Shown here: positions 1-64,000 of the stretch, piece by piece
Layout of the letters: each line of letters starts with the position of its first letter
Position numbering within the stretch: the first letter of the stretch is position 1
Assembly: GCA_011033025.1 (NCBI GenBank)
Contig: WFMF01000265.1
Location: forward strand, 124,001 to 188,000
Source of the DNA: Beroe forskalii
Lineage: Eukaryota > Ctenophora > Nuda > Beroida > Beroidae
Length of the DNA: 64,000 nucleotides
Direction of reading: 5' to 3'
Made by a program: the position numbers and the translations under genes
Notes under the pieces: generated by a model
The model's input: only the letters and a program-made list of their open reading frames with translations
Told to the model about the DNA's origin: nothing
Database searches by the model: none

Positions 1-2594
1 GCTGGGATCTTCTTCATCACGAAAAAGGCCAATTCTTCGCTCCACCAAAGTAAGGAGACGACTCATTTTTCCTTCAGGTCAGAACTTAAATTAGATTTAA
101 TTGCTGATTGCATTCAATAACTTCATGGATTCCTGCCCGCAAACAGACTTCATGTGTTGGCCGTTTGAGACATAACGGGGGCTTCAGTACCTTCCGTCGA
201 CTACCTATCTATCTATCTATCTATCTATCTAACACACCCAATGTAACCTCCTCATCCCACCTCAGATGAGAGTTCAGGCAACTCCACCTCAGACTCCACT
301 TCCAGTAGCAACGTGTCAGGTGGAGCAGCGGACATCACACCGGGATCCTCAGCCGAGGGTGATGATTTCTTCCTGGAAGCGTTTGAGGGGGTGCATTTGG
401 GGGAGGAAGGCAGCGGAACTAAAGGTGGGTGATTTTACTGTTCAAATCAACGACAAAGGTAGACATAGGGCAGGTATTGTGTCCCAGGCCTCGGTAAAAC
501 GTTAATATTCGATAAAACCTGAGACCGACAGCTCGGCCGATCATTGTCTAACGATAAATCTTTTGGAACAGTTTTGCTCGTTTTCACCACGGCCATTCAT
601 AAAATCCTCCTTCAGAGCCGGCTAAGAAGCGGCGGTGTTTAGAGGATGGAGAAGCAGCACTGAATGAGGGGAAGGGCTGCAGACAGAGCTGCTACAGAAT
701 GGAGGACGAGGGAGGGGAAACTGCTCTACAAGATACTCCCTAGTCAGCGAAGTAAGATTTCAAGTTTTAGTTCGGAGTTTATTTAACAAAAATACTAATT
801 GCAAATTCGTTATTTCTTATTAGGTTCAGTATTCTGTATCCCATCAAACCACAAGATCATTCGGAAACACTAGGAAATAATCTTAGATTTTCAGACATCA
901 TTTTTCGCTCAGCCCATAATTAATCCTTTCATCCCAGAGAGCTCAAGTGGTCCGGATAGACGAACTAAAGTACATCCTGAAAACTTCTCGAGACCCACGG
1001 TTACTAGGCAGGTATCAGAGCTGTACGATGGTATGAAACTCAAGATGGCAACGAAACTAGTGGCAATTCACAACCAGGATAGAAAGGTACTTGTTCAATT
1101 CCCAGGAGGGTTGTAACTTAATCTTCTCTCACTTCCTTCAAAACATTCTCTCTTTTAAAATGATATCATTTCGATGATGTTAGGTGCAATTTTTGCGAAG
1201 ATTTGAATTGCATTTATATCATTTTCACAGCACAATCAATTTCTGCAAGTTCCAAAGATTTAAAAAAATCCATTTCAACTCCTCCATTTTCAGGGAAGTT
1301 GACGATCTGAACAGGGCCATTTCACCCCGGAAAGCACTGCTACAGCTGCGGAAGAAGGATGCAATAACAGCCATCCTGGGTGTCTGGGGACTCAACACCC
1401 GACCTCACACTGACGAGATGAAGACGCCGCCCAAGTAAGTTGGAGCGAGAATAAGTCGAGGGTTTTTTGGAATCTACTTGGAAATAAGTTGAGCTTTACT
1501 TGGATTTTGGAATTTACTAATTTGGAATTTACTCAATCGGAATTTACTCAATTGGAATTATTTCTCGTGAATTGAGTTCGACACTGGAGCCAAATATAGG
1601 TTGACATGATTGCCATGGACGCAAAACAAGTTTTTTACATTTTTTACTGTTGGTGATCAAATACTTCTTACTTTCTAAATCCCATCTCACCTCAGGATCA
1701 GACCCAAGATACCGCTCCAAGAGATAACTGTGTTACCAGACGGTTCCCTGCTGCGTAGCAACGACTCCGGTTACCATGACAACAGCCGGGCAATGATGAA
1801 CCAGACTATAAAGACCTGTATAGACGGGTGCCCCTGTACAGGTATACAGACATCAGCGTCTGTACAGACAGACAGCCGAACAGACACAGGAGGGGCAAAC
1901 ACGCGACTTCTCAACGTAACACAGCCAGATGAGAACAGTGACCGGATTCTAAACGTTACTCAAACTGAGGCACGACACTGTGCGCCCTCTGACGGGTCGT
2001 GCGCTCAAGCACGGCGACACTCAGCCAGTTCAGATGGCTCGTATTGTGACTGCCACTTCTGTGTCTCACAGAGCAAGGATGTGAGCGGTGGCAGTGGAAG
2101 CACAAAACGATAATGAGAATGTTGAGATGGTGCCTGAACAGATGGTAACGCACAGTGATCCTCTGGGTCGGTTTAGAGATCAGATTTTACCGCACGCAGA
2201 TCATCAGACTCAAATCATCACGAGTTCTCCACAAACTTTGGTGCAGCCGCGGAACATTTACGAGGAAACGTTTCCGGGTCATTTGACGAAGTTTCGGGAA
2301 ACTCACAACGAAACCTCCATGAACTCTGACGATAGTAACGCTTCGTCCATGGTGTCATTCAATTACCAAGATGACATCATGACCAGCAGCCCTGTGGCTC
2401 ACGACACACAGAACGTTACCAGTCATGACAACACTAGTTACCATGGTGACAACACCAGTTACCATGGTGACACCAGTAGTGGTTGCCATGACACCACTAA
2501 TCACGATGACACCGCAGCAATGTTGGATGTAGGGTCCTTGTTCTATTGCCCAGTGAAACACCCCAAGTTCTGGGAGTTACTAACTGTGATCTGA
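1..2594 (+). CDS. Unrecognised Ser/Thr-rich gene, 3' part, frame-broken
   Basis: Not recognised. The gene enters from the left edge. Exon-like blocks with good splice signals lie at about 1-49, 266-424, 616-751, 938-1084, 1294-1434 and 1696-2594. The second block encodes an acidic Ser-rich stretch (starting NESSGNSTSD), the third a basic PAKKRR patch suggestive of a nuclear signal. Block 5 reads EVDDLNRAISPRKALLQLRK and continues in phase into block 6, which is rich in Ser, Thr, Asn and His, with repeated NVTQ and Tyr-His-Gly-Asp motifs near 2430-2480. The frame does not hold throughout: an in-frame TAG lies near 738, the 1084/1294 junction is out of phase, and near 2090 the reading frame must shift by one base to continue to the stop at 2594. 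This is either several assembly indels or a decaying gene. No domain can be assigned. Confidence 0.4.
201..232. repeat. CTAT microsatellite
   Basis: About seven tandem copies of CTAT lie in the intron just upstream of the exon at 266. Confidence 0.9.
425..615. repeat. Decayed copy of the GATCGRCCGAGG inverted repeat
   Basis: An intron segment near 485-550 carries the words CGGTAAAAC, GAGACCGACAGCTCGG and CGATCATTGTC. These are shared with a clearer copy at 34593-34682 and with relatives near 42985-43090 and 62841-62995. It looks like a worn copy of a small inverted-repeat element. Confidence 0.45.
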
Positions 2595-2873
2595 CAGACA
2601 GTTTGATTCGTGCTCGGGGTCTAATAGTCATGTTAGTAGGTTGTCTGATAGCGAGGAAGAGGAGGATGAAATGTGAAGAATTTATGATGGCAAAATCTTT
2701 TAATGGAGCATGATATGGCTGAAAATGCTTGGATATAGATGACATTTGAATGTATGACGGAAAATATTTAATAATGTTTGAAATATTTCGGATCATTTAT
2801 TTTAGAATAGTGGATATACCGATAAAACTTCTAAGACAATATTTATGTTTGTGTAACTTAATAAGCTATACCA

Positions 2874-5800
2874 TTAATAAGTTTTTAATTGACTGCTGCG
2901 TTTATTTCGATCCAACAAGCAATACACCTTACCATCGCTAAAGGTATCGAGGTTTGAGTTATCTGTGCTGGATTTCGAGGCATCGTTACTAGACTGCCGT
3001 TGATAGGGAACACGATCTGCTTGGTCACTGGCAGATTCCGTAGTACTAATCTGCACTGTTGCTTCATCAACGTGTCTCTGCTCCAAGACAACACTAACTG
3101 TAGCAACATGCGGTGTTCCCATAGCAACATGCGGTGTTTCCATAGCGACAGAGGTTTTAGAGGCAGTAGCTACCCCATCCTCACCACCGCTAACATCCTC
3201 AATAAGCTCTGCGGAACATTTAAGTGATAAACAAGGAAACAATATGTGATTTTATGACCAAGAGCCCCAGTCGCTATTTCATTTTCATGTCGGGTTGGAC
3301 CTCATTGCACATTTCGAAAAGGACACAAAGGGCTGACATGACAGATTTGGCATGATAAGTACAAGTAGCGATTTAAATGTTTGGTTTCAGTAGCACAATT
3401 AAGCGATACCCGTTTAAGAATCCACAGGATGGTTCCTATAACCCGTTCCAAATCTGGAAGTGAAATTGCCATGACAAAATATTTCTTCCAGAAATTGAAC
3501 TATTTCTATGTAAATACACCGATACGAAACATGTATTTCATAATCATAGCTCATTAAACAAACAAATCGAGTCCAATACATCTCTCATTAACACCCGGAA
3601 TTTCCCATACCCAACACCTACCAGTGAAATAATCCCACACAAACTAACCCACAACACCCTCAATTCCCAACACCTACCAGTGAAATGCTCCCACACAACC
3701 GTTTAAGGGTTCGACACAAACTAACCCACATTAACCCCCCCCCCCCCCAATTCCCAGCACCTACCAGTGAAATGGTCCCACACGCAGCTCTCATTGAGAC
3801 TAGCATCAGTGCTCTTTGTACTACGGGGTGTAGCGTGGGGCGCATCCTCTGATCCTGAATAGAGAGGATTAGGGGATCAAGGGAAGGAGCATATTTAGAG
3901 CCGTAAAACGCCCTCTCACGTAATGGAGTGAAATGGATCACGGCTCAGGGGAGAAATTAGCTTCAGAAACCTATCTTCTGGAACCTGTAAGGAGACAAAT
4001 ATAACTTTCAGCGGGTGTTTAGCGCTTGCTGTCACCTGTTTTAGCGGGTATTTAGCGCTGGTTGTCACCTGTTTTAGCAGGTATTTAGCGCTGGTTGTCA
4101 CCTGTTTTAGCGGGTGTTGGGCGCTTGCCTTCACCATGTTTGGTTCTTCGTGGTGGTTTGTCAGGGGTGCTGTTCACTACTTTCTCATCTCCAGTAACTG
4201 CTGGAGCGGCTGGGGCTTTCTTACTGGACTGCGTGCCTGACTCTCTGCAACGATACCAGGATAGATGTTAATTCAGTGAAATCATACTTTGGTGTTATTC
4301 CACGAGTTCATTCAGCAATCACGTTTCCTCGCTACAAAATTAAGTACAAAACATAGATGGTTGGAATGGTTTAGCTGAACCGGTCACTTACCCAGATTTG
4401 GTAGGTGTCCTAGCCCTCTTGTTCTCGCTGTTGAGGAGCTTGTTTTTCACCATTCCCCAACCACTACTCTTCTCCTTTGAGGCAGGGATGTTAGGCACAG
4501 AATCCGTGCCAAGTTTAGAGTTCTTCCGAGACAGCTGATCCTTGATCTTGTTCTTCGAACTTTTCATGGATGAAGAAGATGTTTTCAGACCTGCAAGAAA
4601 GTGTTTAATATTCCCAGAAATCGATGCAAAGAATGAAAAAGCGTTTAAATCAAACACGCTTTCTGTCATTCTAAGATGGATGATATTCTCCAAACCTTTG
4701 ACTGATGGTGCCCTCAGCAGTACTTTGGATGCAGCACGTTTGAATCTTCCGTTGGGTTGCGTACCTTTTTTCCCTGGGGAGACAAATTGTTGGGGACACT
4801 TCGCTGCCAAAAATCACATTGAATTTTCTGAAGCGAACGAAAACAAACGCGTTCATCCAACCCCGCGCTCACAACAACTTGAACAAACACAATGACAACT
4901 TTCATAGCAAAATACTCAAAAAGTAGACACTGTTAGCATTTCAAACGCGCGCGCAAGTAGTGCGCGTCCAATGTAATGCAGTTAGCACATGTTTCAGCTG
5001 CCAACTGACATTGTTTTGGAAGTCACTTCCAGAAATACCTGATTCCAGGTTTTCTCTGAAGAAATCGAGCTGCTTGGCTGGCACTTCACCTTGGGCTCCA
5101 AGGTTGGTCTTTATTACCCACCAGTGGTCGTTTACTTTACGAACGAGCTTCACCTACAGATTAGGAATGGTGAAAGATTTCTGGCATGTTAAGTCATGTT
5201 CAAATATCATCTGAAATAATTAATTATATGCGGGAAGGAATTTTTCTCAAATTTCATGCAGGCCCCATATCAACCACAGTTTGACACCATCTCTATTCTC
5301 TTGGGCTAAAATGGACTTTTTGAACCATGAAGGACACGAATGACCCAAAAATACAACTAAAAATGCTCTTTCCCATTCAGCAGCATTATAGAGAGTCCAC
5401 TAAAATCAGATTATCATGCAGTCTTGCACAGATTTTTCTCTAAGCCTTAGTATGTCAAAGAACTTAAGATTCTTCCCAGGGTGACCATGTGGTCATCGTA
5501 AGGACATTTTTACTAGTTAACTCGTAAAAATTTGCATGTCAGTTTGCATATGTTAATATGGAAAACTGGATCACAGCACTTATGACACTCAATAGGCCTG
5601 GGGAGGTACAGGATTCGTTCCCATCCACAGTAGCCCTGACATCAGGGACTTTCCAGCAGGAGGTCCCGTGCTGGGGACTCTGTTTGGATCTCTCGTAGAT
5701 CCATACCCCGCTTAGTAGTAGACACACAATAGGAACCAGGTGAAGTGAGCCTACCTTATCTCCTAAGAGACAGGTGATTTGGTTGGAATCCTGAGCAACA

Positions 5801-6652
5801 AAGTCACTGTTCATCACATAGTACTGCTCTTCATCCTGAAATGTAATGGGAGTCAGATTGAACTGGTATCAGAGCAAACTGGTGTCAGAGCGAACTGGTG
5901 TCAAGTTTGGGGGAGTCGGAGTGAACTGGTTTCAGGATAAGCGGTGTCAGAGCAAACTGGTGTCAAGATAAGCTGGTGTCATATCGAACTGGTGTCAGGA
6001 CGAACTGGTGTCAGGATTTGCTGAACTGTTGGTCGAGTAAATTGTGTCAAAAACTGATGTGTGAGTGTATTAATGTTAAAATGACCTGGTTTCAAGATTA
6101 GAACTGCTCATAAATGATCCGAAGTGAGTGTGATGGGTTGCTACAGGACTAGATTAAAGCAGCTAGGTATCTGGTAAACTATAAACCTGATCCTCTTTGA
6201 CTGCGAGGTTGGCAGAAGGGGCATATCCAATCTGTCCGGTATGAGGGTTTTCTACCACGAAAAGCTCCTTGTCAACTGTGCTGATAATCTGAACCTAAAA
6301 AGATAAGAATATGGTAAGATGAAATTAGAGGAAAATCAGAATTTATCAGGAATTATTTGTAAAACTGAGTACAAAACATGCGACTCATTGTGAATGATGA
6401 CATAAGTCATGATTGATCATTTACAGAATAACTGCCCGATATAAATTTTAATATCTTGCGAATAGAGAAACAACTTTTGATAGAGAATCAAGTCTTGATA
6501 GATTTTTTCTGCACTTAACAATGAAATCATATGATACATTCATAAATATGAAAAAGCAAAACGAAAACAAAACTTACAGTTTGTCCCACGAGGAGGTCAA
6601 TACAGTTAGCGTGCTTTTCCTTCGAAACTTCCTCAGTCACCACAGCGTCCAT
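2874..6652 (-). CDS. SH3-domain adaptor-like protein, 8 exons
   Basis: Eight exons join in phase into 381 residues: 6578-6652, 6187-6294, 5755-5835, 5039-5153, 4392-4590, 4102-4244, 3765-3854 and 2874-3208. Every intron is GT-AG. Residues about 62-122 form an SH3 domain: SDFVAQDSNQITCLLGDK, then the Trp pair in NDHWWVIK and GEVPAKQL at the end of the fold. Residues about 1-55 (GQTVQIIS, GQIGYAPSANL) look like a second, less typical SH3 domain, so it may have a tandem pair. The rest is low-complexity, with a basic stretch (KSSKNKIKDQL), a PPRRTKH proline-arginine motif and many Ser/Thr. An adaptor role in the cytoplasm is inferred from the SH3 domain only; I cannot place it in a named family. 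It converges tail to tail on the gene at 1-2594. Start: ATG at 6652, with an in-frame TAA a few codons upstream. Confidence 0.8.
3605..3775 (-). repeat. Threefold repeat of an exon end and its 5' splice site
   Basis: On the minus strand the end of the SH3-gene exon at 3765-3854 (TTTCACTG, then GTAGGTG) recurs twice downstream, near 3675-3690 and 3622-3636, with similar flanks including GTTGGGAATTG. This gives three candidate donors with GTAGGTG. A C14 run lies inside the array. Confidence 0.8.
4000..4125 (-). repeat. 33-bp tandem repeat copying a 5' splice site
   Basis: Three units with a period of exactly 33 bp (CACCTG at 4033, 4066, 4099 on the plus strand). On the minus strand each unit repeats AAAACAGGTGACA, the donor used by the exon ending at 4102. 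The next codons after the first donor reach a stop in the gene frame. Confidence 0.9.
5855..6020 (-). repeat. Minisatellite, GAACTGGTGTCAG units
   Basis: Imperfect copies of (C/G)AACTGGTGTCAG, spaced about 15-30 bp, fill the intron between the second and third SH3-gene exons. Confidence 0.85.
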
Positions 6653-6877
6653 GTTACTTGCCGTAGAGCCCCATTACATGCATTTGAGATGACTCAGATA
6701 GTTAATTATTACCAGGGTAATTTCTATAGTTTAGAACTTAACTATCAAATTTTTAAAGAATTTCTAAGGATGTATGTCTGATTTGCTGTCCAACTATTAG
6801 AGAAAATTAGATCTGACACGTCCATTTTACAATATATTTAACAGTTGTTGGCATCGACAACAAATCAAGAACGAGTC
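6653..6877. other. SH3-gene 5' flank
   Basis: AT-rich DNA upstream of the SH3-gene ATG. No further coding exon is evident; a TAA lies in frame just upstream of the start. Confidence 0.5.
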
Positions 6878-7116
6878 TAAGGCGGCCGTAACGTTCGTCG
6901 GTCGATCGAATGGAATTGGTCGATCGATCAACTCCATTTGAAAGAACCATGTGTTTTACTGATCCGTAATGACTTGAATCGTGTTTAAATGAACAATATT
7001 TAGTTGTTTCCCTACCAGCTCAAAGATTTTCTATTTAAAACACATCAGTCGATCAAATGAATTTGATCGATCGACCAACTCCACTCGATCGACCGACGAA
7101 CGTTACGGCCGCCTAA
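6878..7116. mobile_element. Tourist/Harbinger-type MITE, 233 bp
   Basis: Terminal inverted repeats GGCGGCCGTAACGTTCGTCGG at 6881 and its complement ending at 7113 enclose 233 bp with inner GGTCGATCGA palindromes. A TAA lies directly on each side (6878-6880 and 7114-7116). A three-base TWA target duplication is the mark of PIF/Harbinger elements. A second copy at 20029-20261 has the same length, with TTA duplications, and a decayed copy lies at 18410-18935. No coding capacity. Confidence 0.88.
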
Positions 7117-8014
7117 CATGTGTTAATATATTAATACAGTTGAAATAATTACTAAATATAAACATCAGAGTGTTTTATATCCAAACTTGAGTATCATTAA
7201 TTAATTATGTGCCATGAGATTGACAAACTAAACTCACTATTTTCTGTTAAAAAACACAGTTTATGGCTTTAATGGATAGATAGATTATTGTATATTAATT
7301 TTGAAATAAATCTACATAAGTACAGAATCTTCACGTTATCATCACATCATATCACCATTTACCATGCTGAAGAATTATATCCAAACCAGCAATGGAAACA
7401 TAATTTTAATTTCAATTCACAAAATATATAATTCGGCTATTCAATCATCAGCTAGAGTAACTCTATAAAGCAGTAACGAATCTTACAAATCATCATGAAT
7501 CTCTAAAAATTCTTTACATGTTATCATAATCATGAAATAAAACTATTATCACAGAGTTGCAAATTGCAATGTTATTTATGTCAAAGTAAGTTATAAGTAA
7601 AAAAACTATATGTATATGTATTACTGTATGTGAAATAAATTAATATTCTCAGGTGAATCATACCCAGTCATAACTGTGTTTATGAAAGACCTCTTGATCC
7701 CAGGGGCAGATAATTCATCATTAGCTAAATCACAGTTCAGCTTCATCAATCAACATCATGTTGATATGAATTTATATCCTGATTCCATAGAGTCTAATGG
7801 CATATTATATATTTACAGACTGTGAAATTATTCAATATGAAAAAATACATCAGTTCTTAAAGACTTTGAGGTACATTACACAAGCACTATTTAAATTGCA
7901 TAATGCATACATTGCTGCTCATGAGATAGAAATACTGGAAAGGTTAGGGTTTAGTGCTGAGAGGAAAGCAAGCATGCAATCACTTATTTTTCGGGGCTGA
8001 AAGGGAATCAGTAT
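7117..8014. other. AT-rich intergenic DNA
   Basis: AT-rich sequence between the MITE and the 3' end of the zinc finger gene. I see no gene or repeat that I can support here. Confidence 0.6.
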
Positions 8015-9079
8015 TCACTCATTAAGGGTGATGACCACCTTTGATTGCTCATTGAATGCGTCACCAGCCTGCTCCACTGTAATGCGATGGATGCAATGCA
8101 AGTGCCTGACAAGATTACACTTTCTGTTAGACGTATAATCACATATATGACATGCAAATGGTCGTTCTTTGCAGTGAACAGCACTGATGTGCCTTTGTAA
8201 ATCACAGTTGCTTCCAAAGGCTTTATTGCACTCTTGACAAAAATGTTCTTTTTTGTCACGGGGATTTATATTTAGATGAACCCTTTCAACATGCTTCTTC
8301 TGATTACTTCTTCTATTGAATTGCAGCTCACAATATTCACATGAAAACAATCGTATATCTGAATGAATCACAATATGACGCCTATAATCACTCATATAGG
8401 CAAAAGTTTTGTTACACACAGCACAAGTAAAAGCAGGTGTCTTTAATGGATGCTTTCTTTTTTGGTGTAATGCCAAATTTTCTTTTGTTGCTGATGTGAA
8501 ATCACACTCTGAACATGTATGGATTTTAGTGTCTGTATGTGTTTTGAGATGCTTTTGAAGCTTATGTGAAAGTAAAAATTCTTTTCCACACTGGTCACAT
8601 TTATATTTTTCAACAGTATCTTTTGGGGCATGTTTGAGAATAATGTGATGCTTATAAGCCTGTTTGAAATTGGACCTGAACTCACAATATTTGCAATTGT
8701 AAATGTGATATCCAGGATGATCAGTTTTCATGTGTCTCTCTAGTAAATAGTGAGAGTTGAAAACCTCTTCACAATGTTCACAGTTATAAAACTTCTTATC
8801 CTTGAATTTCTCTACTTCTAATTCTATTCCCTCTTCAGATATCACTTCATATTTCTTGGATTCATTGATTTTAGAGGACACAGCTTCAATTAATGAATTC
8901 ACAACCACTGAAAATGTCTCTTGTGCTAACAGGGAATTAATATCTTCTTCGGAAGAATGTGTTCCCTCCTCAAGTTTTACAATTTGGTCATTTATATTTT
9001 CAGAGTGCATACTTGCTTCTCCACGATTTGGCAGTTTTGTCAGCATACTGGGAATGTCTCCTGAGTTGCCTGCATACAT
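8015..9079 (-). CDS. C2H2 zinc finger protein, eight fingers
   Basis: A single open frame of 354 residues from the ATG at 9079. The frame extends three codons further to a TTG, but a TAA precedes that, so the ATG is the better start. Residues 1 to about 95 are acidic and Ser-rich with no finger. Eight consecutive C2H2 fingers follow, from about residue 97 to 335. They include YKCDQCGKEFLLSHKLQKHL, FTCAVCNKTFAYMSDYRRHI and HFCQECNKAFGSNCDLQRHI, joined partly by TGEKP-like linkers that are poorly conserved. The pairing of CxYC/CxFC-type fingers resembles animal factors of the ZFX/REST/CTCF-like polydactyl group, but I cannot assign an orthologue. Sequence-specific DNA binding in the nucleus is the expected role. 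The gene appears intronless in its coding part. Confidence 0.92.
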   Translation of the reverse strand: MYAGNSGDIPSMLTKLPNRGEASMHSENINDQIVKLEEGTHSSEEDINSLLAQETFSVVVNSLIEAVSSKINESKKYEVISEEGIELEVEKFKDKKFYNCEHCEEVFNSHYLLERHMKTDHPGYHIYNCKYCEFRSNFKQAYKHHIILKHAPKDTVEKYKCDQCGKEFLLSHKLQKHLKTHTDTKIHTCSECDFTSATKENLALHQKRKHPLKTPAFTCAVCNKTFAYMSDYRRHIVIHSDIRLFSCEYCELQFNRRSNQKKHVERVHLNINPRDKKEHFCQECNKAFGSNCDLQRHISAVHCKERPFACHICDYTSNRKCNLVRHLHCIHRITVEQAGDAFNEQSKVVITLNE

Positions 9080-10710
9080 TGCTCTCAAGCAGATGGTTAA
9101 TTAATTATAATATTTCGAAATAAAAGACAAAATTTCAAAATCCAGAAAAAACTCGTTCTAGGATGTCAGCCACCAGCGTATCCAGGAAAGAAAAACGTTC
9201 TTTCCACCTTAGCTAGGTTTTGGAGGGAGAAATGAAGCAGTTTAAGCATAGAAAAACATTCTTTGAACTGTTTTCTTCTGAATTTATAACCTATAGAGTC
9301 ATTGGCATGACCTAAATAGAATATCAAAGGGGTTAATTGAGACAAAATATCTACCTTGCAGCTTATATCTACTATGTAGGCTACTATCTAGGCCTTTAGA
9401 TAGGTAATACGTAATTTAGTTCATATATCAATTGTGAAAGTATAAAATTTTGATTGGAAAATTAAAATCAATGGATAACAACTTCAACAAGAGAGTTGAG
9501 CTGCTGAATAAGGTAAACTCAGCCACAAAATAGGTATGATATGTCTCAGCAATAAAACACAACTTAGTACCGTCATTTGAATATGAAATTGTAATAACTT
9601 TAAAATGTAAAAAGTACCATAATATTATAAATTTACTGCAAGGGGCAAAACCATCATGGTATTAGGAAAATTGGCAAAGTATCTTAAAATCACCCAAGAA
9701 TCCTGTTATAAACCCTATAAAACAGTTAGTCCACTTGGTCACATTTCTCAAAAAAATGTTATTTATCCCAAGAATATTTTAATTTCAATGACCGTTTTTT
9801 CATTTAAGGGAACATGGTTTAACCCCATAAGCCCATAGCATAATTTGGCGAATAGTATAAATAACAAAGCTCAATCATTCATTGTTCAGCTATCACCATG
9901 GACTGTCATATACTCATATTAGTGGAAAATTTAATTAATCAGTGAAATTAAATAAAAAAGAACATTGAATATAATTAAAACCAAAATTATTGAATAGCAT
10001 ATTTGGAAATAACAAGCAGTAGGATCGCATATTTAAAAGCAAATTTTCAATCTAAGCTAGTTCAAGTACACCTAGATGGTCAATCACCTTCCAAGAATTT
10101 CAAGGCCAGAAACTAAGAATGTAGGTACCAATTGTTCATCAAAGATTTATTACCTAATTACTCCTGTTCACAGAGAATGCAATAAGTTCTACAGAGTAAC
10201 ATACTGTATGCAATGAAATAAAACAATAAGATTCCACGTTGAAAACATTTTAATACACTTCAGGTTTATTTATCTGCAGGCAATGAGAATTTAATTTTAT
10301 GCTTATTCTTAACATGACACATTTATAATCATGGCATCATTTGATATCAAGCACTGGCAACTTGGTTCAATGTTGTATAGTATTAGTGATGGCATAGTTG
10401 AGGCTAAGTGCACACACAAAGCTAGACAAACTTGGGAAATAGCTGGGGCATATTAAATAGTTCGAGCAATACACAATTGGGGCTTACAACAATGCCCAGC
10501 CCTTTGCCCCAACTATGCATCGATATTAGACCAAGTTGCTTAATAAGGTATTAAAATCAATTTTAATTTTCTTCATTTTCCATTCTTGAAGTGTCCATAG
10601 ATATTTAACAATGTAACTTTTTGTCACATCCCAATTCTTAAAAACAAACTGCCATATTAAACTCTATATATAAATACAATATCAAAAGGTTAAAATATCT
10701 ATCAATTTCA
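9080..10710. other. Intergenic DNA between zinc finger gene and condensin tail
   Basis: About 1.6 kb of AT-rich DNA holding the presumed 5' flank of the zinc finger gene and 3' flank of the ORF ending at 10711. Only short shadow frames are present; I see no gene here. Confidence 0.6.
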
Positions 10711-13248
10711 TCATACGTTTTTATTATCATCTGGCCGAATAGGTGACAAATTACAGTTCAGTTGCATATCACTTGGGTTATTTGTAACAAATGGAGTACT
10801 GGAAACCATTCTTGAATTCTTAACATTCTTTCCAAACACAAATGGAGTGGATGATACAATTCGGGGATCATTGGCATTAGATGGAGTACTGGAAACCATT
10901 CTTGACTTCTGATCCTTACCTGACACAAATGGAGTGGATGATACAATTTGGGGATCATTGGCATTAAAAGAAACATTCTGTCTATTCATGAGTCTCTCAG
11001 AAGAGCGACGAAGCTTTTCAACAGCAGGAGTCTGCAGGACAACTTTCTCTTTGGTTCTGTGAGATGCTCTCTTGTCATTTCCCTCAGAATGCCTTTGTAA
11101 CTGATTTCGTTTACTGGATGATCTGGTATTGATAATGCTGTCAAATGACCTTCGTTTTGCTTTTGGTGCAAAATCATCTTCCTGAAGAACTTGATGACCA
11201 GATGAATTGGGATTTTTACGCTTGCGCAACACTTGATTTGCTAATAAGATATTAGCAGGCTTCTCAATAATGTTGCCCTGCTTATTAGGAGGAGGGACTA
11301 TAGGCATCAACTGTTTGAAAATCTTATTAAGCCTTCTGTTAGATTTGAAATCACCAGCAGTTGAAGTAGGGTTTTGAATTGCCTCATTTGTTTCAATAGG
11401 CAATGGTACATTTTCTTTCACGTTGGTAGATGGTTGGGATGGCTTACCTTGGTGTTTTGATTTGCTTCCTTTAACAGCAACATCATTTTGACAATTATCA
11501 GCAGGTTTCAGTTGTCGAATTATTTTGTTGATCCGAGCAGACCTTCTTTTGTTAGCATCACTTGACACATTAGTGCACTTTTCTGAAGGGGCAGTGGGCA
11601 TGATTGTTGCAGATTTGTTGGAATCAATTTTCTTTTGATCAACTGCTTTGACAGATTGGAATTGCTGTAATACTTTGTTAATCCTGACAGATTTCCTTTT
11701 GCTTAATCTTCTTTCAGCAAGAGGACAATTCCCTGAGGAATCAGCAGGTAAGTCTTTGGAAGTAATGGGTTCTTCATCCAAGTTTGATTTTTTCACATCC
11801 TCATCAGGATGGTCTTCTACTTTTATTTTGTGAATTAAGGAAGATCTTCTATTATTGTTCATTTCCTTACTGTCACCCACTTCTTGAGATTCTGAAACAC
11901 ACTCTTCAGAGTTCTGAGCACAATCAGATTTTCTGGCTTTGATATTAGCAGCAATTGTATCAGAATCTATGTCATTTTTGGGAATGAATTGCTGGATGAT
12001 CCTCTGGGCTTTATCAGATTTCTTTTTACTTAGGGAAACCTTATTTGGTTCAGTAGCTCCCAACTTATCACTAGCAGCTATGTTTTCAGAAACTTCTTCA
12101 CGATGGCCAGTTTCCAATCTATTACTTTGCTCCTGTATTTTGGAAGGCAGTAGATTGCTATCAGAGGCAGCTGTTTGCAGTTGATCTTCTGGAATGGAAT
12201 TTGGTTGTTGAGTTGATTTTCTTAAAGTGTGTACATCTTCTTGATTTTCTGTTTTTTCTGATTTTATGTTAGAAGTTTTTGTTACTTGTTGTTCAGTTGG
12301 AGATATACATTTTAGTGTATTCGAACTTGTTGATTTGTTTATGTGCTGATCAGAGGTATAAGCAGATGTCTCCTGTTTGTTGGGGTCATGTGAATTTTCA
12401 TCTTCAAGTTTGTGCCTTATATCCTCCAATGCCATAATAGTTTTTTCAACCAGCTGAATCTCAGTATTCCTAGTTTCTTCATTCTGAATTCTCTTTGAAC
12501 CTTGTACTAACAGATCCTTTGCATCTTTGCCAATTTCTATAGCATTGTTACTCTTGGCACTGTCAGGTTTATCTGATTTATTGTAATCACCATCTTTTTC
12601 TCTCATTTGTCTTCTCTTCTTTAACCTTTCCTTGATGAACAGATCAAGAGAAAATGGTTTTGAACTACTTCCCCAGTTTGAACATCCAGGTTGGGCATCC
12701 TCAGGATCAGTCAAAATTCTTCTTGCATTGTCTTTATTAAGCACCTTTACATAATCCTTACCAGCTTTCTTGGTCAACAAAACATCATGCCTTGATTTTT
12801 CTTGGGAGTTGTCCATACTCAATCGGCTACTTCTTCTCAAGTTCATTGTGACATTAGTGCTGCCTGGTAATGCATCTGGGTTGAATAAGGTTTTCTTTAT
12901 TTGTACCTTGTTGTTACTCCTACTTATGGGAATACTGGAAGTCTCCTCTCTTGCTCTGATAACATATGGCTTTTCTTGGGAGTTGTTCATACTCAATCTG
13001 CTACTTCTTCTCAAATTTGTTGAATCATTGGCACGGCTTGCTAATTTATCTGTGTTGAATAGGGTTTTCTTTATTTGTGACTTATTTTCACTCTCACTGG
13101 TGGGAAGACTCGTAGTCTCTTCTTTTGCTCCAATAACTTTTATTGGATTAATCTTTTCTCGTGAATGGATTTGAACAGGGGAATTTATAATTTTAATTGG
13201 CACATTTTCATGATCATTCAACTCATCTTCATTTCCATCTATTCTGTA
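10711..13248 (-). CDS. Basic disordered nuclear-type protein; probable C-terminal tail of NCAPD3
   Basis: An open frame of about 840 codons ending at 10711. It has no ATG near its beginning: translation from a TTG at 13221 is only a convention, and the frame is open back to about 13248, overlapping the end of the condensin ORF, which is one base out of frame. The protein is Lys/Arg/Ser/Asn-rich and looks disordered. It is built of short repeats: QIKKTLFN followed by LRRSSRLSM twice near the start; five variants of a basic helix (KRRSARINKIIRQLKP, KRKSVRINKVLQQF and others) in the middle; and three copies of RMVSSTPFV or IVSSTPFV near the end. The SSTPF copies look like proline-directed phosphorylation sites. 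Condensin II D3 proteins normally end in a disordered, TP-rich, basic tail, which fits this ORF being that tail. A separate gene with an unseen first exon is the alternative. Confidence 0.72.
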   Translation of the reverse strand, partial: YRIDGNEDELNDHENVPIKIINSPVQIHSREKINPIKVIGAKEETTSLPTSESENKSQIKKTLFNTDKLASRANDSTNLRRSSRLSMNNSQEKPYVIRAREETSSIPISRSNNKVQIKKTLFNPDALPGSTNVTMNLRRSSRLSMDNSQEKSRHDVLLTKKAGKDYVKVLNKDNARRILTDPEDAQPGCSNWGSSSKPFSLDLFIKERLKKRRQMREKDGDYNKSDKPDSAKSNNAIEIGKDAKDLLVQGSKRIQNEETRNTEIQLVEKTIMALEDIRHKLEDENSHDPNKQETSAYTSDQHINKSTSSNTLKCISPTEQQVTKTSNIKSEKTENQEDVHTLRKSTQQPNSIPEDQLQTAASDSNLLPSKIQEQSNRLETGHREEVSENIAASDKLGATEPNKVSLSKKKSDKAQRIIQQFIPKNDIDSDTIAANIKARKSDCAQNSEECVSESQEVGDSKEMNNNRRSSLIHKIKVEDHPDEDVKKSNLDEEPITSKDLPADSSGNCPLAERRLSKRKSVRINKVLQQFQSVKAVDQKKIDSNKSATIMPTAPSEKCTNVSSDANKRRSARINKIIRQLKPADNCQNDVAVKGSKSKHQGKPSQPSTNVKENVPLPIETNEAIQNPTSTAGDFKSNRRLNKIFKQLMPIVPPPNKQGNIIEKPANILLANQVLRKRKNPNSSGHQVLQEDDFAPKAKRRSFDSIINTRSSSKRNQLQRHSEGNDKRASHRTKEKVVLQTPAVEKLRRSSERLMNRQNVSFNANDPQIVSSTPFVSGKDQKSRMVSSTPSNANDPRIVSSTPFVFGKNVKNSRMVSSTPFVTNNPSDMQLNCNLSPIRPDDNKNV

Positions 13249-16200
13249 TTATCTTTAGGACTAGAGTCTTGATCTTCAGGCAATGGTTCCTGCGATGGTA
13301 TGTCTTGTGATGTGTATGTTTGGATTGAATTATCTTGTGATGGTAAATGAGAAGCTGTACTGGAAAAGTTGGCAAGCAAGTTTTTCCTCAGTTGATTCTG
13401 AGCAACATTAGAAGGTTTGTACTGTTTTTTGTATGCAACACTCTTGGACACTGTATAAGGGGTAGGTGCAGCAAAGAATGGCGATTGGAATAGGCCACTT
13501 GGTCCCTTGGACAGGCTCAAGGCAACACCACTTTGTGGTGTTTTCAATGTTTTCAGGTATCTAGGGGTCAATATGTTACTGAGCACTGACTTTTGCATAC
13601 TAGGATGGCCAGCTTCAACGTCTTCTGATTGTTTTTCAAATAGCTCAATGTCATGTTGAATCTCTGCAATAAACTGAGCATTCCCACCACTGAGTACTTC
13701 AAGTTCATTCTTGAAATCTTTCATAAACAGTACAATAAATCGATTGAAATCTGACTGCAAGGGTGATCTAAGTCTTTTCAATTTATTGTTCAGTTGCACT
13801 ATTATTGGTGTGCAGTTTTCAACAAAATTACGAACTACAATTTCTGACACCACTTTAGTTTGGGCAGCAATTATTTGAACTTTAGAATCATCATCATCGA
13901 AATCATGGCTTGGTTTTGCCTTGAGAGATGAAAGCTTTAGAGATTCACAACTAAGAATCCATAAACTGTCTTTAAGAAGTGGTACAAGCTTCGGATCAAT
14001 AGGCTTGTCATCATCATTTATAAACAAACATAGGACTTCTTTGCACATTCGGGATGTGACACTTAATTTCTGTTGGTCATTAAAATTTTTCACCATTGCC
14101 AAAAGAATGTTTCTTCTTTTTGTCTCATTTTCAATGCCTGAGAGAGAAAATTGCAATAGATGTGGGTCAGGCATTGTTAGGAAATTCAAGAGGCCATGGA
14201 GAAAGAAAACAACTTCAACAAAAAATTCAGTAAATGTTTCAGGATATCTGATCAGAAGGATGTTTGTCAAACAAAGCTCACACAGCTGCCTTATTTCAGC
14301 ATTATCATCAATCAAATTGGACAAGAATTTCATCACAGTCCCACTTCTCCATTTAATGTAATCTTCTTGCAACAACTTCGTGATAACAATCATGGCTTGT
14401 CTTTTTACTACAACTGATTTATCCTGTAAGCAATCAGTAACACAGTACAGAAAGTCTGTACCAATAATTGTAGGGTACCTCACAATTAGATCACCCAGAA
14501 CTAACATGATATTGTTTCTTATTTCGATGTTTTTACTATCCTCTAAAACATTGCAAAGTAATAAAACAGAATCTTTAGCTATATTCTCATGGACCAGACA
14601 TATCTTTCCAAAGCAAAGAACAGCATGAGCTTGGACAGAAACAGAAAAGTTGCTTGTGTCTGAAGAATTTATGGTCAATTCTTTCAAGCTCAGAATTGTA
14701 TTATGATCTACTTCCTCTGTGAAGTGAGAAGATAATTCCCCAAGTGTGAATAAATAGCAACAGAGCTTGCTGGATGATATAGCTGAGTTGTCATTCTTTG
14801 AAAGGCAAAGGTTTTGAAGAACATTGCTCACTTCAGCAATTAGTGGTTTGTAAATAAGCATCAAGCTGTCTTTTGAGGTTCTGTGAAGTATATTTGATAT
14901 AGTCATGACTATTTCTTTGATCAGAAGATATGGATGATAGAATCTTTGTATTTCAGTTCTTAGTTTATCAACAATAGCATCACGACTGTGAAGTTCCTCC
15001 ATTCTTCTGATGCAGCCAAGAACTATACACATTGTTTGGAAGCTTTCTTCTGAACTATGACTAAGACAGCCATCAAAGATTTCTAACAGCTTGTCACTGC
15101 AAATTTCTTCAAATTGATTTATAAACTTGGAAATTATGAATAATGCTGTTTGTAGATTCTCTGATTCATCCAACCTCTGCAAGATGTATGACCGATTGTT
15201 ATCTGATATCCTATAGCTTGATAGAAGTTGCATACCATTATCGAACAGTGTTTGGAGATCAATACTCCTTGGATCAGCAACCAACTTTATGATATTCCAT
15301 GAAGACTGAGATTCACTGAGGTTTTCAATTAGAAGTTGAAGCTGGTTAGCACAAAATTCCTTGATAGAGTTTTCATTATCATTAGTTCTGTACAATATAG
15401 TTTCTATCCAAAGTCGTTGTATCTTTGGATTCTTATCAAATTCCTTCAGCAACTCACAGATGCAGTTGAGAGCCTGCTTTTTGACTGAAACTGAAGTGTC
15501 TATGCACAACTGATACAAAAGTTTCAACCAAGAATTATTCAACTCAAATTTTAGTAACGCCATCAACCAAAGCTGACAAGTTGCTTTTCTAGCAGAAGGT
15601 GTCAAATCACAACTAAGGTGCTCCAGGGTTTGCACAATATTTTCTGGGTTATCAACATCAAAGTAAGATGCAAAGTAATCCACTATATGTTTTTCATTAG
15701 TTTTAATTAGGTCACCAATCACTGTAGCAGATTTTGCTCTCACTGTAGGTGCTTTGTCACACAGATGCTTCATTATAGTTGAATAAAGCATGGTAGGAAC
15801 ATTATATTCCTCTGAAACCTTCTCAGTGTCACAAAATGATAGCTGAAAACAAAGCTCCATTCCAAACAATCTGTGAACAATTTTTGATGACAGACAATAA
15901 TCTTTGGTCAGCCAATCAACTAGTTCCAAGAAGCTTTCTTCAGGTAAAACTCTGACCATTTCAAGAATATTAACTTCCACCTGCTTTCTTGTTTCTGTTC
16001 TATTTGATATTGAACCACATAAATGTTTAACCAAATTAATATGGTGAGCTATAACATTTTGATTGTCAAGGTTATTAGCAACAAAGTTGCATATCGTTTG
16101 AGAACATCTTTTAGCAAGATATGAACTTCCAGCACTTACATATGAAATTGATTCTTTGACAAAGATCTTAAACCATGATGGTTTATATAGTAATGCAGAA

Positions 16201-16775
16201 AACAATTGATCAAATGAATGATTGTTGGCATTTTTGTGTATACAATTCAAATTAATTGATGAGAGGGAGGACTTCACCAGGAGCCAATATGTCCTATCAG
16301 AAATATTTAGTTCTGATTTTAATAACTGTACAAGTGCTTTGTAAACTGAGATTATTCCTTGGAAAACTTCAGGATTTTCTTCAGTTTTCAGTATTTCCAT
16401 CAGCTTACTAAAAATCATACCATGAAATGTATTTCTGGCAGAAGAACCCTTTGTAGCAGAGATTTTGAGATAACAGGCTCCACATAACAATGCTGTAAAG
16501 GGAGATCCATGCTTTTTAACACATGATTCAAGCACAATACTTGTGATACATTGCAGTTTAGTAACATCTGAAAGAACCATGCAATCCCAAATTTTCTCAC
16601 TTGTCTCATTGAGATATGATAAGAGGCTTTCAAAAGGCTCTTCAAGACCTAGGGTAGATTCTTGAAATATCCATGACTCAGGCCATGAGTAGGAGCAAAA
16701 GTCATCTTTCAAAACATTATCACACCATTCATCACTGAGTTCTTCAAATCCAAACTGTGTCCTCAACTGTTCCAT
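13239..16775 (-). CDS. NCAPD3: Condensin-2 complex subunit D3 (HEAT-repeat)
   Basis: An uninterrupted frame of 1178 residues. It encodes the HEAT-repeat regulatory subunit of condensin II, which binds the kleisin CAPH2 and helps SMC2/SMC4 compact and shape chromosomes in the nucleus. The best match to the family lies in the second half: QAHAVLCFGKICLVHENIAK, IRNNIMLVLGDLIVRYPTI and VVVKRQAMIVITKLLQEDYI, typical D3 HEAT blocks, followed by VVRNFVENCTPIIVQL. The N-terminal half is more divergent but still helical-repeat in character (KAPTVRAKSATVIGDLI). A splice acceptor (TTTTACAG) lies 8 bp upstream of the ATG, so a 5' leader intron is likely. The annotated stop comes soon after TP motifs (LTPRYLKTLKTP, FFAAPTPY). 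Vertebrate D3 is about 1500 residues; this ORF is shorter, and the missing tail probably lies in the next ORF, one base out of frame. Confidence 0.94.
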   Translation of the reverse strand: MEQLRTQFGFEELSDEWCDNVLKDDFCSYSWPESWIFQESTLGLEEPFESLLSYLNETSEKIWDCMVLSDVTKLQCITSIVLESCVKKHGSPFTALLCGACYLKISATKGSSARNTFHGMIFSKLMEILKTEENPEVFQGIISVYKALVQLLKSELNISDRTYWLLVKSSLSSINLNCIHKNANNHSFDQLFSALLYKPSWFKIFVKESISYVSAGSSYLAKRCSQTICNFVANNLDNQNVIAHHINLVKHLCGSISNRTETRKQVEVNILEMVRVLPEESFLELVDWLTKDYCLSSKIVHRLFGMELCFQLSFCDTEKVSEEYNVPTMLYSTIMKHLCDKAPTVRAKSATVIGDLIKTNEKHIVDYFASYFDVDNPENIVQTLEHLSCDLTPSARKATCQLWLMALLKFELNNSWLKLLYQLCIDTSVSVKKQALNCICELLKEFDKNPKIQRLWIETILYRTNDNENSIKEFCANQLQLLIENLSESQSSWNIIKLVADPRSIDLQTLFDNGMQLLSSYRISDNNRSYILQRLDESENLQTALFIISKFINQFEEICSDKLLEIFDGCLSHSSEESFQTMCIVLGCIRRMEELHSRDAIVDKLRTEIQRFYHPYLLIKEIVMTISNILHRTSKDSLMLIYKPLIAEVSNVLQNLCLSKNDNSAISSSKLCCYLFTLGELSSHFTEEVDHNTILSLKELTINSSDTSNFSVSVQAHAVLCFGKICLVHENIAKDSVLLLCNVLEDSKNIEIRNNIMLVLGDLIVRYPTIIGTDFLYCVTDCLQDKSVVVKRQAMIVITKLLQEDYIKWRSGTVMKFLSNLIDDNAEIRQLCELCLTNILLIRYPETFTEFFVEVVFFLHGLLNFLTMPDPHLLQFSLSGIENETKRRNILLAMVKNFNDQQKLSVTSRMCKEVLCLFINDDDKPIDPKLVPLLKDSLWILSCESLKLSSLKAKPSHDFDDDDSKVQIIAAQTKVVSEIVVRNFVENCTPIIVQLNNKLKRLRSPLQSDFNRFIVLFMKDFKNELEVLSGGNAQFIAEIQHDIELFEKQSEDVEAGHPSMQKSVLSNILTPRYLKTLKTPQSGVALSLSKGPSGLFQSPFFAAPTPYTVSKSVAYKKQYKPSNVAQNQLRKNLLANFSSTASHLPSQDNSIQTYTSQDIPSQEPLPEDQDSSPKDNTE

Positions 16776-17095
16776 GTCATTTCTGTAAAATTATAAGTTA
16801 ATTCTAGCTACAATAAAGGAAATTATAAAGTAAATAATGAAATAGTGAATCAAGGAGTGAATCTCCCTCAGTAAGTCAGTAATCAAACGTAATCATGGCC
16901 AAACCCCACCTCTTTTGGGAAAATATCATGTAATCATGGCCCAACCCCCCTCCATATTTTTTTTGATTAAGTATGTTCCATTAGATAATCGTTTTCATGA
17001 GTACACACTATACAGTGAATAATAATACAGTATTTTCATCAACATCATGAAACCTGAAGATGACATTCAAAGCTCCTTCCCTCTACAGAGATCCT

Positions 17096-17370
17096 GCCTA
17101 TGACAGCTCCTCTACCGGGTAGCGCAGAGGTTAAGGCATCATACTTTCAATTGAGAGGTTGGTGGTTCGATTCCCGGCCCTGCCTACCGTGCTAAGGGTG
17201 AAAACTCTCACCTAAGCAGCCACACAGTTCACTCAGCCGAGCATACAGGAAACTGTGCGGGAGGGTTAAATGAGGAGCTGCCCATTGCAGCAAAGTCTCG
17301 GGCGAAGAAAGCATGGATTACACTTCCTTAACCGCCACTGGCTTGATTAAACTTGAATCCTTCAATTCCT
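17096..17370 (+). mobile_element. tRNA-derived SINE
   Basis: A pol III promoter pair is visible: A box GTAGCGCAGAGGTTAAGGC from 17119 and a perfect B box GGTTCGATTCC at 17164. The spacing is that of a tRNA, but the T stem and acceptor stem do not pair, so it is not a functional tRNA. About 190 bp of unrelated body follows, ending near GATTAAACTTGAA. This is the build of a tRNA-headed SINE. Confidence 0.72.
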
Positions 17371-17405
17371 GTCATTGGCTGTTACAGCTGTTGGAATAGA
17401 AGTAA

Positions 17406-17940
17406 AACCTTCAAAATAAAAATAAAAAAGTCAGATGGACATCTCCTCCCCTTCCTGAAACACATCTCCCTCTACCTCCAGCTGATCATCCTCCACCTCA
17501 TCTTCTTCTACACCAGAGACTCCAACTTCCGCTAACCAAAGTTCAGTATCCATGTCTAATTGTCCTAGCTCATCTGCCACCACCAGAAGCCAAGATTCAG
17601 ATCAGAGTTCCTCCCCATCTCCCTGTTGATGCAACAGAACCTGCCACCACACAGATCAGAGTCCCTTTCCATCTGCCACCCAAACGACAGAACTCAAGTG
17701 CCAAATCAGATTTTGGCAACAGATGCTTCACAGACAACTGCAGCTTCCTACACCTTCAATCTCCATCAAAAAGAATCTGGCATCTACTGTAGGCCTCCAA
17801 ACCTCTGATCAAGCACAGAGCAGCAAACCTTAAATACAGAGAGGCTCTGAAGAGGTTCTTAAGAGTTCCACAAATGGAGAACATCCCTCATATACAGGCA
17901 GCACTAAAGGAATTATACATTATGAAAAATATTGAGTAGA
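17406..17940 (+). pseudogene. Proline-rich ORF with an internal stop, unknown
   Basis: One frame stays open from 17406 to a TAG at 17790-17792, then continues to a TAG at 17938-17940. The first part is Pro/Leu/His-rich (PETHLPLPPADHPPPHLLLH). The second is a convincing basic helix (KYREALKRFLRVP, IQAALKELYIMKNIE). The internal TAG is part of CTACTGTAG, a possible splice acceptor, so the last segment could instead be a genuine 3' exon. No family recognised. It lies just downstream of the SINE and head to head with NCAPD3. Confidence 0.35.
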
Positions 17941-19320
17941 TTTAGAAGAGTGAAAAATTTATGTTTAATAATAATATAATATAATTGTTTTGTAATGAAT
18001 ACAACACATTTATGTCACTCTCATTCTTCATCATCATTCTTCATGTCATGCAACTCTACAAGGTACTCTTAGTTTTCTTTAAAACTGAGATACATTTTGA
18101 TGCACCATTCTATGGTGCTCTGATTGAAATAGTAATAATTTAAAAAGAAAGTCAGTTTTACCTATTTATACACAAATATAATAATTTAACAGTTATGAAT
18201 TAAAATTAAATAGCTGTCTATGAATTATGAAAAAATAGTCAATAAAAAAGGTCACTAGAATATACCTATGGAAAAAAACAAGATACGACAAAAATAAAGA
18301 CATTTGTCATCATTAATTGTGAGAAAAAGTATTTATTCCTTTCTTTTTAGCAATGAAAGGGTTTTCCAAAAGATACTTATTAAACTTTTCTTTGCGTATC
18401 AAATAATTTGAGAGAGATTTGATCAACAGATGTGTTTTAAATAGAAAATCTTTGAGCTAGTAGGGAAACAACTAAAGATTGTTTATGTAAATACGTTTTT
18501 AATTAAATTATTATAAATTATTTTTGCAGTATAAATTATTATTTTACAGTATGTACCAGTTTTGAAGGTATGCCTTTATGTTTTACCCTATTTATTTACA
18601 AAATTGCAGCAAAACAAAACAATATGAATATATATACGATTATATTTAGTCCTTAATGGGTGGCCCTATTAACAGATTTTTAATTTGGCTTGGTGCCTGC
18701 CCTCAGCACGACCCAGCAGCCTCTCACAATATAATATAAATCCAATAGAAAGGGAGAGAGAGTATATTTCAATAATTGTGCTGTAAAATCTTATAATTGA
18801 ATTGAATTGAATTGATTGCATATTTAAATGTGATTCTAGCCATTAGGGACCAGTAAAACATATCGTTCTTTCAAATGGAGTTGATTGATCGACCAATTCC
18901 ATTCAATCGACCAATGAACGTTATGGCCACCTCAGATTTACATGTAAGTGTGCTCATCAGTCAATAAGACCTCATCAATTGGGTAGCAAAAAGGATTGTA
19001 ATGCAAACCTTAGACAGTTTTTTCTAAGTATAAAGTATAAAGTATAAAACTTTTTGCTTTACAGCAACACGGTTCCACAACAAACTCTTCACAAAACTAC
19101 ATCGTTCACATCAGGATATTATCTGCTTTTTATCTATATTTCAAGTGTTAAGACTACTGCAAATCTAATAAAAGCTTATTCATGTTGTTCACAGTTTAGC
19201 AACTGCAACCCTGTTCTCCTTGCGCTGCTAAACACAGATACGTAACACGGATACGTAACAGTTAAGTTCTCCTTGCGCTGCTAAAAACGGATACGTAACT
19301 ATAACACGGATATAACGTAA
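17941..19320. other. AT-rich intergenic DNA with a split MITE
   Basis: Mostly featureless AT-rich DNA. Two fragments of the 233-bp MITE family are present: about 18416-18490 (GATGTGTTTTAAATAGAAAA and following) and 18839-18932 (ending AACGTTATGGCCACCT). They are separated by roughly 345 bp of foreign AT-rich sequence, and the left terminus is worn away. Confidence 0.65.
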
Positions 19321-19423
19321 CAGTTGCTAAACACGTATATCCCTGTCTGCGTTGCGCGGCGCGCTTCCTCAGGGAAGCGCCACGCGCGTACACACACCTA
19401 TGCGGGCTTAGGAAACGTAACAG
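19315..19423 (+). mobile_element. GC-rich hairpin MITE, copy A
   Basis: A 91-bp element (19324-19414) starting TTGCTAAACACGTATATCCC and ending GCGGGCTTAGGAA. It has imperfect terminal inverted repeats and a GC-rich core with self-complementary arms (GCGCGCTTCC/GGAAGCGC). It is flanked by the perfect 9-bp direct repeat ACGTAACAG at 19315-19323 and 19415-19423. Confidence 0.88.
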
Positions 19424-19625
19424 TACACTGTTTGCGCGGCGTCGCGCTCCCTCACAGGTTTAGATGTTCCCCTAACCAAGGGCGCTGCGCCGCGCACTCC
19501 GTGCGCGAAACCAGGGCGCTGGTTAGGGCAAACCTATGTGGGCTTAGAAACGCCTTGTGCGGCGCACTTAATCCTCGAGAAACACTGCGCGCGTTTGCAC
19601 ACCTATGTTGTCTTAAGAATGAGGT
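19424..19625. repeat. Diverged GC-rich cluster related to the hairpin MITE
   Basis: Contains CCCCTAACCAAGGGCGC, CAGGGCGCTGGTTAGGG and several GCGCGGCG words, also found at 31905-31935, plus a partial CCTATGTGGGCTTAGAAA end. Likely an older relative of the hairpin element. Another short frame here is not a credible gene. Confidence 0.55.
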
Positions 19626-20025
19626 AATAGTTGCCTAATGCTAACGGCAGGATCTAGATATTTGTTTAAGTTTCGAGTTGCTTGTCGATATCAGGCCCTC
19701 TGTATTCATTCCGTTCTGTATTTTAGGTAGTTTTAGTATAGGAGTAGTTTTATGATATTTACTTGTGTATATTTTGTAGCATAGCTTTCACATATAATAT
19801 TAATAAGTATGAACTTTTTTTTTAATTTATCTGATATTGGTTCCTTTTAGTTTATCTCCATTGGTGAATTTTTGCTCTTTGTAAATTTATGTTTCACACT
19901 GCTCGAGTATAGGCTCGAAGCATAATACAATAGTGGTGTTTAAATTACATGATGAAAGAATAAGTGTGGTGAGGAATTGTATCCAGTTGTGTTGTCATGT
20001 GACAAAAATGTTATCTTATCTTATC

Positions 20026-20264
20026 TTAGGCACCTGTAATGTTCGTCGGTCGATCGATTAGAATTGGTCAATCGATCAACTCCATTTGATCGACTGATGT
20101 GTTGTAAATAGAAAATCTTCCAGCTAGTAGGAAAACAACTAAATATTGATCATTTAAACACGATTCAAGTCATTAGGGACCAGTGAAACACATCATTCGT
20201 TTGAATGGAGTTGATCGATCGACCAATTCCAATCAATCAACCCACGAACGTTATGGGCGCCTTA
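20026..20264. mobile_element. Tourist/Harbinger-type MITE, second full copy
   Basis: 233 bp from 20029 to 20261, with ends GGCACCTGTAATGTTCGTCGG and CGAACGTTATGGGCGCC and inner GGTCGATCGA/TCGATCGACC repeats. A TTA lies on both sides (20026-20028 and 20262-20264). It ends 63 bp before the ATG of the coiled-coil gene, so it sits in that gene's leader or promoter. Confidence 0.87.
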
Positions 20265-20327
20265 TTATTAAGAAGATTATTGCCAAATAGAAAATAATTT
20301 AATTTATTTATCTACTAGTGAAGCAAG

Positions 20328-21371
20328 ATGACTTCTATACTTCAACAAATCCTGGACTCTGAGCAGGTTTTCAAGACTAGAGAAAGTGAGATAAACTGTA
20401 AGAGGGAAGAAATGACTAATTTAGCCAGTAGGACAGAAAGATTAATGGCTGATGTGGTACAGTGTAAAGAGCAAAATATACAGTCAAAGGCTAGAATAAA
20501 CAGAAAATCTGAAGAGCTTAAATATGTCTTGAATCGTTCATCAATCTATTCAGACCAAATTACTTGCCTTGAATCTCAGGTTATACTAATTAAGTCAGAA
20601 TATGATGAAAATCTTTCTAGTTACAAAGCATTTCGAGATGAATTTATCTCATACTTGAGTGGTGATGCCTTAGCTTTACATGATGAAAATGCAAAACTCA
20701 AAGTTTCTAACCCATTAATGTATGAACTGATATGCAGCAAAAGAGATGAATTAAATTCATTAAAGAGTGAGATTGACTGTAAACAGCTATCTCTTTTTGA
20801 TAAACAAAAAATGCATGCAGATTTATCTGCTCAACTATCTATGAAAACTGAATTGAATGGGCAAAAAAGAAATGACCTTGACATTATGAGGAAAGATATT
20901 GTTTCAGGGGAATTCTCTCTGTTTGAGCAGCAAAAAATTGAAGGGTTGAATCAAGATATTGCAGCCATTGAATCAGACTTATCTTCACTTAATTTCGAAA
21001 TTAGTAGTAAAAAGTCTTTCATTCAAAAATATCGACAGTCTAAGTATAATCACAATAAGAACTCTATCAACAGTAATAGCAATAATAGCCAAAACTTCCA
21101 ATACAACAATGTCTGCAATAATCAAAAAGTGCCGACCTGTTCTAGCTACTTTCCTATTCATTTCCCTATCCCTAATCCCCAGGACACCAAATCTTCAACA
21201 GATGAACGGAGTGTTGTGACAAAGCCTGCAAATGTCTGTATTGAAAAAACAGTGCCATGTTGTACTAAGGAAGAACCTTATGATGAATTCTTTGGAGATG
21301 ATGTCGACCTTTCAAATACTCAAGTCATTAAAGCCTGTGAAGAAGCACAGAATTATCACCAAAGACTCTAA
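20328..21371 (+). CDS. Coiled-coil protein, unknown
   Basis: A single intact frame of 347 residues. Residues about 1-250 have a strongly charged heptad pattern (EINCKREEMTNLASRTERLM, IEGLNQDIAAIESDLSSL) typical of a long coiled coil, with likely breaks near residues 110-130. An Asn/Ser-rich linker follows (about 250-275). The tail ends in an acidic EEPYDEFFGDDVDLSNTQ and a short helix KACEEAQNYHQRL. No family recognised. The length, the coiled coil and the acidic FGDD-type tail would fit a structural or cytoskeletal/chromosomal scaffold, but that is only inference. The coding part has no intron, and a MITE sits directly upstream. Confidence 0.75.
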   Translation: MTSILQQILDSEQVFKTRESEINCKREEMTNLASRTERLMADVVQCKEQNIQSKARINRKSEELKYVLNRSSIYSDQITCLESQVILIKSEYDENLSSYKAFRDEFISYLSGDALALHDENAKLKVSNPLMYELICSKRDELNSLKSEIDCKQLSLFDKQKMHADLSAQLSMKTELNGQKRNDLDIMRKDIVSGEFSLFEQQKIEGLNQDIAAIESDLSSLNFEISSKKSFIQKYRQSKYNHNKNSINSNSNNSQNFQYNNVCNNQKVPTCSSYFPIHFPIPNPQDTKSSTDERSVVTKPANVCIEKTVPCCTKEEPYDEFFGDDVDLSNTQVIKACEEAQNYHQRL

Positions 21372-22326
21372 TTTGCACCTATGGCTAGTGAGTACTGTGC
21401 TATACAGTTATAGTTATATGATAAGGTAGTTGTTAGTTATATCCACTCCAACATATTTGACACAATTGAGGAATTTTGAATCTGACATTCTATTAACACT
21501 GGCATATTTTGTATTATCACCCTCCTGTGGCTATAATTCGAGTGTGATAATTATCCATATATCACCCCTTTAAAAATCCTGTTTAATGGCATGCACAAAA
21601 TTTTTGTAAAGGAGCAATTAAAACCTGTGTTGAATCTAGAAAACTTAAGTCTACCCAATAAACAGTTATCACGAAATCATATGAGTACAAATAACAATCA
21701 GTTTGTACTTTTTTGTACTATTATTATTCCACTCATTGTTATTGTTTAAGTAAAGAGTTATGTTGATTAATTAATTTGTTTTCAATCTTTTAATTTTCGA
21801 TTTTAATGTTATAATTTGTTAACAGATATCTCTGTTGCTGAGGGTTTTTTTTAACCAATCCTTAAATTATTTTCATTTGAATTGGGAATTGTCATTCAAA
21901 TTTGTCCTGACCTTGGTAAGTCACTAAACTGCAGCTTCATTTTTTGTAAATAAGTTATTGATATTTAATGCCTATTTATTCTGTATTGATACTTTGATAG
22001 TTGTATTAATTATTAAACATTTGTTTGACTTACCACTTGTTTGACTATTATGAAATTTTCTGACCAGTACCTAATCAACATAATTTTCAGCATATTATTG
22101 AATATTAGATTATATACTTTTTGCTACAGTGATTTCCTAACTAGGTTGCCTTGTTAATAACAGTCTTCATGATCGACTGAGCATGACCAAAAAGTTCTTT
22201 TATACAAATTATTGGAAAAATTTGTTATATTGCAATTGTGTTACAAATTGTTATTCAATTAAATTAAATTAACTAACTGAGGCTAATGGACTTGATTTTG
22301 AAGGCTCTTCTTGCAGTGATGCAAAA
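21372..22326. other. Intergenic AT-rich DNA
   Basis: Contains the 3' flank of the coiled-coil gene and the 5' flank of the armadillo gene. No coding region or repeat family is supported. Confidence 0.6.
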
Positions 22327-24628
22327 ATGAAGTCAACTAGCCAACTATATCTCTTGGTATCAACTGGAGCCTTAGCTGTTGTGTTAGGGTTTGCTCTTCT
22401 GAAAAGATGGGGTGCAAGAGAAGATCAAAGTGCCAGTGAAAACTCAAAGAAAGTATCTAGGAAAAAACGTGAGTTACAAATTTACTTGTTTTGGCTCTAC
22501 TCTACCAATTTTACCTCCATGTATCTTTATGGCAGGAGTTTTGTAGAAGTAAATTTTGTTTAGTTTTATATTTTATAAAGACTTATACTCAATAAGGAAT
22601 CAATCTGCCCATTAATCTTCTCAAACTTGATATTTCATTGAATTTCGACTGAATACCTGAATGGATTATTTCAGAGAGGAAGTCAGGATCCCATAGAGGT
22701 TTTGTCAACTACAAAACCTTGTCTTCTTCTGTTAATACATTTAATCCACAACTAACTGTGGTTTTAAAATATTTGGTGGAGAAGAGTGCATTCAAAGAAC
22801 ACCAAGTGAGCAAATGTCTGTTTAATTGAACTTAATTTTACACTTCATTTTGATGTTCAAAGTTTTGAGAAAATCCTAGGCAGGGCCTAGGCCCTCCTCA
22901 TAATTTCCATGGGAGGGGGGGCGTGTAGTTCCATGGTGCCCTTAAATCCTTCATGTGGACCGTCTCCCATGTCATTTCAAAGTAATTTAATCTCAGATAC
23001 TCATGACAGAGTCAGGATGTTTGGATAATGTAACAGATGTCTTGCAAACGACCAGCAACCCTGACATAAAAATTCTTTGTCTAAAAGTACTCATGAATGT
23101 ATCAACGAATCCAGAATACTTGAATGATTCCATCCTGGTAAATTAATTGAAGTGTTTCCTTCATTATTATTAAATGATATTTTTAGAGCATATCAAATAG
23201 TTAATAGACATGCCGAAGATTTGGCCTCTGATGTTAAGTTTTTTTGACGCAAGGAATGTAGCAACCTGATACCAACCCTTCTGCCTGCCCATCACCCCTT
23301 ATCTCCTGGAAGCTTTGTCAGAAGACTGTGAAGACATTCTAGCAGACATCCTCAGTCTCTTGGTTAACATTTCATCCCACGATGGAGTGATGGAGCCATT
23401 TCAGGCAGAGGTGGATGTGGTAGCCCAAACACTCTCCAAATACACCCAGCAAATCAATGTAAGAGGAGGGATTTTAATTGTGAGAAAAAGTTATAATTTA
23501 TGGCTCACAATTTGTTAAATTTTCTTTAGCCTGTAAATAATTTGATACTGAGATACATACAAGGATTCCCAGGATAGATCAATGATATTATAAAAAGTAT
23601 TAGGATGTGTAGTGGGGACTGAGGAAAGCATGTAATTGATGAGAATGCAGTGTCTGAACTATAATGTAGTATATATAGAAATGTAGGGAAATGGACGTTT
23701 TGTATTCTTTTTGCATTGATCATAATGTTCCATTGAGTAGAAAAACTCAAGTCTCAATACTGAGAACACTGAGAAGGGCGTGGAGTTGAAATATCCAGTA
23801 CTCCATTATATAATACATTTCCAACTACCAGTATGAAATGCTGCAAACTTCCGTCGTGAATTCTGCAGTAGTCCCTCTTATAATGCGAAATTGTGAATAA
23901 TTGTGAATTTAAGATATCATATTCACGAAATGAGTAGATTTGGGAAAGCTTCTGATGAAATCATATATTGATCCTCCTCCTCCTCCTCCTTCTCTTCCTC
24001 TTCCCCCTCCTCCCTCGGAATGACATTCTATTATTTCAGTATCATTACGAAGTGGTTTTGAACTGCCTGAAGATCCTGATAAACTTCACCTGTTCAGATA
24101 TGGTGTTCGAACTCAGTTTGGTAAGTCGCAAATGATTTATTTGTGGAGGGGGTTGGTATCAGTACTATCTACATATCTATACTGGTCCAGATTTCTGCAT
24201 GTTTTACCTTTGATAGCCAAGAACAGATTTGTTCCCCCAGAATTTGTGTTTTCTTATTCTTGTTGAAACTTTTGATCTTCAGGTGTACATGTCATTGATA
24301 CATCTGCTATTTGGCTGTAAAAACAACGCTATCTTACTCCGAGTTCTTACCCTGCTGAGGAACATTCTAACATCTAAAACACTCAAACACGGTGAATATA
24401 CCTTGGTATTTCATTTTTAGAAGTGATCCTCTTTCATTTGTAAAGTGATCCCCTGAGAAGCAAAAATATTGGATGTATTCATGATATCCCCCCCATAACT
24501 CACCCCCTTCAGATTTAACGTACGATGAAGAGATTATGCGGGGTATAGCAACCGTCCTATCCACAAACTTTGACAAGGAATGCATTGAGATCGCTAACCA
24601 GATCTACCGCCTTGTATCCGACCATTGA
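22327..24628 (+). CDS. Armadillo-repeat protein, ARMC10/ARMCX-like
   Basis: Exons at 22327-22468, 22675-22805, 22997-23137, about 23254-23458, 24040-24120, 24283-24391 and 24513-24628, all GT-AG. Residues about 7-28 (LYLLVSTGALAVVLGFALL, then KRWG) form an N-terminal membrane anchor followed by a basic stretch, as in the ARMC10/ARMCX proteins anchored to mitochondria or ER. Helical armadillo repeats follow: ILCLKVLMNVSTNPE, EDILADILSLLVNIS, VVLNCLKILINFTC and AILLRVLTLLRNIL; the last is close to the ARMC10 pattern. It ends IYRLVSDH. Exon 4 contains a one-base phase break in a C-rich run near 23285-23295. The expected role is mitochondrial dynamics or transport, inferred from the family. Confidence 0.77.
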
Positions 24629-26575
24629 CCAATCAGATACAAGCTACCAATCTCATTCAGCTCAGATGTGCAGTCAGTATGGTATCTTTTAAAATTTTCA
24701 AGGTTATTAAGTGTGTTCACCGTGGCATAGTTTGCTTGGGTAAGTGTGGTGAATTGCTGAGGAATTGATGATGTTTTTCTTGCGGCGTACTTAAAATGAT
24801 GGGGTGTCATAATCAACTCCTTTACGCTTTATGACTACGTTATGTGTACTCGCGTGATACATTTTGGGGTTCCCTTTAAGTGAGATGATTAATGATTATC
24901 ATATTTAACTTTGTTTAAATCTTAACGTTTTTGTATTCAAATGACTCGGAGAATTTGATGATTTTTCCTCATCTGAACCCGTAACACTCATTTTATACCG
25001 TAGATTCTCATTTAAAATCTTGGCAGGGAAACTGCAAAACAAAGTACAATATTTAGAATATCATTCAATTTGCTCAGTTTGAGGGATGTTTCTTGTATAA
25101 TGCCGAAAACTATCTCCGCTTTCTTTCGCAAGTTTATTGGCCTCATTTCCATTGATACTTAATACTCAAATTAAAGCAAATTCTAGCAATGGTTTTCCGT
25201 TCATTTGCCCTGCTTTCATTCGTAACCATTTCAGTCTTCATGAAGAACCTAAGTTTTTGTACTACATGTCAATTAACAACTTTTTATTGATCTAGGTGAT
25301 GGGTTTTTATCAAGCGAATCGTATGTTATTTCAAGATGGTGTTAATGATTAGATTGATGACAGACAACTTTTTACGCTTTTACTTGGGAGCTTTTAACTT
25401 AATTTAATTTAATTTAACTAATTTATCTGTAAAGTTTGATATTTTTCCATTTATCTGTTGTGGTCTCACTATGAAAGCATGTGATAAGGTGACGTGACAT
25501 TGCTACGATGACTTGACATTGTGCTACGACATGTTATTTGACATAGACTATAGTACATGGTATTTGTGACAACACCCTGTATTACAGCGTTACACCCCTT
25601 GCTGTCTAGAACGCGCATTTTTGGCATCTTTTGAAAAAAAAATACGAATTTGGCCCTTACTACTTGGAATTTAAAGCATGCTATGGATCATTGTGATACG
25701 AAAATCACGTTCAAAACTTATCAAACTCGGCTTGGTCTCATTATCATTTGCTAGATTAGTTGCTCGTGCTACAATAGCATTCTAAATCAATACCATTACG
25801 TAATACGCTGATTAGCAATATCGATTGTCATAACTTTAGACTTTTCCCAGGGCTAAATTTCATCATGAGAAAGACTAAGGCATGATATTGGTTACCATAA
25901 GCCCATGAGTGAACAAAGATTATTCGAGAACCTCAAAATTTTCCTGGAATATCGCCGGATATTCCTTGAATTTCACGCAGAAAATGTCGTTAATTTCAAT
26001 TTAATACACTTGGCATTGTTAGGTACTGGAACTGTAACAGAAAGTTGGGCTACATTCCTTTGGAAATGCCGCATAACTGGCATTTTTAGCGGCAAGGCCG
26101 CAAGTCTGCCGAAACAGGTACATCTTTTTGTACTAGCATTTTTGTCCGAATTCATTTGACCACTCTGCGCGCATTTTGGCATTAGGAGAGCCACGCGCGA
26201 TGCTATTCCCTTTGTTTCGGATTCGAGTTGACAGCCTTGAATAGATCGAATGTTCATCAGGGGCTTCTCACGTAGATAACGGGAGGCTTCATGAACTGTA
26301 CCGGCGTAGTTTTATAGAAGGAAATACTGAGGCACATTTTCAATGCCTTAGGTGTACTAAACTAAGTCAAGGAAGTTCTTATTCATTTCGTGCCAAAATG
26401 AAATTCAAATTAAGAATCCCATTTAAATAAATAAATACTCTATATTTATGCATCGCTTTAAATCCAAATCAGATCTTAACTCAAAGACGCTATGCTTTAA
26501 AATAAAAATCCAGCCATCTAAAGCGACTCATAAAACTTCCACCCACCCATCTAAATTAACTAATTGAGTAGTGAC
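24629..26575. other. Intergenic DNA upstream of UBC9
   Basis: About 1.9 kb with no supported gene. The largest frame (25905-26159) has no recognisable domain and atypical composition. The UBC9 promoter and any non-coding first exon should lie here. Confidence 0.6.
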
Positions 26576-27574
26576 ATGACTGGTATTGCTTTGGGCAGAC
26601 TGCAAGAAGAAAGGAAGGCATGGCGCAAGGACCATCCCTTCGGATTCGTTGCAAAACCTGTGAAAAACCCTGATGGCACGCTCAATCTCATGAATTGGGA
26701 ATGCTCAATACCAGGCAAGAAGATTAATTGAGTAATCTCTGATTGATCAGCGTGATTTTGTCATATTATGTAAGAGATAATAATCGAAGTTTGAAATAGC
26801 CTACCCAGTTTCAAGTTTCGTTTTCAATCGTATGTTTCATTGCAACAAGTCCCTATTAAATACCCTCACCCCAAATCCCCCTCAGGCAAGAAGGGCACTA
26901 ATTGGGAGTGCGGCTCCTACAAAATGCGAATGATCTTCAAGGACGACTACCCCACCACCCCTCCTAAGTGCAAGTTCGAACCCCCTCTCTTTCACCCTAA
27001 CGTGTATCCTTCTGGGACCGTTTGCCTATCTCATCTTCATGATTTATGACTTCCCTTTTAAACCTTATATTGATTTCTTATTTTTCGATTAAGTTAAACT
27101 CAATGTTGTACGTAATATGGTAATATGAATCAATCAGTTGAATTAAAAGCCAACTTGTACGTCACTTTAAATCGAAGTTTTATCGTGCTCTACGTGATAA
27201 TGTTTCAGTTTGCTTATCACTACTCGACGAAGAAAAAGATTGGAGACCTGCAGTTACTATAAAACAGATTCTTCTTGGAATCCAGGTACGTACTCAACGA
27301 TTTCCTGATAATATTTAGCCGGAAACCACACAATAATTGGTTGCTTGGTCGCTGAACCAGCCCGCAAGGAATAATCGCTATATTTGCCTCGATTTAACGC
27401 TGTAGATTTCCGACACAAAACATTAAAAAACAAACCACTTTTCAGGACTTGTTAAACACGCCCAACATCCGGGACCCCGCCCAAGCCGAGGCCTACACCA
27501 TCTTCACGCAGAACAAATCGGAGTACGACAAGCGAGTCAAGCAACAGGCGGACAAATTCCAGCAACGCGGTTAA
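26576..27574 (+). CDS. UBE2I: SUMO-conjugating enzyme UBC9
   Basis: Four exons (26576-26714, 26886-27019, 27208-27285, 27446-27574) encode 159 residues, the usual length of this very conserved enzyme. UBC9 takes SUMO from the SAE1/SAE2 E1 as a thioester and passes it to lysines on target proteins, mainly nuclear. Visible hallmarks: N-terminal [23 protein letters not shown] motif in [13 protein letters not shown]; catalytic Cys93 in [12 protein letters not shown]; and a C-terminal helix ending [10 protein letters not shown]. Intron 1 is GC-AG (CCAG, GCAAGAAG). Intron 2 falls immediately before the codons for V92-C93 and has no canonical GT-AG placement that keeps the frame: the joint needs TT-AG or GT-CA. 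Both introns are bounded by 11-bp direct repeats. The family identity is beyond doubt. Confidence 0.97.
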
Positions 27575-29086
27575 GTCACGTGACACTTGTCACGTGACAC
27601 ACTCACCAGGTGACACACACCACTCAAAACATACCACGGACACTGACTATCGCAGAATCTCCCATGTCTCATCTCGTTATCTTCTTATCGTGGATTTCAC
27701 ACAAGGCTCAACGTGATTGGGAGAGGTACACGGATGTGGGACACGTGACAGCGCTCGTAACCAATAGGAAAGCAGTTGTCAATTCCTCTCGACCAATCGT
27801 AACATAGTATGAAAGTGGCCGTGTATCACTCGTGTACCGACTCTGATGATGTTGATCCGTGTGTGTTACCATGGGAACCTCACAAATTATAGTGACGGTT
27901 GGAGACTTGCCTATCATGCTGTATTTTAGGATTATAAAATACCCAAATACGTATTGGGCATGATTTAGGGAGGCCTCACTCGTCCACTTTATTTGGGTGT
28001 GAATTGTTATTTTGATGTTTCGAGCTTGGGTTATATCTGTAGTCAAATATATAACCAATCCGACTCTGATTGGTCCTTATCGCCATTCTTGAACCTAAAA
28101 GTTTTCACGGTTGATAGTTGTAAGCCTTAAAATCCATGCAAACGAATCCATGCAAGCGTTTGCAGCGGATTCTAGTTTTAAATGTCAGACAGGTATTAAA
28201 AAGCTGAGTGTTTTTGGGCTTCTATCGCTTTTAAAAATATTTGCTATGAATAAAGTTTCAAAATTTTAATATATTAGTTGAATTTAATTTTAAGTTGGAA
28301 CAAAAACTGATTCAAACGATTGTGAATCTGTTGGAATTTTCTAATATGACAGCACAAGTTTGTGAGCAAACTCATTTTACCGACAGAAATATACATTCAA
28401 GTCCTTCGTTGGTTAATCGTGAATTGCTAAAATATCAGACAAATGTATCTTAGTATTGATGCAGCTGCCCATCTTTTTTATTTAGTACGTTAGGTTTATA
28501 TCTCGAATCATCGCACGAAGTTGATATATGATAGGAAAAATTAACCATTCAATGCTGACATAATAAGGTCGTGTAAAATCGATAGGCGGTTGGGAATATT
28601 TTAATTGCAGATGTCTCCAGATCACTTGATTGACGCGGGCTTGATAAAAACGCGCAATTTTGCTGTACTTTTCCATTTTCGATAAAAATTAAAATCTATA
28701 TCGAAAGTTGACACGCGAACAGTAAATTTGCACGTCTTCATCGAGCCCTCCGTCAATAGAGAGATCTGCACACGTGTGCTAACATGGCTTAGAATGGTTA
28801 ATTGGTGGCTGGGAACCGCCTACTTTTGCTGCACGGCATAACTTAGAGCCCATGATTTAATTGTCTAATTTTATTCAATTATAACTGCGTTTATTTGACT
28901 CAAATTGATTTCTTTTGTCGAATTTTATGCTTTGCAATTTGCATTTTCATGGAACTTTTCAGTCACTAAACTGCGATGGATACACTTTTTTGATACTATA
29001 CTTGATATAAATAATTGATATTAGACATTCATATTACAACTAAAATTTTTTCATCGAAACTTCTGAAAACAGATTGAAAATGCAAA
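27575..29086. other. Intergenic DNA between UBC9 and the GPCR gene
   Basis: Convergent 3' flanks. Just after the UBC9 stop lie two CACGTGAC palindromes (GTCACGTGACAC, 27575-27600). A single AGGCGGTT end of the short inverted-repeat family appears near 28582. No gene supported. Confidence 0.6.
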
Positions 29087-30604
29087 TCAAACGTCCTCGC
29101 TAACAAGCCTAGGTTCTTGGGAGGCAGGTTGATAGTTGATCGTATTTTCTGCCGTTGAAATCACTGAATCTTCTCTTATCGCTTGGAGAGGGGGTGCAAC
29201 ATTCGGTGGGTTCCTTGCTATCGCGGGCAGTGGTTGTGCAGCATTTCCCACCGATGGTCTGCTGGAGACGGACGGTCTTCCTGATACGGACGGTAGCCTC
29301 CTGACTGTTGCTATGGAAGGTGACCTGCTAGCAATGGACGGTGATCTGCTTGCAATGGACGCTCTCCCTGCAATAGACGGTCTGGCACCAGAAACTGTTG
29401 TCATTTCCGTGTCATAATCACTCGTCCCCACTGTTCCACGGCGTGCTATGGTGAGTCTCCTGACGACATGTTTCCTGTAAGACCCTATTCTTATGAAGAG
29501 GATCAGAGGGTTAACTGCAGCATTGACGAAATAGGGGAGGTATCCGATAGCGTAGGTCACCTTCAGACTGATTTCATCGTATGGGTTGATGCATGCATGG
29601 TGGATAGGGAAGTAGAGTGAACAGGAAGCACAGATTATGAAGAAGAGACTGATCAGGACGATGGTAGTAGTGACTGCTTTCATCTCCTTTTTCTTGTCCT
29701 TTCTCACTGAGTCACATTCTTCAGAGAGCGATGCTGAGGGGAATATCAGGACTTTCAGCTGAATCGCAGTAGCCACCAGTGTCACAAAGGCACATAAGAA
29801 GAAGGGGAAAGCAGAGTACATCATCTCCATGGCACAAGCAGATATCTTCATATAGATCAGAACACCGAATATCATTTCCAGCCATATAACCCGGCCAGGG
29901 ATATAGAAGTAGTAGCTGATCAGAGATTCGTGGATCTTGAAGTTGTCTTTGTGTTTCTTCAGAGTCCCAAGGTGGAAGTAGAGAAGGGTTCCTATGTCCG
30001 CTGAGAAGACAATCATCCAGAACAGGGTACACAATCCCAACGCTACAATAACGAATCCTTTCCGTATTTCTTTGAAGGGAAACACCACGTTGAAGGTTCT
30101 CAGGACAGCAATAATCATGCTCACAAAAGCAGAAACTTTGAACGCCACGACTGATATGAAGTACGCTGGGATGAGCAGCCAGTAAACAGAATATGTGAGT
30201 TCTTCCCTTACCACATGGATAGTAATGAAGATCAAACTGTGGAGGAGAGCACTGAAACCGGTGCAGAAATCACTCAAGCTCAGGATAAAGTACATGAAGG
30301 AGATGATGCTGCTCCTGATTTTCCTAAAGTGAAACAGCATGACTCCCATATTTAGCACCATGGCAACGACTGCCAGAATCAGGGTCGTGAAGATTATTAC
30401 ATAGCTGAATTCGGTCCCTAGGAAATAAGTTGCGGCTCGGTCAGGTTCTAGTGTTGTTGGGCGAGGGCCAGCCGTTGTGAAAGCATTATTGAAGGTTCCG
30501 AAGTCATAAGTCCAATTCCCTGTGAAACTCTCAGTTGCATCCCAGTCGAAACCACTTAGATCCGGGAGACTGAACCAGGAATCGAAATCCCAATCCCAGG
30601 CCAT
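29087..30604 (-). CDS. Class A (rhodopsin-like) GPCR, intronless
   Basis: A 505-residue single-exon seven-transmembrane receptor. The extracellular N-terminus (about 70 residues) is acidic, Trp/Phe/Asp-rich, and has the N-glycosylation site NWT. TM1 is near residues 72-95; TM2 has the family motif FILSLSDFCTG; TM3 ends VLRTFNVVFPF, so the usual DRY is replaced by LRT. TM7 carries NAAVNPLILFI, a variant of NPxxY. The third loop is Lys-rich (RKDKKKEMKAV). The cytoplasmic tail holds an in-frame repeat of Ser/Arg units (SIASRSP and RPSVS types), possible kinase and arrestin sites. The ligand is unknown. Intronless, rapidly diverging receptors of this kind are common in invertebrates. The loss of DRY may alter G-protein coupling. 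Confidence 0.9.
   Translation of the reverse strand: MAWDWDFDSWFSLPDLSGFDWDATESFTGNWTYDFGTFNNAFTTAGPRPTTLEPDRAATYFLGTEFSYVIIFTTLILAVVAMVLNMGVMLFHFRKIRSSIISFMYFILSLSDFCTGFSALLHSLIFITIHVVREELTYSVYWLLIPAYFISVVAFKVSAFVSMIIAVLRTFNVVFPFKEIRKGFVIVALGLCTLFWMIVFSADIGTLLYFHLGTLKKHKDNFKIHESLISYYFYIPGRVIWLEMIFGVLIYMKISACAMEMMYSAFPFFLCAFVTLVATAIQLKVLIFPSASLSEECDSVRKDKKKEMKAVTTTIVLISLFFIICASCSLYFPIHHACINPYDEISLKVTYAIGYLPYFVNAAVNPLILFIRIGSYRKHVVRRLTIARRGTVGTSDYDTEMTTVSGARPSIAGRASIASRSPSIASRSPSIATVRRLPSVSGRPSVSSRPSVGNAAQPLPAIARNPPNVAPPLQAIREDSVISTAENTINYQPASQEPRLVSEDV
29250..29395 (-). repeat. Coding repeat in the GPCR tail
   Basis: Short imperfect units encoding SIASRSP, SVSGRP and SVSSRP repeat head to tail within the receptor's C-terminal coding region. 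Confidence 0.8.
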
Positions 30605-30691
30605 TACGATGGGTGAGACATTCTGTAACGGTTGGAAAATTAAATCAATTATCAGGGCCTAGAGCCAGTCCTAGGATCAACATTGGGGCAT

Positions 30692-30806
30692 ATTAAGCGG
30701 TTGCTAAACACGTATATCCCTGTGTGGCTCGCGCGGCGCGCTTCCCCAGCACAGGGGAAGCGCGCGGCGCGTACACACACCTATGCGGGCTTAGGAAATT
30801 AAGCGG
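30692..30806 (+). mobile_element. GC-rich hairpin MITE, copy B
   Basis: A 97-bp element (30701-30797) with a perfect 9-bp flanking duplication ATTAAGCGG at 30692-30700 and 30798-30806. Its core folds back: GCGCGGCGCGCTTCCCC pairs with GGGGAAGCGCGCGGCGCG across a 6-base loop. Confidence 0.92.
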
Positions 30807-31516
30807 TTACATGTCCAAATGGGACCGTATACCGCAACTTACATGGTCGGGGCGACAGCCGAGACTTTGTAAAGTTGGATAAATATAATGGACGAGGCGT
30901 GCCAAGTTCATTATTGTAGGTATATGGCCACAGCTGAGAACATGGAACCAGATTATATCCCGAATGGAAACAGCTGAACGGAACCGACTATTATATTATC
31001 CGAGCAAACAACAGTATTTCTCTCACTCATCGGGTCTGACCCTCGTCCGGGTTCAACGCTTAAGTAGATTTTTGAGTGCTCCTTTATAAAATCAAATTTC
31101 ATTCTAAGCTTTTTTTCCACTAGGAAATTTGGAGGGTCGTGTTGCTGAGGGGGTTACATCCTACTAAACGTGAACCTAAGAAGTCGTGAGTGAGAGTCTG
31201 CAAATTTTAGTAATGCATCCCTACTTCACTGCTTCCAAAATGTCGATAACTCCCTCAAAATTTTAATTAAAAGATAACGAAAATGCATTCAGTTCGTCGT
31301 TCGAAGAATATTTAAAAAAAAACTTCTAAATTTCGACCTTCACAGTTCATACGATCGAAAGAGTTAAACGCAAGGTACGTACGTGAGAAACACTAAAACG
31401 CGCGCAATGAACTCTGTGCGCGCGCAATTCAAGATGCAATGCACGTGCACCCTTCGATTAATATATCAAAGGAATAGTGCGCGGCGCGAAGCAAAGAGAG
31501 AATCGAATTTAATTTA
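30807..31516. other. Intergenic DNA, upstream flank of the intronless GPCR
   Basis: No gene is supported. GCGCGC words near 31398-31425 and 31480-31490 hint at eroded members of the hairpin family. Confidence 0.55.
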
Positions 31517-31595
31517 CCCATATGTTTCCTAAGCCCGCATAGGTGTGTGCCCGCGCGAGCCACACAGGGATATACGTGTTTAGCAACCCATATGT
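31517..31595 (-). mobile_element. GC-rich hairpin MITE, short copy C (reverse)
   Basis: A 61-bp version (31526-31586) in reverse orientation: starts TTCCTAAGCCCGCATAGG, ends CGTGTTTAGCAA, and lacks most of the palindromic core. Flanked by perfect 9-bp duplications CCCATATGT at 31517-31525 and 31587-31595. Confidence 0.9.
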
Positions 31596-31599
31596 CAGC

Positions 31600-31936
31600 G
31601 CGCCAGCTCAGCAGCGGGTGAAGTGCCACTTGCTTAGCCCGCATAGAGGTGTGCGGGCTTAGGAATTGCAACACTAACAGGGGTATACGTGTTTAGCAAG
31701 TGAACTAAGTAAGCATAAGGCGGAATGTTAATTAATTGAATTCATTCGAGATTCGCTTCCGAATGCTGAACATGAACAGTTGAACACGCGTTTGCGTCGC
31801 GTTGAGCGCTTCCAGTTCCTCAGGGAAGCGCGCGGGGACAAACCTATGCTATGCTATGCCGTCTCAGAAACGCTTCCTCAGAAGCGCGGCGCAACAGGGA
31901 TATACGTTCCCCTAACCAGGGCGCTGGTTAGGGCCG
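31600..31936. repeat. Eroded hairpin-MITE copies
   Basis: A truncated copy around 31617-31700 has both kinds of end (GCTTAGCCCGCATAG and GTATACGTGTTTAGCAA). A second block at 31790-31936 has GCGCTTCC/GGAAGCGC arms and CCCCTAACCAGGGCGCTGG. Ends and duplications are not clean. Confidence 0.6.
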
Positions 31937-32045
31937 GGCAAGGATTTGCTAAACACGTATATCCCTGTCTGCGTTGCGCGGCGCGCTTCCCCAGGGAAGC
32001 GCGCGGCGCGTACACACACCTATGCGGGCTTAGGAAGGCAAGGAT
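31937..32045 (+). mobile_element. GC-rich hairpin MITE, copy D
   Basis: A 91-bp element (31946-32036), almost identical to copies A and B, flanked by the perfect 9-bp duplication GGCAAGGAT at 31937-31945 and 32037-32045. Confidence 0.92.
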
Positions 32046-32683
32046 ATACGAAAAAGGTCTTCAATTTTTCACCCCCTCTTGAAGCCATGGCCCATGAATA
32101 CAACGTACACTATCATAAATGCAAATGAACGCAAATTGAACAATCACAGACGCGAACGATCTGACTGAGCTGATCGCCTGACCCGACCCCCTCCGCCGCG
32201 CGCGCCAGATAATTAATTTGCCGCGCGCGGCGCGGCGCGCCAAAGAAAAGTTAGCGCGCTGCGTATCTAGAATTAAAATGCCCGCGCGTTCCTGTTTCGT
32301 CAATTTTACCGGAGAGATTCTTTGGCCACACCATCAAACATGTCACACTAATTTTTACACCCTGATTTTTATACGATATTACACTCGGCTTAGTGGAGGT
32401 GTATGTTGAAGACAAATAAACGATGATGTTAGAATATCCGATTAGAAAATTTTGCATTCCAATTTTCATGTATTAAATAATTGAGTGCCACCTTTTTCGT
32501 ATGAAAAGAAATGTACTTTGTTTTCATTCATTCAACGTAGGACAGCCTTAATTGAATTATCTCAAGATAACAAAGACGTAAGCGATATACCGGAAAATCA
32601 TGGCATGATTTGTTTCTCGTTTCATTTCGAGTAAAATTACATGTTCTGTTTTCGATAAGTTACCAAAGAGCCAGGCTCAGGCC
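32046..32683. other. Intergenic DNA 3' of DDX20
   Basis: Includes a GC-rich palindromic patch near 32196-32240 (CGCCGCGCGCG, GCGCGGCGCGGCGCGCC) and otherwise AT-rich 3' flank. No gene supported. Confidence 0.55.
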
Positions 32684-35600
32684 TCACTGGCCCCATGCCT
32701 TATCCCAGACATCGCCCCAATGCGAGTCCGGAGTTTCCTGACCGTGAGGGGCTCTATTCTCACTCACACTGTGCCTCTCACTTATAGAGCCGCAATGTCT
32801 CCTGCTGTCACAGCACTGGTACTGAGTGTAGTGCTGTTGTTGAGGGTTGCTGCAGCAGTGAGCTGCTCCGTACATTGGTTGCGGCGCACAGGCCTGCGCC
32901 GCTGCGCCGCACATGGGAGGAGAGGAGCAGGAGGGTGCTCTAGCGGGGTATTGAGAAGCACACACGTGCGAGGGCGCCATGGGCGGCGGCGCGCACATTT
33001 GGCGCATGTGCCACCAGTGGCAAGGCGGCGCCATGACACAGCATGAGGGGTAGTTATAGGGCGGGGTGTGCGAGAAAACGCCCGAATCTCGGCTCTGTTC
33101 ACGGTGCAGCTCGTGCATGTCTCCGGCTGGTCGGGGGTAATGTCCGCCGCAGCACCCAGACCGCATGGCGCCAAGAGACGAGTGGGAGTGGCACATGCGC
33201 CCACCTTGCGAGGAGGAGCCGAGGGAGTTAACGGAGTAGCACGAGGGGTCGTCAAAGGGCGTGTCTTCCGACCTACAGCAACTCTTACCACTCTCAGGAT
33301 GCTTCGGAGGTTGCTCGCCCCGCGTGGTGTTGCTTTGAGCAACATCGTGGGTTGCTGCGGCAGCTTCGGGCGTGTCACACGAAGGTTGACGACACGGCGC
33401 TGCAGCGGCGGCAATTGGCGCCGCAGTCGAAACGTCCGGCGGCGTCCGCTTACCTGCCAGCGGGTCCTGATCCGCAGAATTAGCAATAAAACCGTGGGAA
33501 ACAAACCGGGAAAGCCGGAGTTTCTCCTGACTGACGGACTCCACCTCACACTGCGCCGTAGAGGATCTCTTGATGATCTCAGACTTGTGGGGCATGAACC
33601 CTCTCCAGTCGTTATCGTACTGCTTCTCCACAAACTCACACTTCAAACACAGGTAATTCTCCAGGAGGAACTTTACGTTAATAGCTTTGGAGTGGATCAG
33701 ACACCCGGCTGAAGACACCGCCTCAGATCGCCACTTAGGGGTGTGGGGCGAGAGAATGGCGGAGTTGGCGAGGTCAGCGGCTGCTGCCGCCCGGCGCCCT
33801 GACTGGGATTTGGGCGACGTAACACTCAGGGATTTGGGGGGTTTCCGGGACTTCTTCTGGTTTTTAGATCCCCTCCGGGACCTCCCGTCCCCATTCCCCT
33901 CTACCTCCGAGGGGGGTTTCACAGACCCACTCGTGGAGGGGGTGTCTACTGCCACCTCATCCTCCGGCATCAGACTCAGACTCCCCAGGGCTTCAGTAAA
34001 GAGGGACTGATCCTCGGACTGGTACGTGGTGACGTCCTGACTACTGAACTTAAACACGGAACCGGCGTCGTCTTCAGAAGGGAGGCCGGCCGACTCGATC
34101 TGACAGGGGATCTTACCTGGACAATGGGGGAGGGATGAGAGGGATCTTACCTGGACAAAGGGGAGGGGATGGTTAAACTTAAGTGGGATGAAAAAATCTT
34201 TCGGGAAACAAGCAATGAATAGGAATGATAAGAGATTCTTCATCAGTGCTATATCCCGAATTATGGGGGGGGGGGGTTGTCGCCGGACACAACGATCAAA
34301 AATACGAAAAAAATCCAGCATGGTGAAGAAGCATAAGAGGCAGATTCAAAAAGAAATTTGATGTTTCTAAAAATGTATTCCACTCAGTAAACAACAATTC
34401 TCCAGTGCTGCCGTAAATAGAACACACAACTAAACGAGAGTATTACATAAAACAGTCGTTTGAGCAGTAACCATTACCGTGTCTCAATATATATAAGGAT
34501 GCATGTCATTATTGAACAGCGCTCAATACTTCATTTATATAATATTCCGTTTATTGGATTCCGCTGAGGTAGGAAGTAGGAAACATCTTCCGCCAATGAT
34601 CGACCGAGGGCAGGTTTCGTGACCTGCCGGTAAAACTTTAATTCTCGGTAAAAACTGAGGACGAGTCCTCAGTCGATCATTGTCTTTTGAAATTTTTCGG
34701 AAAAAATTAAAATGGGGGGGAGGGTGGAAGTGTTTCTGATCATACTTATCATTGATAAGAAAGTCTGCATCTAACGAATTCTCAGACAGCCACTGAGGAT
34801 ATGAAGGTTTTTTTGCAAAAAACAAACTGTTATTGCCTAAAACTACATAAGGGGCATATTTAATCAAACTTAACTTCCAACAAACTTACCTAAACTTCCA
34901 AGACTGGACAAAGCAGCATCTTTGTCCACCTTCCCTTCACACACTTCCTTTTCCACACCGTTGACACCAGTTCCATTGACACCGGTTCCATTGACACCAG
35001 TTCCATTGACACCACCGTCCACTACGCAGGTGTCAGGAGTGTCACCGTTAGATGTGGTGTCAGGGAGCGGGGGATTTTCCTCCACACAGTTCATGGGATT
35101 TGTAGGCGATTTCGTCTCAAAGAAAAGAGAGGAAATTCAACAATCAATCAACGATAACGTTCCATGAAAGCATAAATACTTAAATAATAGCTACCAAAAT
35201 GTGCAGGGTCAAGAGAGGTGGTTAGAAGATAAGTTGATTAAAATATGAGTCATGTGTAAAAGATTTGAGTTCTTGTACTTTCGCTTTTTTCAACCGAAAG
35301 CCACAAAAAGTGGGAATTGAAAATGATCTAATATTGGACACTGGCCATTCTATGTACATTGAATACACACGGTATACTGTACACGACTCACAAGGATATG
35401 GCATGAACATTTGAATAAACATATCGGCTATCATTAGTGAATTAATCGCAATGAAGGGGACCGAATTCAACACAGTAGAGGCAAAGGTAAGTTAAATAAC
35501 TTAATTAACAAAAGGCGTAGCAAAATGAATTAAATATAACCATACTAAGACGGAATATTATTAATATACTGATGATGAAAGCAGAATTATTGCACAGGAA

Positions 35601-38600
35601 TATATTACAAAGTATTATGAAATAAATGCAGTGTACTCCACAGGGTATAAATACAGAGTGCTACAGTAAAAATGCGAGGTATTCGGAAACCCACCAAATG
35701 CGGCACTGATTCACGGGATATTTAATAATGACACATTTTGACAGTTAAACGTGTAACATGAAATCACGATAAACTTCAAAACATGAAATCACGACCTTGT
35801 TTAGTTTTCCTCGGGTTTCGCAGTCTCTTCTGGTAAAATTGTTTCAAAAGACAACGACTTTTATCGAAAAACGGCACTCGGAATTTAAAATAGTAGAATT
35901 GACGTCACTAACGCGAGATTTACGTCAGATTTTGTGTAATTTTTGGGCTGCAAACGTAAGTTTTAGCAAAATTCCATAACCGATACCGTCACAACCCGAA
36001 CAATCCTCTAAAAACAGGCAGCAGAATTCGAATTATAAAAAGTGGTGAGTGATATTTACGCATGGAAAGTCGGCATTACGACATCGGCAGTGCCCTTTAC
36101 AGCTTTACGTACGTGTCTTAACGTACGTGTATGCGATAGTGCAATAGTGTGTCGTAAGTGTGTACAAGCTACAACTGTACAATTAATGTGTATAGTTACT
36201 GGGTATGAATGTTGTGTACAATTATAAGTGTGTACAGTTAGTGTGTGTAGTTAATGTGTATAGTTAGAGATACTCATTTCTCATAACTCACCATGTACTA
36301 ATGTGTAACTGAAAAGTACATAATACATACCGGTACATAAGGTCGCAAAACACTATTTCTAAGCTATAAAATGTAAAACCCACCTTGGAAGAGACTGTCA
36401 CAGTTGTTCTGAGAAGGTTGAGGTCCTGAGACGAGGCTGGTTCACTCTGAGACCACCCGTTAGAGTTTGGATGGGTAACTGGTTCAGTGGACTGAGTAGT
36501 AGGGCCCGCGGACTGAAATAGTGAACACGTGAGCTAGTGAACGAATAAAATTGTGAAACAGTGAACAGAATTTCAGGTGTCCGAATTTTTTATTAAGCCT
36601 CATGTGAAACCTAAAATAGTATGCTTTATGTTACTGCACAATTAGTTTGAGGCGCAGTAGACGGCACTAAATCCCCTTCAGCTGGAGGTGAAGGAGGACT
36701 AGTAAACACTGACTCTGGAGTAAGTGAAGTAGAGATGTGAGGTGCACTGCTGCTACCACTACTCCTACTACTGCTACTGTTGGAGAGGACTGAGAGGTGG
36801 GAGGGTGGGGGTAGGAGAGATTGGGTGGGATGAGAGGAAGAGGAGACTTGCGTGGGGAGAGTGGAGGTTTGAGTGGGTTGAGAGGAGGGCTGTGTCTGGG
36901 ACTGGGGAGGGACGAGGGTGGCAGGAGTTTGCTGATCTGGGACTTTGCTCCGTCTTAGAAGCTCTGTTATCTTGTTGTAGGTAGGACCTTCCTTAACGTC
37001 TACCTAGGGGAGGTGAGATCTTAGAATGATTTATTCCTGCAATTGTGAGCGGGTTGTTTTCGCTGATGATTGTGTGAACTTTGACCAATTTGAAGACTTT
37101 AGAGTGGAGAGGTATTAGAATTGAATTCAAGGACACCAGACAATCACTTCCTAAACACATGACAACGCAATGACAACAAACCCTGATCAATATCATTGAG
37201 AACGGATGACCATATGGGGATGACCAAAACGTCATTACTTAATTACTTAATTTAAAAATTTGCTGCTTGGTTAATTTTCAATGAGTAGATAGGACAGCGT
37301 ATCCCTCAAACAATTCTTTTATTGCGCTCTCGAAATACGTTGAAAACATAGAAGAATTGCTCTCAGCTATTATAATGAAAGATATAGGTAAGTACGAACA
37401 GTAGGCGGATGAGTTTTACATCATTATAGCGTTCCACTGTATTGAATTAGTGACCTTAAAAGAATAAACAGCACAAAGCTCTGCTGGATGGAAGGATGAC
37501 CAGGAATGTGATTACCAAACGCTATATATTTTCTACTGTGATCTATGTAAGTGATACTTTTTTGGGGGTCTGGGGGTGAGATTGGCGATTCTCACCTCCG
37601 TAAAGCCAAAAATCATATATTAACGTTGGCAAGTTAATTAGATTTGATTATAATGTATCTCTATGATTTTGGTCATCCTTGAGCTCTCGAGCGCAAAGGC
37701 AGATCATGATATACGCTCAGAATAAATAGGTAGTCGCAATGATGCCATTAACATTGTGTGCGCTGTCAAATTGTTGAAAATAACCGCCTATTTTTCGCGT
37801 GTGGGGTATAATTGAGTAATAATAAGATCTTACTTGGCTGGGACCGGATAGATACGCTGATATATGGGAACTGGAATGCTCTGAATTTTATAGCATGCAA
37901 ATATTTATCAAGGACAGTGCGTTGTTTTGATACTAGCTCTTTTGTTCTAACATGTCGAAGTTCGCCCGAAGTGACAGGGTGCAGTTAAAGCTCATCTCGC
38001 ATCTAGGTCACAACTAGGACGACTCACTACTGCAAACATAATTAACAATTTACGTTTCGAATTTAATAATCTAGATGGTATCATGCACACAATACTCGAT
38101 AAAGATTCGCAATTCAGTTCAGTGACATGATTTGTAATTACCTGTTACGCCCATCCACTTATGTAAACATTTAGTGTTTAAGCAAGTGCGTGTTTGTATC
38201 ACTATCATGTCGGTGCATATTGTATCGCTTAGTTTGGTCGGGTTTGTGAGTGTGGTGCACGTATATTGCACAGTTCTTTTAACTCGTTTTTGACCCGTTT
38301 TTAACCTGATTTCAATTATTTGTTATCTTTAAATGATTATTTTAGAAACATTAACCAATATCACGCACTAATTTATATATTTTAGGATAATTTCTGTGGG
38401 AAGTGAGAGAGTTGCCCGAGATGTGCCCCAGGTGTGTCCGAGATGTTCCCCAGGTGCATGCCCGAGGGGTTCCCGAGGTGTGCCCCAGGTGGTTGTGACT
38501 TGTGCCCATATGTGCCCCAGGTGTGTCTTGTGCCCCAGGTGTGCTCGAAATGTGCCCCAGGTGTGCCCGAAATGTGCCCCAGGTGTGCCCAGGTTGTGCA

Positions 38601-41600
38601 TCGGCGAAACTAATTTGTGACACTCTTCAACTAAATAAGTTCAACTGCAATGCGTGATTACTGATTACCTAATATATTTTCTACAATCTTCGATCAAAAT
38701 TTCCTGAATACCATTTAAGTTTTAAAGCTCAAAAATCAATATATTTTTTTCCGAAAGAAATTTTCAAAAAATGGATGACCAAATTTCACCTCGGGGATGA
38801 CCAATTAGATACGATGTTGATATGGGACAACAAACCAAAGTGGAACGTATAAAAACTGAAGGCAACTGAAGCAGTGGCATATATCAAACAAAACCTATCC
38901 CACAACCAAGGAAACAGGTTGCGTGGCAAGTGCAATTTGCGTGGAATGTTGCGTGGAATAGGTATGTAATTTACAGGGTAGTTACTGCACATCCAACAGA
39001 ATAACAGATATATTGACACAGTAGCTTCAGCAGGTTATTAAAAGTGCGTCGTATGACGTAAATACTGGGGAAATGGCGTCTTTGTCATATCTAACTAGAT
39101 AGTGCAGGTAAAGACGTCAATGGTGACGTTATAGTTAAGCAACTAGTTATAGTCCAAACTCTTACGTCTTACGCAGCTAGTAGGCGAGGGCCGAGGAAAA
39201 AGAATGAACAAGCAGTGAAAAGGAAAGGCCAAAGGGCAAACACAAAACGAAAATATAGCTTACAAAAAAGAGCAAACAGACAAATAAAAAACGAACTTAA
39301 ACCCTCGCTACAAAGGTCACTGGTCAATAGACAGACTCCAAATATAGCAAACCATTTTCAACGTTATATACAGTTATTACAGCTATAAAAAGTATATATA
39401 AATAGACAATTATCTCAGAGCTACTACTTATATAGAGGAGAAGAACTAAGTACCAGGTAGGTAAAACAAACATGTCCTAAAATGGTAGCGGTAGAATCTA
39501 AATATAGAAATATATATTGGATAGAACTACTGAAATAGTCTGGGGGTGCTTCGAAAAAGGGATAATAACCGTTTATAAAGACTACCCAACTTTACTGCTG
39601 AGTTATACTGTTCATAGAGTTCATTGGATATATTGACTGAATACATGAATTTGTACGAAATGTATAGATGAAAATCTATATTGTAATGTACACGAATGCA
39701 AACTAATACATTTTAGAGAGTTCACCGGAGAACTTATCAACTTAACAAGGCAATGTACTTAACAAAGTCATTTCTACGCAACTGACAACATCACATTATA
39801 ATATATGTACTTTAGATGCTAACAGGGAGATTTATATATACTCCCCCTCCGCAAGACCAATAGGCGGTTATGATGACGTCACTATCATACCACAAAGTGG
39901 TGCGTTGATGATGTTTGCAACCGCCTATATTTTCATATTCCTCGCGTGAGGTTCTCTCTCCTTTATCTAAGCTACGTGTGATCAGTATGATGTTGTAACT
40001 TTACAGTATACGTCATCCCCGGCGTTCTCGAGAAGCATATCATATTATGAGGAATATGCTGAGTTCCAAGTCTTAAAAGTGGTGGTATGTGTTTTAACAA
40101 TACACTCATATATTACGTGTATCATCTTAACACGTTGTTGTAGTACTTGTATCATGAGGTAATGTTCTTTTATCGGAATATTTAAAGAAACGTTTCAAAG
40201 CGTGAGAAAGTTAGGTGCTCTTTAATATGAAAGTAAAAACGAACGGATAGAAAAATTGACGGAAGCAGAATGATGGATAGAACGGAAATTGAGCGACATT
40301 AACGGAAATTTCATAACGGAAATCAAGTTACAAGAGAAAGGTTTATTGATAATATGATCAGAGCGAAAACTTACGATTAAACATTCAGCAAGAATGATCG
40401 AAACAAAGAAACAAAGAAAACAGAATACAGCGGAGTGAGATCATAAGGTGATTTCGACACTAGATAAATCACGTCAGAGACCGCTCTCTCCTATAGTGAC
40501 GTCACTCAATAAGATCGTGATATATAACAACACATTGTATAACACAACGTTATATACATGTAATAAAGTATGTGTGTCATAAGGGGGCAGTCTTATTATA
40601 TGTGAAAGAAATGTAAGTAGCGGATGAGTGATGTTCGTAATATTATATTATTATCCACATTACAATGACGACAGGTTGGTAGAAACACGTGACTATCACG
40701 AGATGGTCACGTGACTACTGTAAGATGGTCACGTGACAGAATAACGCGTTGCCAAGGTAACGCACGTGATCGATCACGCGCGTTACGCATATTATTATTA
40801 CTTTAGGTTTAGTGTTACCTGGTATTTTTGTTCGAGGTCCTGGATAAACATGTGTTCTTTCTGACTGGCGATAATGGAGATTGATGAGCCGTATTTGCCG
40901 AAGCGACCGGCTCGACCTAAATAAAGATTTATTAATTTATCATAATACAGTGATCGATGAAGATTATTGAAGGATGAATCAAATTAATATTATCATGAAT
41001 GTTTCAAAATTAACCACATTTTGCAGAATGTTTCGAAATTAGGGCCAGATTATTATACAGATTACAGAATGTTTCGAAATTAGCCAGATTATTTTAGAGA
41101 TGACGAATTCCCTTTTAGAGGGGGCAAGAGGAAATATGCAGTACCATATTACAAGAACATAATGAATTGATAAGGAAATATCACATTATGTGCTACATTA
41201 TGTAACAGCTAATATAATTCAATACTTTGTCGACTTAGTAGGACTTCATAGTTCATATTTGGACACCGAAATTCCCATGGTCATTAAGATAAATAAAATT
41301 TTGAGCGAGATTTAAATTTACAAGGTTTCAGGGGTCACCAAATTTATTTTGGGGGGGAACAGAACTTTATCATTACCACCGGACCCAAGAACCATATTTT
41401 TGTGGTAATTTGAGAAAGGAATGTCCCCCAAAATTCTTCAGTTTTAATAAAAGTATTACGCATGACCTCATATAAAGTGATAGCAGTATCAAATAACCGG
41501 TAATTTCGTTCTCTGAAAGAGATGTTTATAAATAGACTTCTCCGTATACCTGAAAGTGTTATGCCCCGCGAATAGAATCACGGACAATAATTAAAATTCT

Positions 41601-44600
41601 AAACAATTTGCATAATTCAATCAAAAATCGATATGGTTTATCGATTTGTTATCGAAAAACCGTAATTACATTCCTATAAACATCATAATGAATAAATTAC
41701 ATGAATTCAAATGAAATGGGACGCGACTGGCGCCACGAAGATGACCTTTTTTCATATTAGGTCTCCGGTAAAATTGAAAAAAATCACAAATCACATAATC
41801 TCAAATATGATTTATTAAATAGGGGGGGGGGGGACATTTTTTCAAAATTTGAAATTCAAAATAATTAATTACGCTGCAAGAATCAAACAATTATGGAAGT
41901 ATGGAGTACCATTCGACTTAGCCACCTGAAAAGTAAAATCAATCCACTATGGAATGAAAAACAATTCCATCTTGAAAGTTCGAACCACAGTTGACTCTGA
42001 AATTCAGTGTGATTATATGTTTTCCTTGCCAACGTGGACCCTGAAATAGATTTTGTTTTAATCCCGTCTTTCCAGTAACTCAGTAAGATTGCCTGAATGA
42101 TTATCTGTTTATTTGTACTTTTTTGTCAGATTTTCATTCAATCACGACTTTGTAAAGAAGTTCAGTTTTCAACACAACAATCTGTTTGCCCATCAATATA
42201 AAAACAAATGTTGTCATCATATCTGTCTGCCTGTTTGTGTATTTATCTGTCTGTCTGTCTGTCTGTCTGTAACTGACCTGCTCTATGCAGGTAAGTATGA
42301 GGGTCAGGTGTTCCCAGGGTATTCACAGGTAGGTCCATGTTAACCACCAAATCCACGTGTTCGTTGTCTATCCCACGTGCAGTGACGTCAGTGCTGATAA
42401 GGACCCGGAACCTGGGAACCACTGCCGTAGTGTTACAATGGAATTGAAGAAACACTGCTTAGAGCAGATTTAGCAAAATTTAGTGAAGCCCGAATTTGGA
42501 AATTGGGGAATCAAAACTCAACTTAATTCTAGAGAATACTATTCTCTAAATTCCATATATACCATTCCCTAAATTAATGAATATCATTGCCTAAAAAGCT
42601 AAAATAAAATTCCCTAAATCCTCCTTCGCTACCTGCACTCCCTGAAGTCTGCCATGGCCTGGGACCTATCCTTCTGCAGCATGTTTCCCGCAATGAGTTG
42701 GTTGGAGAACCCCTCCCTCGTTAAACAAACACTGATCTCCTCTGCTCCGGTCTGGTAGTTGGAGAACACCAGACACTGCTCAAACACTACGTGCGAGAGT
42801 ACTTCTACCAGCCTGGTGGTAATAGTCCTAGATTAATGGGGGACTTCTACCAACTTAGGGGGAGAGATCATTACTCTTATCTCCCTCTACTAGCCTATAG
42901 AGGGAGATAAGAGTACTTAACCAACTTAGATGAACGGTAAATTGAGTATTAATAACATTTCAGAAGGAAGGTTCCTTCTACTAGCCCATTGATCAGCCGA
43001 GGACAGCTTTTGTGACCGAGTAAGACCGACTACTGAGGCCTACGACTCGGCCACAAACCCTGCGATCGATAGTCGTACCAAGCTAGGGGAAAGGGCTTCT
43101 CACAATCGAAGAGTTTAGAGTCGTCGATCCCACGTCATGATACAATGCGCCTCGCCCACAGATTGTTCTTAACAATTAGTCAATTAACAATACATTGTAA
43201 ATCTGGGGTGTAACCCAAAGCATATTTTAATAAAACTTAAGCAGTTTGGGCGTGTTGACAGTAAATAGTTGCAACTACAATTGTATTCTCGGTATGTAGG
43301 TATTGCGTAGATCTAGATTACAATGCTAGAAAATTCGAGAAGGAGAGTATGAATGTGTCCTTCAAATTTAAGAGGTAGAAGTTTAAACTTCCACTGATAC
43401 GGGAGATCATTTCTAAAGTCATATGCGATAATTGTGTTCAGCTGTCTTTCAAATAACATGATTGTAAAATGTATCAGTACGTGAAGTGCGTAGAAAAGAA
43501 CTATTGCTTAACACGTTTATGGTTAAATTATATAAATCAAAGCCGTCTGTACCCTATGAAACATATTCTATGCGGAGAAGTTGAACATGGACTGACCTGG
43601 ATATCTTGTTGCAGAAGATCTGATGCTTGACTTTGTCGGTTTTGACGGTGTAGTAGTAGTGGTGGATGCCTTCCAACCCCAGATTGTCAGCACTCAGTCT
43701 CACGTAGTAAGGGTCACGCATCAACGTGTTGAACTTAGAGTCGATGTCCTGTAGGAGGGAATTAAACAGGTTGGAACAAATAACGGGAATGAAAAAAAGG
43801 TTGTATCATTGGGTTTTAGTAGATCCAAAAACATTTGTTATTAAATGCCCAATTTTTGTCCATACCAAACTCAAAACAACTTTTAGATAAATTAAATGCA
43901 TCGTCAGTATCATTTCAATTCCGGTTACCAAACCGATCACATGTCACGTGGTTACACGCCACGTGATCAGTATTTGTCACTCGTTCAGACACTTGATTAT
44001 CTATTACGTGACTTAACGCGTTATCAGTCACGTGATCAGTCATGATTCTCAGTGACAGGAGAGTTTTCTTTGGAGTTGTTTGATGAAAATACTCCGCAAC
44101 ATTGTCATGAAGCTTGGGGGAAGTTTGGAACTTCAAGAACAAAATGGTGCAGATTTCAAGAATATAGATAGCTCAGACAAAACTCAGAAAGATTGCTCCC
44201 AAACGATAAGGAAACAAGACACTATCTGAAGTAGTATTTAATGTAAATCAGGGCCGTAATTCTCAATTTCGAGTTCTCGAATTTCAATGTCTGAGGATGA
44301 ATTTTGGGCTACAGAAATGGGTAAGAATCGTGAAAAATTATGAGTCGTATAAAATAATTTTTCATGTTAAAAACCGTGCAGACATATTGTGCCTCTTACC
44401 CAACTCATTGTTAGCCCAGAGCACTTTGCTTGTTGTTTAATATGAACATTGAATCTTTTTGACTTCCCCAAGATATCCCTGAGGCTGAAACATGGTCATG
44501 GAGCTTGGGAAAGGATGCAAACGGTTTCAAGCAAGGCATTCAGCCACCGTTTCGCCCAATGAGCCAATGGTTAGAAGACACTCTATCCTCCATCCGGAGC

Positions 44601-47600
44601 TCGCCCTCAATCATTAAATCTTTTTATTCATTCGAGTTTGTCACTTGCATAAATCTATGAGCATGTTATGAGTATGATATGAGCACGATATTTAGTTAGC
44701 ACTTCGTACTGTGGTTTGTAGATAAAAATACCATGATGAACCTACAAACTAGCATACATGAAGAGTTGATGTTGAAACCTTCACAATTGCGAATGATGTA
44801 ATTGTTCCCCATTCAATGTAAACTGTAAAGATCAGTAAATTTGGAAATTTTAAAGGAGAGTCAGTTCAAAATTGGGGGCTTCAGCCCCAACGTTAAATTA
44901 CGGCCCTGATGTAAATTGCAAAGCTATGCAGCGACTAAATGCACGGCGTTAAATAGGTACTGTTGAAGTTATAAGACTAATTGAAGATCTGAATTCTTGA
45001 AGCTGATTGATTAACACGAGTTTTATAAAAATCGGGATGAAGGATATAAATTCAACGTACAAGCAACAAGTCTTTGAATTGACCAACACCAGATGCTACC
45101 GCTAAAACGAATAAAATATTTAACAAATTAGGCAAGAGCTAAAACTCTAAAACGAACAAAAGTACAGATCAACTAAACCTTTTACTGTTTAAAATAGAAC
45201 GATATGAATCAGAGGAAAGAGCCACGCCCCTGGTTTTATATAAAATACCTCCTGACGTTTAACCAGTGCTCAAACACATATTCCAAACGACAAAAATATA
45301 TTACGATACACTCACAAAATATTATTACATATGTAAAAAGGAAGGAACTTTGCGTTGAGTCGCATGTTGAAAATAGGCGGATTGATTGCGTTAATTGGAC
45401 GCTTAAACACCTGATTAATTCGTCATTTCTAACCGCCTATTTTTTACTCGCGACCCCAATGTGTGCAGACCGTAAATTCCTGCTGGGCTATGAAGATCGT
45501 TGGAAAATATGCTCATGCAACGCACATATCATATGTTACAGTGTTGTAATTGCTGGACGTACCTTATTACAGGAAATTAAGTTTACATATAATTAAGCCC
45601 TAAGGTCTCAAAAAGGGCTTAATTTCATGCACCTTAATGACATGTATTCTTAATTTCATGAGGACTATTTTTTCAAGCAAATAAGTTCGAAAACATCGAT
45701 TTTTCATTTAGTATTGATACAGTATTGCATTGAATTGATGCCGGATGGAAAGCCTGGTATTGCCAAGACTATCAATAATGCAAGAGACACATAATGGAAA
45801 GTTGACACTTGACCCTCCATTGCCTATTTCTTCAAATCTTCATAGCTGAGTTTACATAGCATGCAATGTTTCCAAGGCTGATAACCAATAAGTATTCTGA
45901 GTTTTGTGGAAATATATTCTATCAACAATTTGATAGACCTGATGAAGTGATAAGACTCTCATGATGCTTTGATGACTTATTCTATAGGTTATTTTGTCAT
46001 AGTAATTATCGTCTCTGAAAATTCACCGATTGAAATTGTGTTCAGTGGGAATTGGAAATTAATTCAACCTATCAAATTTTCATATGAGAAGATCAAGCCT
46101 AAAATTCTTAATTCGTAAAATACAAAGTCTTAATTATTTGAATACAAGGCTGGAATTTCTATTTCATAATTTCAAAGACTTTCTATCTCCAAAATGATAA
46201 TTTGGCTGCATGTATTTAAGAATGCATTAAATTAAGCTTACATGTAATTAAGCCCTAAGGCCTCAAAAAAGGGCTTAATTTCATGTAGCTTAATGACATG
46301 TAGGCTCATTTTTCTGAAGGCGATATTTCCTGTAATAAGGTATTTCAATATTATGTTTGGGTGGGAATAATATTTACATGATTACGTGGAAATTGGACAA
46401 GTGCCAAAGTAAGAGGAGTTCACGGGAGTAAAATACTAAATAGCTCAGAGAGTAGATTTATTGCAGTTTCTACTCTTGGATTAATGTGACCATCCCCAGA
46501 TAAAGCATCTCCAAATGAAGGATCCCCAAATAAAGCATCTTTAATAAAGCAGGTAAGCAGTAAAATATCTTACGCAGTAAAGCAAGAGAAAATTAAACTT
46601 GCAGCTTGCACTAATCGGCTGCCCTGCCCTGTTCTAAATAGTGTTTAAGTGTTTATTACTACTTCAAGTTGAAATAGAGACCACTCAGAAAATTAATACT
46701 ACGAGAGAGCAAAAATATGCAATTAAGGAGAGCGCGTTCGTAGCGGTACAAATAATCAAGAGCATATTAAAAGCAAATTAACGAACACACAGGAACTAAC
46801 AAACTGACAAACAAACTGACAAACAAACTGACAAACAAACTGACAAAGCAGGAGAAATCAACGAAGCAAAACACACGTCAAAATCAGCACTAACTATTTT
46901 TATTAACATTAAATTACCGTACAACACACATGAATGTATGAATGATAGCCGATTTGACCTCAATAATTCCCAACTCTAAACCTTTACAGAGACTTCACAC
47001 AACCTACAGGGACTTTATCAATACACGGATATAGCGTTTCCTTGAGCAATAAACTTACAGTGCGGATAGTGCTACCAAGCGTCATATAAATTGGTGAACT
47101 GTGCGCACAGCTGGGAAAGCCATACTTTTGTAATATACCAGTGAATATATCAATAATATTATACAACACCTTATCATGATAACATATTAATATTATGCGC
47201 AATTGCTTACATATATTATGTTTCCTAAAGACTGGAAGGCGGTATGAAGTGATATAACACATGGAGAATTACAAAAATAAAATCTAAATAGTAGTCTATA
47301 TTTATCACATATATGTCTCAAAAGCAATGGCCAGAGCGGACTCTCTCAGTTTCGATTCCTGAAGGAAGATAGGTGAAGACTGAAGATACTCGTAGCGTTG
47401 AGTGCTAGCCCCTAGTTTAGGGTAAAGTACCGGTAAGCGGTACCCATCCCCCCAATGATTCTAAAACAAGATGCTCAAAGTGATAATGAAAACGTCTGGG
47501 GTACACCTCAAAGGCTATGGTTTGAAGATGCCCATCACCCGATGAGGAGAAAGGAGCCAGATGGGTCAGCTGTGCGAACCGCCTCGACTGCGTCTCGAAG

Positions 47601-50206
47601 GTTAATTGCATCAGAATAAAATGATATGTAAGAATAGATTATAGAACCAGAATTCATCTAAAAGTTGGACACAAAGTTTAAAAAAAGTATAAATTACCTT
47701 GTGATAGGTTGCGCTCATAGCAAGAACTTGTTTGCTCTTAGGGAGTTGGAAAGCAAGAGACTTCACTTGCGAGTAGAAACTCTCATCAACCAGCTTATCA
47801 GCTTCGTCTAACACCAACGTTCTGTATAGGCAATTAACAATATTTAAGGGAAGAGTCAGGATCAAAGTTGTTTCAATAATATAATGTTAACTTGCTGACA
47901 CAATCTCAGGTTGACCCTGGGGTTAGTTAGGGGAGTGAACAGGATTTGTTTTCACCCACCAGGCTTCAGCTCATCTCTCTCTAAGAAAGTGAGAAGAAAA
48001 GCCACCCCATATCTACTTTACCTGACACACTCTGTGTCCAGGGCTCCATCCTCCATGAGATGAAGAAGTCTGCCTGGTGTTCCTATTACTATGTGAGCTC
48101 CCACCACCGCTTCCTTGTGGGAGGGTGGGAAATGTTGGGGAGTGGAGAGGGAGGGATGTAAATAAGCAAAGGGAGTGGTGAGTGGAGAGGGGGTGTTCGA
48201 GAGCAGAAGGAGAGGAGTTTAGTACGGAGAATATTATTAAATCTAAATTGGTTAGATCAAATGACTTTGTCGGCTGCAAAAATGCTGAACTCTATTAGAA
48301 ATGACTGGTCCCAAAGGTCCAAAACTTCTCAGCTAACATAACCAATTCGTGAAACTTGATTTTTAAATACCTTGTTCCATTCAATAACCCACCTTGTCCT
48401 CATGGGGGTTAGTGCCCCCGATGACCAGAGTACACTTCAGTTGGGGCATATCGTGAGCTAGAGTGGATAGAACACTCTGAATCTGAGCTGCAATCTCACG
48501 GGTTGGGGCTACCACTACACACTGACACTGATGGAAAGAAGAGGGTGGGTTAGGGTAGGGAAGGTTTGGGAACACAACGCACAGTAACTCTGTAAGGGAA
48601 GGGGGTTGAGAGGAAAGGAGTTAGAGAGAATTGAGTGTACCACTAGATTGACTGAGTAAGGCCAGGTAAGTGTGAGCAAGAGTGGACAAAACACTCTGAA
48701 TCTGAGCTGCTATCTCACGGGTTGGGGCTACCACTACACACTGACACTGCGAAAAAGGAGAAGGTGGGTTAGGGTAGGGAAGGTTTGGGAACACAACGCT
48801 CTGTGAGGGAAGGGGGTTGAGAGGTTGAGTCAACGGTCACTCGATTGACTGAGGAAGGTTAGGTTAGTGCGACAGTGCGTGCCATGGTGGACAGAACGCT
48901 CTGGATTTGAGCTGCAATCTCACAGGTTGGGGCGACCACAACACACTGACACTGATGGGAAGAAGTGTATAAGAGTTAAGAAGGTCGGGGGGGAGAAGCG
49001 TTGGGAGAAAAGGGGAAGGAGGGTTCGGCAGCCATGACAAATAGGGCACTGGCAAAGTTGGAGTAAAAAGGGTCTAGGAAATTTTGAATTATCTATCACC
49101 TACCACAGAAATAATCGTGATAAATAATGCTTAAATTAACTAAAGTCCATCTTACTTTCTGGACTTTGATGTTCATAGCCTCCAGCACAATAACCCCAAA
49201 GACAGCAGTCTTCCCTGTCCCTGACTTGGCCTGGGCTATCACATCCAGTCCTATTCTTCCGATAGGTATTGCTTTCAGCTGAATCGGTGAAGGACGCTCA
49301 AAACCTGAGATGTTATGTTTTTTATTCCGAATTTCAAACGGGTTATGGAATGTTTTCCCCTGTCTGAAGTAATGACAGTTTAAAAATGAAGGAAATATGT
49401 TCTGAAAAGAATACATTTCACTAAGTACTATAAAATTGTGAGCTATACAATTATTATCGTCGCCGTTACATTATTAACATTGCTCTCAGTAGTTAACTTT
49501 AATATGAATAATATACATGTGTGACGCGTGTAGTGATCGCATCATGAGTATATTCATGAAGGGTGTGAATAATTTGGCCGGGGACTGGAGCTACGATCTC
49601 TAACTCAATATCAAATCATGAAGGGTACTGTACAATACGTTTCTTAACTGCGTACCTAGATGTCATGATTATAACTCAGAAATCAGAATAGCACTTGACT
49701 AAACGACCCTTTGTTGAGAAAATTTGTGCTTATGAGGTGCACACAACTACGCTTTGCTACTTTGCTTGTAAGAGGGTGAATTTTGACTTGAAGGGAACAT
49801 ATTGAACAGTGGCGAATATTGCTGAAGTGGGGTCAGCTGCATAGCCTTTGACCAGAATCCAAATTCATCATTTTTTTGGTCAGACATAAGATTTATTAAC
49901 ATGCCGTTCAGCAAGGATCTGCACTCATCTTTGAATCTGTGGATTCGGCTTCTTCTAGTTCTGATGATGACTTGGGGAGCACCGAGCAAGTTGAAAGCGT
50001 TTAGTGATACGAGAAGAATTGAAAAACATGAGCTGAATAGCATGTGCTGTTCGACTCCTCTATCACTCACCAGCGTTTTTAAGTCCACTCAGTACATGCG
50101 GGGACAGGTGTAGGGCTGAGAAATCCACTCTTTCCACAGTCTTGATATCACTGGTCCGACATACAGCATCTATCTGGTGGGCAACTTGCTGGAAAACCCG
50201 CGGCAT
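32684..50206 (-). CDS. DDX20: DEAD-box RNA helicase DDX20 / Gemin3, 13 exons
   Basis: Thirteen exons join in phase into 1118 residues: 50071-50206, 49156-49304, 48393-48527, 48022-48113, 47698-47821, 43597-43748, 42633-42812, 42278-42411, 40819-40916, 36635-37003, 36384-36512, 34890-35115 and 32684-34116. All introns are GT-AG. DDX20 is the helicase of the SMN complex that assembles spliceosomal snRNPs. All motifs are present: Q motif [23 protein letters not shown]; Ia APTREIAAQ; Ib [49 protein letters not shown]. The D3-type DDX20 signature ([18 protein letters not shown]) follows. The C-terminal half is disordered: a Ser/Pro/Gln-rich exon, a four-fold VNGTG repeat, and a Cys/Pro/Met-rich end (for example [20 protein letters not shown]). 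It is longer than the 824-residue human protein, mainly in the tail. The last exon is 1.4 kb. Confidence 0.94.
34110..34160 (-). repeat. 34-bp duplication of a 3' splice site in DDX20
   Basis: On the minus strand TTGTCCAGGTAAGATCCC occurs twice, 34 bp apart, just at the acceptor of the last DDX20 exon (34116). The upstream copy would add 34 nt and shift the frame, so only the downstream AG gives the full tail. Confidence 0.85.
34262..34273. repeat. Poly-G run
   Basis: A G12-type homopolymer inside the last-intron side of DDX20; such runs are likely points of assembly error. Confidence 0.6.
34593..34682. repeat. Small inverted-repeat element, CAATGATCGACCGAGG ends
   Basis: About 90 bp with ends CAATGATCGACCGAGG and its near-complement CCTCAGTCGATCATTG, inside a DDX20 intron. 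Internal words GGCAGGTTT, GTGACC and CTCGGTAAAA recur in relatives at about 485-550, 42985-43090 and 62841-62995. Confidence 0.7.
34955..35020 (-). repeat. 15-bp coding repeat in DDX20
   Basis: Four tandem 15-bp units (TTCCATTGACACC on the plus strand) encode VNGTG repeats in the twelfth DDX20 exon. Confidence 0.9.
37724..37794. mobile_element. Short AATAGGCGGTT inverted-repeat element, diverged copy
   Basis: About 70 bp beginning AAATAGGTAGTC and ending ATAACCGCCTATTT. The right end matches the family exactly, the left end less so. Confidence 0.55.
38405..38600. repeat. GTGCCCCAGGTGTGCCCGA minisatellite
   Basis: About nine imperfect units of 18-22 bp based on ATGTGCCCCAGGTGTGCC in the large DDX20 intron. 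The frames it opens on both strands are repeat artefacts. Confidence 0.92.
39860..39928. mobile_element. Short AATAGGCGGTT inverted-repeat element with a CRE
   Basis: 69 bp with perfect ATAGGCGGTT/AACCGCCTAT ends. The interior carries ATGATGACGTCACTATCAT, a TGACGTCA cAMP-response palindrome. Near-identical sequence recurs at 63253-63306. Confidence 0.82.
40680..40795. promoter_or_regulatory. Cluster of CACGTG E-boxes
   Basis: Four CACGTG sites in about 100 bp, two of them as the full palindrome GTCACGTGAC, plus CACGTGATCGATCACG, which is also palindromic. The same palindromic word is the known CLEAR-type target of MiT/TFE factors, but a role here is inferred only from the motif. Confidence 0.4.
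42243..42270. repeat. CTGT microsatellite
   Basis: Seven CTGT units directly beside the DDX20 exon-8 donor at 42278. Confidence 0.9.
45370..45443. mobile_element. Short AATAGGCGGTT inverted-repeat element
   Basis: About 74 bp with ends AAAATAGGCGG and AACCGCCTATTTT; interior unlike the CRE-bearing copies. Confidence 0.7.
45560..46342. mobile_element. 783-bp TA-flanked element with 16-bp TIRs
   Basis: Perfect inverted ends TACCTTATTACAGGAAAT at 45560-45577 and ATTTCCTGTAATAAGGTA at 46325-46342. Taking TA as target duplication leaves 16-bp TIRs beginning CCTTATTACAGG, a Tc1/mariner-like arrangement. Both ends also carry the same direct block TAATTAAGCCCTAAGG, a short A run, GGGCTTAATTTCATG and TTAATGACATGTA (from about 45590 and 46247). 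No transposase frame. Confidence 0.82.
46797..46850. repeat. 12-bp tandem repeat AAACTGACAAAC
   Basis: Four tandem copies in a DDX20 intron. Confidence 0.92.
48672..48951 (-). pseudogene. DDX20: Two degenerate tandem copies of DDX20 exon 3
   Basis: Upstream (5') of the working exon 3 (48393-48527) lie two truncated copies starting at the same acceptor boundary: 48672-48746 and 48876-48951. Each begins with CAG and TGTCAGTGTGT and encodes [20 protein letters not shown] or a variant, then loses homology after the LSTLAH region and has no donor like the real exon. The 5'-most copy has APTCE in place of the motif Ia APTRE. The repeat period is 205-219 bp and includes the pyrimidine tract. They are exon remnants of a tandem duplication. 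Confidence 0.9.
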
Positions 50207-50289
50207 ACTCACATAAGCTATGTGGGAGGTTGTGGTAATTCTTGCTGGTTATTTAAAGGTTTAAGTGGGCATAGATCCGTTTGCCACTT
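50207..50289 (-). promoter_or_regulatory. DDX20 upstream region
   Basis: Only about 83 bp separate the DDX20 start codon from the giant inverted repeat, so the proximal promoter must lie here or within that repeat. A GTGAGT precedes the ATG, which could also be chance. No TATA box is seen. Confidence 0.3.
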
Positions 50290-51763
50290 TGTCCAGGCGC
50301 CAGTCTAATGCAGGTCTAGCGCCGGTTTAATGCTGGTCTAACGCCAGTCTAGTGCAGGTCTAATGCAGGTTTGGCGCCGGTTTTGTGCAGGTTTAGCGCC
50401 GGTTTAGCGCTGGGCCAGCGCCAGTCTAATGCAGGTCCTGTGCCACTCTAATGCAGGTCTAGCGCCGGTTTGGTGCAGCTCCAGCGCCAGTTGAGCGCGG
50501 GTACAGCGCTGGTGCAATGCAGGTCTAGCGCCGGTTTGATGCAGGTCTTGTGCCAGTCTAGTGCCACTCTAATGCAGGTCTAGCGCCGGTTTGGTGCAGG
50601 TCCAGCGCTGGTTTAGCGCGGGTGCAGCGCTGGTCCAATGCACCTCGGATGCGATCTCAATATTACTTATGCATTTTATACAGATTTGACGCCGATTAAA
50701 TTATGCAGGTTTGACGTCTTTTCATGACTGTTTGGCGCTGTTTTAATGCAGGTGCAACGCCATTCCAATGCGGGTTTGGCGCCGGTTTCATGCAGGTTTA
50801 GCATGTTCAATTCTATGCCCCATGACTCTTCCTAATAATAATAAATAATGGTTACCGGTGGTAACTAACGTACTTCATCATTGTTACCGGTGGTAACTAA
50901 CATACGTTACCATGGTTACCGATGGTAACTTACGTACATAACCATGTTTATCTGTGGTAACTGACGAACGTTACCATGGTTACCGGTGGTTACTAACATA
51001 CGTTACCATGGTTACCGACCTGGTAACTAACGTGGGTTACCATGGTTACCTATGGTAGCTAACGTACGTTACCATGGTTACCGGTGGTAACTTAGGTGGG
51101 TTACCATGGTTACCGATGGTAACTAACGTGGGTTATAATGGTAAAGTGGTAAACGGTGGTCACTGGTCACTAACGTAGTAACGTATGTTACTATGGTTAC
51201 CGATGGGAGCTAACGGACGTTACCATGGTTACCGGTGGTCCCTAACAGACGTTACCATGGCTAACGATGGTAACTAACCTGCATTGGAATGGCGTTGCAC
51301 CTGCATTAAAACAGCGCCAAACATGCATGAAACGACGTCAAACCTGCATAATTTAATCGGCGCCAAATCTGTATAAAATGCATTTTAGTAATATTGAGAT
51401 AGCATCCGAGGTGCATTGGACCAGCGCTGCACCCGCGCTAAACCAGCGCTGGACCTGCACCAAACCGGCGCTAGACCTGCATTAGAGTGGCACTAGACTG
51501 GCACAAGACCTGCATTAAACCGGCGCTAGACCTGCATTGCACCAGCGCTGTACCTGCGCTCAACCGGCGCTGGACCTGCACCAAACCGGCGCTAGACCTG
51601 CATTAGAGTGGCACAGGACCTGCATTAGACTGGCGCTGGCCCGGCGCTAAACCGGCGCTAAACCTGCACAAAACCGGCGCCAAACCTGCATTAGACCTGC
51701 ACTAGACTGGCGTTAGACCTGCATTAAACTGGCGCTAGACCTGCATTAGACTGGCGCCTGGAC
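50290..51763. repeat. 1.47-kb foldback of minisatellite DNA
   Basis: Left arm 50290-50775 and right arm 51276-51763 are near-perfect reverse complements (about 486 bp). The arms are built of irregular units of TAATGCAGGTCTAGCGCCGG type. The 500-bp spacer is a tandem array of about 32-bp units (GTTACCATGGTTACCGGTGG and TAACTAACGTAC), each itself full of GGTTACC/GGTAACC inversions. No coding capacity. Confidence 0.93.
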
Positions 51764-53731
51764 ACTGTGGGTTTAAGTGGGTTATATTTGCGAGTCATTT
51801 AGTGGGTGACCCGCAAGAATGACCCACTGTGGGTTATTCTTGCGGGCTATTCGAATGAGTTATTGTAGTGGGTTATTTGGTGGTAATATGGGTTTAAAAT
51901 GAGTTTGGAGTTGAGAAAATGAACTCAAAATTATTTAAAGACAGTTTATTTAGTAGATTATTTAGTATCAAGGAAATAGTTCTAATAAATTTCTTGGCAC
52001 AATCACCTCATAGAATAAATAATCACAAGGGAGAATTACTTGTTGTCTTTTGAGCGGGCTCTGGTGTAATTAGTTTAATATACTTGGTCTGTTCCATAAA
52101 TGATATCACAATTCAATAAATTACAGGAATGGGCTTCAATGAATAGAATAAATCACATCAGGATGGAATAAAGGCGCCACACTGTCGAAGCACCTCTTCG
52201 CAATGAGTCTGAACTTCTTTATTAACGCCCGTTAACGCAATTTCATTAAAGTTCCTCATTAAACGCTCTAGGTCAGTTTCTTACTCCTTATTTTGCATTC
52301 ATCCATTTTCTCGAAGTCTGGTGAATAAAAAGCTCTCAAACAAGCTCAAACAAGGACTTTGGGACTTTTTTATCGTAATTTGTTTCACAGGGCGCACGTA
52401 GCTCTGTATTATTTGGATATTGTGTTTTTAAAGTTTAACAACGACATACAGCAGCAGGCTCCAACTGTTCTAGAATCAAAACTCCGTTTACTGGTAGTGA
52501 GATGAGGCCTACAACATTGTACAAAATTTTCCGTAGATTAATAACGTAGTTCACACGAAAATCCTCTAACCTCAACCAGTTCTCCCGAATTAAAATTATT
52601 TATGGAACTTCCTAAGTATTTTGACTTGACAGTAGTGTCACAACTACTCAAAGTTTCGAGTTGTTATGAGAGAAATCAAAATTATTTTGGGAACTATATT
52701 AACACACAAATAGGTCAGTAGGTTACATAATAGCAGTATTTGGTGAATTACTTCATCAAATTTTTGATCTTAGCATCTAACCTAACCATTGTGATAAATA
52801 TTTACAAAATATTTGGAATAGTCACAGAGCTATTAATTGTAAACAATAAAGCGATATGTTTGGTGATCTTCACTTAGATCACACCACGAGATTAAAATTA
52901 GACTTTGAGCATGCCGTCATATCCTATACATAGTAGCAGGAAATGAAGTCATTTCCTCCAAATCAACCATTCCATTTGATCCATACAAAGCAATGATTCG
53001 AGTCAATAAAATGGTTTTATTTACACCCCGAAGAACGGCAGAATGGTGTCACTACAAGGTACAAAATATAGCATAATGAGGGCATAGATCATGTGATCGT
53101 TATCTTCGAGAATAGGTCTATTATTAAGGAGTAATTACATCGATGATTATACGCCACGTGCAAACGATTAGCAACATAGAGTGACGTCATTATCTTGATT
53201 TTTAACTATAAATTGATGATGTCGGCTGACTATTTCTCTACTCGTGGGCTATTCATTAGAGAATTCCTCATCGGATAGGTCAGCATGCTCGGGTACATGA
53301 ATATTGCATTTAGCATCATGGTGCGACCAGTCATAATGGTAGTAGTTACTTGTAGGAACCCGTGCTTTACGCTTTTATTAAGAACGTTGTCTGTTTATTT
53401 CTTTACTTGGACATGTTCGTTATAATGTTATGGTTGATTTTGAATTGAAAAGTCTCAAATTAACTTCTTGACAGGTTATCTGTTTAATTGATTCATACTC
53501 AATGCTCGTTTTTGAAAGTTTCATGGCATTTGGCAACGCCTTAATTATTTTTTATGGTGAAGTTAGATTTAAACTGAAATTTCAGTCAGGTGTTCAGCAA
53601 ATATGTCAGCAGATAAATATATCAAAAGCGGTATGGTAAATGAATCGATGGTAGACAGAGAAGATATTATAATTGTTAAATATATCGGATTTGGTGACTA
53701 TAATGAAACTGTATTGCTAAAAACTGCACAG
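51764..53731. other. Intergenic DNA between DDX20 and the second GPCR
   Basis: About 2 kb of AT-rich DNA. GTGGGTTAT words recur near 51770-51890. No gene is supported; the first exon and promoter of the GPCR are expected here. Confidence 0.55.
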
Positions 53732-56508
53732 AAAATGGGTGGTTGAGGGAGGGGGATATTTTACTCGGCACACTATATCTCCTTATCTCAATAATCGGGA
53801 TTTGTAAAAACCTCCACGTTTTCTACAAAATATTCGAATTGAGGCATGAAAGCCACTCAACGGTGAGTTTAAGTACGTTTCAAATATTCCAATTAAATAA
53901 TAACTTTCAAATAATCATAGTAGTTTTGTGGTGTCAATTTTGAAAAATATATGACTAGTTTAATATCAAAGACAGTTTAAACTCATCAATTGCTTGTTAC
54001 TTATATAGGTCGGTTTGAATCCTACATAGCTTAATATCCTTCTTCTCAGTCAAAGATAAGCTTCTTCATACTTGTTGGAAATCTTTCAATCAGCGACATA
54101 ATTATTCTAACGCTTCCCCTTTGGATATCAATGTTTGGACTATTTAATGAGAGAGATATATTGCAGATTCAAGGGGATCCTTTAACAGGTACTGAAGAAT
54201 AACTATCTAAATAAACTTAATTTTAGATTAATTATTGTCCACCAAAGATGAGTTGCATCAGGTAATCCTTTTATTTCACAAACATTTGATTTTCAGCATG
54301 AGGTACAGGTAGTGTTGTCACATTTCATATTATCCCTGATTATTCTTCAGCAGTGACTGTGTTCCTTCATAGCTGTGCTGCAAGGAGTTCCATCCTATTT
54401 GTGATGCTAATAGCCATATTCAGAGCTATATCAATCAGATCACCCTTGCAGTCTAATAGGGTGAGCCAAAATCTTATTATATCATGATTTGATGGGTTTT
54501 TATTCAAAGTTCTAACATACCTCTGTCTACCAGTAGTGTTATGCGCTACTCTACATAACAGTAACTTATTGTTGTGCAGAGTAGCATGAGCAATTTGTCA
54601 GTATCTAAGTTATTAAGGACTCCTTTTTGATTGATTGGCACACATATGCATAACTTTAACAAGCTTCATATTGACATATCACACCATATCATAAAAATTT
54701 ACCAACCCATCATTAATTTTTCAGGTTACTTCAACAATACGAGTCATTGTTCTCAGCAGCCTTTCTTGGATTCTTGTGATTGGACTAACTATCTATACTA
54801 TGACTAGTGAAGAGTATAAAACCATATTTGTAAAAGCCACAGCACTGTGCTACTCAGTAAGTACTCTTATCTACCTCTTGACATTTGTTCCTAGAGTTTA
54901 AAACACTCACCAATCCCTCATCAGCTGATGATTTCATCATTAACTATTTTTTAATCAGGTCAATGAAGAGAAAGATACTTGGTCAATAACTGGACAATTA
55001 CTAGCTCTGTATCTAATCCCTGGATTCATGACATTATTGGCTCTAGCCTATCTGCTATATTTCCTACTAAAAATGTATAAGATGAAATTAAGAAGATACC
55101 AGTCAAATTCTTCATCTTATAGGTAATAATTTTAATTTACCGAACAATAATACTTTGTAATTCTGTTGCCTGATCAATTCATGATCATTATGATTTCTTA
55201 AATCACCATAGAAAGCTATATGGTTAGCTTTTCAGCATTGGATTAGCTCTACCTTATTCCCAAAACTATTGGATTCTATGTAACTAGAATCAGTACAACC
55301 TACCAATAGGCCACAAAAAGAATGGAAATCTCTGGCCATGACAATCCAGCTCATAGTAGCCTTTGTAGTATCATACACACCATGGTATATCAATGGAATT
55401 TCCAAACTTATGATGGAGGCTGAAAAATCAAGTAAGGATAATTCAGCAGCACACTGGAACTGTTTCAAAAGGTATTACTTGCTTTCTTGAGTATAATTGT
55501 GCAATGCTGAATATTCAATGAATCTGCAGAAATGAAGCCCTTATTTACAGATTCAAATTTTATTTCAAATATAAGAATTATAATTGATAAATTATGCTAA
55601 GGAATTTTCAATATTACTGAAAAATTTCAGGTTATATTGGGAAAATCTGACCTTAGGTGGATTCTTGTTTTTGAGTTCAGCAGTCAATCCATTTATCTAT
55701 GGTAAAACACTATTGCATCATCAACAAGGCCATGAAGACAGTCAAATTGCCATGAGGACTATGAATGCATTCTCAGTCATCAAGGTTAGTAAGGAATTAT
55801 TATTAGGAGTATGAAACTATTATTATTATACCACTCCAGTGCAGATAACCACAGTGCAATATAAGGGCATATTGCACTCTCAGATATCTGATATTTGCAC
55901 GAGTGCAATATCAAAATATCTAAACATGCACTGAGTGCAATATCAAAATATCTAAATATGCAAAAGTGCAATATCTCCATACAAAGGTAGTTTTCCTTAC
56001 TGATAAGGAATTACTATATTATATTATTATGTGCACTGGTTTATATTGTGACCATTTTGTGTCATGGTATAATATGCTAATCTAACTCCCCTAGTGGTAT
56101 TGTTGCACTAATTGCACTCGGCTTCGCCTCATGAAATGAGTCCTCATCAAACTCGGCTTCGACCTTGTGTGATTAGTGCTGTAATTAGCACTCGGCAATG
56201 CCTTGTGCAATAACAGCAACAATACCACTATGGGTAGTTAGATTAGCGTATATAATCTAGCTTTTAAAATTGCTAGTTGATAAAATTACTAGTTGATCAA
56301 ATTGCTAGAGTATGACTCCAAAAGAGAATGACTACTCGTGTTAGTATTATCTCTACTATATCTACACACAAAATTTCAGCAAAGTATCTTCAAGACCAAA
56401 GAGCAAACAAGTGAAAGTGTTTATCGAAGCAATGCCCCCTTAAATCCTGCCACAGCAAGCCCAAGCAATAGAGATGTGAATATGATAAAAAGAATCCATA
56501 AAAAGTAG
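53732..56508 (+). CDS. Class A GPCR, about eight exons
   Basis: Exons: 53732-53862, 54050-54188, 54351-54460, 54725-54856, 54959-55122, 55288-55471, 55631-55784 and 56380-56508, with GT-AG introns. TM1 LYLLISIIGICKNLHVF; TM2 GNLSISDIIILTLPLWI; TM3 ends MLIAIFRAISI, so DRY is replaced by FRA; TM4 in exon 4; TM5 IPGFMTLLALAYLLYFLL; TM6 FVVSYTPWYING; TM7 LSSAVNPFIYG, the NPxxY motif. A short Ser/Asn-rich tail ends RIHKK. No initiator ATG is visible in exon 1: the frame opens from a TGA just upstream, so a preceding exon is expected. The exon 5/6 joint is one base out of phase as assembled. A peptide- or amine-type receptor is possible, but the ligand is unknown. Confidence 0.88.
55835..55985 (+). 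repeat. GTGCAATATC tandem repeat in a GPCR intron
   Basis: About four units of AGTGCAATATCAAAATATCTAA type, partly inverted at the left end (GTGCAATATAAGGGCATATT). Confidence 0.85.
56072..56252. mobile_element. About 180-bp inverted-repeat element in the last GPCR intron
   Basis: Ends TATGCTAATCTAACTCCCCT and, inverted, AGGGTAGTTAGATTAGCGTA-like sequence, both continuing to TAGTGGTATTGTTGC. The interior has repeated CACTCGGC words. TATAAT lies near both ends, but the target duplication is unclear. Confidence 0.7.
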
Positions 56509-57375
56509 CTGAAATGGAATGAACTGATTTCTTTCACTGACTTGAAATCATTTTGAATGGAGGGAAACTAATTCCTGGATTAAATTATCGACCTTTTATC
56601 TTCTATCTTTTCATATAAATTTTTGATGTTAAAAATGAATAACTGTAAATACTGTGTGTAATACATACCATATATTGTTTGTTTAAGGTTTAACTTTTTC
56701 ATTTCGTACTTTCTATATGCCAGGTGTCTCATCAAATTGAAAATATTATAATGAAAATATCATTAAGAAAATACAAAAATTCGAATCATAATTCATAAAA
56801 TCTTTTTTCAAGAAAACTACCCTGATGGAAATATTACAGCGAAAGTATTATAGTGGAAATATCATAATGATATCAAATTAGGAATTCAGGCCACAAATAA
56901 TGCAATTAATGGCTTAATTGCAGTTTGCTAAGCTTATCTGACCACTGACCAGAACCAGAGAACCACAATTTTGTTCATATATCTCATTGCTCTTACAAAT
57001 TGTATAAATATGGATAAATCATTAAATCAAGTCAAAAACCAATAAAATATTGTAACAATGCAACAAAGTGTTGTCTGACGTCGTCAAACCTGACGTTGTT
57101 TAGCGATCTGCGCGCGAAACTTATAGGGTCCTGATCAGAACTAAGCAACGTCAGTGGTCATGTCAAACTCATTATTTCAAATGCGAGTCCTGGAACGCGC
57201 GCGCCGCGCTTTGTGCGAATGAGGCTAGGGGATCAGACAACGCCTGAAAAACTTGACAGGCACCTGGCACAAGCGTTTTTCGCTGCTGAGATAAAAATAT
57301 GATATGACTCATTCCACCTGAGAATAGACGCGATGCTCAATTAAGTAATTCAGAATGCTTTATGATGTCACGTCC
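56509..57375. other. Intergenic DNA
   Basis: 3' flank of the GPCR gene. A GC-rich patch with GCGCGCGCCGCGC lies near 57197-57210. No gene supported. Confidence 0.55.
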
Positions 57376-57462
57376 AATGACTTATTCCTAAGCCCACATA
57401 GGTGTGGGAAGCGCGCCGCGCGAGCCACACAGGGATATACGTGTTTAGCTCAGAATGAGTTA
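57376..57462 (-). mobile_element. GC-rich hairpin MITE, copy E (reverse)
   Basis: About 69 bp starting TTCCTAAGCCCACATAGG and reaching GGGATATACGTGTTTAGC. Flanks AATGACTTA (57376-57384) and AATGAGTTA (57454-57462) agree in eight of nine bases, an aged 9-bp duplication. Confidence 0.78.
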
Positions 57463-58610
57463 GAGAGATCAAATATTTAAATTTATAAGCTTTAGGAGTA
57501 AAATTTGGAGTTCAGAGAGTGATATTTTTTGAAGTGATTAATCATTTCAGTGAAAAACAAAAATTATTAACTTTGGAAACAACCCGGCACACTTGCGAAT
57601 AGATATTTTGATTCGATAGTGTGTTGATTGTAGATGGTTCTATTTGCTACTCAATTACTAAATGAAGAACCCCAATGAATTTTTGGATAGTATTGATACT
57701 TAATATTCCTGAGCTATCAAATGTACCCAACAATTTTGTCTCAATAGATCAAAAGCTACCATATAAATAACTATTGAGCATTGCTTTTAAAAATCAAAGC
57801 CTTGCTGACATCTTTTGCAATTATATAGGCCACTGTAAAATTAAGAATGTATCATGATTACTAAATTTTGATGATGACTGCTGTTCATGATGACAACTGT
57901 ACTGGGGCCTCCTTATTCAAAGTCTTACAATTTAAATGCCCTGGAAGATAAGGTAGGTTTTAGACTGAAGATGCCTGCAAACCACTCACTTGGTGAGGCT
58001 TATTGAAAGTCTTATCTATAAGGTGTATGGGTATATGTCAAGCATAGAACAAATACTGAATATTGATTTTCTAATCTAATGATTGGTGAAGAGGGAAGGG
58101 ACTAAACTGTGATAACCTGGAGTTACCTTGGAGATGCAAGGTCTTCCCTTGTCAACTGCGATGAGTTTCTCATATCAGCAGGTGACAAGAGACAAGAGAG
58201 AATTGAGAGGTTTTGGCCCACCATAACCCTTACAGCTTACAACTGCAAGGCTGGGTTACTGGGCAACTAAAAATCCCGGTTAACCAGTTTTTTGTTTTGG
58301 TTAACCAGTTTTTTGGTTTTGGTTTGGACAGATCATGTTGGTGTTCAAGAGTTGGAGATTGCAAATTGTTGTATTGAAGAAATCATTCAATATTTCATGG
58401 ATCCATGTTGTATTGGTTTAATTGATAAATATCAAGCTTATAATACACAGACAATCATAGTGTATTAACATTCTCTTTGTATTTCAAATTATAAAGAAAA
58501 CTATCTTCAATCTACCTGCATACCAGTAGGCAATCATTGAAACTAAATTTCTTGCACTATTTGTGTATTGGTTTCTTACCAACATTATCTTTCAGTAGCA
58601 TGCTAAACCG
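57463..58610. other. Intergenic DNA upstream of the ephrin gene
   Basis: No gene supported. A 24-bp tandem duplication of GGTTAACCAGTTTTTTG lies at about 58275-58322. Confidence 0.6.
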
Positions 58611-59351
58611 ATGAGCTGTCTTACACTTTCAATTGGTTTCCTTTTCATCCTTCAAACATTAGGCTCACCTGACAGGACATTTTATTGGTCTGAGTCTCAT
58701 ATTCGTGGCCAGTGAGTATAATTAAACAGTATTATTCAATCTGGGGAATTGATTTTTTCAAGTTTTAGAATTTAGCTTTCACTGCAAATTGTAGAAGATT
58801 AACCTACTTCAACAGGAAATGATCAAGCAATGAAATATATATCATTTTGAATTTAGGGACTGGACATAAAATTGAATGGAAGATTTGGGAAAATCTCTTG
58901 TCATATCAAGTATTTAATTATGAATTAACTTTTTCAGGGTTGAAAATGTGTTATATGGTAGTGCAGTTGAATTTAGGTGTCACAATAAAACAGTTAATAA
59001 TCTCTATGAAGTTTCCAAGGAGGAGTATGACAGGTAAGGCTTCCTCAGGCTGTTCCAAAATAATCATTGAGTTCAACTTCTAGTAGGAAGTGTGTCGGAA
59101 GTGTGTTATACAGTAACCAATAATCACATCATTTGAACATAATCATACATTCACTTCTGATACGTTTCTAACATTATAATATTCTCATTTCAGTTGTGAG
59201 CTAGATCAGTACCAGTACCACCGTAGTATGTTAAATTGTACCAAAGACATTCAGAGGGGCCGTGATATCACCACTGTCCTATTTGTTCAACATCCAGTAA
59301 ACCTCCCAAATGTCAAAGACTACATAGTAGGGCAGAGCTATTATTTCATAT
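58611..59351 (+). CDS. Ephrin, first three exons (incomplete)
   Basis: Exons 58611-58711, 58938-59033 and 59194-59351 join in phase with GT-AG introns. The start encodes a signal peptide (MSCLTLSIGFLFILQTLGSP). The ephrin receptor-binding domain follows: TFYWSESHIRG, the early VYWN-type strand; VEFRCHN; the family signature YEVSKEEYDSCELD; LNCTKDIQ; and VGQSYYFI at the end of the fold. Cysteines match the domain's disulphide pattern. Ephrins are membrane-tethered ligands of Eph receptor kinases and guide cell contacts. The GPI or transmembrane end is not seen in the remaining window, so the gene probably continues beyond 64000, or lies past the large transposon at 60402-62076. Class A or B cannot be told. 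Confidence 0.88.
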
Positions 59352-60401
59352 GTAAGTACATTTTTAACTTGATTTTCTCTAATTCCACTTTTTGAATTGT
59401 AGGGCTTTTCCAAATTGTAGGGCTGTGTGTATCTGTCAGCCTGATAACAGGTATTCTAGCACACTGCATGAGTTCTACTCTTAGCACCTACTCTTAATTC
59501 TGTTACATTGTTGTGTTGTGAATCAACTACCAATACCAACAGGATTGTATATTCATCAACAGCAATGAGTATATTTCTTACATTGCTTCTATAGTGCCTA
59601 GTTTTAGATCAAAGAAATACATAAGCCCAATTTAGATAAAGATGAGGTAAATTGTGAGTAGCAGTTTTGGTTTTCAATTTTCGAAAATCACATACACTTC
59701 AAACTGTATTTTAGCAGAGATACATGCCCAATTACATCATGGATAGCCCGACTCATTATTTTAAGAGTACCCAATTACGTCCCTCTTTATAATGTTTTAT
59801 AATAGTTTGTCTATATTAACTTTAACTGTATTTTAATGAATTTCGTATGTGGACTATGAAGACCATAGCTTTGAGAGTAACAAAAGAATGATAATTACTC
59901 TTTTGTATTTAAATGTGTATTCCAACTTGAAATATTCGAAATACACAGGCCTATAGCCAGACTCGAATCCTCCAATAATGTAATGCCTTTGTAATGTAGT
60001 AAGTCCTGACTTGGTGAGGATTTTATTTTGGATTTATAAAGAATGCGCATTGATGGTCTAAAATTCGGGCCTATAGCTATTGCAACACTATCTAACAATG
60101 ATGAAAATAAAATGCCACATAAAAAATGCATATGCTGTTAGGCAGATATTTAGACACCAACTAGACTCATTCATTAGACATTAATTTTTTATGACAATTA
60201 TCACCACACTTCGCATCATCCTAGATTTGAAATAACATCCTAAGACTGATAAATTATTCCCACCATACACTGTTCTCAGTCTTGACGAACTTATATATTA
60301 GATGTTTGTTTTAATGTGTAAGAAAAAGTATCTGTTTGTCTCGTGAATGTAATACTATTGCTGAAGGAGTAAAATATTATATATTTGTATGATTAAAGTG
60401 C
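59352..60401. other. Ephrin intron or 3' region
   Basis: AT-rich DNA with no further exon that I can support. A GGGCTTTTCCAAATTGTAGG-type duplication lies near 59400-59425. Confidence 0.5.
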
Positions 60402-61031
60402 CAGATGTATGGTGGCTCAAACCCGCCACCAGAAAAAAATTAAAAATTTTTTCAAATTAAAAAAAAAATTAAAAAAATTTAAAAAAATAATTTTTTTAAT
60501 TTTAAATTTTGTTTTAAAAAATTTTTTAAATTTTTTAAAAAAAAATTTTGAAAAAAAATTTAAAAAAAATTAAAATTAAAAATCATGGCTCAAACCCGCC
60601 ACGAAAACTAAAACTGAAAATGAAAATCGTTTTTTATTCAAATCACGTACGAACTTTTTGTGCGCCGCGCAAAAGATTTTAAAATTAATTTGAAAAACGA
60701 AATCGCTTCATCTTGAAACATCATGAAAAACGCGTTTGGTGTTCGCGCGTTACGTTAAGTTCATAATGTATAAGTAAACAAAATGATATGAGCAGCCAAA
60801 TTCACGTCCCAGTAAAGTTCTCAGCCAGTCCATCAGACTTTCTACTCAATTATGTACTTGTATAATGACAGGCAATCAGCAGGCACCCCAGCCCATTGAA
60901 TAGAATAACGAGGGATCTATTATTACCCAGGGATCTCTTATTACCCATTATTGAGGGGAATAACAGGCGGCCCCACCCATTTGAAGGAATGTGAAGCGGC
61001 CCCGCCCATTGAGAAGAATAAGAGACGAATC

Positions 61032-61115
61032 CGCCTGCTTAGGATTTTTAGTAAATCAATGACAGGCAGCCCATGGGCTGCCTGTCATTGATTTACTAAA
61101 AATCCTAAGCAGGCG
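61032..61115. repeat. 84-bp perfect palindrome
   Basis: Two 42-bp arms without spacer, centred between 61073 and 61074 (GCAGCCCATGGGCTGC at the middle). Every base pairs. It could extrude as a cruciform. Confidence 0.95.
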
Positions 61116-61125
61116 CCCACCCATT

Positions 61126-61151
61126 ATAATAATAATAATAATAATAATAAG
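61126..61151. repeat. ATA microsatellite
   Basis: About eight AAT/ATA units inside the long-TIR element, directly after the palindrome. Confidence 0.9.
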
Positions 61152-62840
61152 ATTTTCCCCTCCGGGAACTCACACTTGAGAAGGATGACAGGCATCCCCG
61201 CCCATTGATAAGAATGACTGATGGCCCTATCCATTGAAGGTACTAAACTCCTAAACAGTTTGATTGTCCTCTTATTCTTCTCAATGGGCGGGGCTTCATC
61301 ACATTCCTCCAAATGGGTGGAGCCGCCTGTAGTTCCCCTCAATGGCTGGTGTAGCATGACATCATTCTCAGAGGATCCCCTGTCATTCTATTCAATGAGT
61401 CAATGGGCTAGGCCGCCTGCTGATCGCCTGTCATTCTACTCAATTCTACATAATTGAGGAGAATGGCAGGCGTCTCCGTTGTAGGTAACAACAGGCGGCT
61501 TTGCCCTGTGATGCATATTGAGAAATAAGGTGACTGCAACAGCCCCGCCCATTGAGAAGAATGACACTGAAGGATTACAGATAGCCCAGCTCTAGCCCAG
61601 TGGCCGGAATAAAAGGGGTAACATCGACTAGGAAAGGTTGATGGACTGGTCGAGAGCTTTGCCGTTGGGACTTGAATTTGGCTGCTGATCATATCATTTT
61701 GCGAACATTATGAACTTAACGTAATGCGCGAACGCCAAACGCGTTTTTCATGATGTTTCAAGATGAAGCGATTTCGTTTTTCAAATTAATTTTAAAATCT
61801 TTTGCGCGGCGCACAAAAAGTTCGTACGTGATTTGAATAAAAAACGATTTTCATTTTCAGTTTTAGTTTTCGTGGCGGGTTTGAGCCATGATTTTTAATT
61901 TTAAATTTTTTTTAAATTTTTTTTTCAAAATTTTTTTTAAAATCAAAAAAATTTTTTTAAAACAAAATTTTAAATTAAAAAAAAAATATTTTTTTAAAAT
62001 TTTTTAAATTTTTTTTTCATTTGAAAAAATTTTTCATTTTTTTTTCTGGTGGCGGGTTTGAGCCACCATACAGATGTTCTTGTGTGTGTGTACGCTCACA
62101 AACATATAATCCATTCCTTTTCACGATCCTTAGGTCGTTTACGAATGTTAGACATTCTGACATCATGAATTCGCCATGTTAAACCTTGATATTAATAAAT
62201 ATATGCCTTCTTTCTCATCTGTTAGTCATGTGCAACCTATGTTCTCTTTTCTACTTTCATAGTATTATGTTGTATATATTCTTTTTACAATGGAGTGAAA
62301 CGAAATTATTTTTAAAATGACACGGTTCCTATTGTCATTTCTACAAATATGTTGGATGATTGTTCGGGGAATTTTCATTTCTTCAGACTTCAGCCGAGGA
62401 ATTGTCACTTCCAAGAATTGGAACAAAATTCCCAGATATTTCAGACCCCATCTTTTATTATCTTGCCAGATGTATGGTGTCTTGAAGAGGCCATATGCAT
62501 ATATATTACTCATCATTCATACCGTATTATATTTGCAATAGTCATAGAAGAAGAGGAAGGAAATTCCATTATCATCATTATTATTTATTGATGAAGAGCT
62601 AAATCATTCGCGTGTATGTGGTATGTACTATCATTGATATATCACCATCATTAATTTAAGAAAACTGAAAAACAATAAAACTAATGAAATTTTAATTTAA
62701 ATTCATCATCTTTTATTTTATATTTTTTCAAACACAGCACAGTAAATTGTGTATGTTCAGATGAGGTTTGTATGTGGCCGAGATGTGAGTTTGTTTGTGT
62801 GAGTGTATGAGTATTGAGTGTGTTAGGACTTTGGCTTGAC

Positions 62841-62995
62841 TTGATCAATGATCGGCCGAGTCCTCGGCATCAGTTAAAAAAGTCATTCCTTGGTTGGCCT
62901 TGGTACGAGGGTTTTCATAGACCGAAGACTCGGCCCTGACTTTTACCGAGGAAACGCGTTTTTTCCTGGTCACAAAACCTGCCCTTGGTTATCAA
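62841..62995. repeat. Inverted-repeat element, AATGATCGGCCGAG family
   Basis: Starts GATCAATGATCGGCCGAGTC and ends CACAAAACCTGCCC plus TTATCAATGG. Related to 34593-34682. Confidence 0.6.
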
Positions 62996-63252
62996 TGGAT
63001 GAGAATGGATCGAGTCTCAGCACAAGTAGCCAGTATGATTCTTTTATAGGCATCAAGTAACTGAGAAAGAACCTCAGCAGCATTCCTTTCGTTGTTACCT
63101 ATGGTAACAAATACACGAATGAGGATTTTCTTTTGTTTTCTATTGTCCATCAAGGGGTCTGGGGTACTAAGTATGTATATGATATCGTAGTATTTTAATT
63201 CACAGTGCAAGGTTAATTTTTATAAAACAACGTATGTTTGAAACAAGGCAAA

Positions 63253-63306
63253 TATAGGCGGTTAAGATGACGTCATGATCATAGCACAAAGTGGTGCGTT
63301 GATGAG
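63253..63306. mobile_element. Truncated AATAGGCGGTT element with a CRE
   Basis: Left end ATATAGGCGGTTAAGATGACGTCATGATCATAG-type sequence, then ACAAAGTGGTGCGTTGATGA as in the copy at 39860. The right inverted repeat is missing. Confidence 0.7.
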
Positions 63307-64000
63307 GATGAACCGTGCTCTGAATGTAGTATACTAGTCGTTTAGTTGTCTCAATTCACGTGATTGTAAAATTACAATACACTTTATGGAATCCAAAGTA
63401 CCTTATTGTTTCAAATTTAATCTCATGAAATACAAAAGCTAGTACTTAGAACGTGCGTATATATAAAGCCCTTATATATAATACGAGCTCTTTCTTTTGC
63501 TATATGGTCTCGAAAGAATTAAGTATTAGGGCTGTGGATGTTGTCATTATCATGGGTAAGAATGGTGGATTGAAGGGGCCACGCTGTCTATTGGCCGCCG
63601 GTATTTCCATGAACATTTGGCGGGTTTGTTTCAAGACTTCTAAAAAATTGATCCCTAGACCATTCTATGAATAACGTTGATGGATAAAGGCAAAGAAGCA
63701 GAGAACAACAGGTGATTGAGACAGGTTGAGAATTAAGAATGACGTCAAGTTACAATTGTTCGAAATTATTCCACGGACTGTCTGAAAATAACAAAATTAA
63801 AGAGTAACTTGAACAGTTGAACACAAAAAGAACTGAAAACAGATAGAAAAGTTTATTTAGTTTTCAAATTTCATTGCAATATTATCCTTTCAGATTCAGG
63901 GTCAATCGCCCTCTATGAAGTGATAAATATTCATTATTCATGGCTGATTCCAATGAGTATCAATTTCAAGTTTTGAAACACTTGATTTTGTGTAGGCCGT

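Follow-up and report, generated by a model that had tools for sequence, protein, structure and literature searches.

A recently mobile family of short GC-rich hairpin elements with nine-base target duplications in the genome of Beroe forskalii

The genome of the ctenophore Beroe forskalii carries a high-copy MITE family whose copies share short asymmetric ends, are flanked by 9-bp target duplications, have inserted into one another, and include identical copies at different sites. It is almost certainly a non-autonomous family, moved in trans into 9-bp staggered cuts, with a hairpin that is variable and dispensable. As far as can be told, it is a new family of a well-known kind of element, and a Mutator-like superfamily is slightly favoured for it. 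The family was characterized starting from a 64,000-bp stretch of DNA (hereafter the window), which corresponds to positions 124001-188000 of contig C320 (WFMF01000265.1) in an assembly of 216 Mb and 1134 contigs.

Results

MITE copies in the window

An initial annotation of the window had listed five copies, four of them with perfect and mutually different 9-bp flanking repeats and the fifth with a match in 8 of 9 positions, and had described a GC-rich hairpin core that is missing from the 61-bp copy. All five copies were found where they had been placed, their repeats are as claimed, and the core and its loss were both seen. A sixth copy, absent from that list, is rearranged.

19324..19414, + strand: 91-bp MITE copy; flanks ACGTAACAG at 19315-19323 and 19415-19423; duplication 9/9
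30701..30797, + strand: 97-bp MITE copy with a longer hairpin loop; flanks ATTAAGCGG; duplication 9/9
31526..31586, - strand: 61-bp MITE copy without the hairpin core; duplication ACATATGGG in element orientation (CCCATATGT on the plus strand), 9/9
31630..31699, - strand: rearranged partial MITE copy of 70 bp; no target duplication (3/9)
31946..32036, + strand: 91-bp MITE copy; flanks GGCAAGGAT; duplication 9/9; 100% match on contig C291
57385..57453, - strand: decayed 69-bp MITE copy with altered 5' terminus; flanks AATGACTTA / AATGAGTTA (plus strand), 8/9

In the decayed copy the outermost 5' bases have changed, and the plus-strand end reads GTTTAGCTCAG instead of GTTTAGCAA. With up to two mismatches, the motif TTGCTAAACACG has 15 matches in the window, as compared to 5.25 +/- 2.56 in shuffled sequences, none of which (0/100) reached 15.

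An open reading frame on the minus strand (29087-30604, 505 aa; no Pfam match) starts 96 bp from the 97-bp copy, which is upstream of it and may thus be part of its promoter or 5' leader. A Pfam scan of eight open reading frames of the window gave matches for two, one condensin-like (Cnd1, HEAT) and the other of the C2H2 zinc-finger type, in keeping with eukaryotic DNA. The window had no Rfam matches at gathering thresholds, and a search for six units of the TTAGG repeat also gave none, a result that is uninformative as to lineage.

Nine-base target duplications

In order to examine flanking sequences genome-wide, 40 copies were scored among 1747 first-look candidates, and the 30 best, one of which is the window copy at 31946, were cut out by element sequence alone. 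Perfect 9-bp duplications flank all 30. A larger set of 76 paired ends was compiled from the window and the cut-out loci (L002-L054); where several 3' ends were possible, the one giving the best duplication was taken, which introduces a mild bias. Within this set the duplication is perfect at 9 bp in 55 cases and matches at 8/9 in six; the remaining 15, at 7/9 or less, include rearranged copies and weak or partial ends matched with the 3' end of a neighbour. Exact duplications of other lengths amount to two at 8 bp and none at 6, 7, 10 or 11 bp. When flanks were swapped between copies, 8/9 or better was reached in 1.4% of pairs, versus 61/76 of the real pairs. The consistency of the 9-bp repeats, for which the initial annotation had proposed a genome-wide check, is thus borne out both in the top-scoring copies and in the paired ends.

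The initial annotation had also considered that the flanking repeats could belong to a larger duplicated block, in which case the copies would have been dispersed with that block, or as a satellite, and not by transposition. Clustering of the copies would fit such a scheme (41 additional copies in 87 kb around 29 copies, loci chosen as best matches, versus a mean of 19 per Mb), as would the 9-mer common to two copies in L010 and one in L019, which may be duplicates of a single locus. However, the 53 unique perfect cases carry 52 different 9-mers, exact repeats do not extend to 10 or 11 bp, and nested copies have repeats of their own. We consequently give dispersal by a block or satellite next to no credence.

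The nested copies are internal empty sites, and argue against a larger duplicated block as the origin of the repeats. In three loci (L020, L023 and L029) both the inner and the outer duplication are 9/9, and subtraction of the inner copy plus one repeat yields a family member. The same subtraction gives a family member in L026, where the inner duplication is 8/9 and the outer one 9/9; L015 (inner 8/9, outer 6/9) is less clear. The outer member of the nested pairs has a best identity to another copy of 0.79-0.96.

Of 13 centres compared, the middle of the 9 bp gives the most symmetric base composition at the insertion sites (r 0.72, versus 0.56 for the next best), as expected from the symmetry of an integration complex. 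A weak mirrored preference is present, with G favoured and T avoided at position 1, and C favoured and A rare at position 9. Outside the 9 bp, it includes G at -3 and C at 13, as well as a pyrimidine at -2 and a purine at 12.

Ends and hairpin of the element

Full copies are mostly 91 bp long, and the simple copies with 8 or 9 of 9 matching duplication positions span 59-134 bp, which is too short to code for a transposase. The ends are inverted repeats, imperfect and always asymmetric in the same way (5' TTGCTAAACACGTATA; 3', read inward, TTCCTAAGCCCGCATA); a hand count over the copies finds agreement in 10 of their first 14 bases. They enclose a GC-rich palindrome whose loop and length vary. 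The family thus has the features of a MITE, being short, non-coding and high-copy, with terminal inverted repeats (TIRs), albeit imperfect, and a duplication of fixed length.

When folded as single-stranded DNA, the window copies of 61, 91 and 97 bp have their ends paired in the lowest-energy structure. For the 97-bp copy this end-to-end fold has a z-score of -6.8; values for the 91-bp copies are -2.0 and -2.8, and that of the 61-bp copy (-1.1) is unremarkable. The decayed copy at 57385-57453 folds with a z-score of -2.9, without end-to-end pairing. These results indicate that full copies form a hairpin, which is nevertheless not retained in all copies.

Ten distinct copies of 70 bp or less occur among those kept for a duplication of 8 or 9 of 9, and eight of these have perfect duplications: five, each at a separate place, are 68 bp long, two are 61 bp and one is 59 bp. 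The 68-bp form, with its five different sites, appears to have spread on its own, in support of the dispensability of the core. The suggestion in the initial annotation that only the ends are needed fits these short copies, and lengths of 59-68 bp place a small upper bound on what the transposase requires.

Two further features of the ends were recorded. At C228:9846-9873 two 5' ends stand head to head and form a 28-base perfect palindrome, TTGCTAAACACGTATACGTGTTTAGCAA. In addition, many of the ends listed in the search for an autonomous partner (97 + 26 places) have a few extra bases beside a local repeat, situated some 16 bp inward from the terminus in the GTATA/GCATA region. An excision footprint recurring at one fixed stagger was considered and is not supported, the arrangement GTATA-NN-GTATATCCC occurring only six times, five of them with the same two bases.

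Copy number, age and distribution

The exact 23-base 5' end occurs 2067 times in the 216 Mb (reversed control, 0), and 4193 times genome-wide when up to three mismatches are allowed (reversed control, 1). No match to the exact end was found in viral contigs or in GTDB genomes. Twenty 91-bp copies at 20 loci are fully identical, a figure that is not a rate, the sample having been picked for best matches. Identity over 91 bp at so many loci points to recent movement of some copies, and the proposal that the family has transposed, in part recently, is supported accordingly.

Within 1.5 kb of the 29 best-match copies (L002-L030), additional copies are approximately 24 times denser than the genome average. 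The 1-kb flanks of copies, which themselves contain additional copies, have a GC content of 47%, versus 40% in arbitrary stretches (20 of 10 kb each). Copies with a duplication number two in these 200 kb of arbitrary stretches, one at 9/9 and one at 8/9, and L039 contains both.

Other short families near the MITE copies

A second GC-rich hairpin family, with ends TTGCCCTAACCAGG / TTCCCCTAACCAGG, is present in the window at 19467-19531 and at 31907, and in loci L008, L021 and L024. Its 14-base end occurs 1104 times genome-wide (control, 0). In the window and cut-out loci, five exact pairs were found at 9 bp, one at 8 bp, and none at 7, 10 or 11 bp; this is weak evidence for duplication, since two of the five 9-bp repeats are entirely G/C and a third is so except for one A. 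No matching 9-mers flank the copy at 19467-19531.

Two other groups are weaker leads. Ends like TTGYCAGACGTT define a third short family (L005:1679-1756, L030:1653-1722, L018:1211-1284 and L021:818-890), for which four pairs have 8-bp repeats and one, in L028, a 9-bp repeat. A possible fourth family with ends TYGTAGGATGTT (L025:285-399, L025:1733-1849 and L053) includes two pairs, whose repeats are 9 bp long in one and 8 bp in the other.

Search for an autonomous partner

Two transposase profiles were employed to scan the genome: MULE (PF10551), with 46 matches, five of them in open frames of more than 500 aa, and Merlin (PF12762), with 35 matches, several of which fall in open frames close to 300 aa in length. 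The coordinates of these matches were compared by script with 323 listed ends that have non-MITE interiors (100 of 251, 100 of 245, 97 of 97 and 26 of 26). Two more sets, the first 100 exact 5' ends (contigs C1-C99) and the first 100 from the second family, were checked against these coordinates by eye only.

Among the 323 listed ends, no 5'-3' pair within 15 kb spans a transposase match. Four ends lie within 10 kb of one: two inward-facing 5' ends on C160, 167 bp apart and 3 kb from a MULE match; a 5' end on C647, 7 kb from a MULE match; and an end on C122, which is 8.3 kb from a Merlin match and points away from it. Eight correctly oriented 5'-3' pairs were found within 15 kb among the listed ends, but all have starts less than 60 bp apart and are therefore short elements and not autonomous ones.

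Candidates for longer elements were also rejected. Of four stretches cut out for this purpose, L051 and L052 resemble each other on either side of the end, which places the end inside another repeat, and L053 and L054 contain mixtures of other short repeats. In L024, a candidate of 314 bp flanked by a 9/9 repeat is composite.

Discussion

The copies described here are best explained by the following route of insertion. A transposase supplied in trans would recognise the short, imperfect and asymmetric ends (5' TTGCTAAACACGTATATCCCTGT; 3', read inward, TTCCTAAGCCCGCATAGGTGTGT), the element would be inserted into a 9-bp staggered cut, and gap filling by the host would generate the 9-bp direct repeat, movement being of the cut-and-paste or a related type.

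The length of the duplication narrows the choice of enzyme. hAT elements generate 8-bp duplications. P elements generate 7-8 bp, as given in the part of the iMITEdb description cited here (PMC5199201). Neither length fits, with two of 76 pairs exact at 8 bp versus 55 at 9 bp. The initial annotation had pointed to a Mutator-like transposase, and this holds as far as the 9-bp duplication is concerned; the listed ends gave no MULE or Merlin match between them. Since the duplication length is the sole link, the Mutator label is best taken as a lead.

We consider the chances about even that a MULE transposase of this genome is the mobilising enzyme. Duplications of about 9 bp are common in MULEs and are seen here, and MULE open frames of more than 500 aa are available in the genome. 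Tm1 of root-knot nematodes, a Mutator/Foldback element, also generates mostly 9-bp duplications and has many MITE-like copies according to the excerpt cited (PMC3169594). On the other hand, a MULE match is found less than 10 kb away for three of the 323 listed ends, and none of the listed 5'-3' pairs spans one. TIRs of more than 100 bp, which are typical of MULEs if not universal, are absent, whole full copies being about 91 bp; short TIRs and rare 8-bp duplications also differ from the mosquito MULEs as described in the excerpt of PMC5225508.

An enzyme of another or undescribed lineage, which would also move the second hairpin family (TTGCCCTAACCAGG / TTCCCCTAACCAGG), is possible, though we hold it doubtful. 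Each family combines a TTGC end with a TTCC end, the next bases being TAA or CCTAA, and this common TTGC/TTCC pairing suggests a single type of enzyme for the two; the second family, with its 1104 ends, also shows 9-bp duplications in five exact pairs, although these are weak. However, the likeness between the ends is short and could be convergent, the duplications of the second family come from exact pairs only, among 50 end matches, its window copy at 19467-19531 has no such repeat, and neither family is linked to a transposase. Going further, one could envisage an undescribed transposase lineage with strict 9-bp spacing and TTGC/TTCC ends that moved at least two unrelated GC-rich hairpin families and was lost, or is too diverged for the MULE and Merlin models; we deem this quite improbable.

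A Merlin (IS1595-like) transposase seems an unlikely source of mobility. Merlin elements generate 8-9 bp duplications, in agreement with the 9 bp of the MITE, and the 35 profile matches include several open frames of about 300 aa. The ends of Merlin elements begin with GG, in contrast to the TT of the MITE ends, and just one end among the 323 listed is less than 10 kb from a Merlin match, and it points away.

The Beroe genome contributes a MITE family that is very short, present in many copies and recently active. By virtue of its 9-bp rule and its nested copies, it is a clean case in which insertions can be dated and the enzyme sought, and GC-rich hairpins of this genome can be mobile DNA rather than structured RNA. 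No earlier report of the family was found in the literature searched, and TTGCTAAACACG appears in none of the papers covered. At least one of five short words taken from the ends occurs in 7 papers; those on insects are a primer paper of the ant Tapinoma indicum, with CGGGCTTAGGAA in the excerpt cited (PMC8300939), and its corrigendum, and this 12-base match is possibly due to chance. The family is of the same kind as the insect elements in iMITEdb, whose excerpted description counts 6012 MITE families from 98 insect genomes, 481 of them without a superfamily, and it may already be listed there (PMC5199201).

Comparison with known systems

Assignment to Mutator on such grounds has a precedent in Tetris of Drosophila virilis, which has 8-10 bp duplications and, in the excerpt cited, was placed there by its duplications and by foldback analogy, its transposase not having been found (PMC4079207). 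The MULEs of Aedes aegypti (Muta1 and others), as described in the portion cited, resemble the present family in having 8-9 bp duplications and many short derivatives in one genome (PMC5225508). They differ in that 12 of 14 families have TIRs of more than 100 bp, 8 and 9 bp are mixed and subterminal tandem repeats are common, whereas the MITE has short, imperfect and asymmetric TIRs and a duplication of almost strictly 9 bp (PMC5225508). Tm1, in the excerpt available, likewise has duplications that are mostly of 9 bp and a predominance of MITE-like copies, and it too is asymmetric at its outermost ends, where two different motifs of 7 bp occur, CGGTTAA and CCTACCC (PMC3169594). Unlike the MITE, it has composite TIRs that include a tandem motif of about 14 bp, a transposase-coding copy and other outer motifs (PMC3169594).
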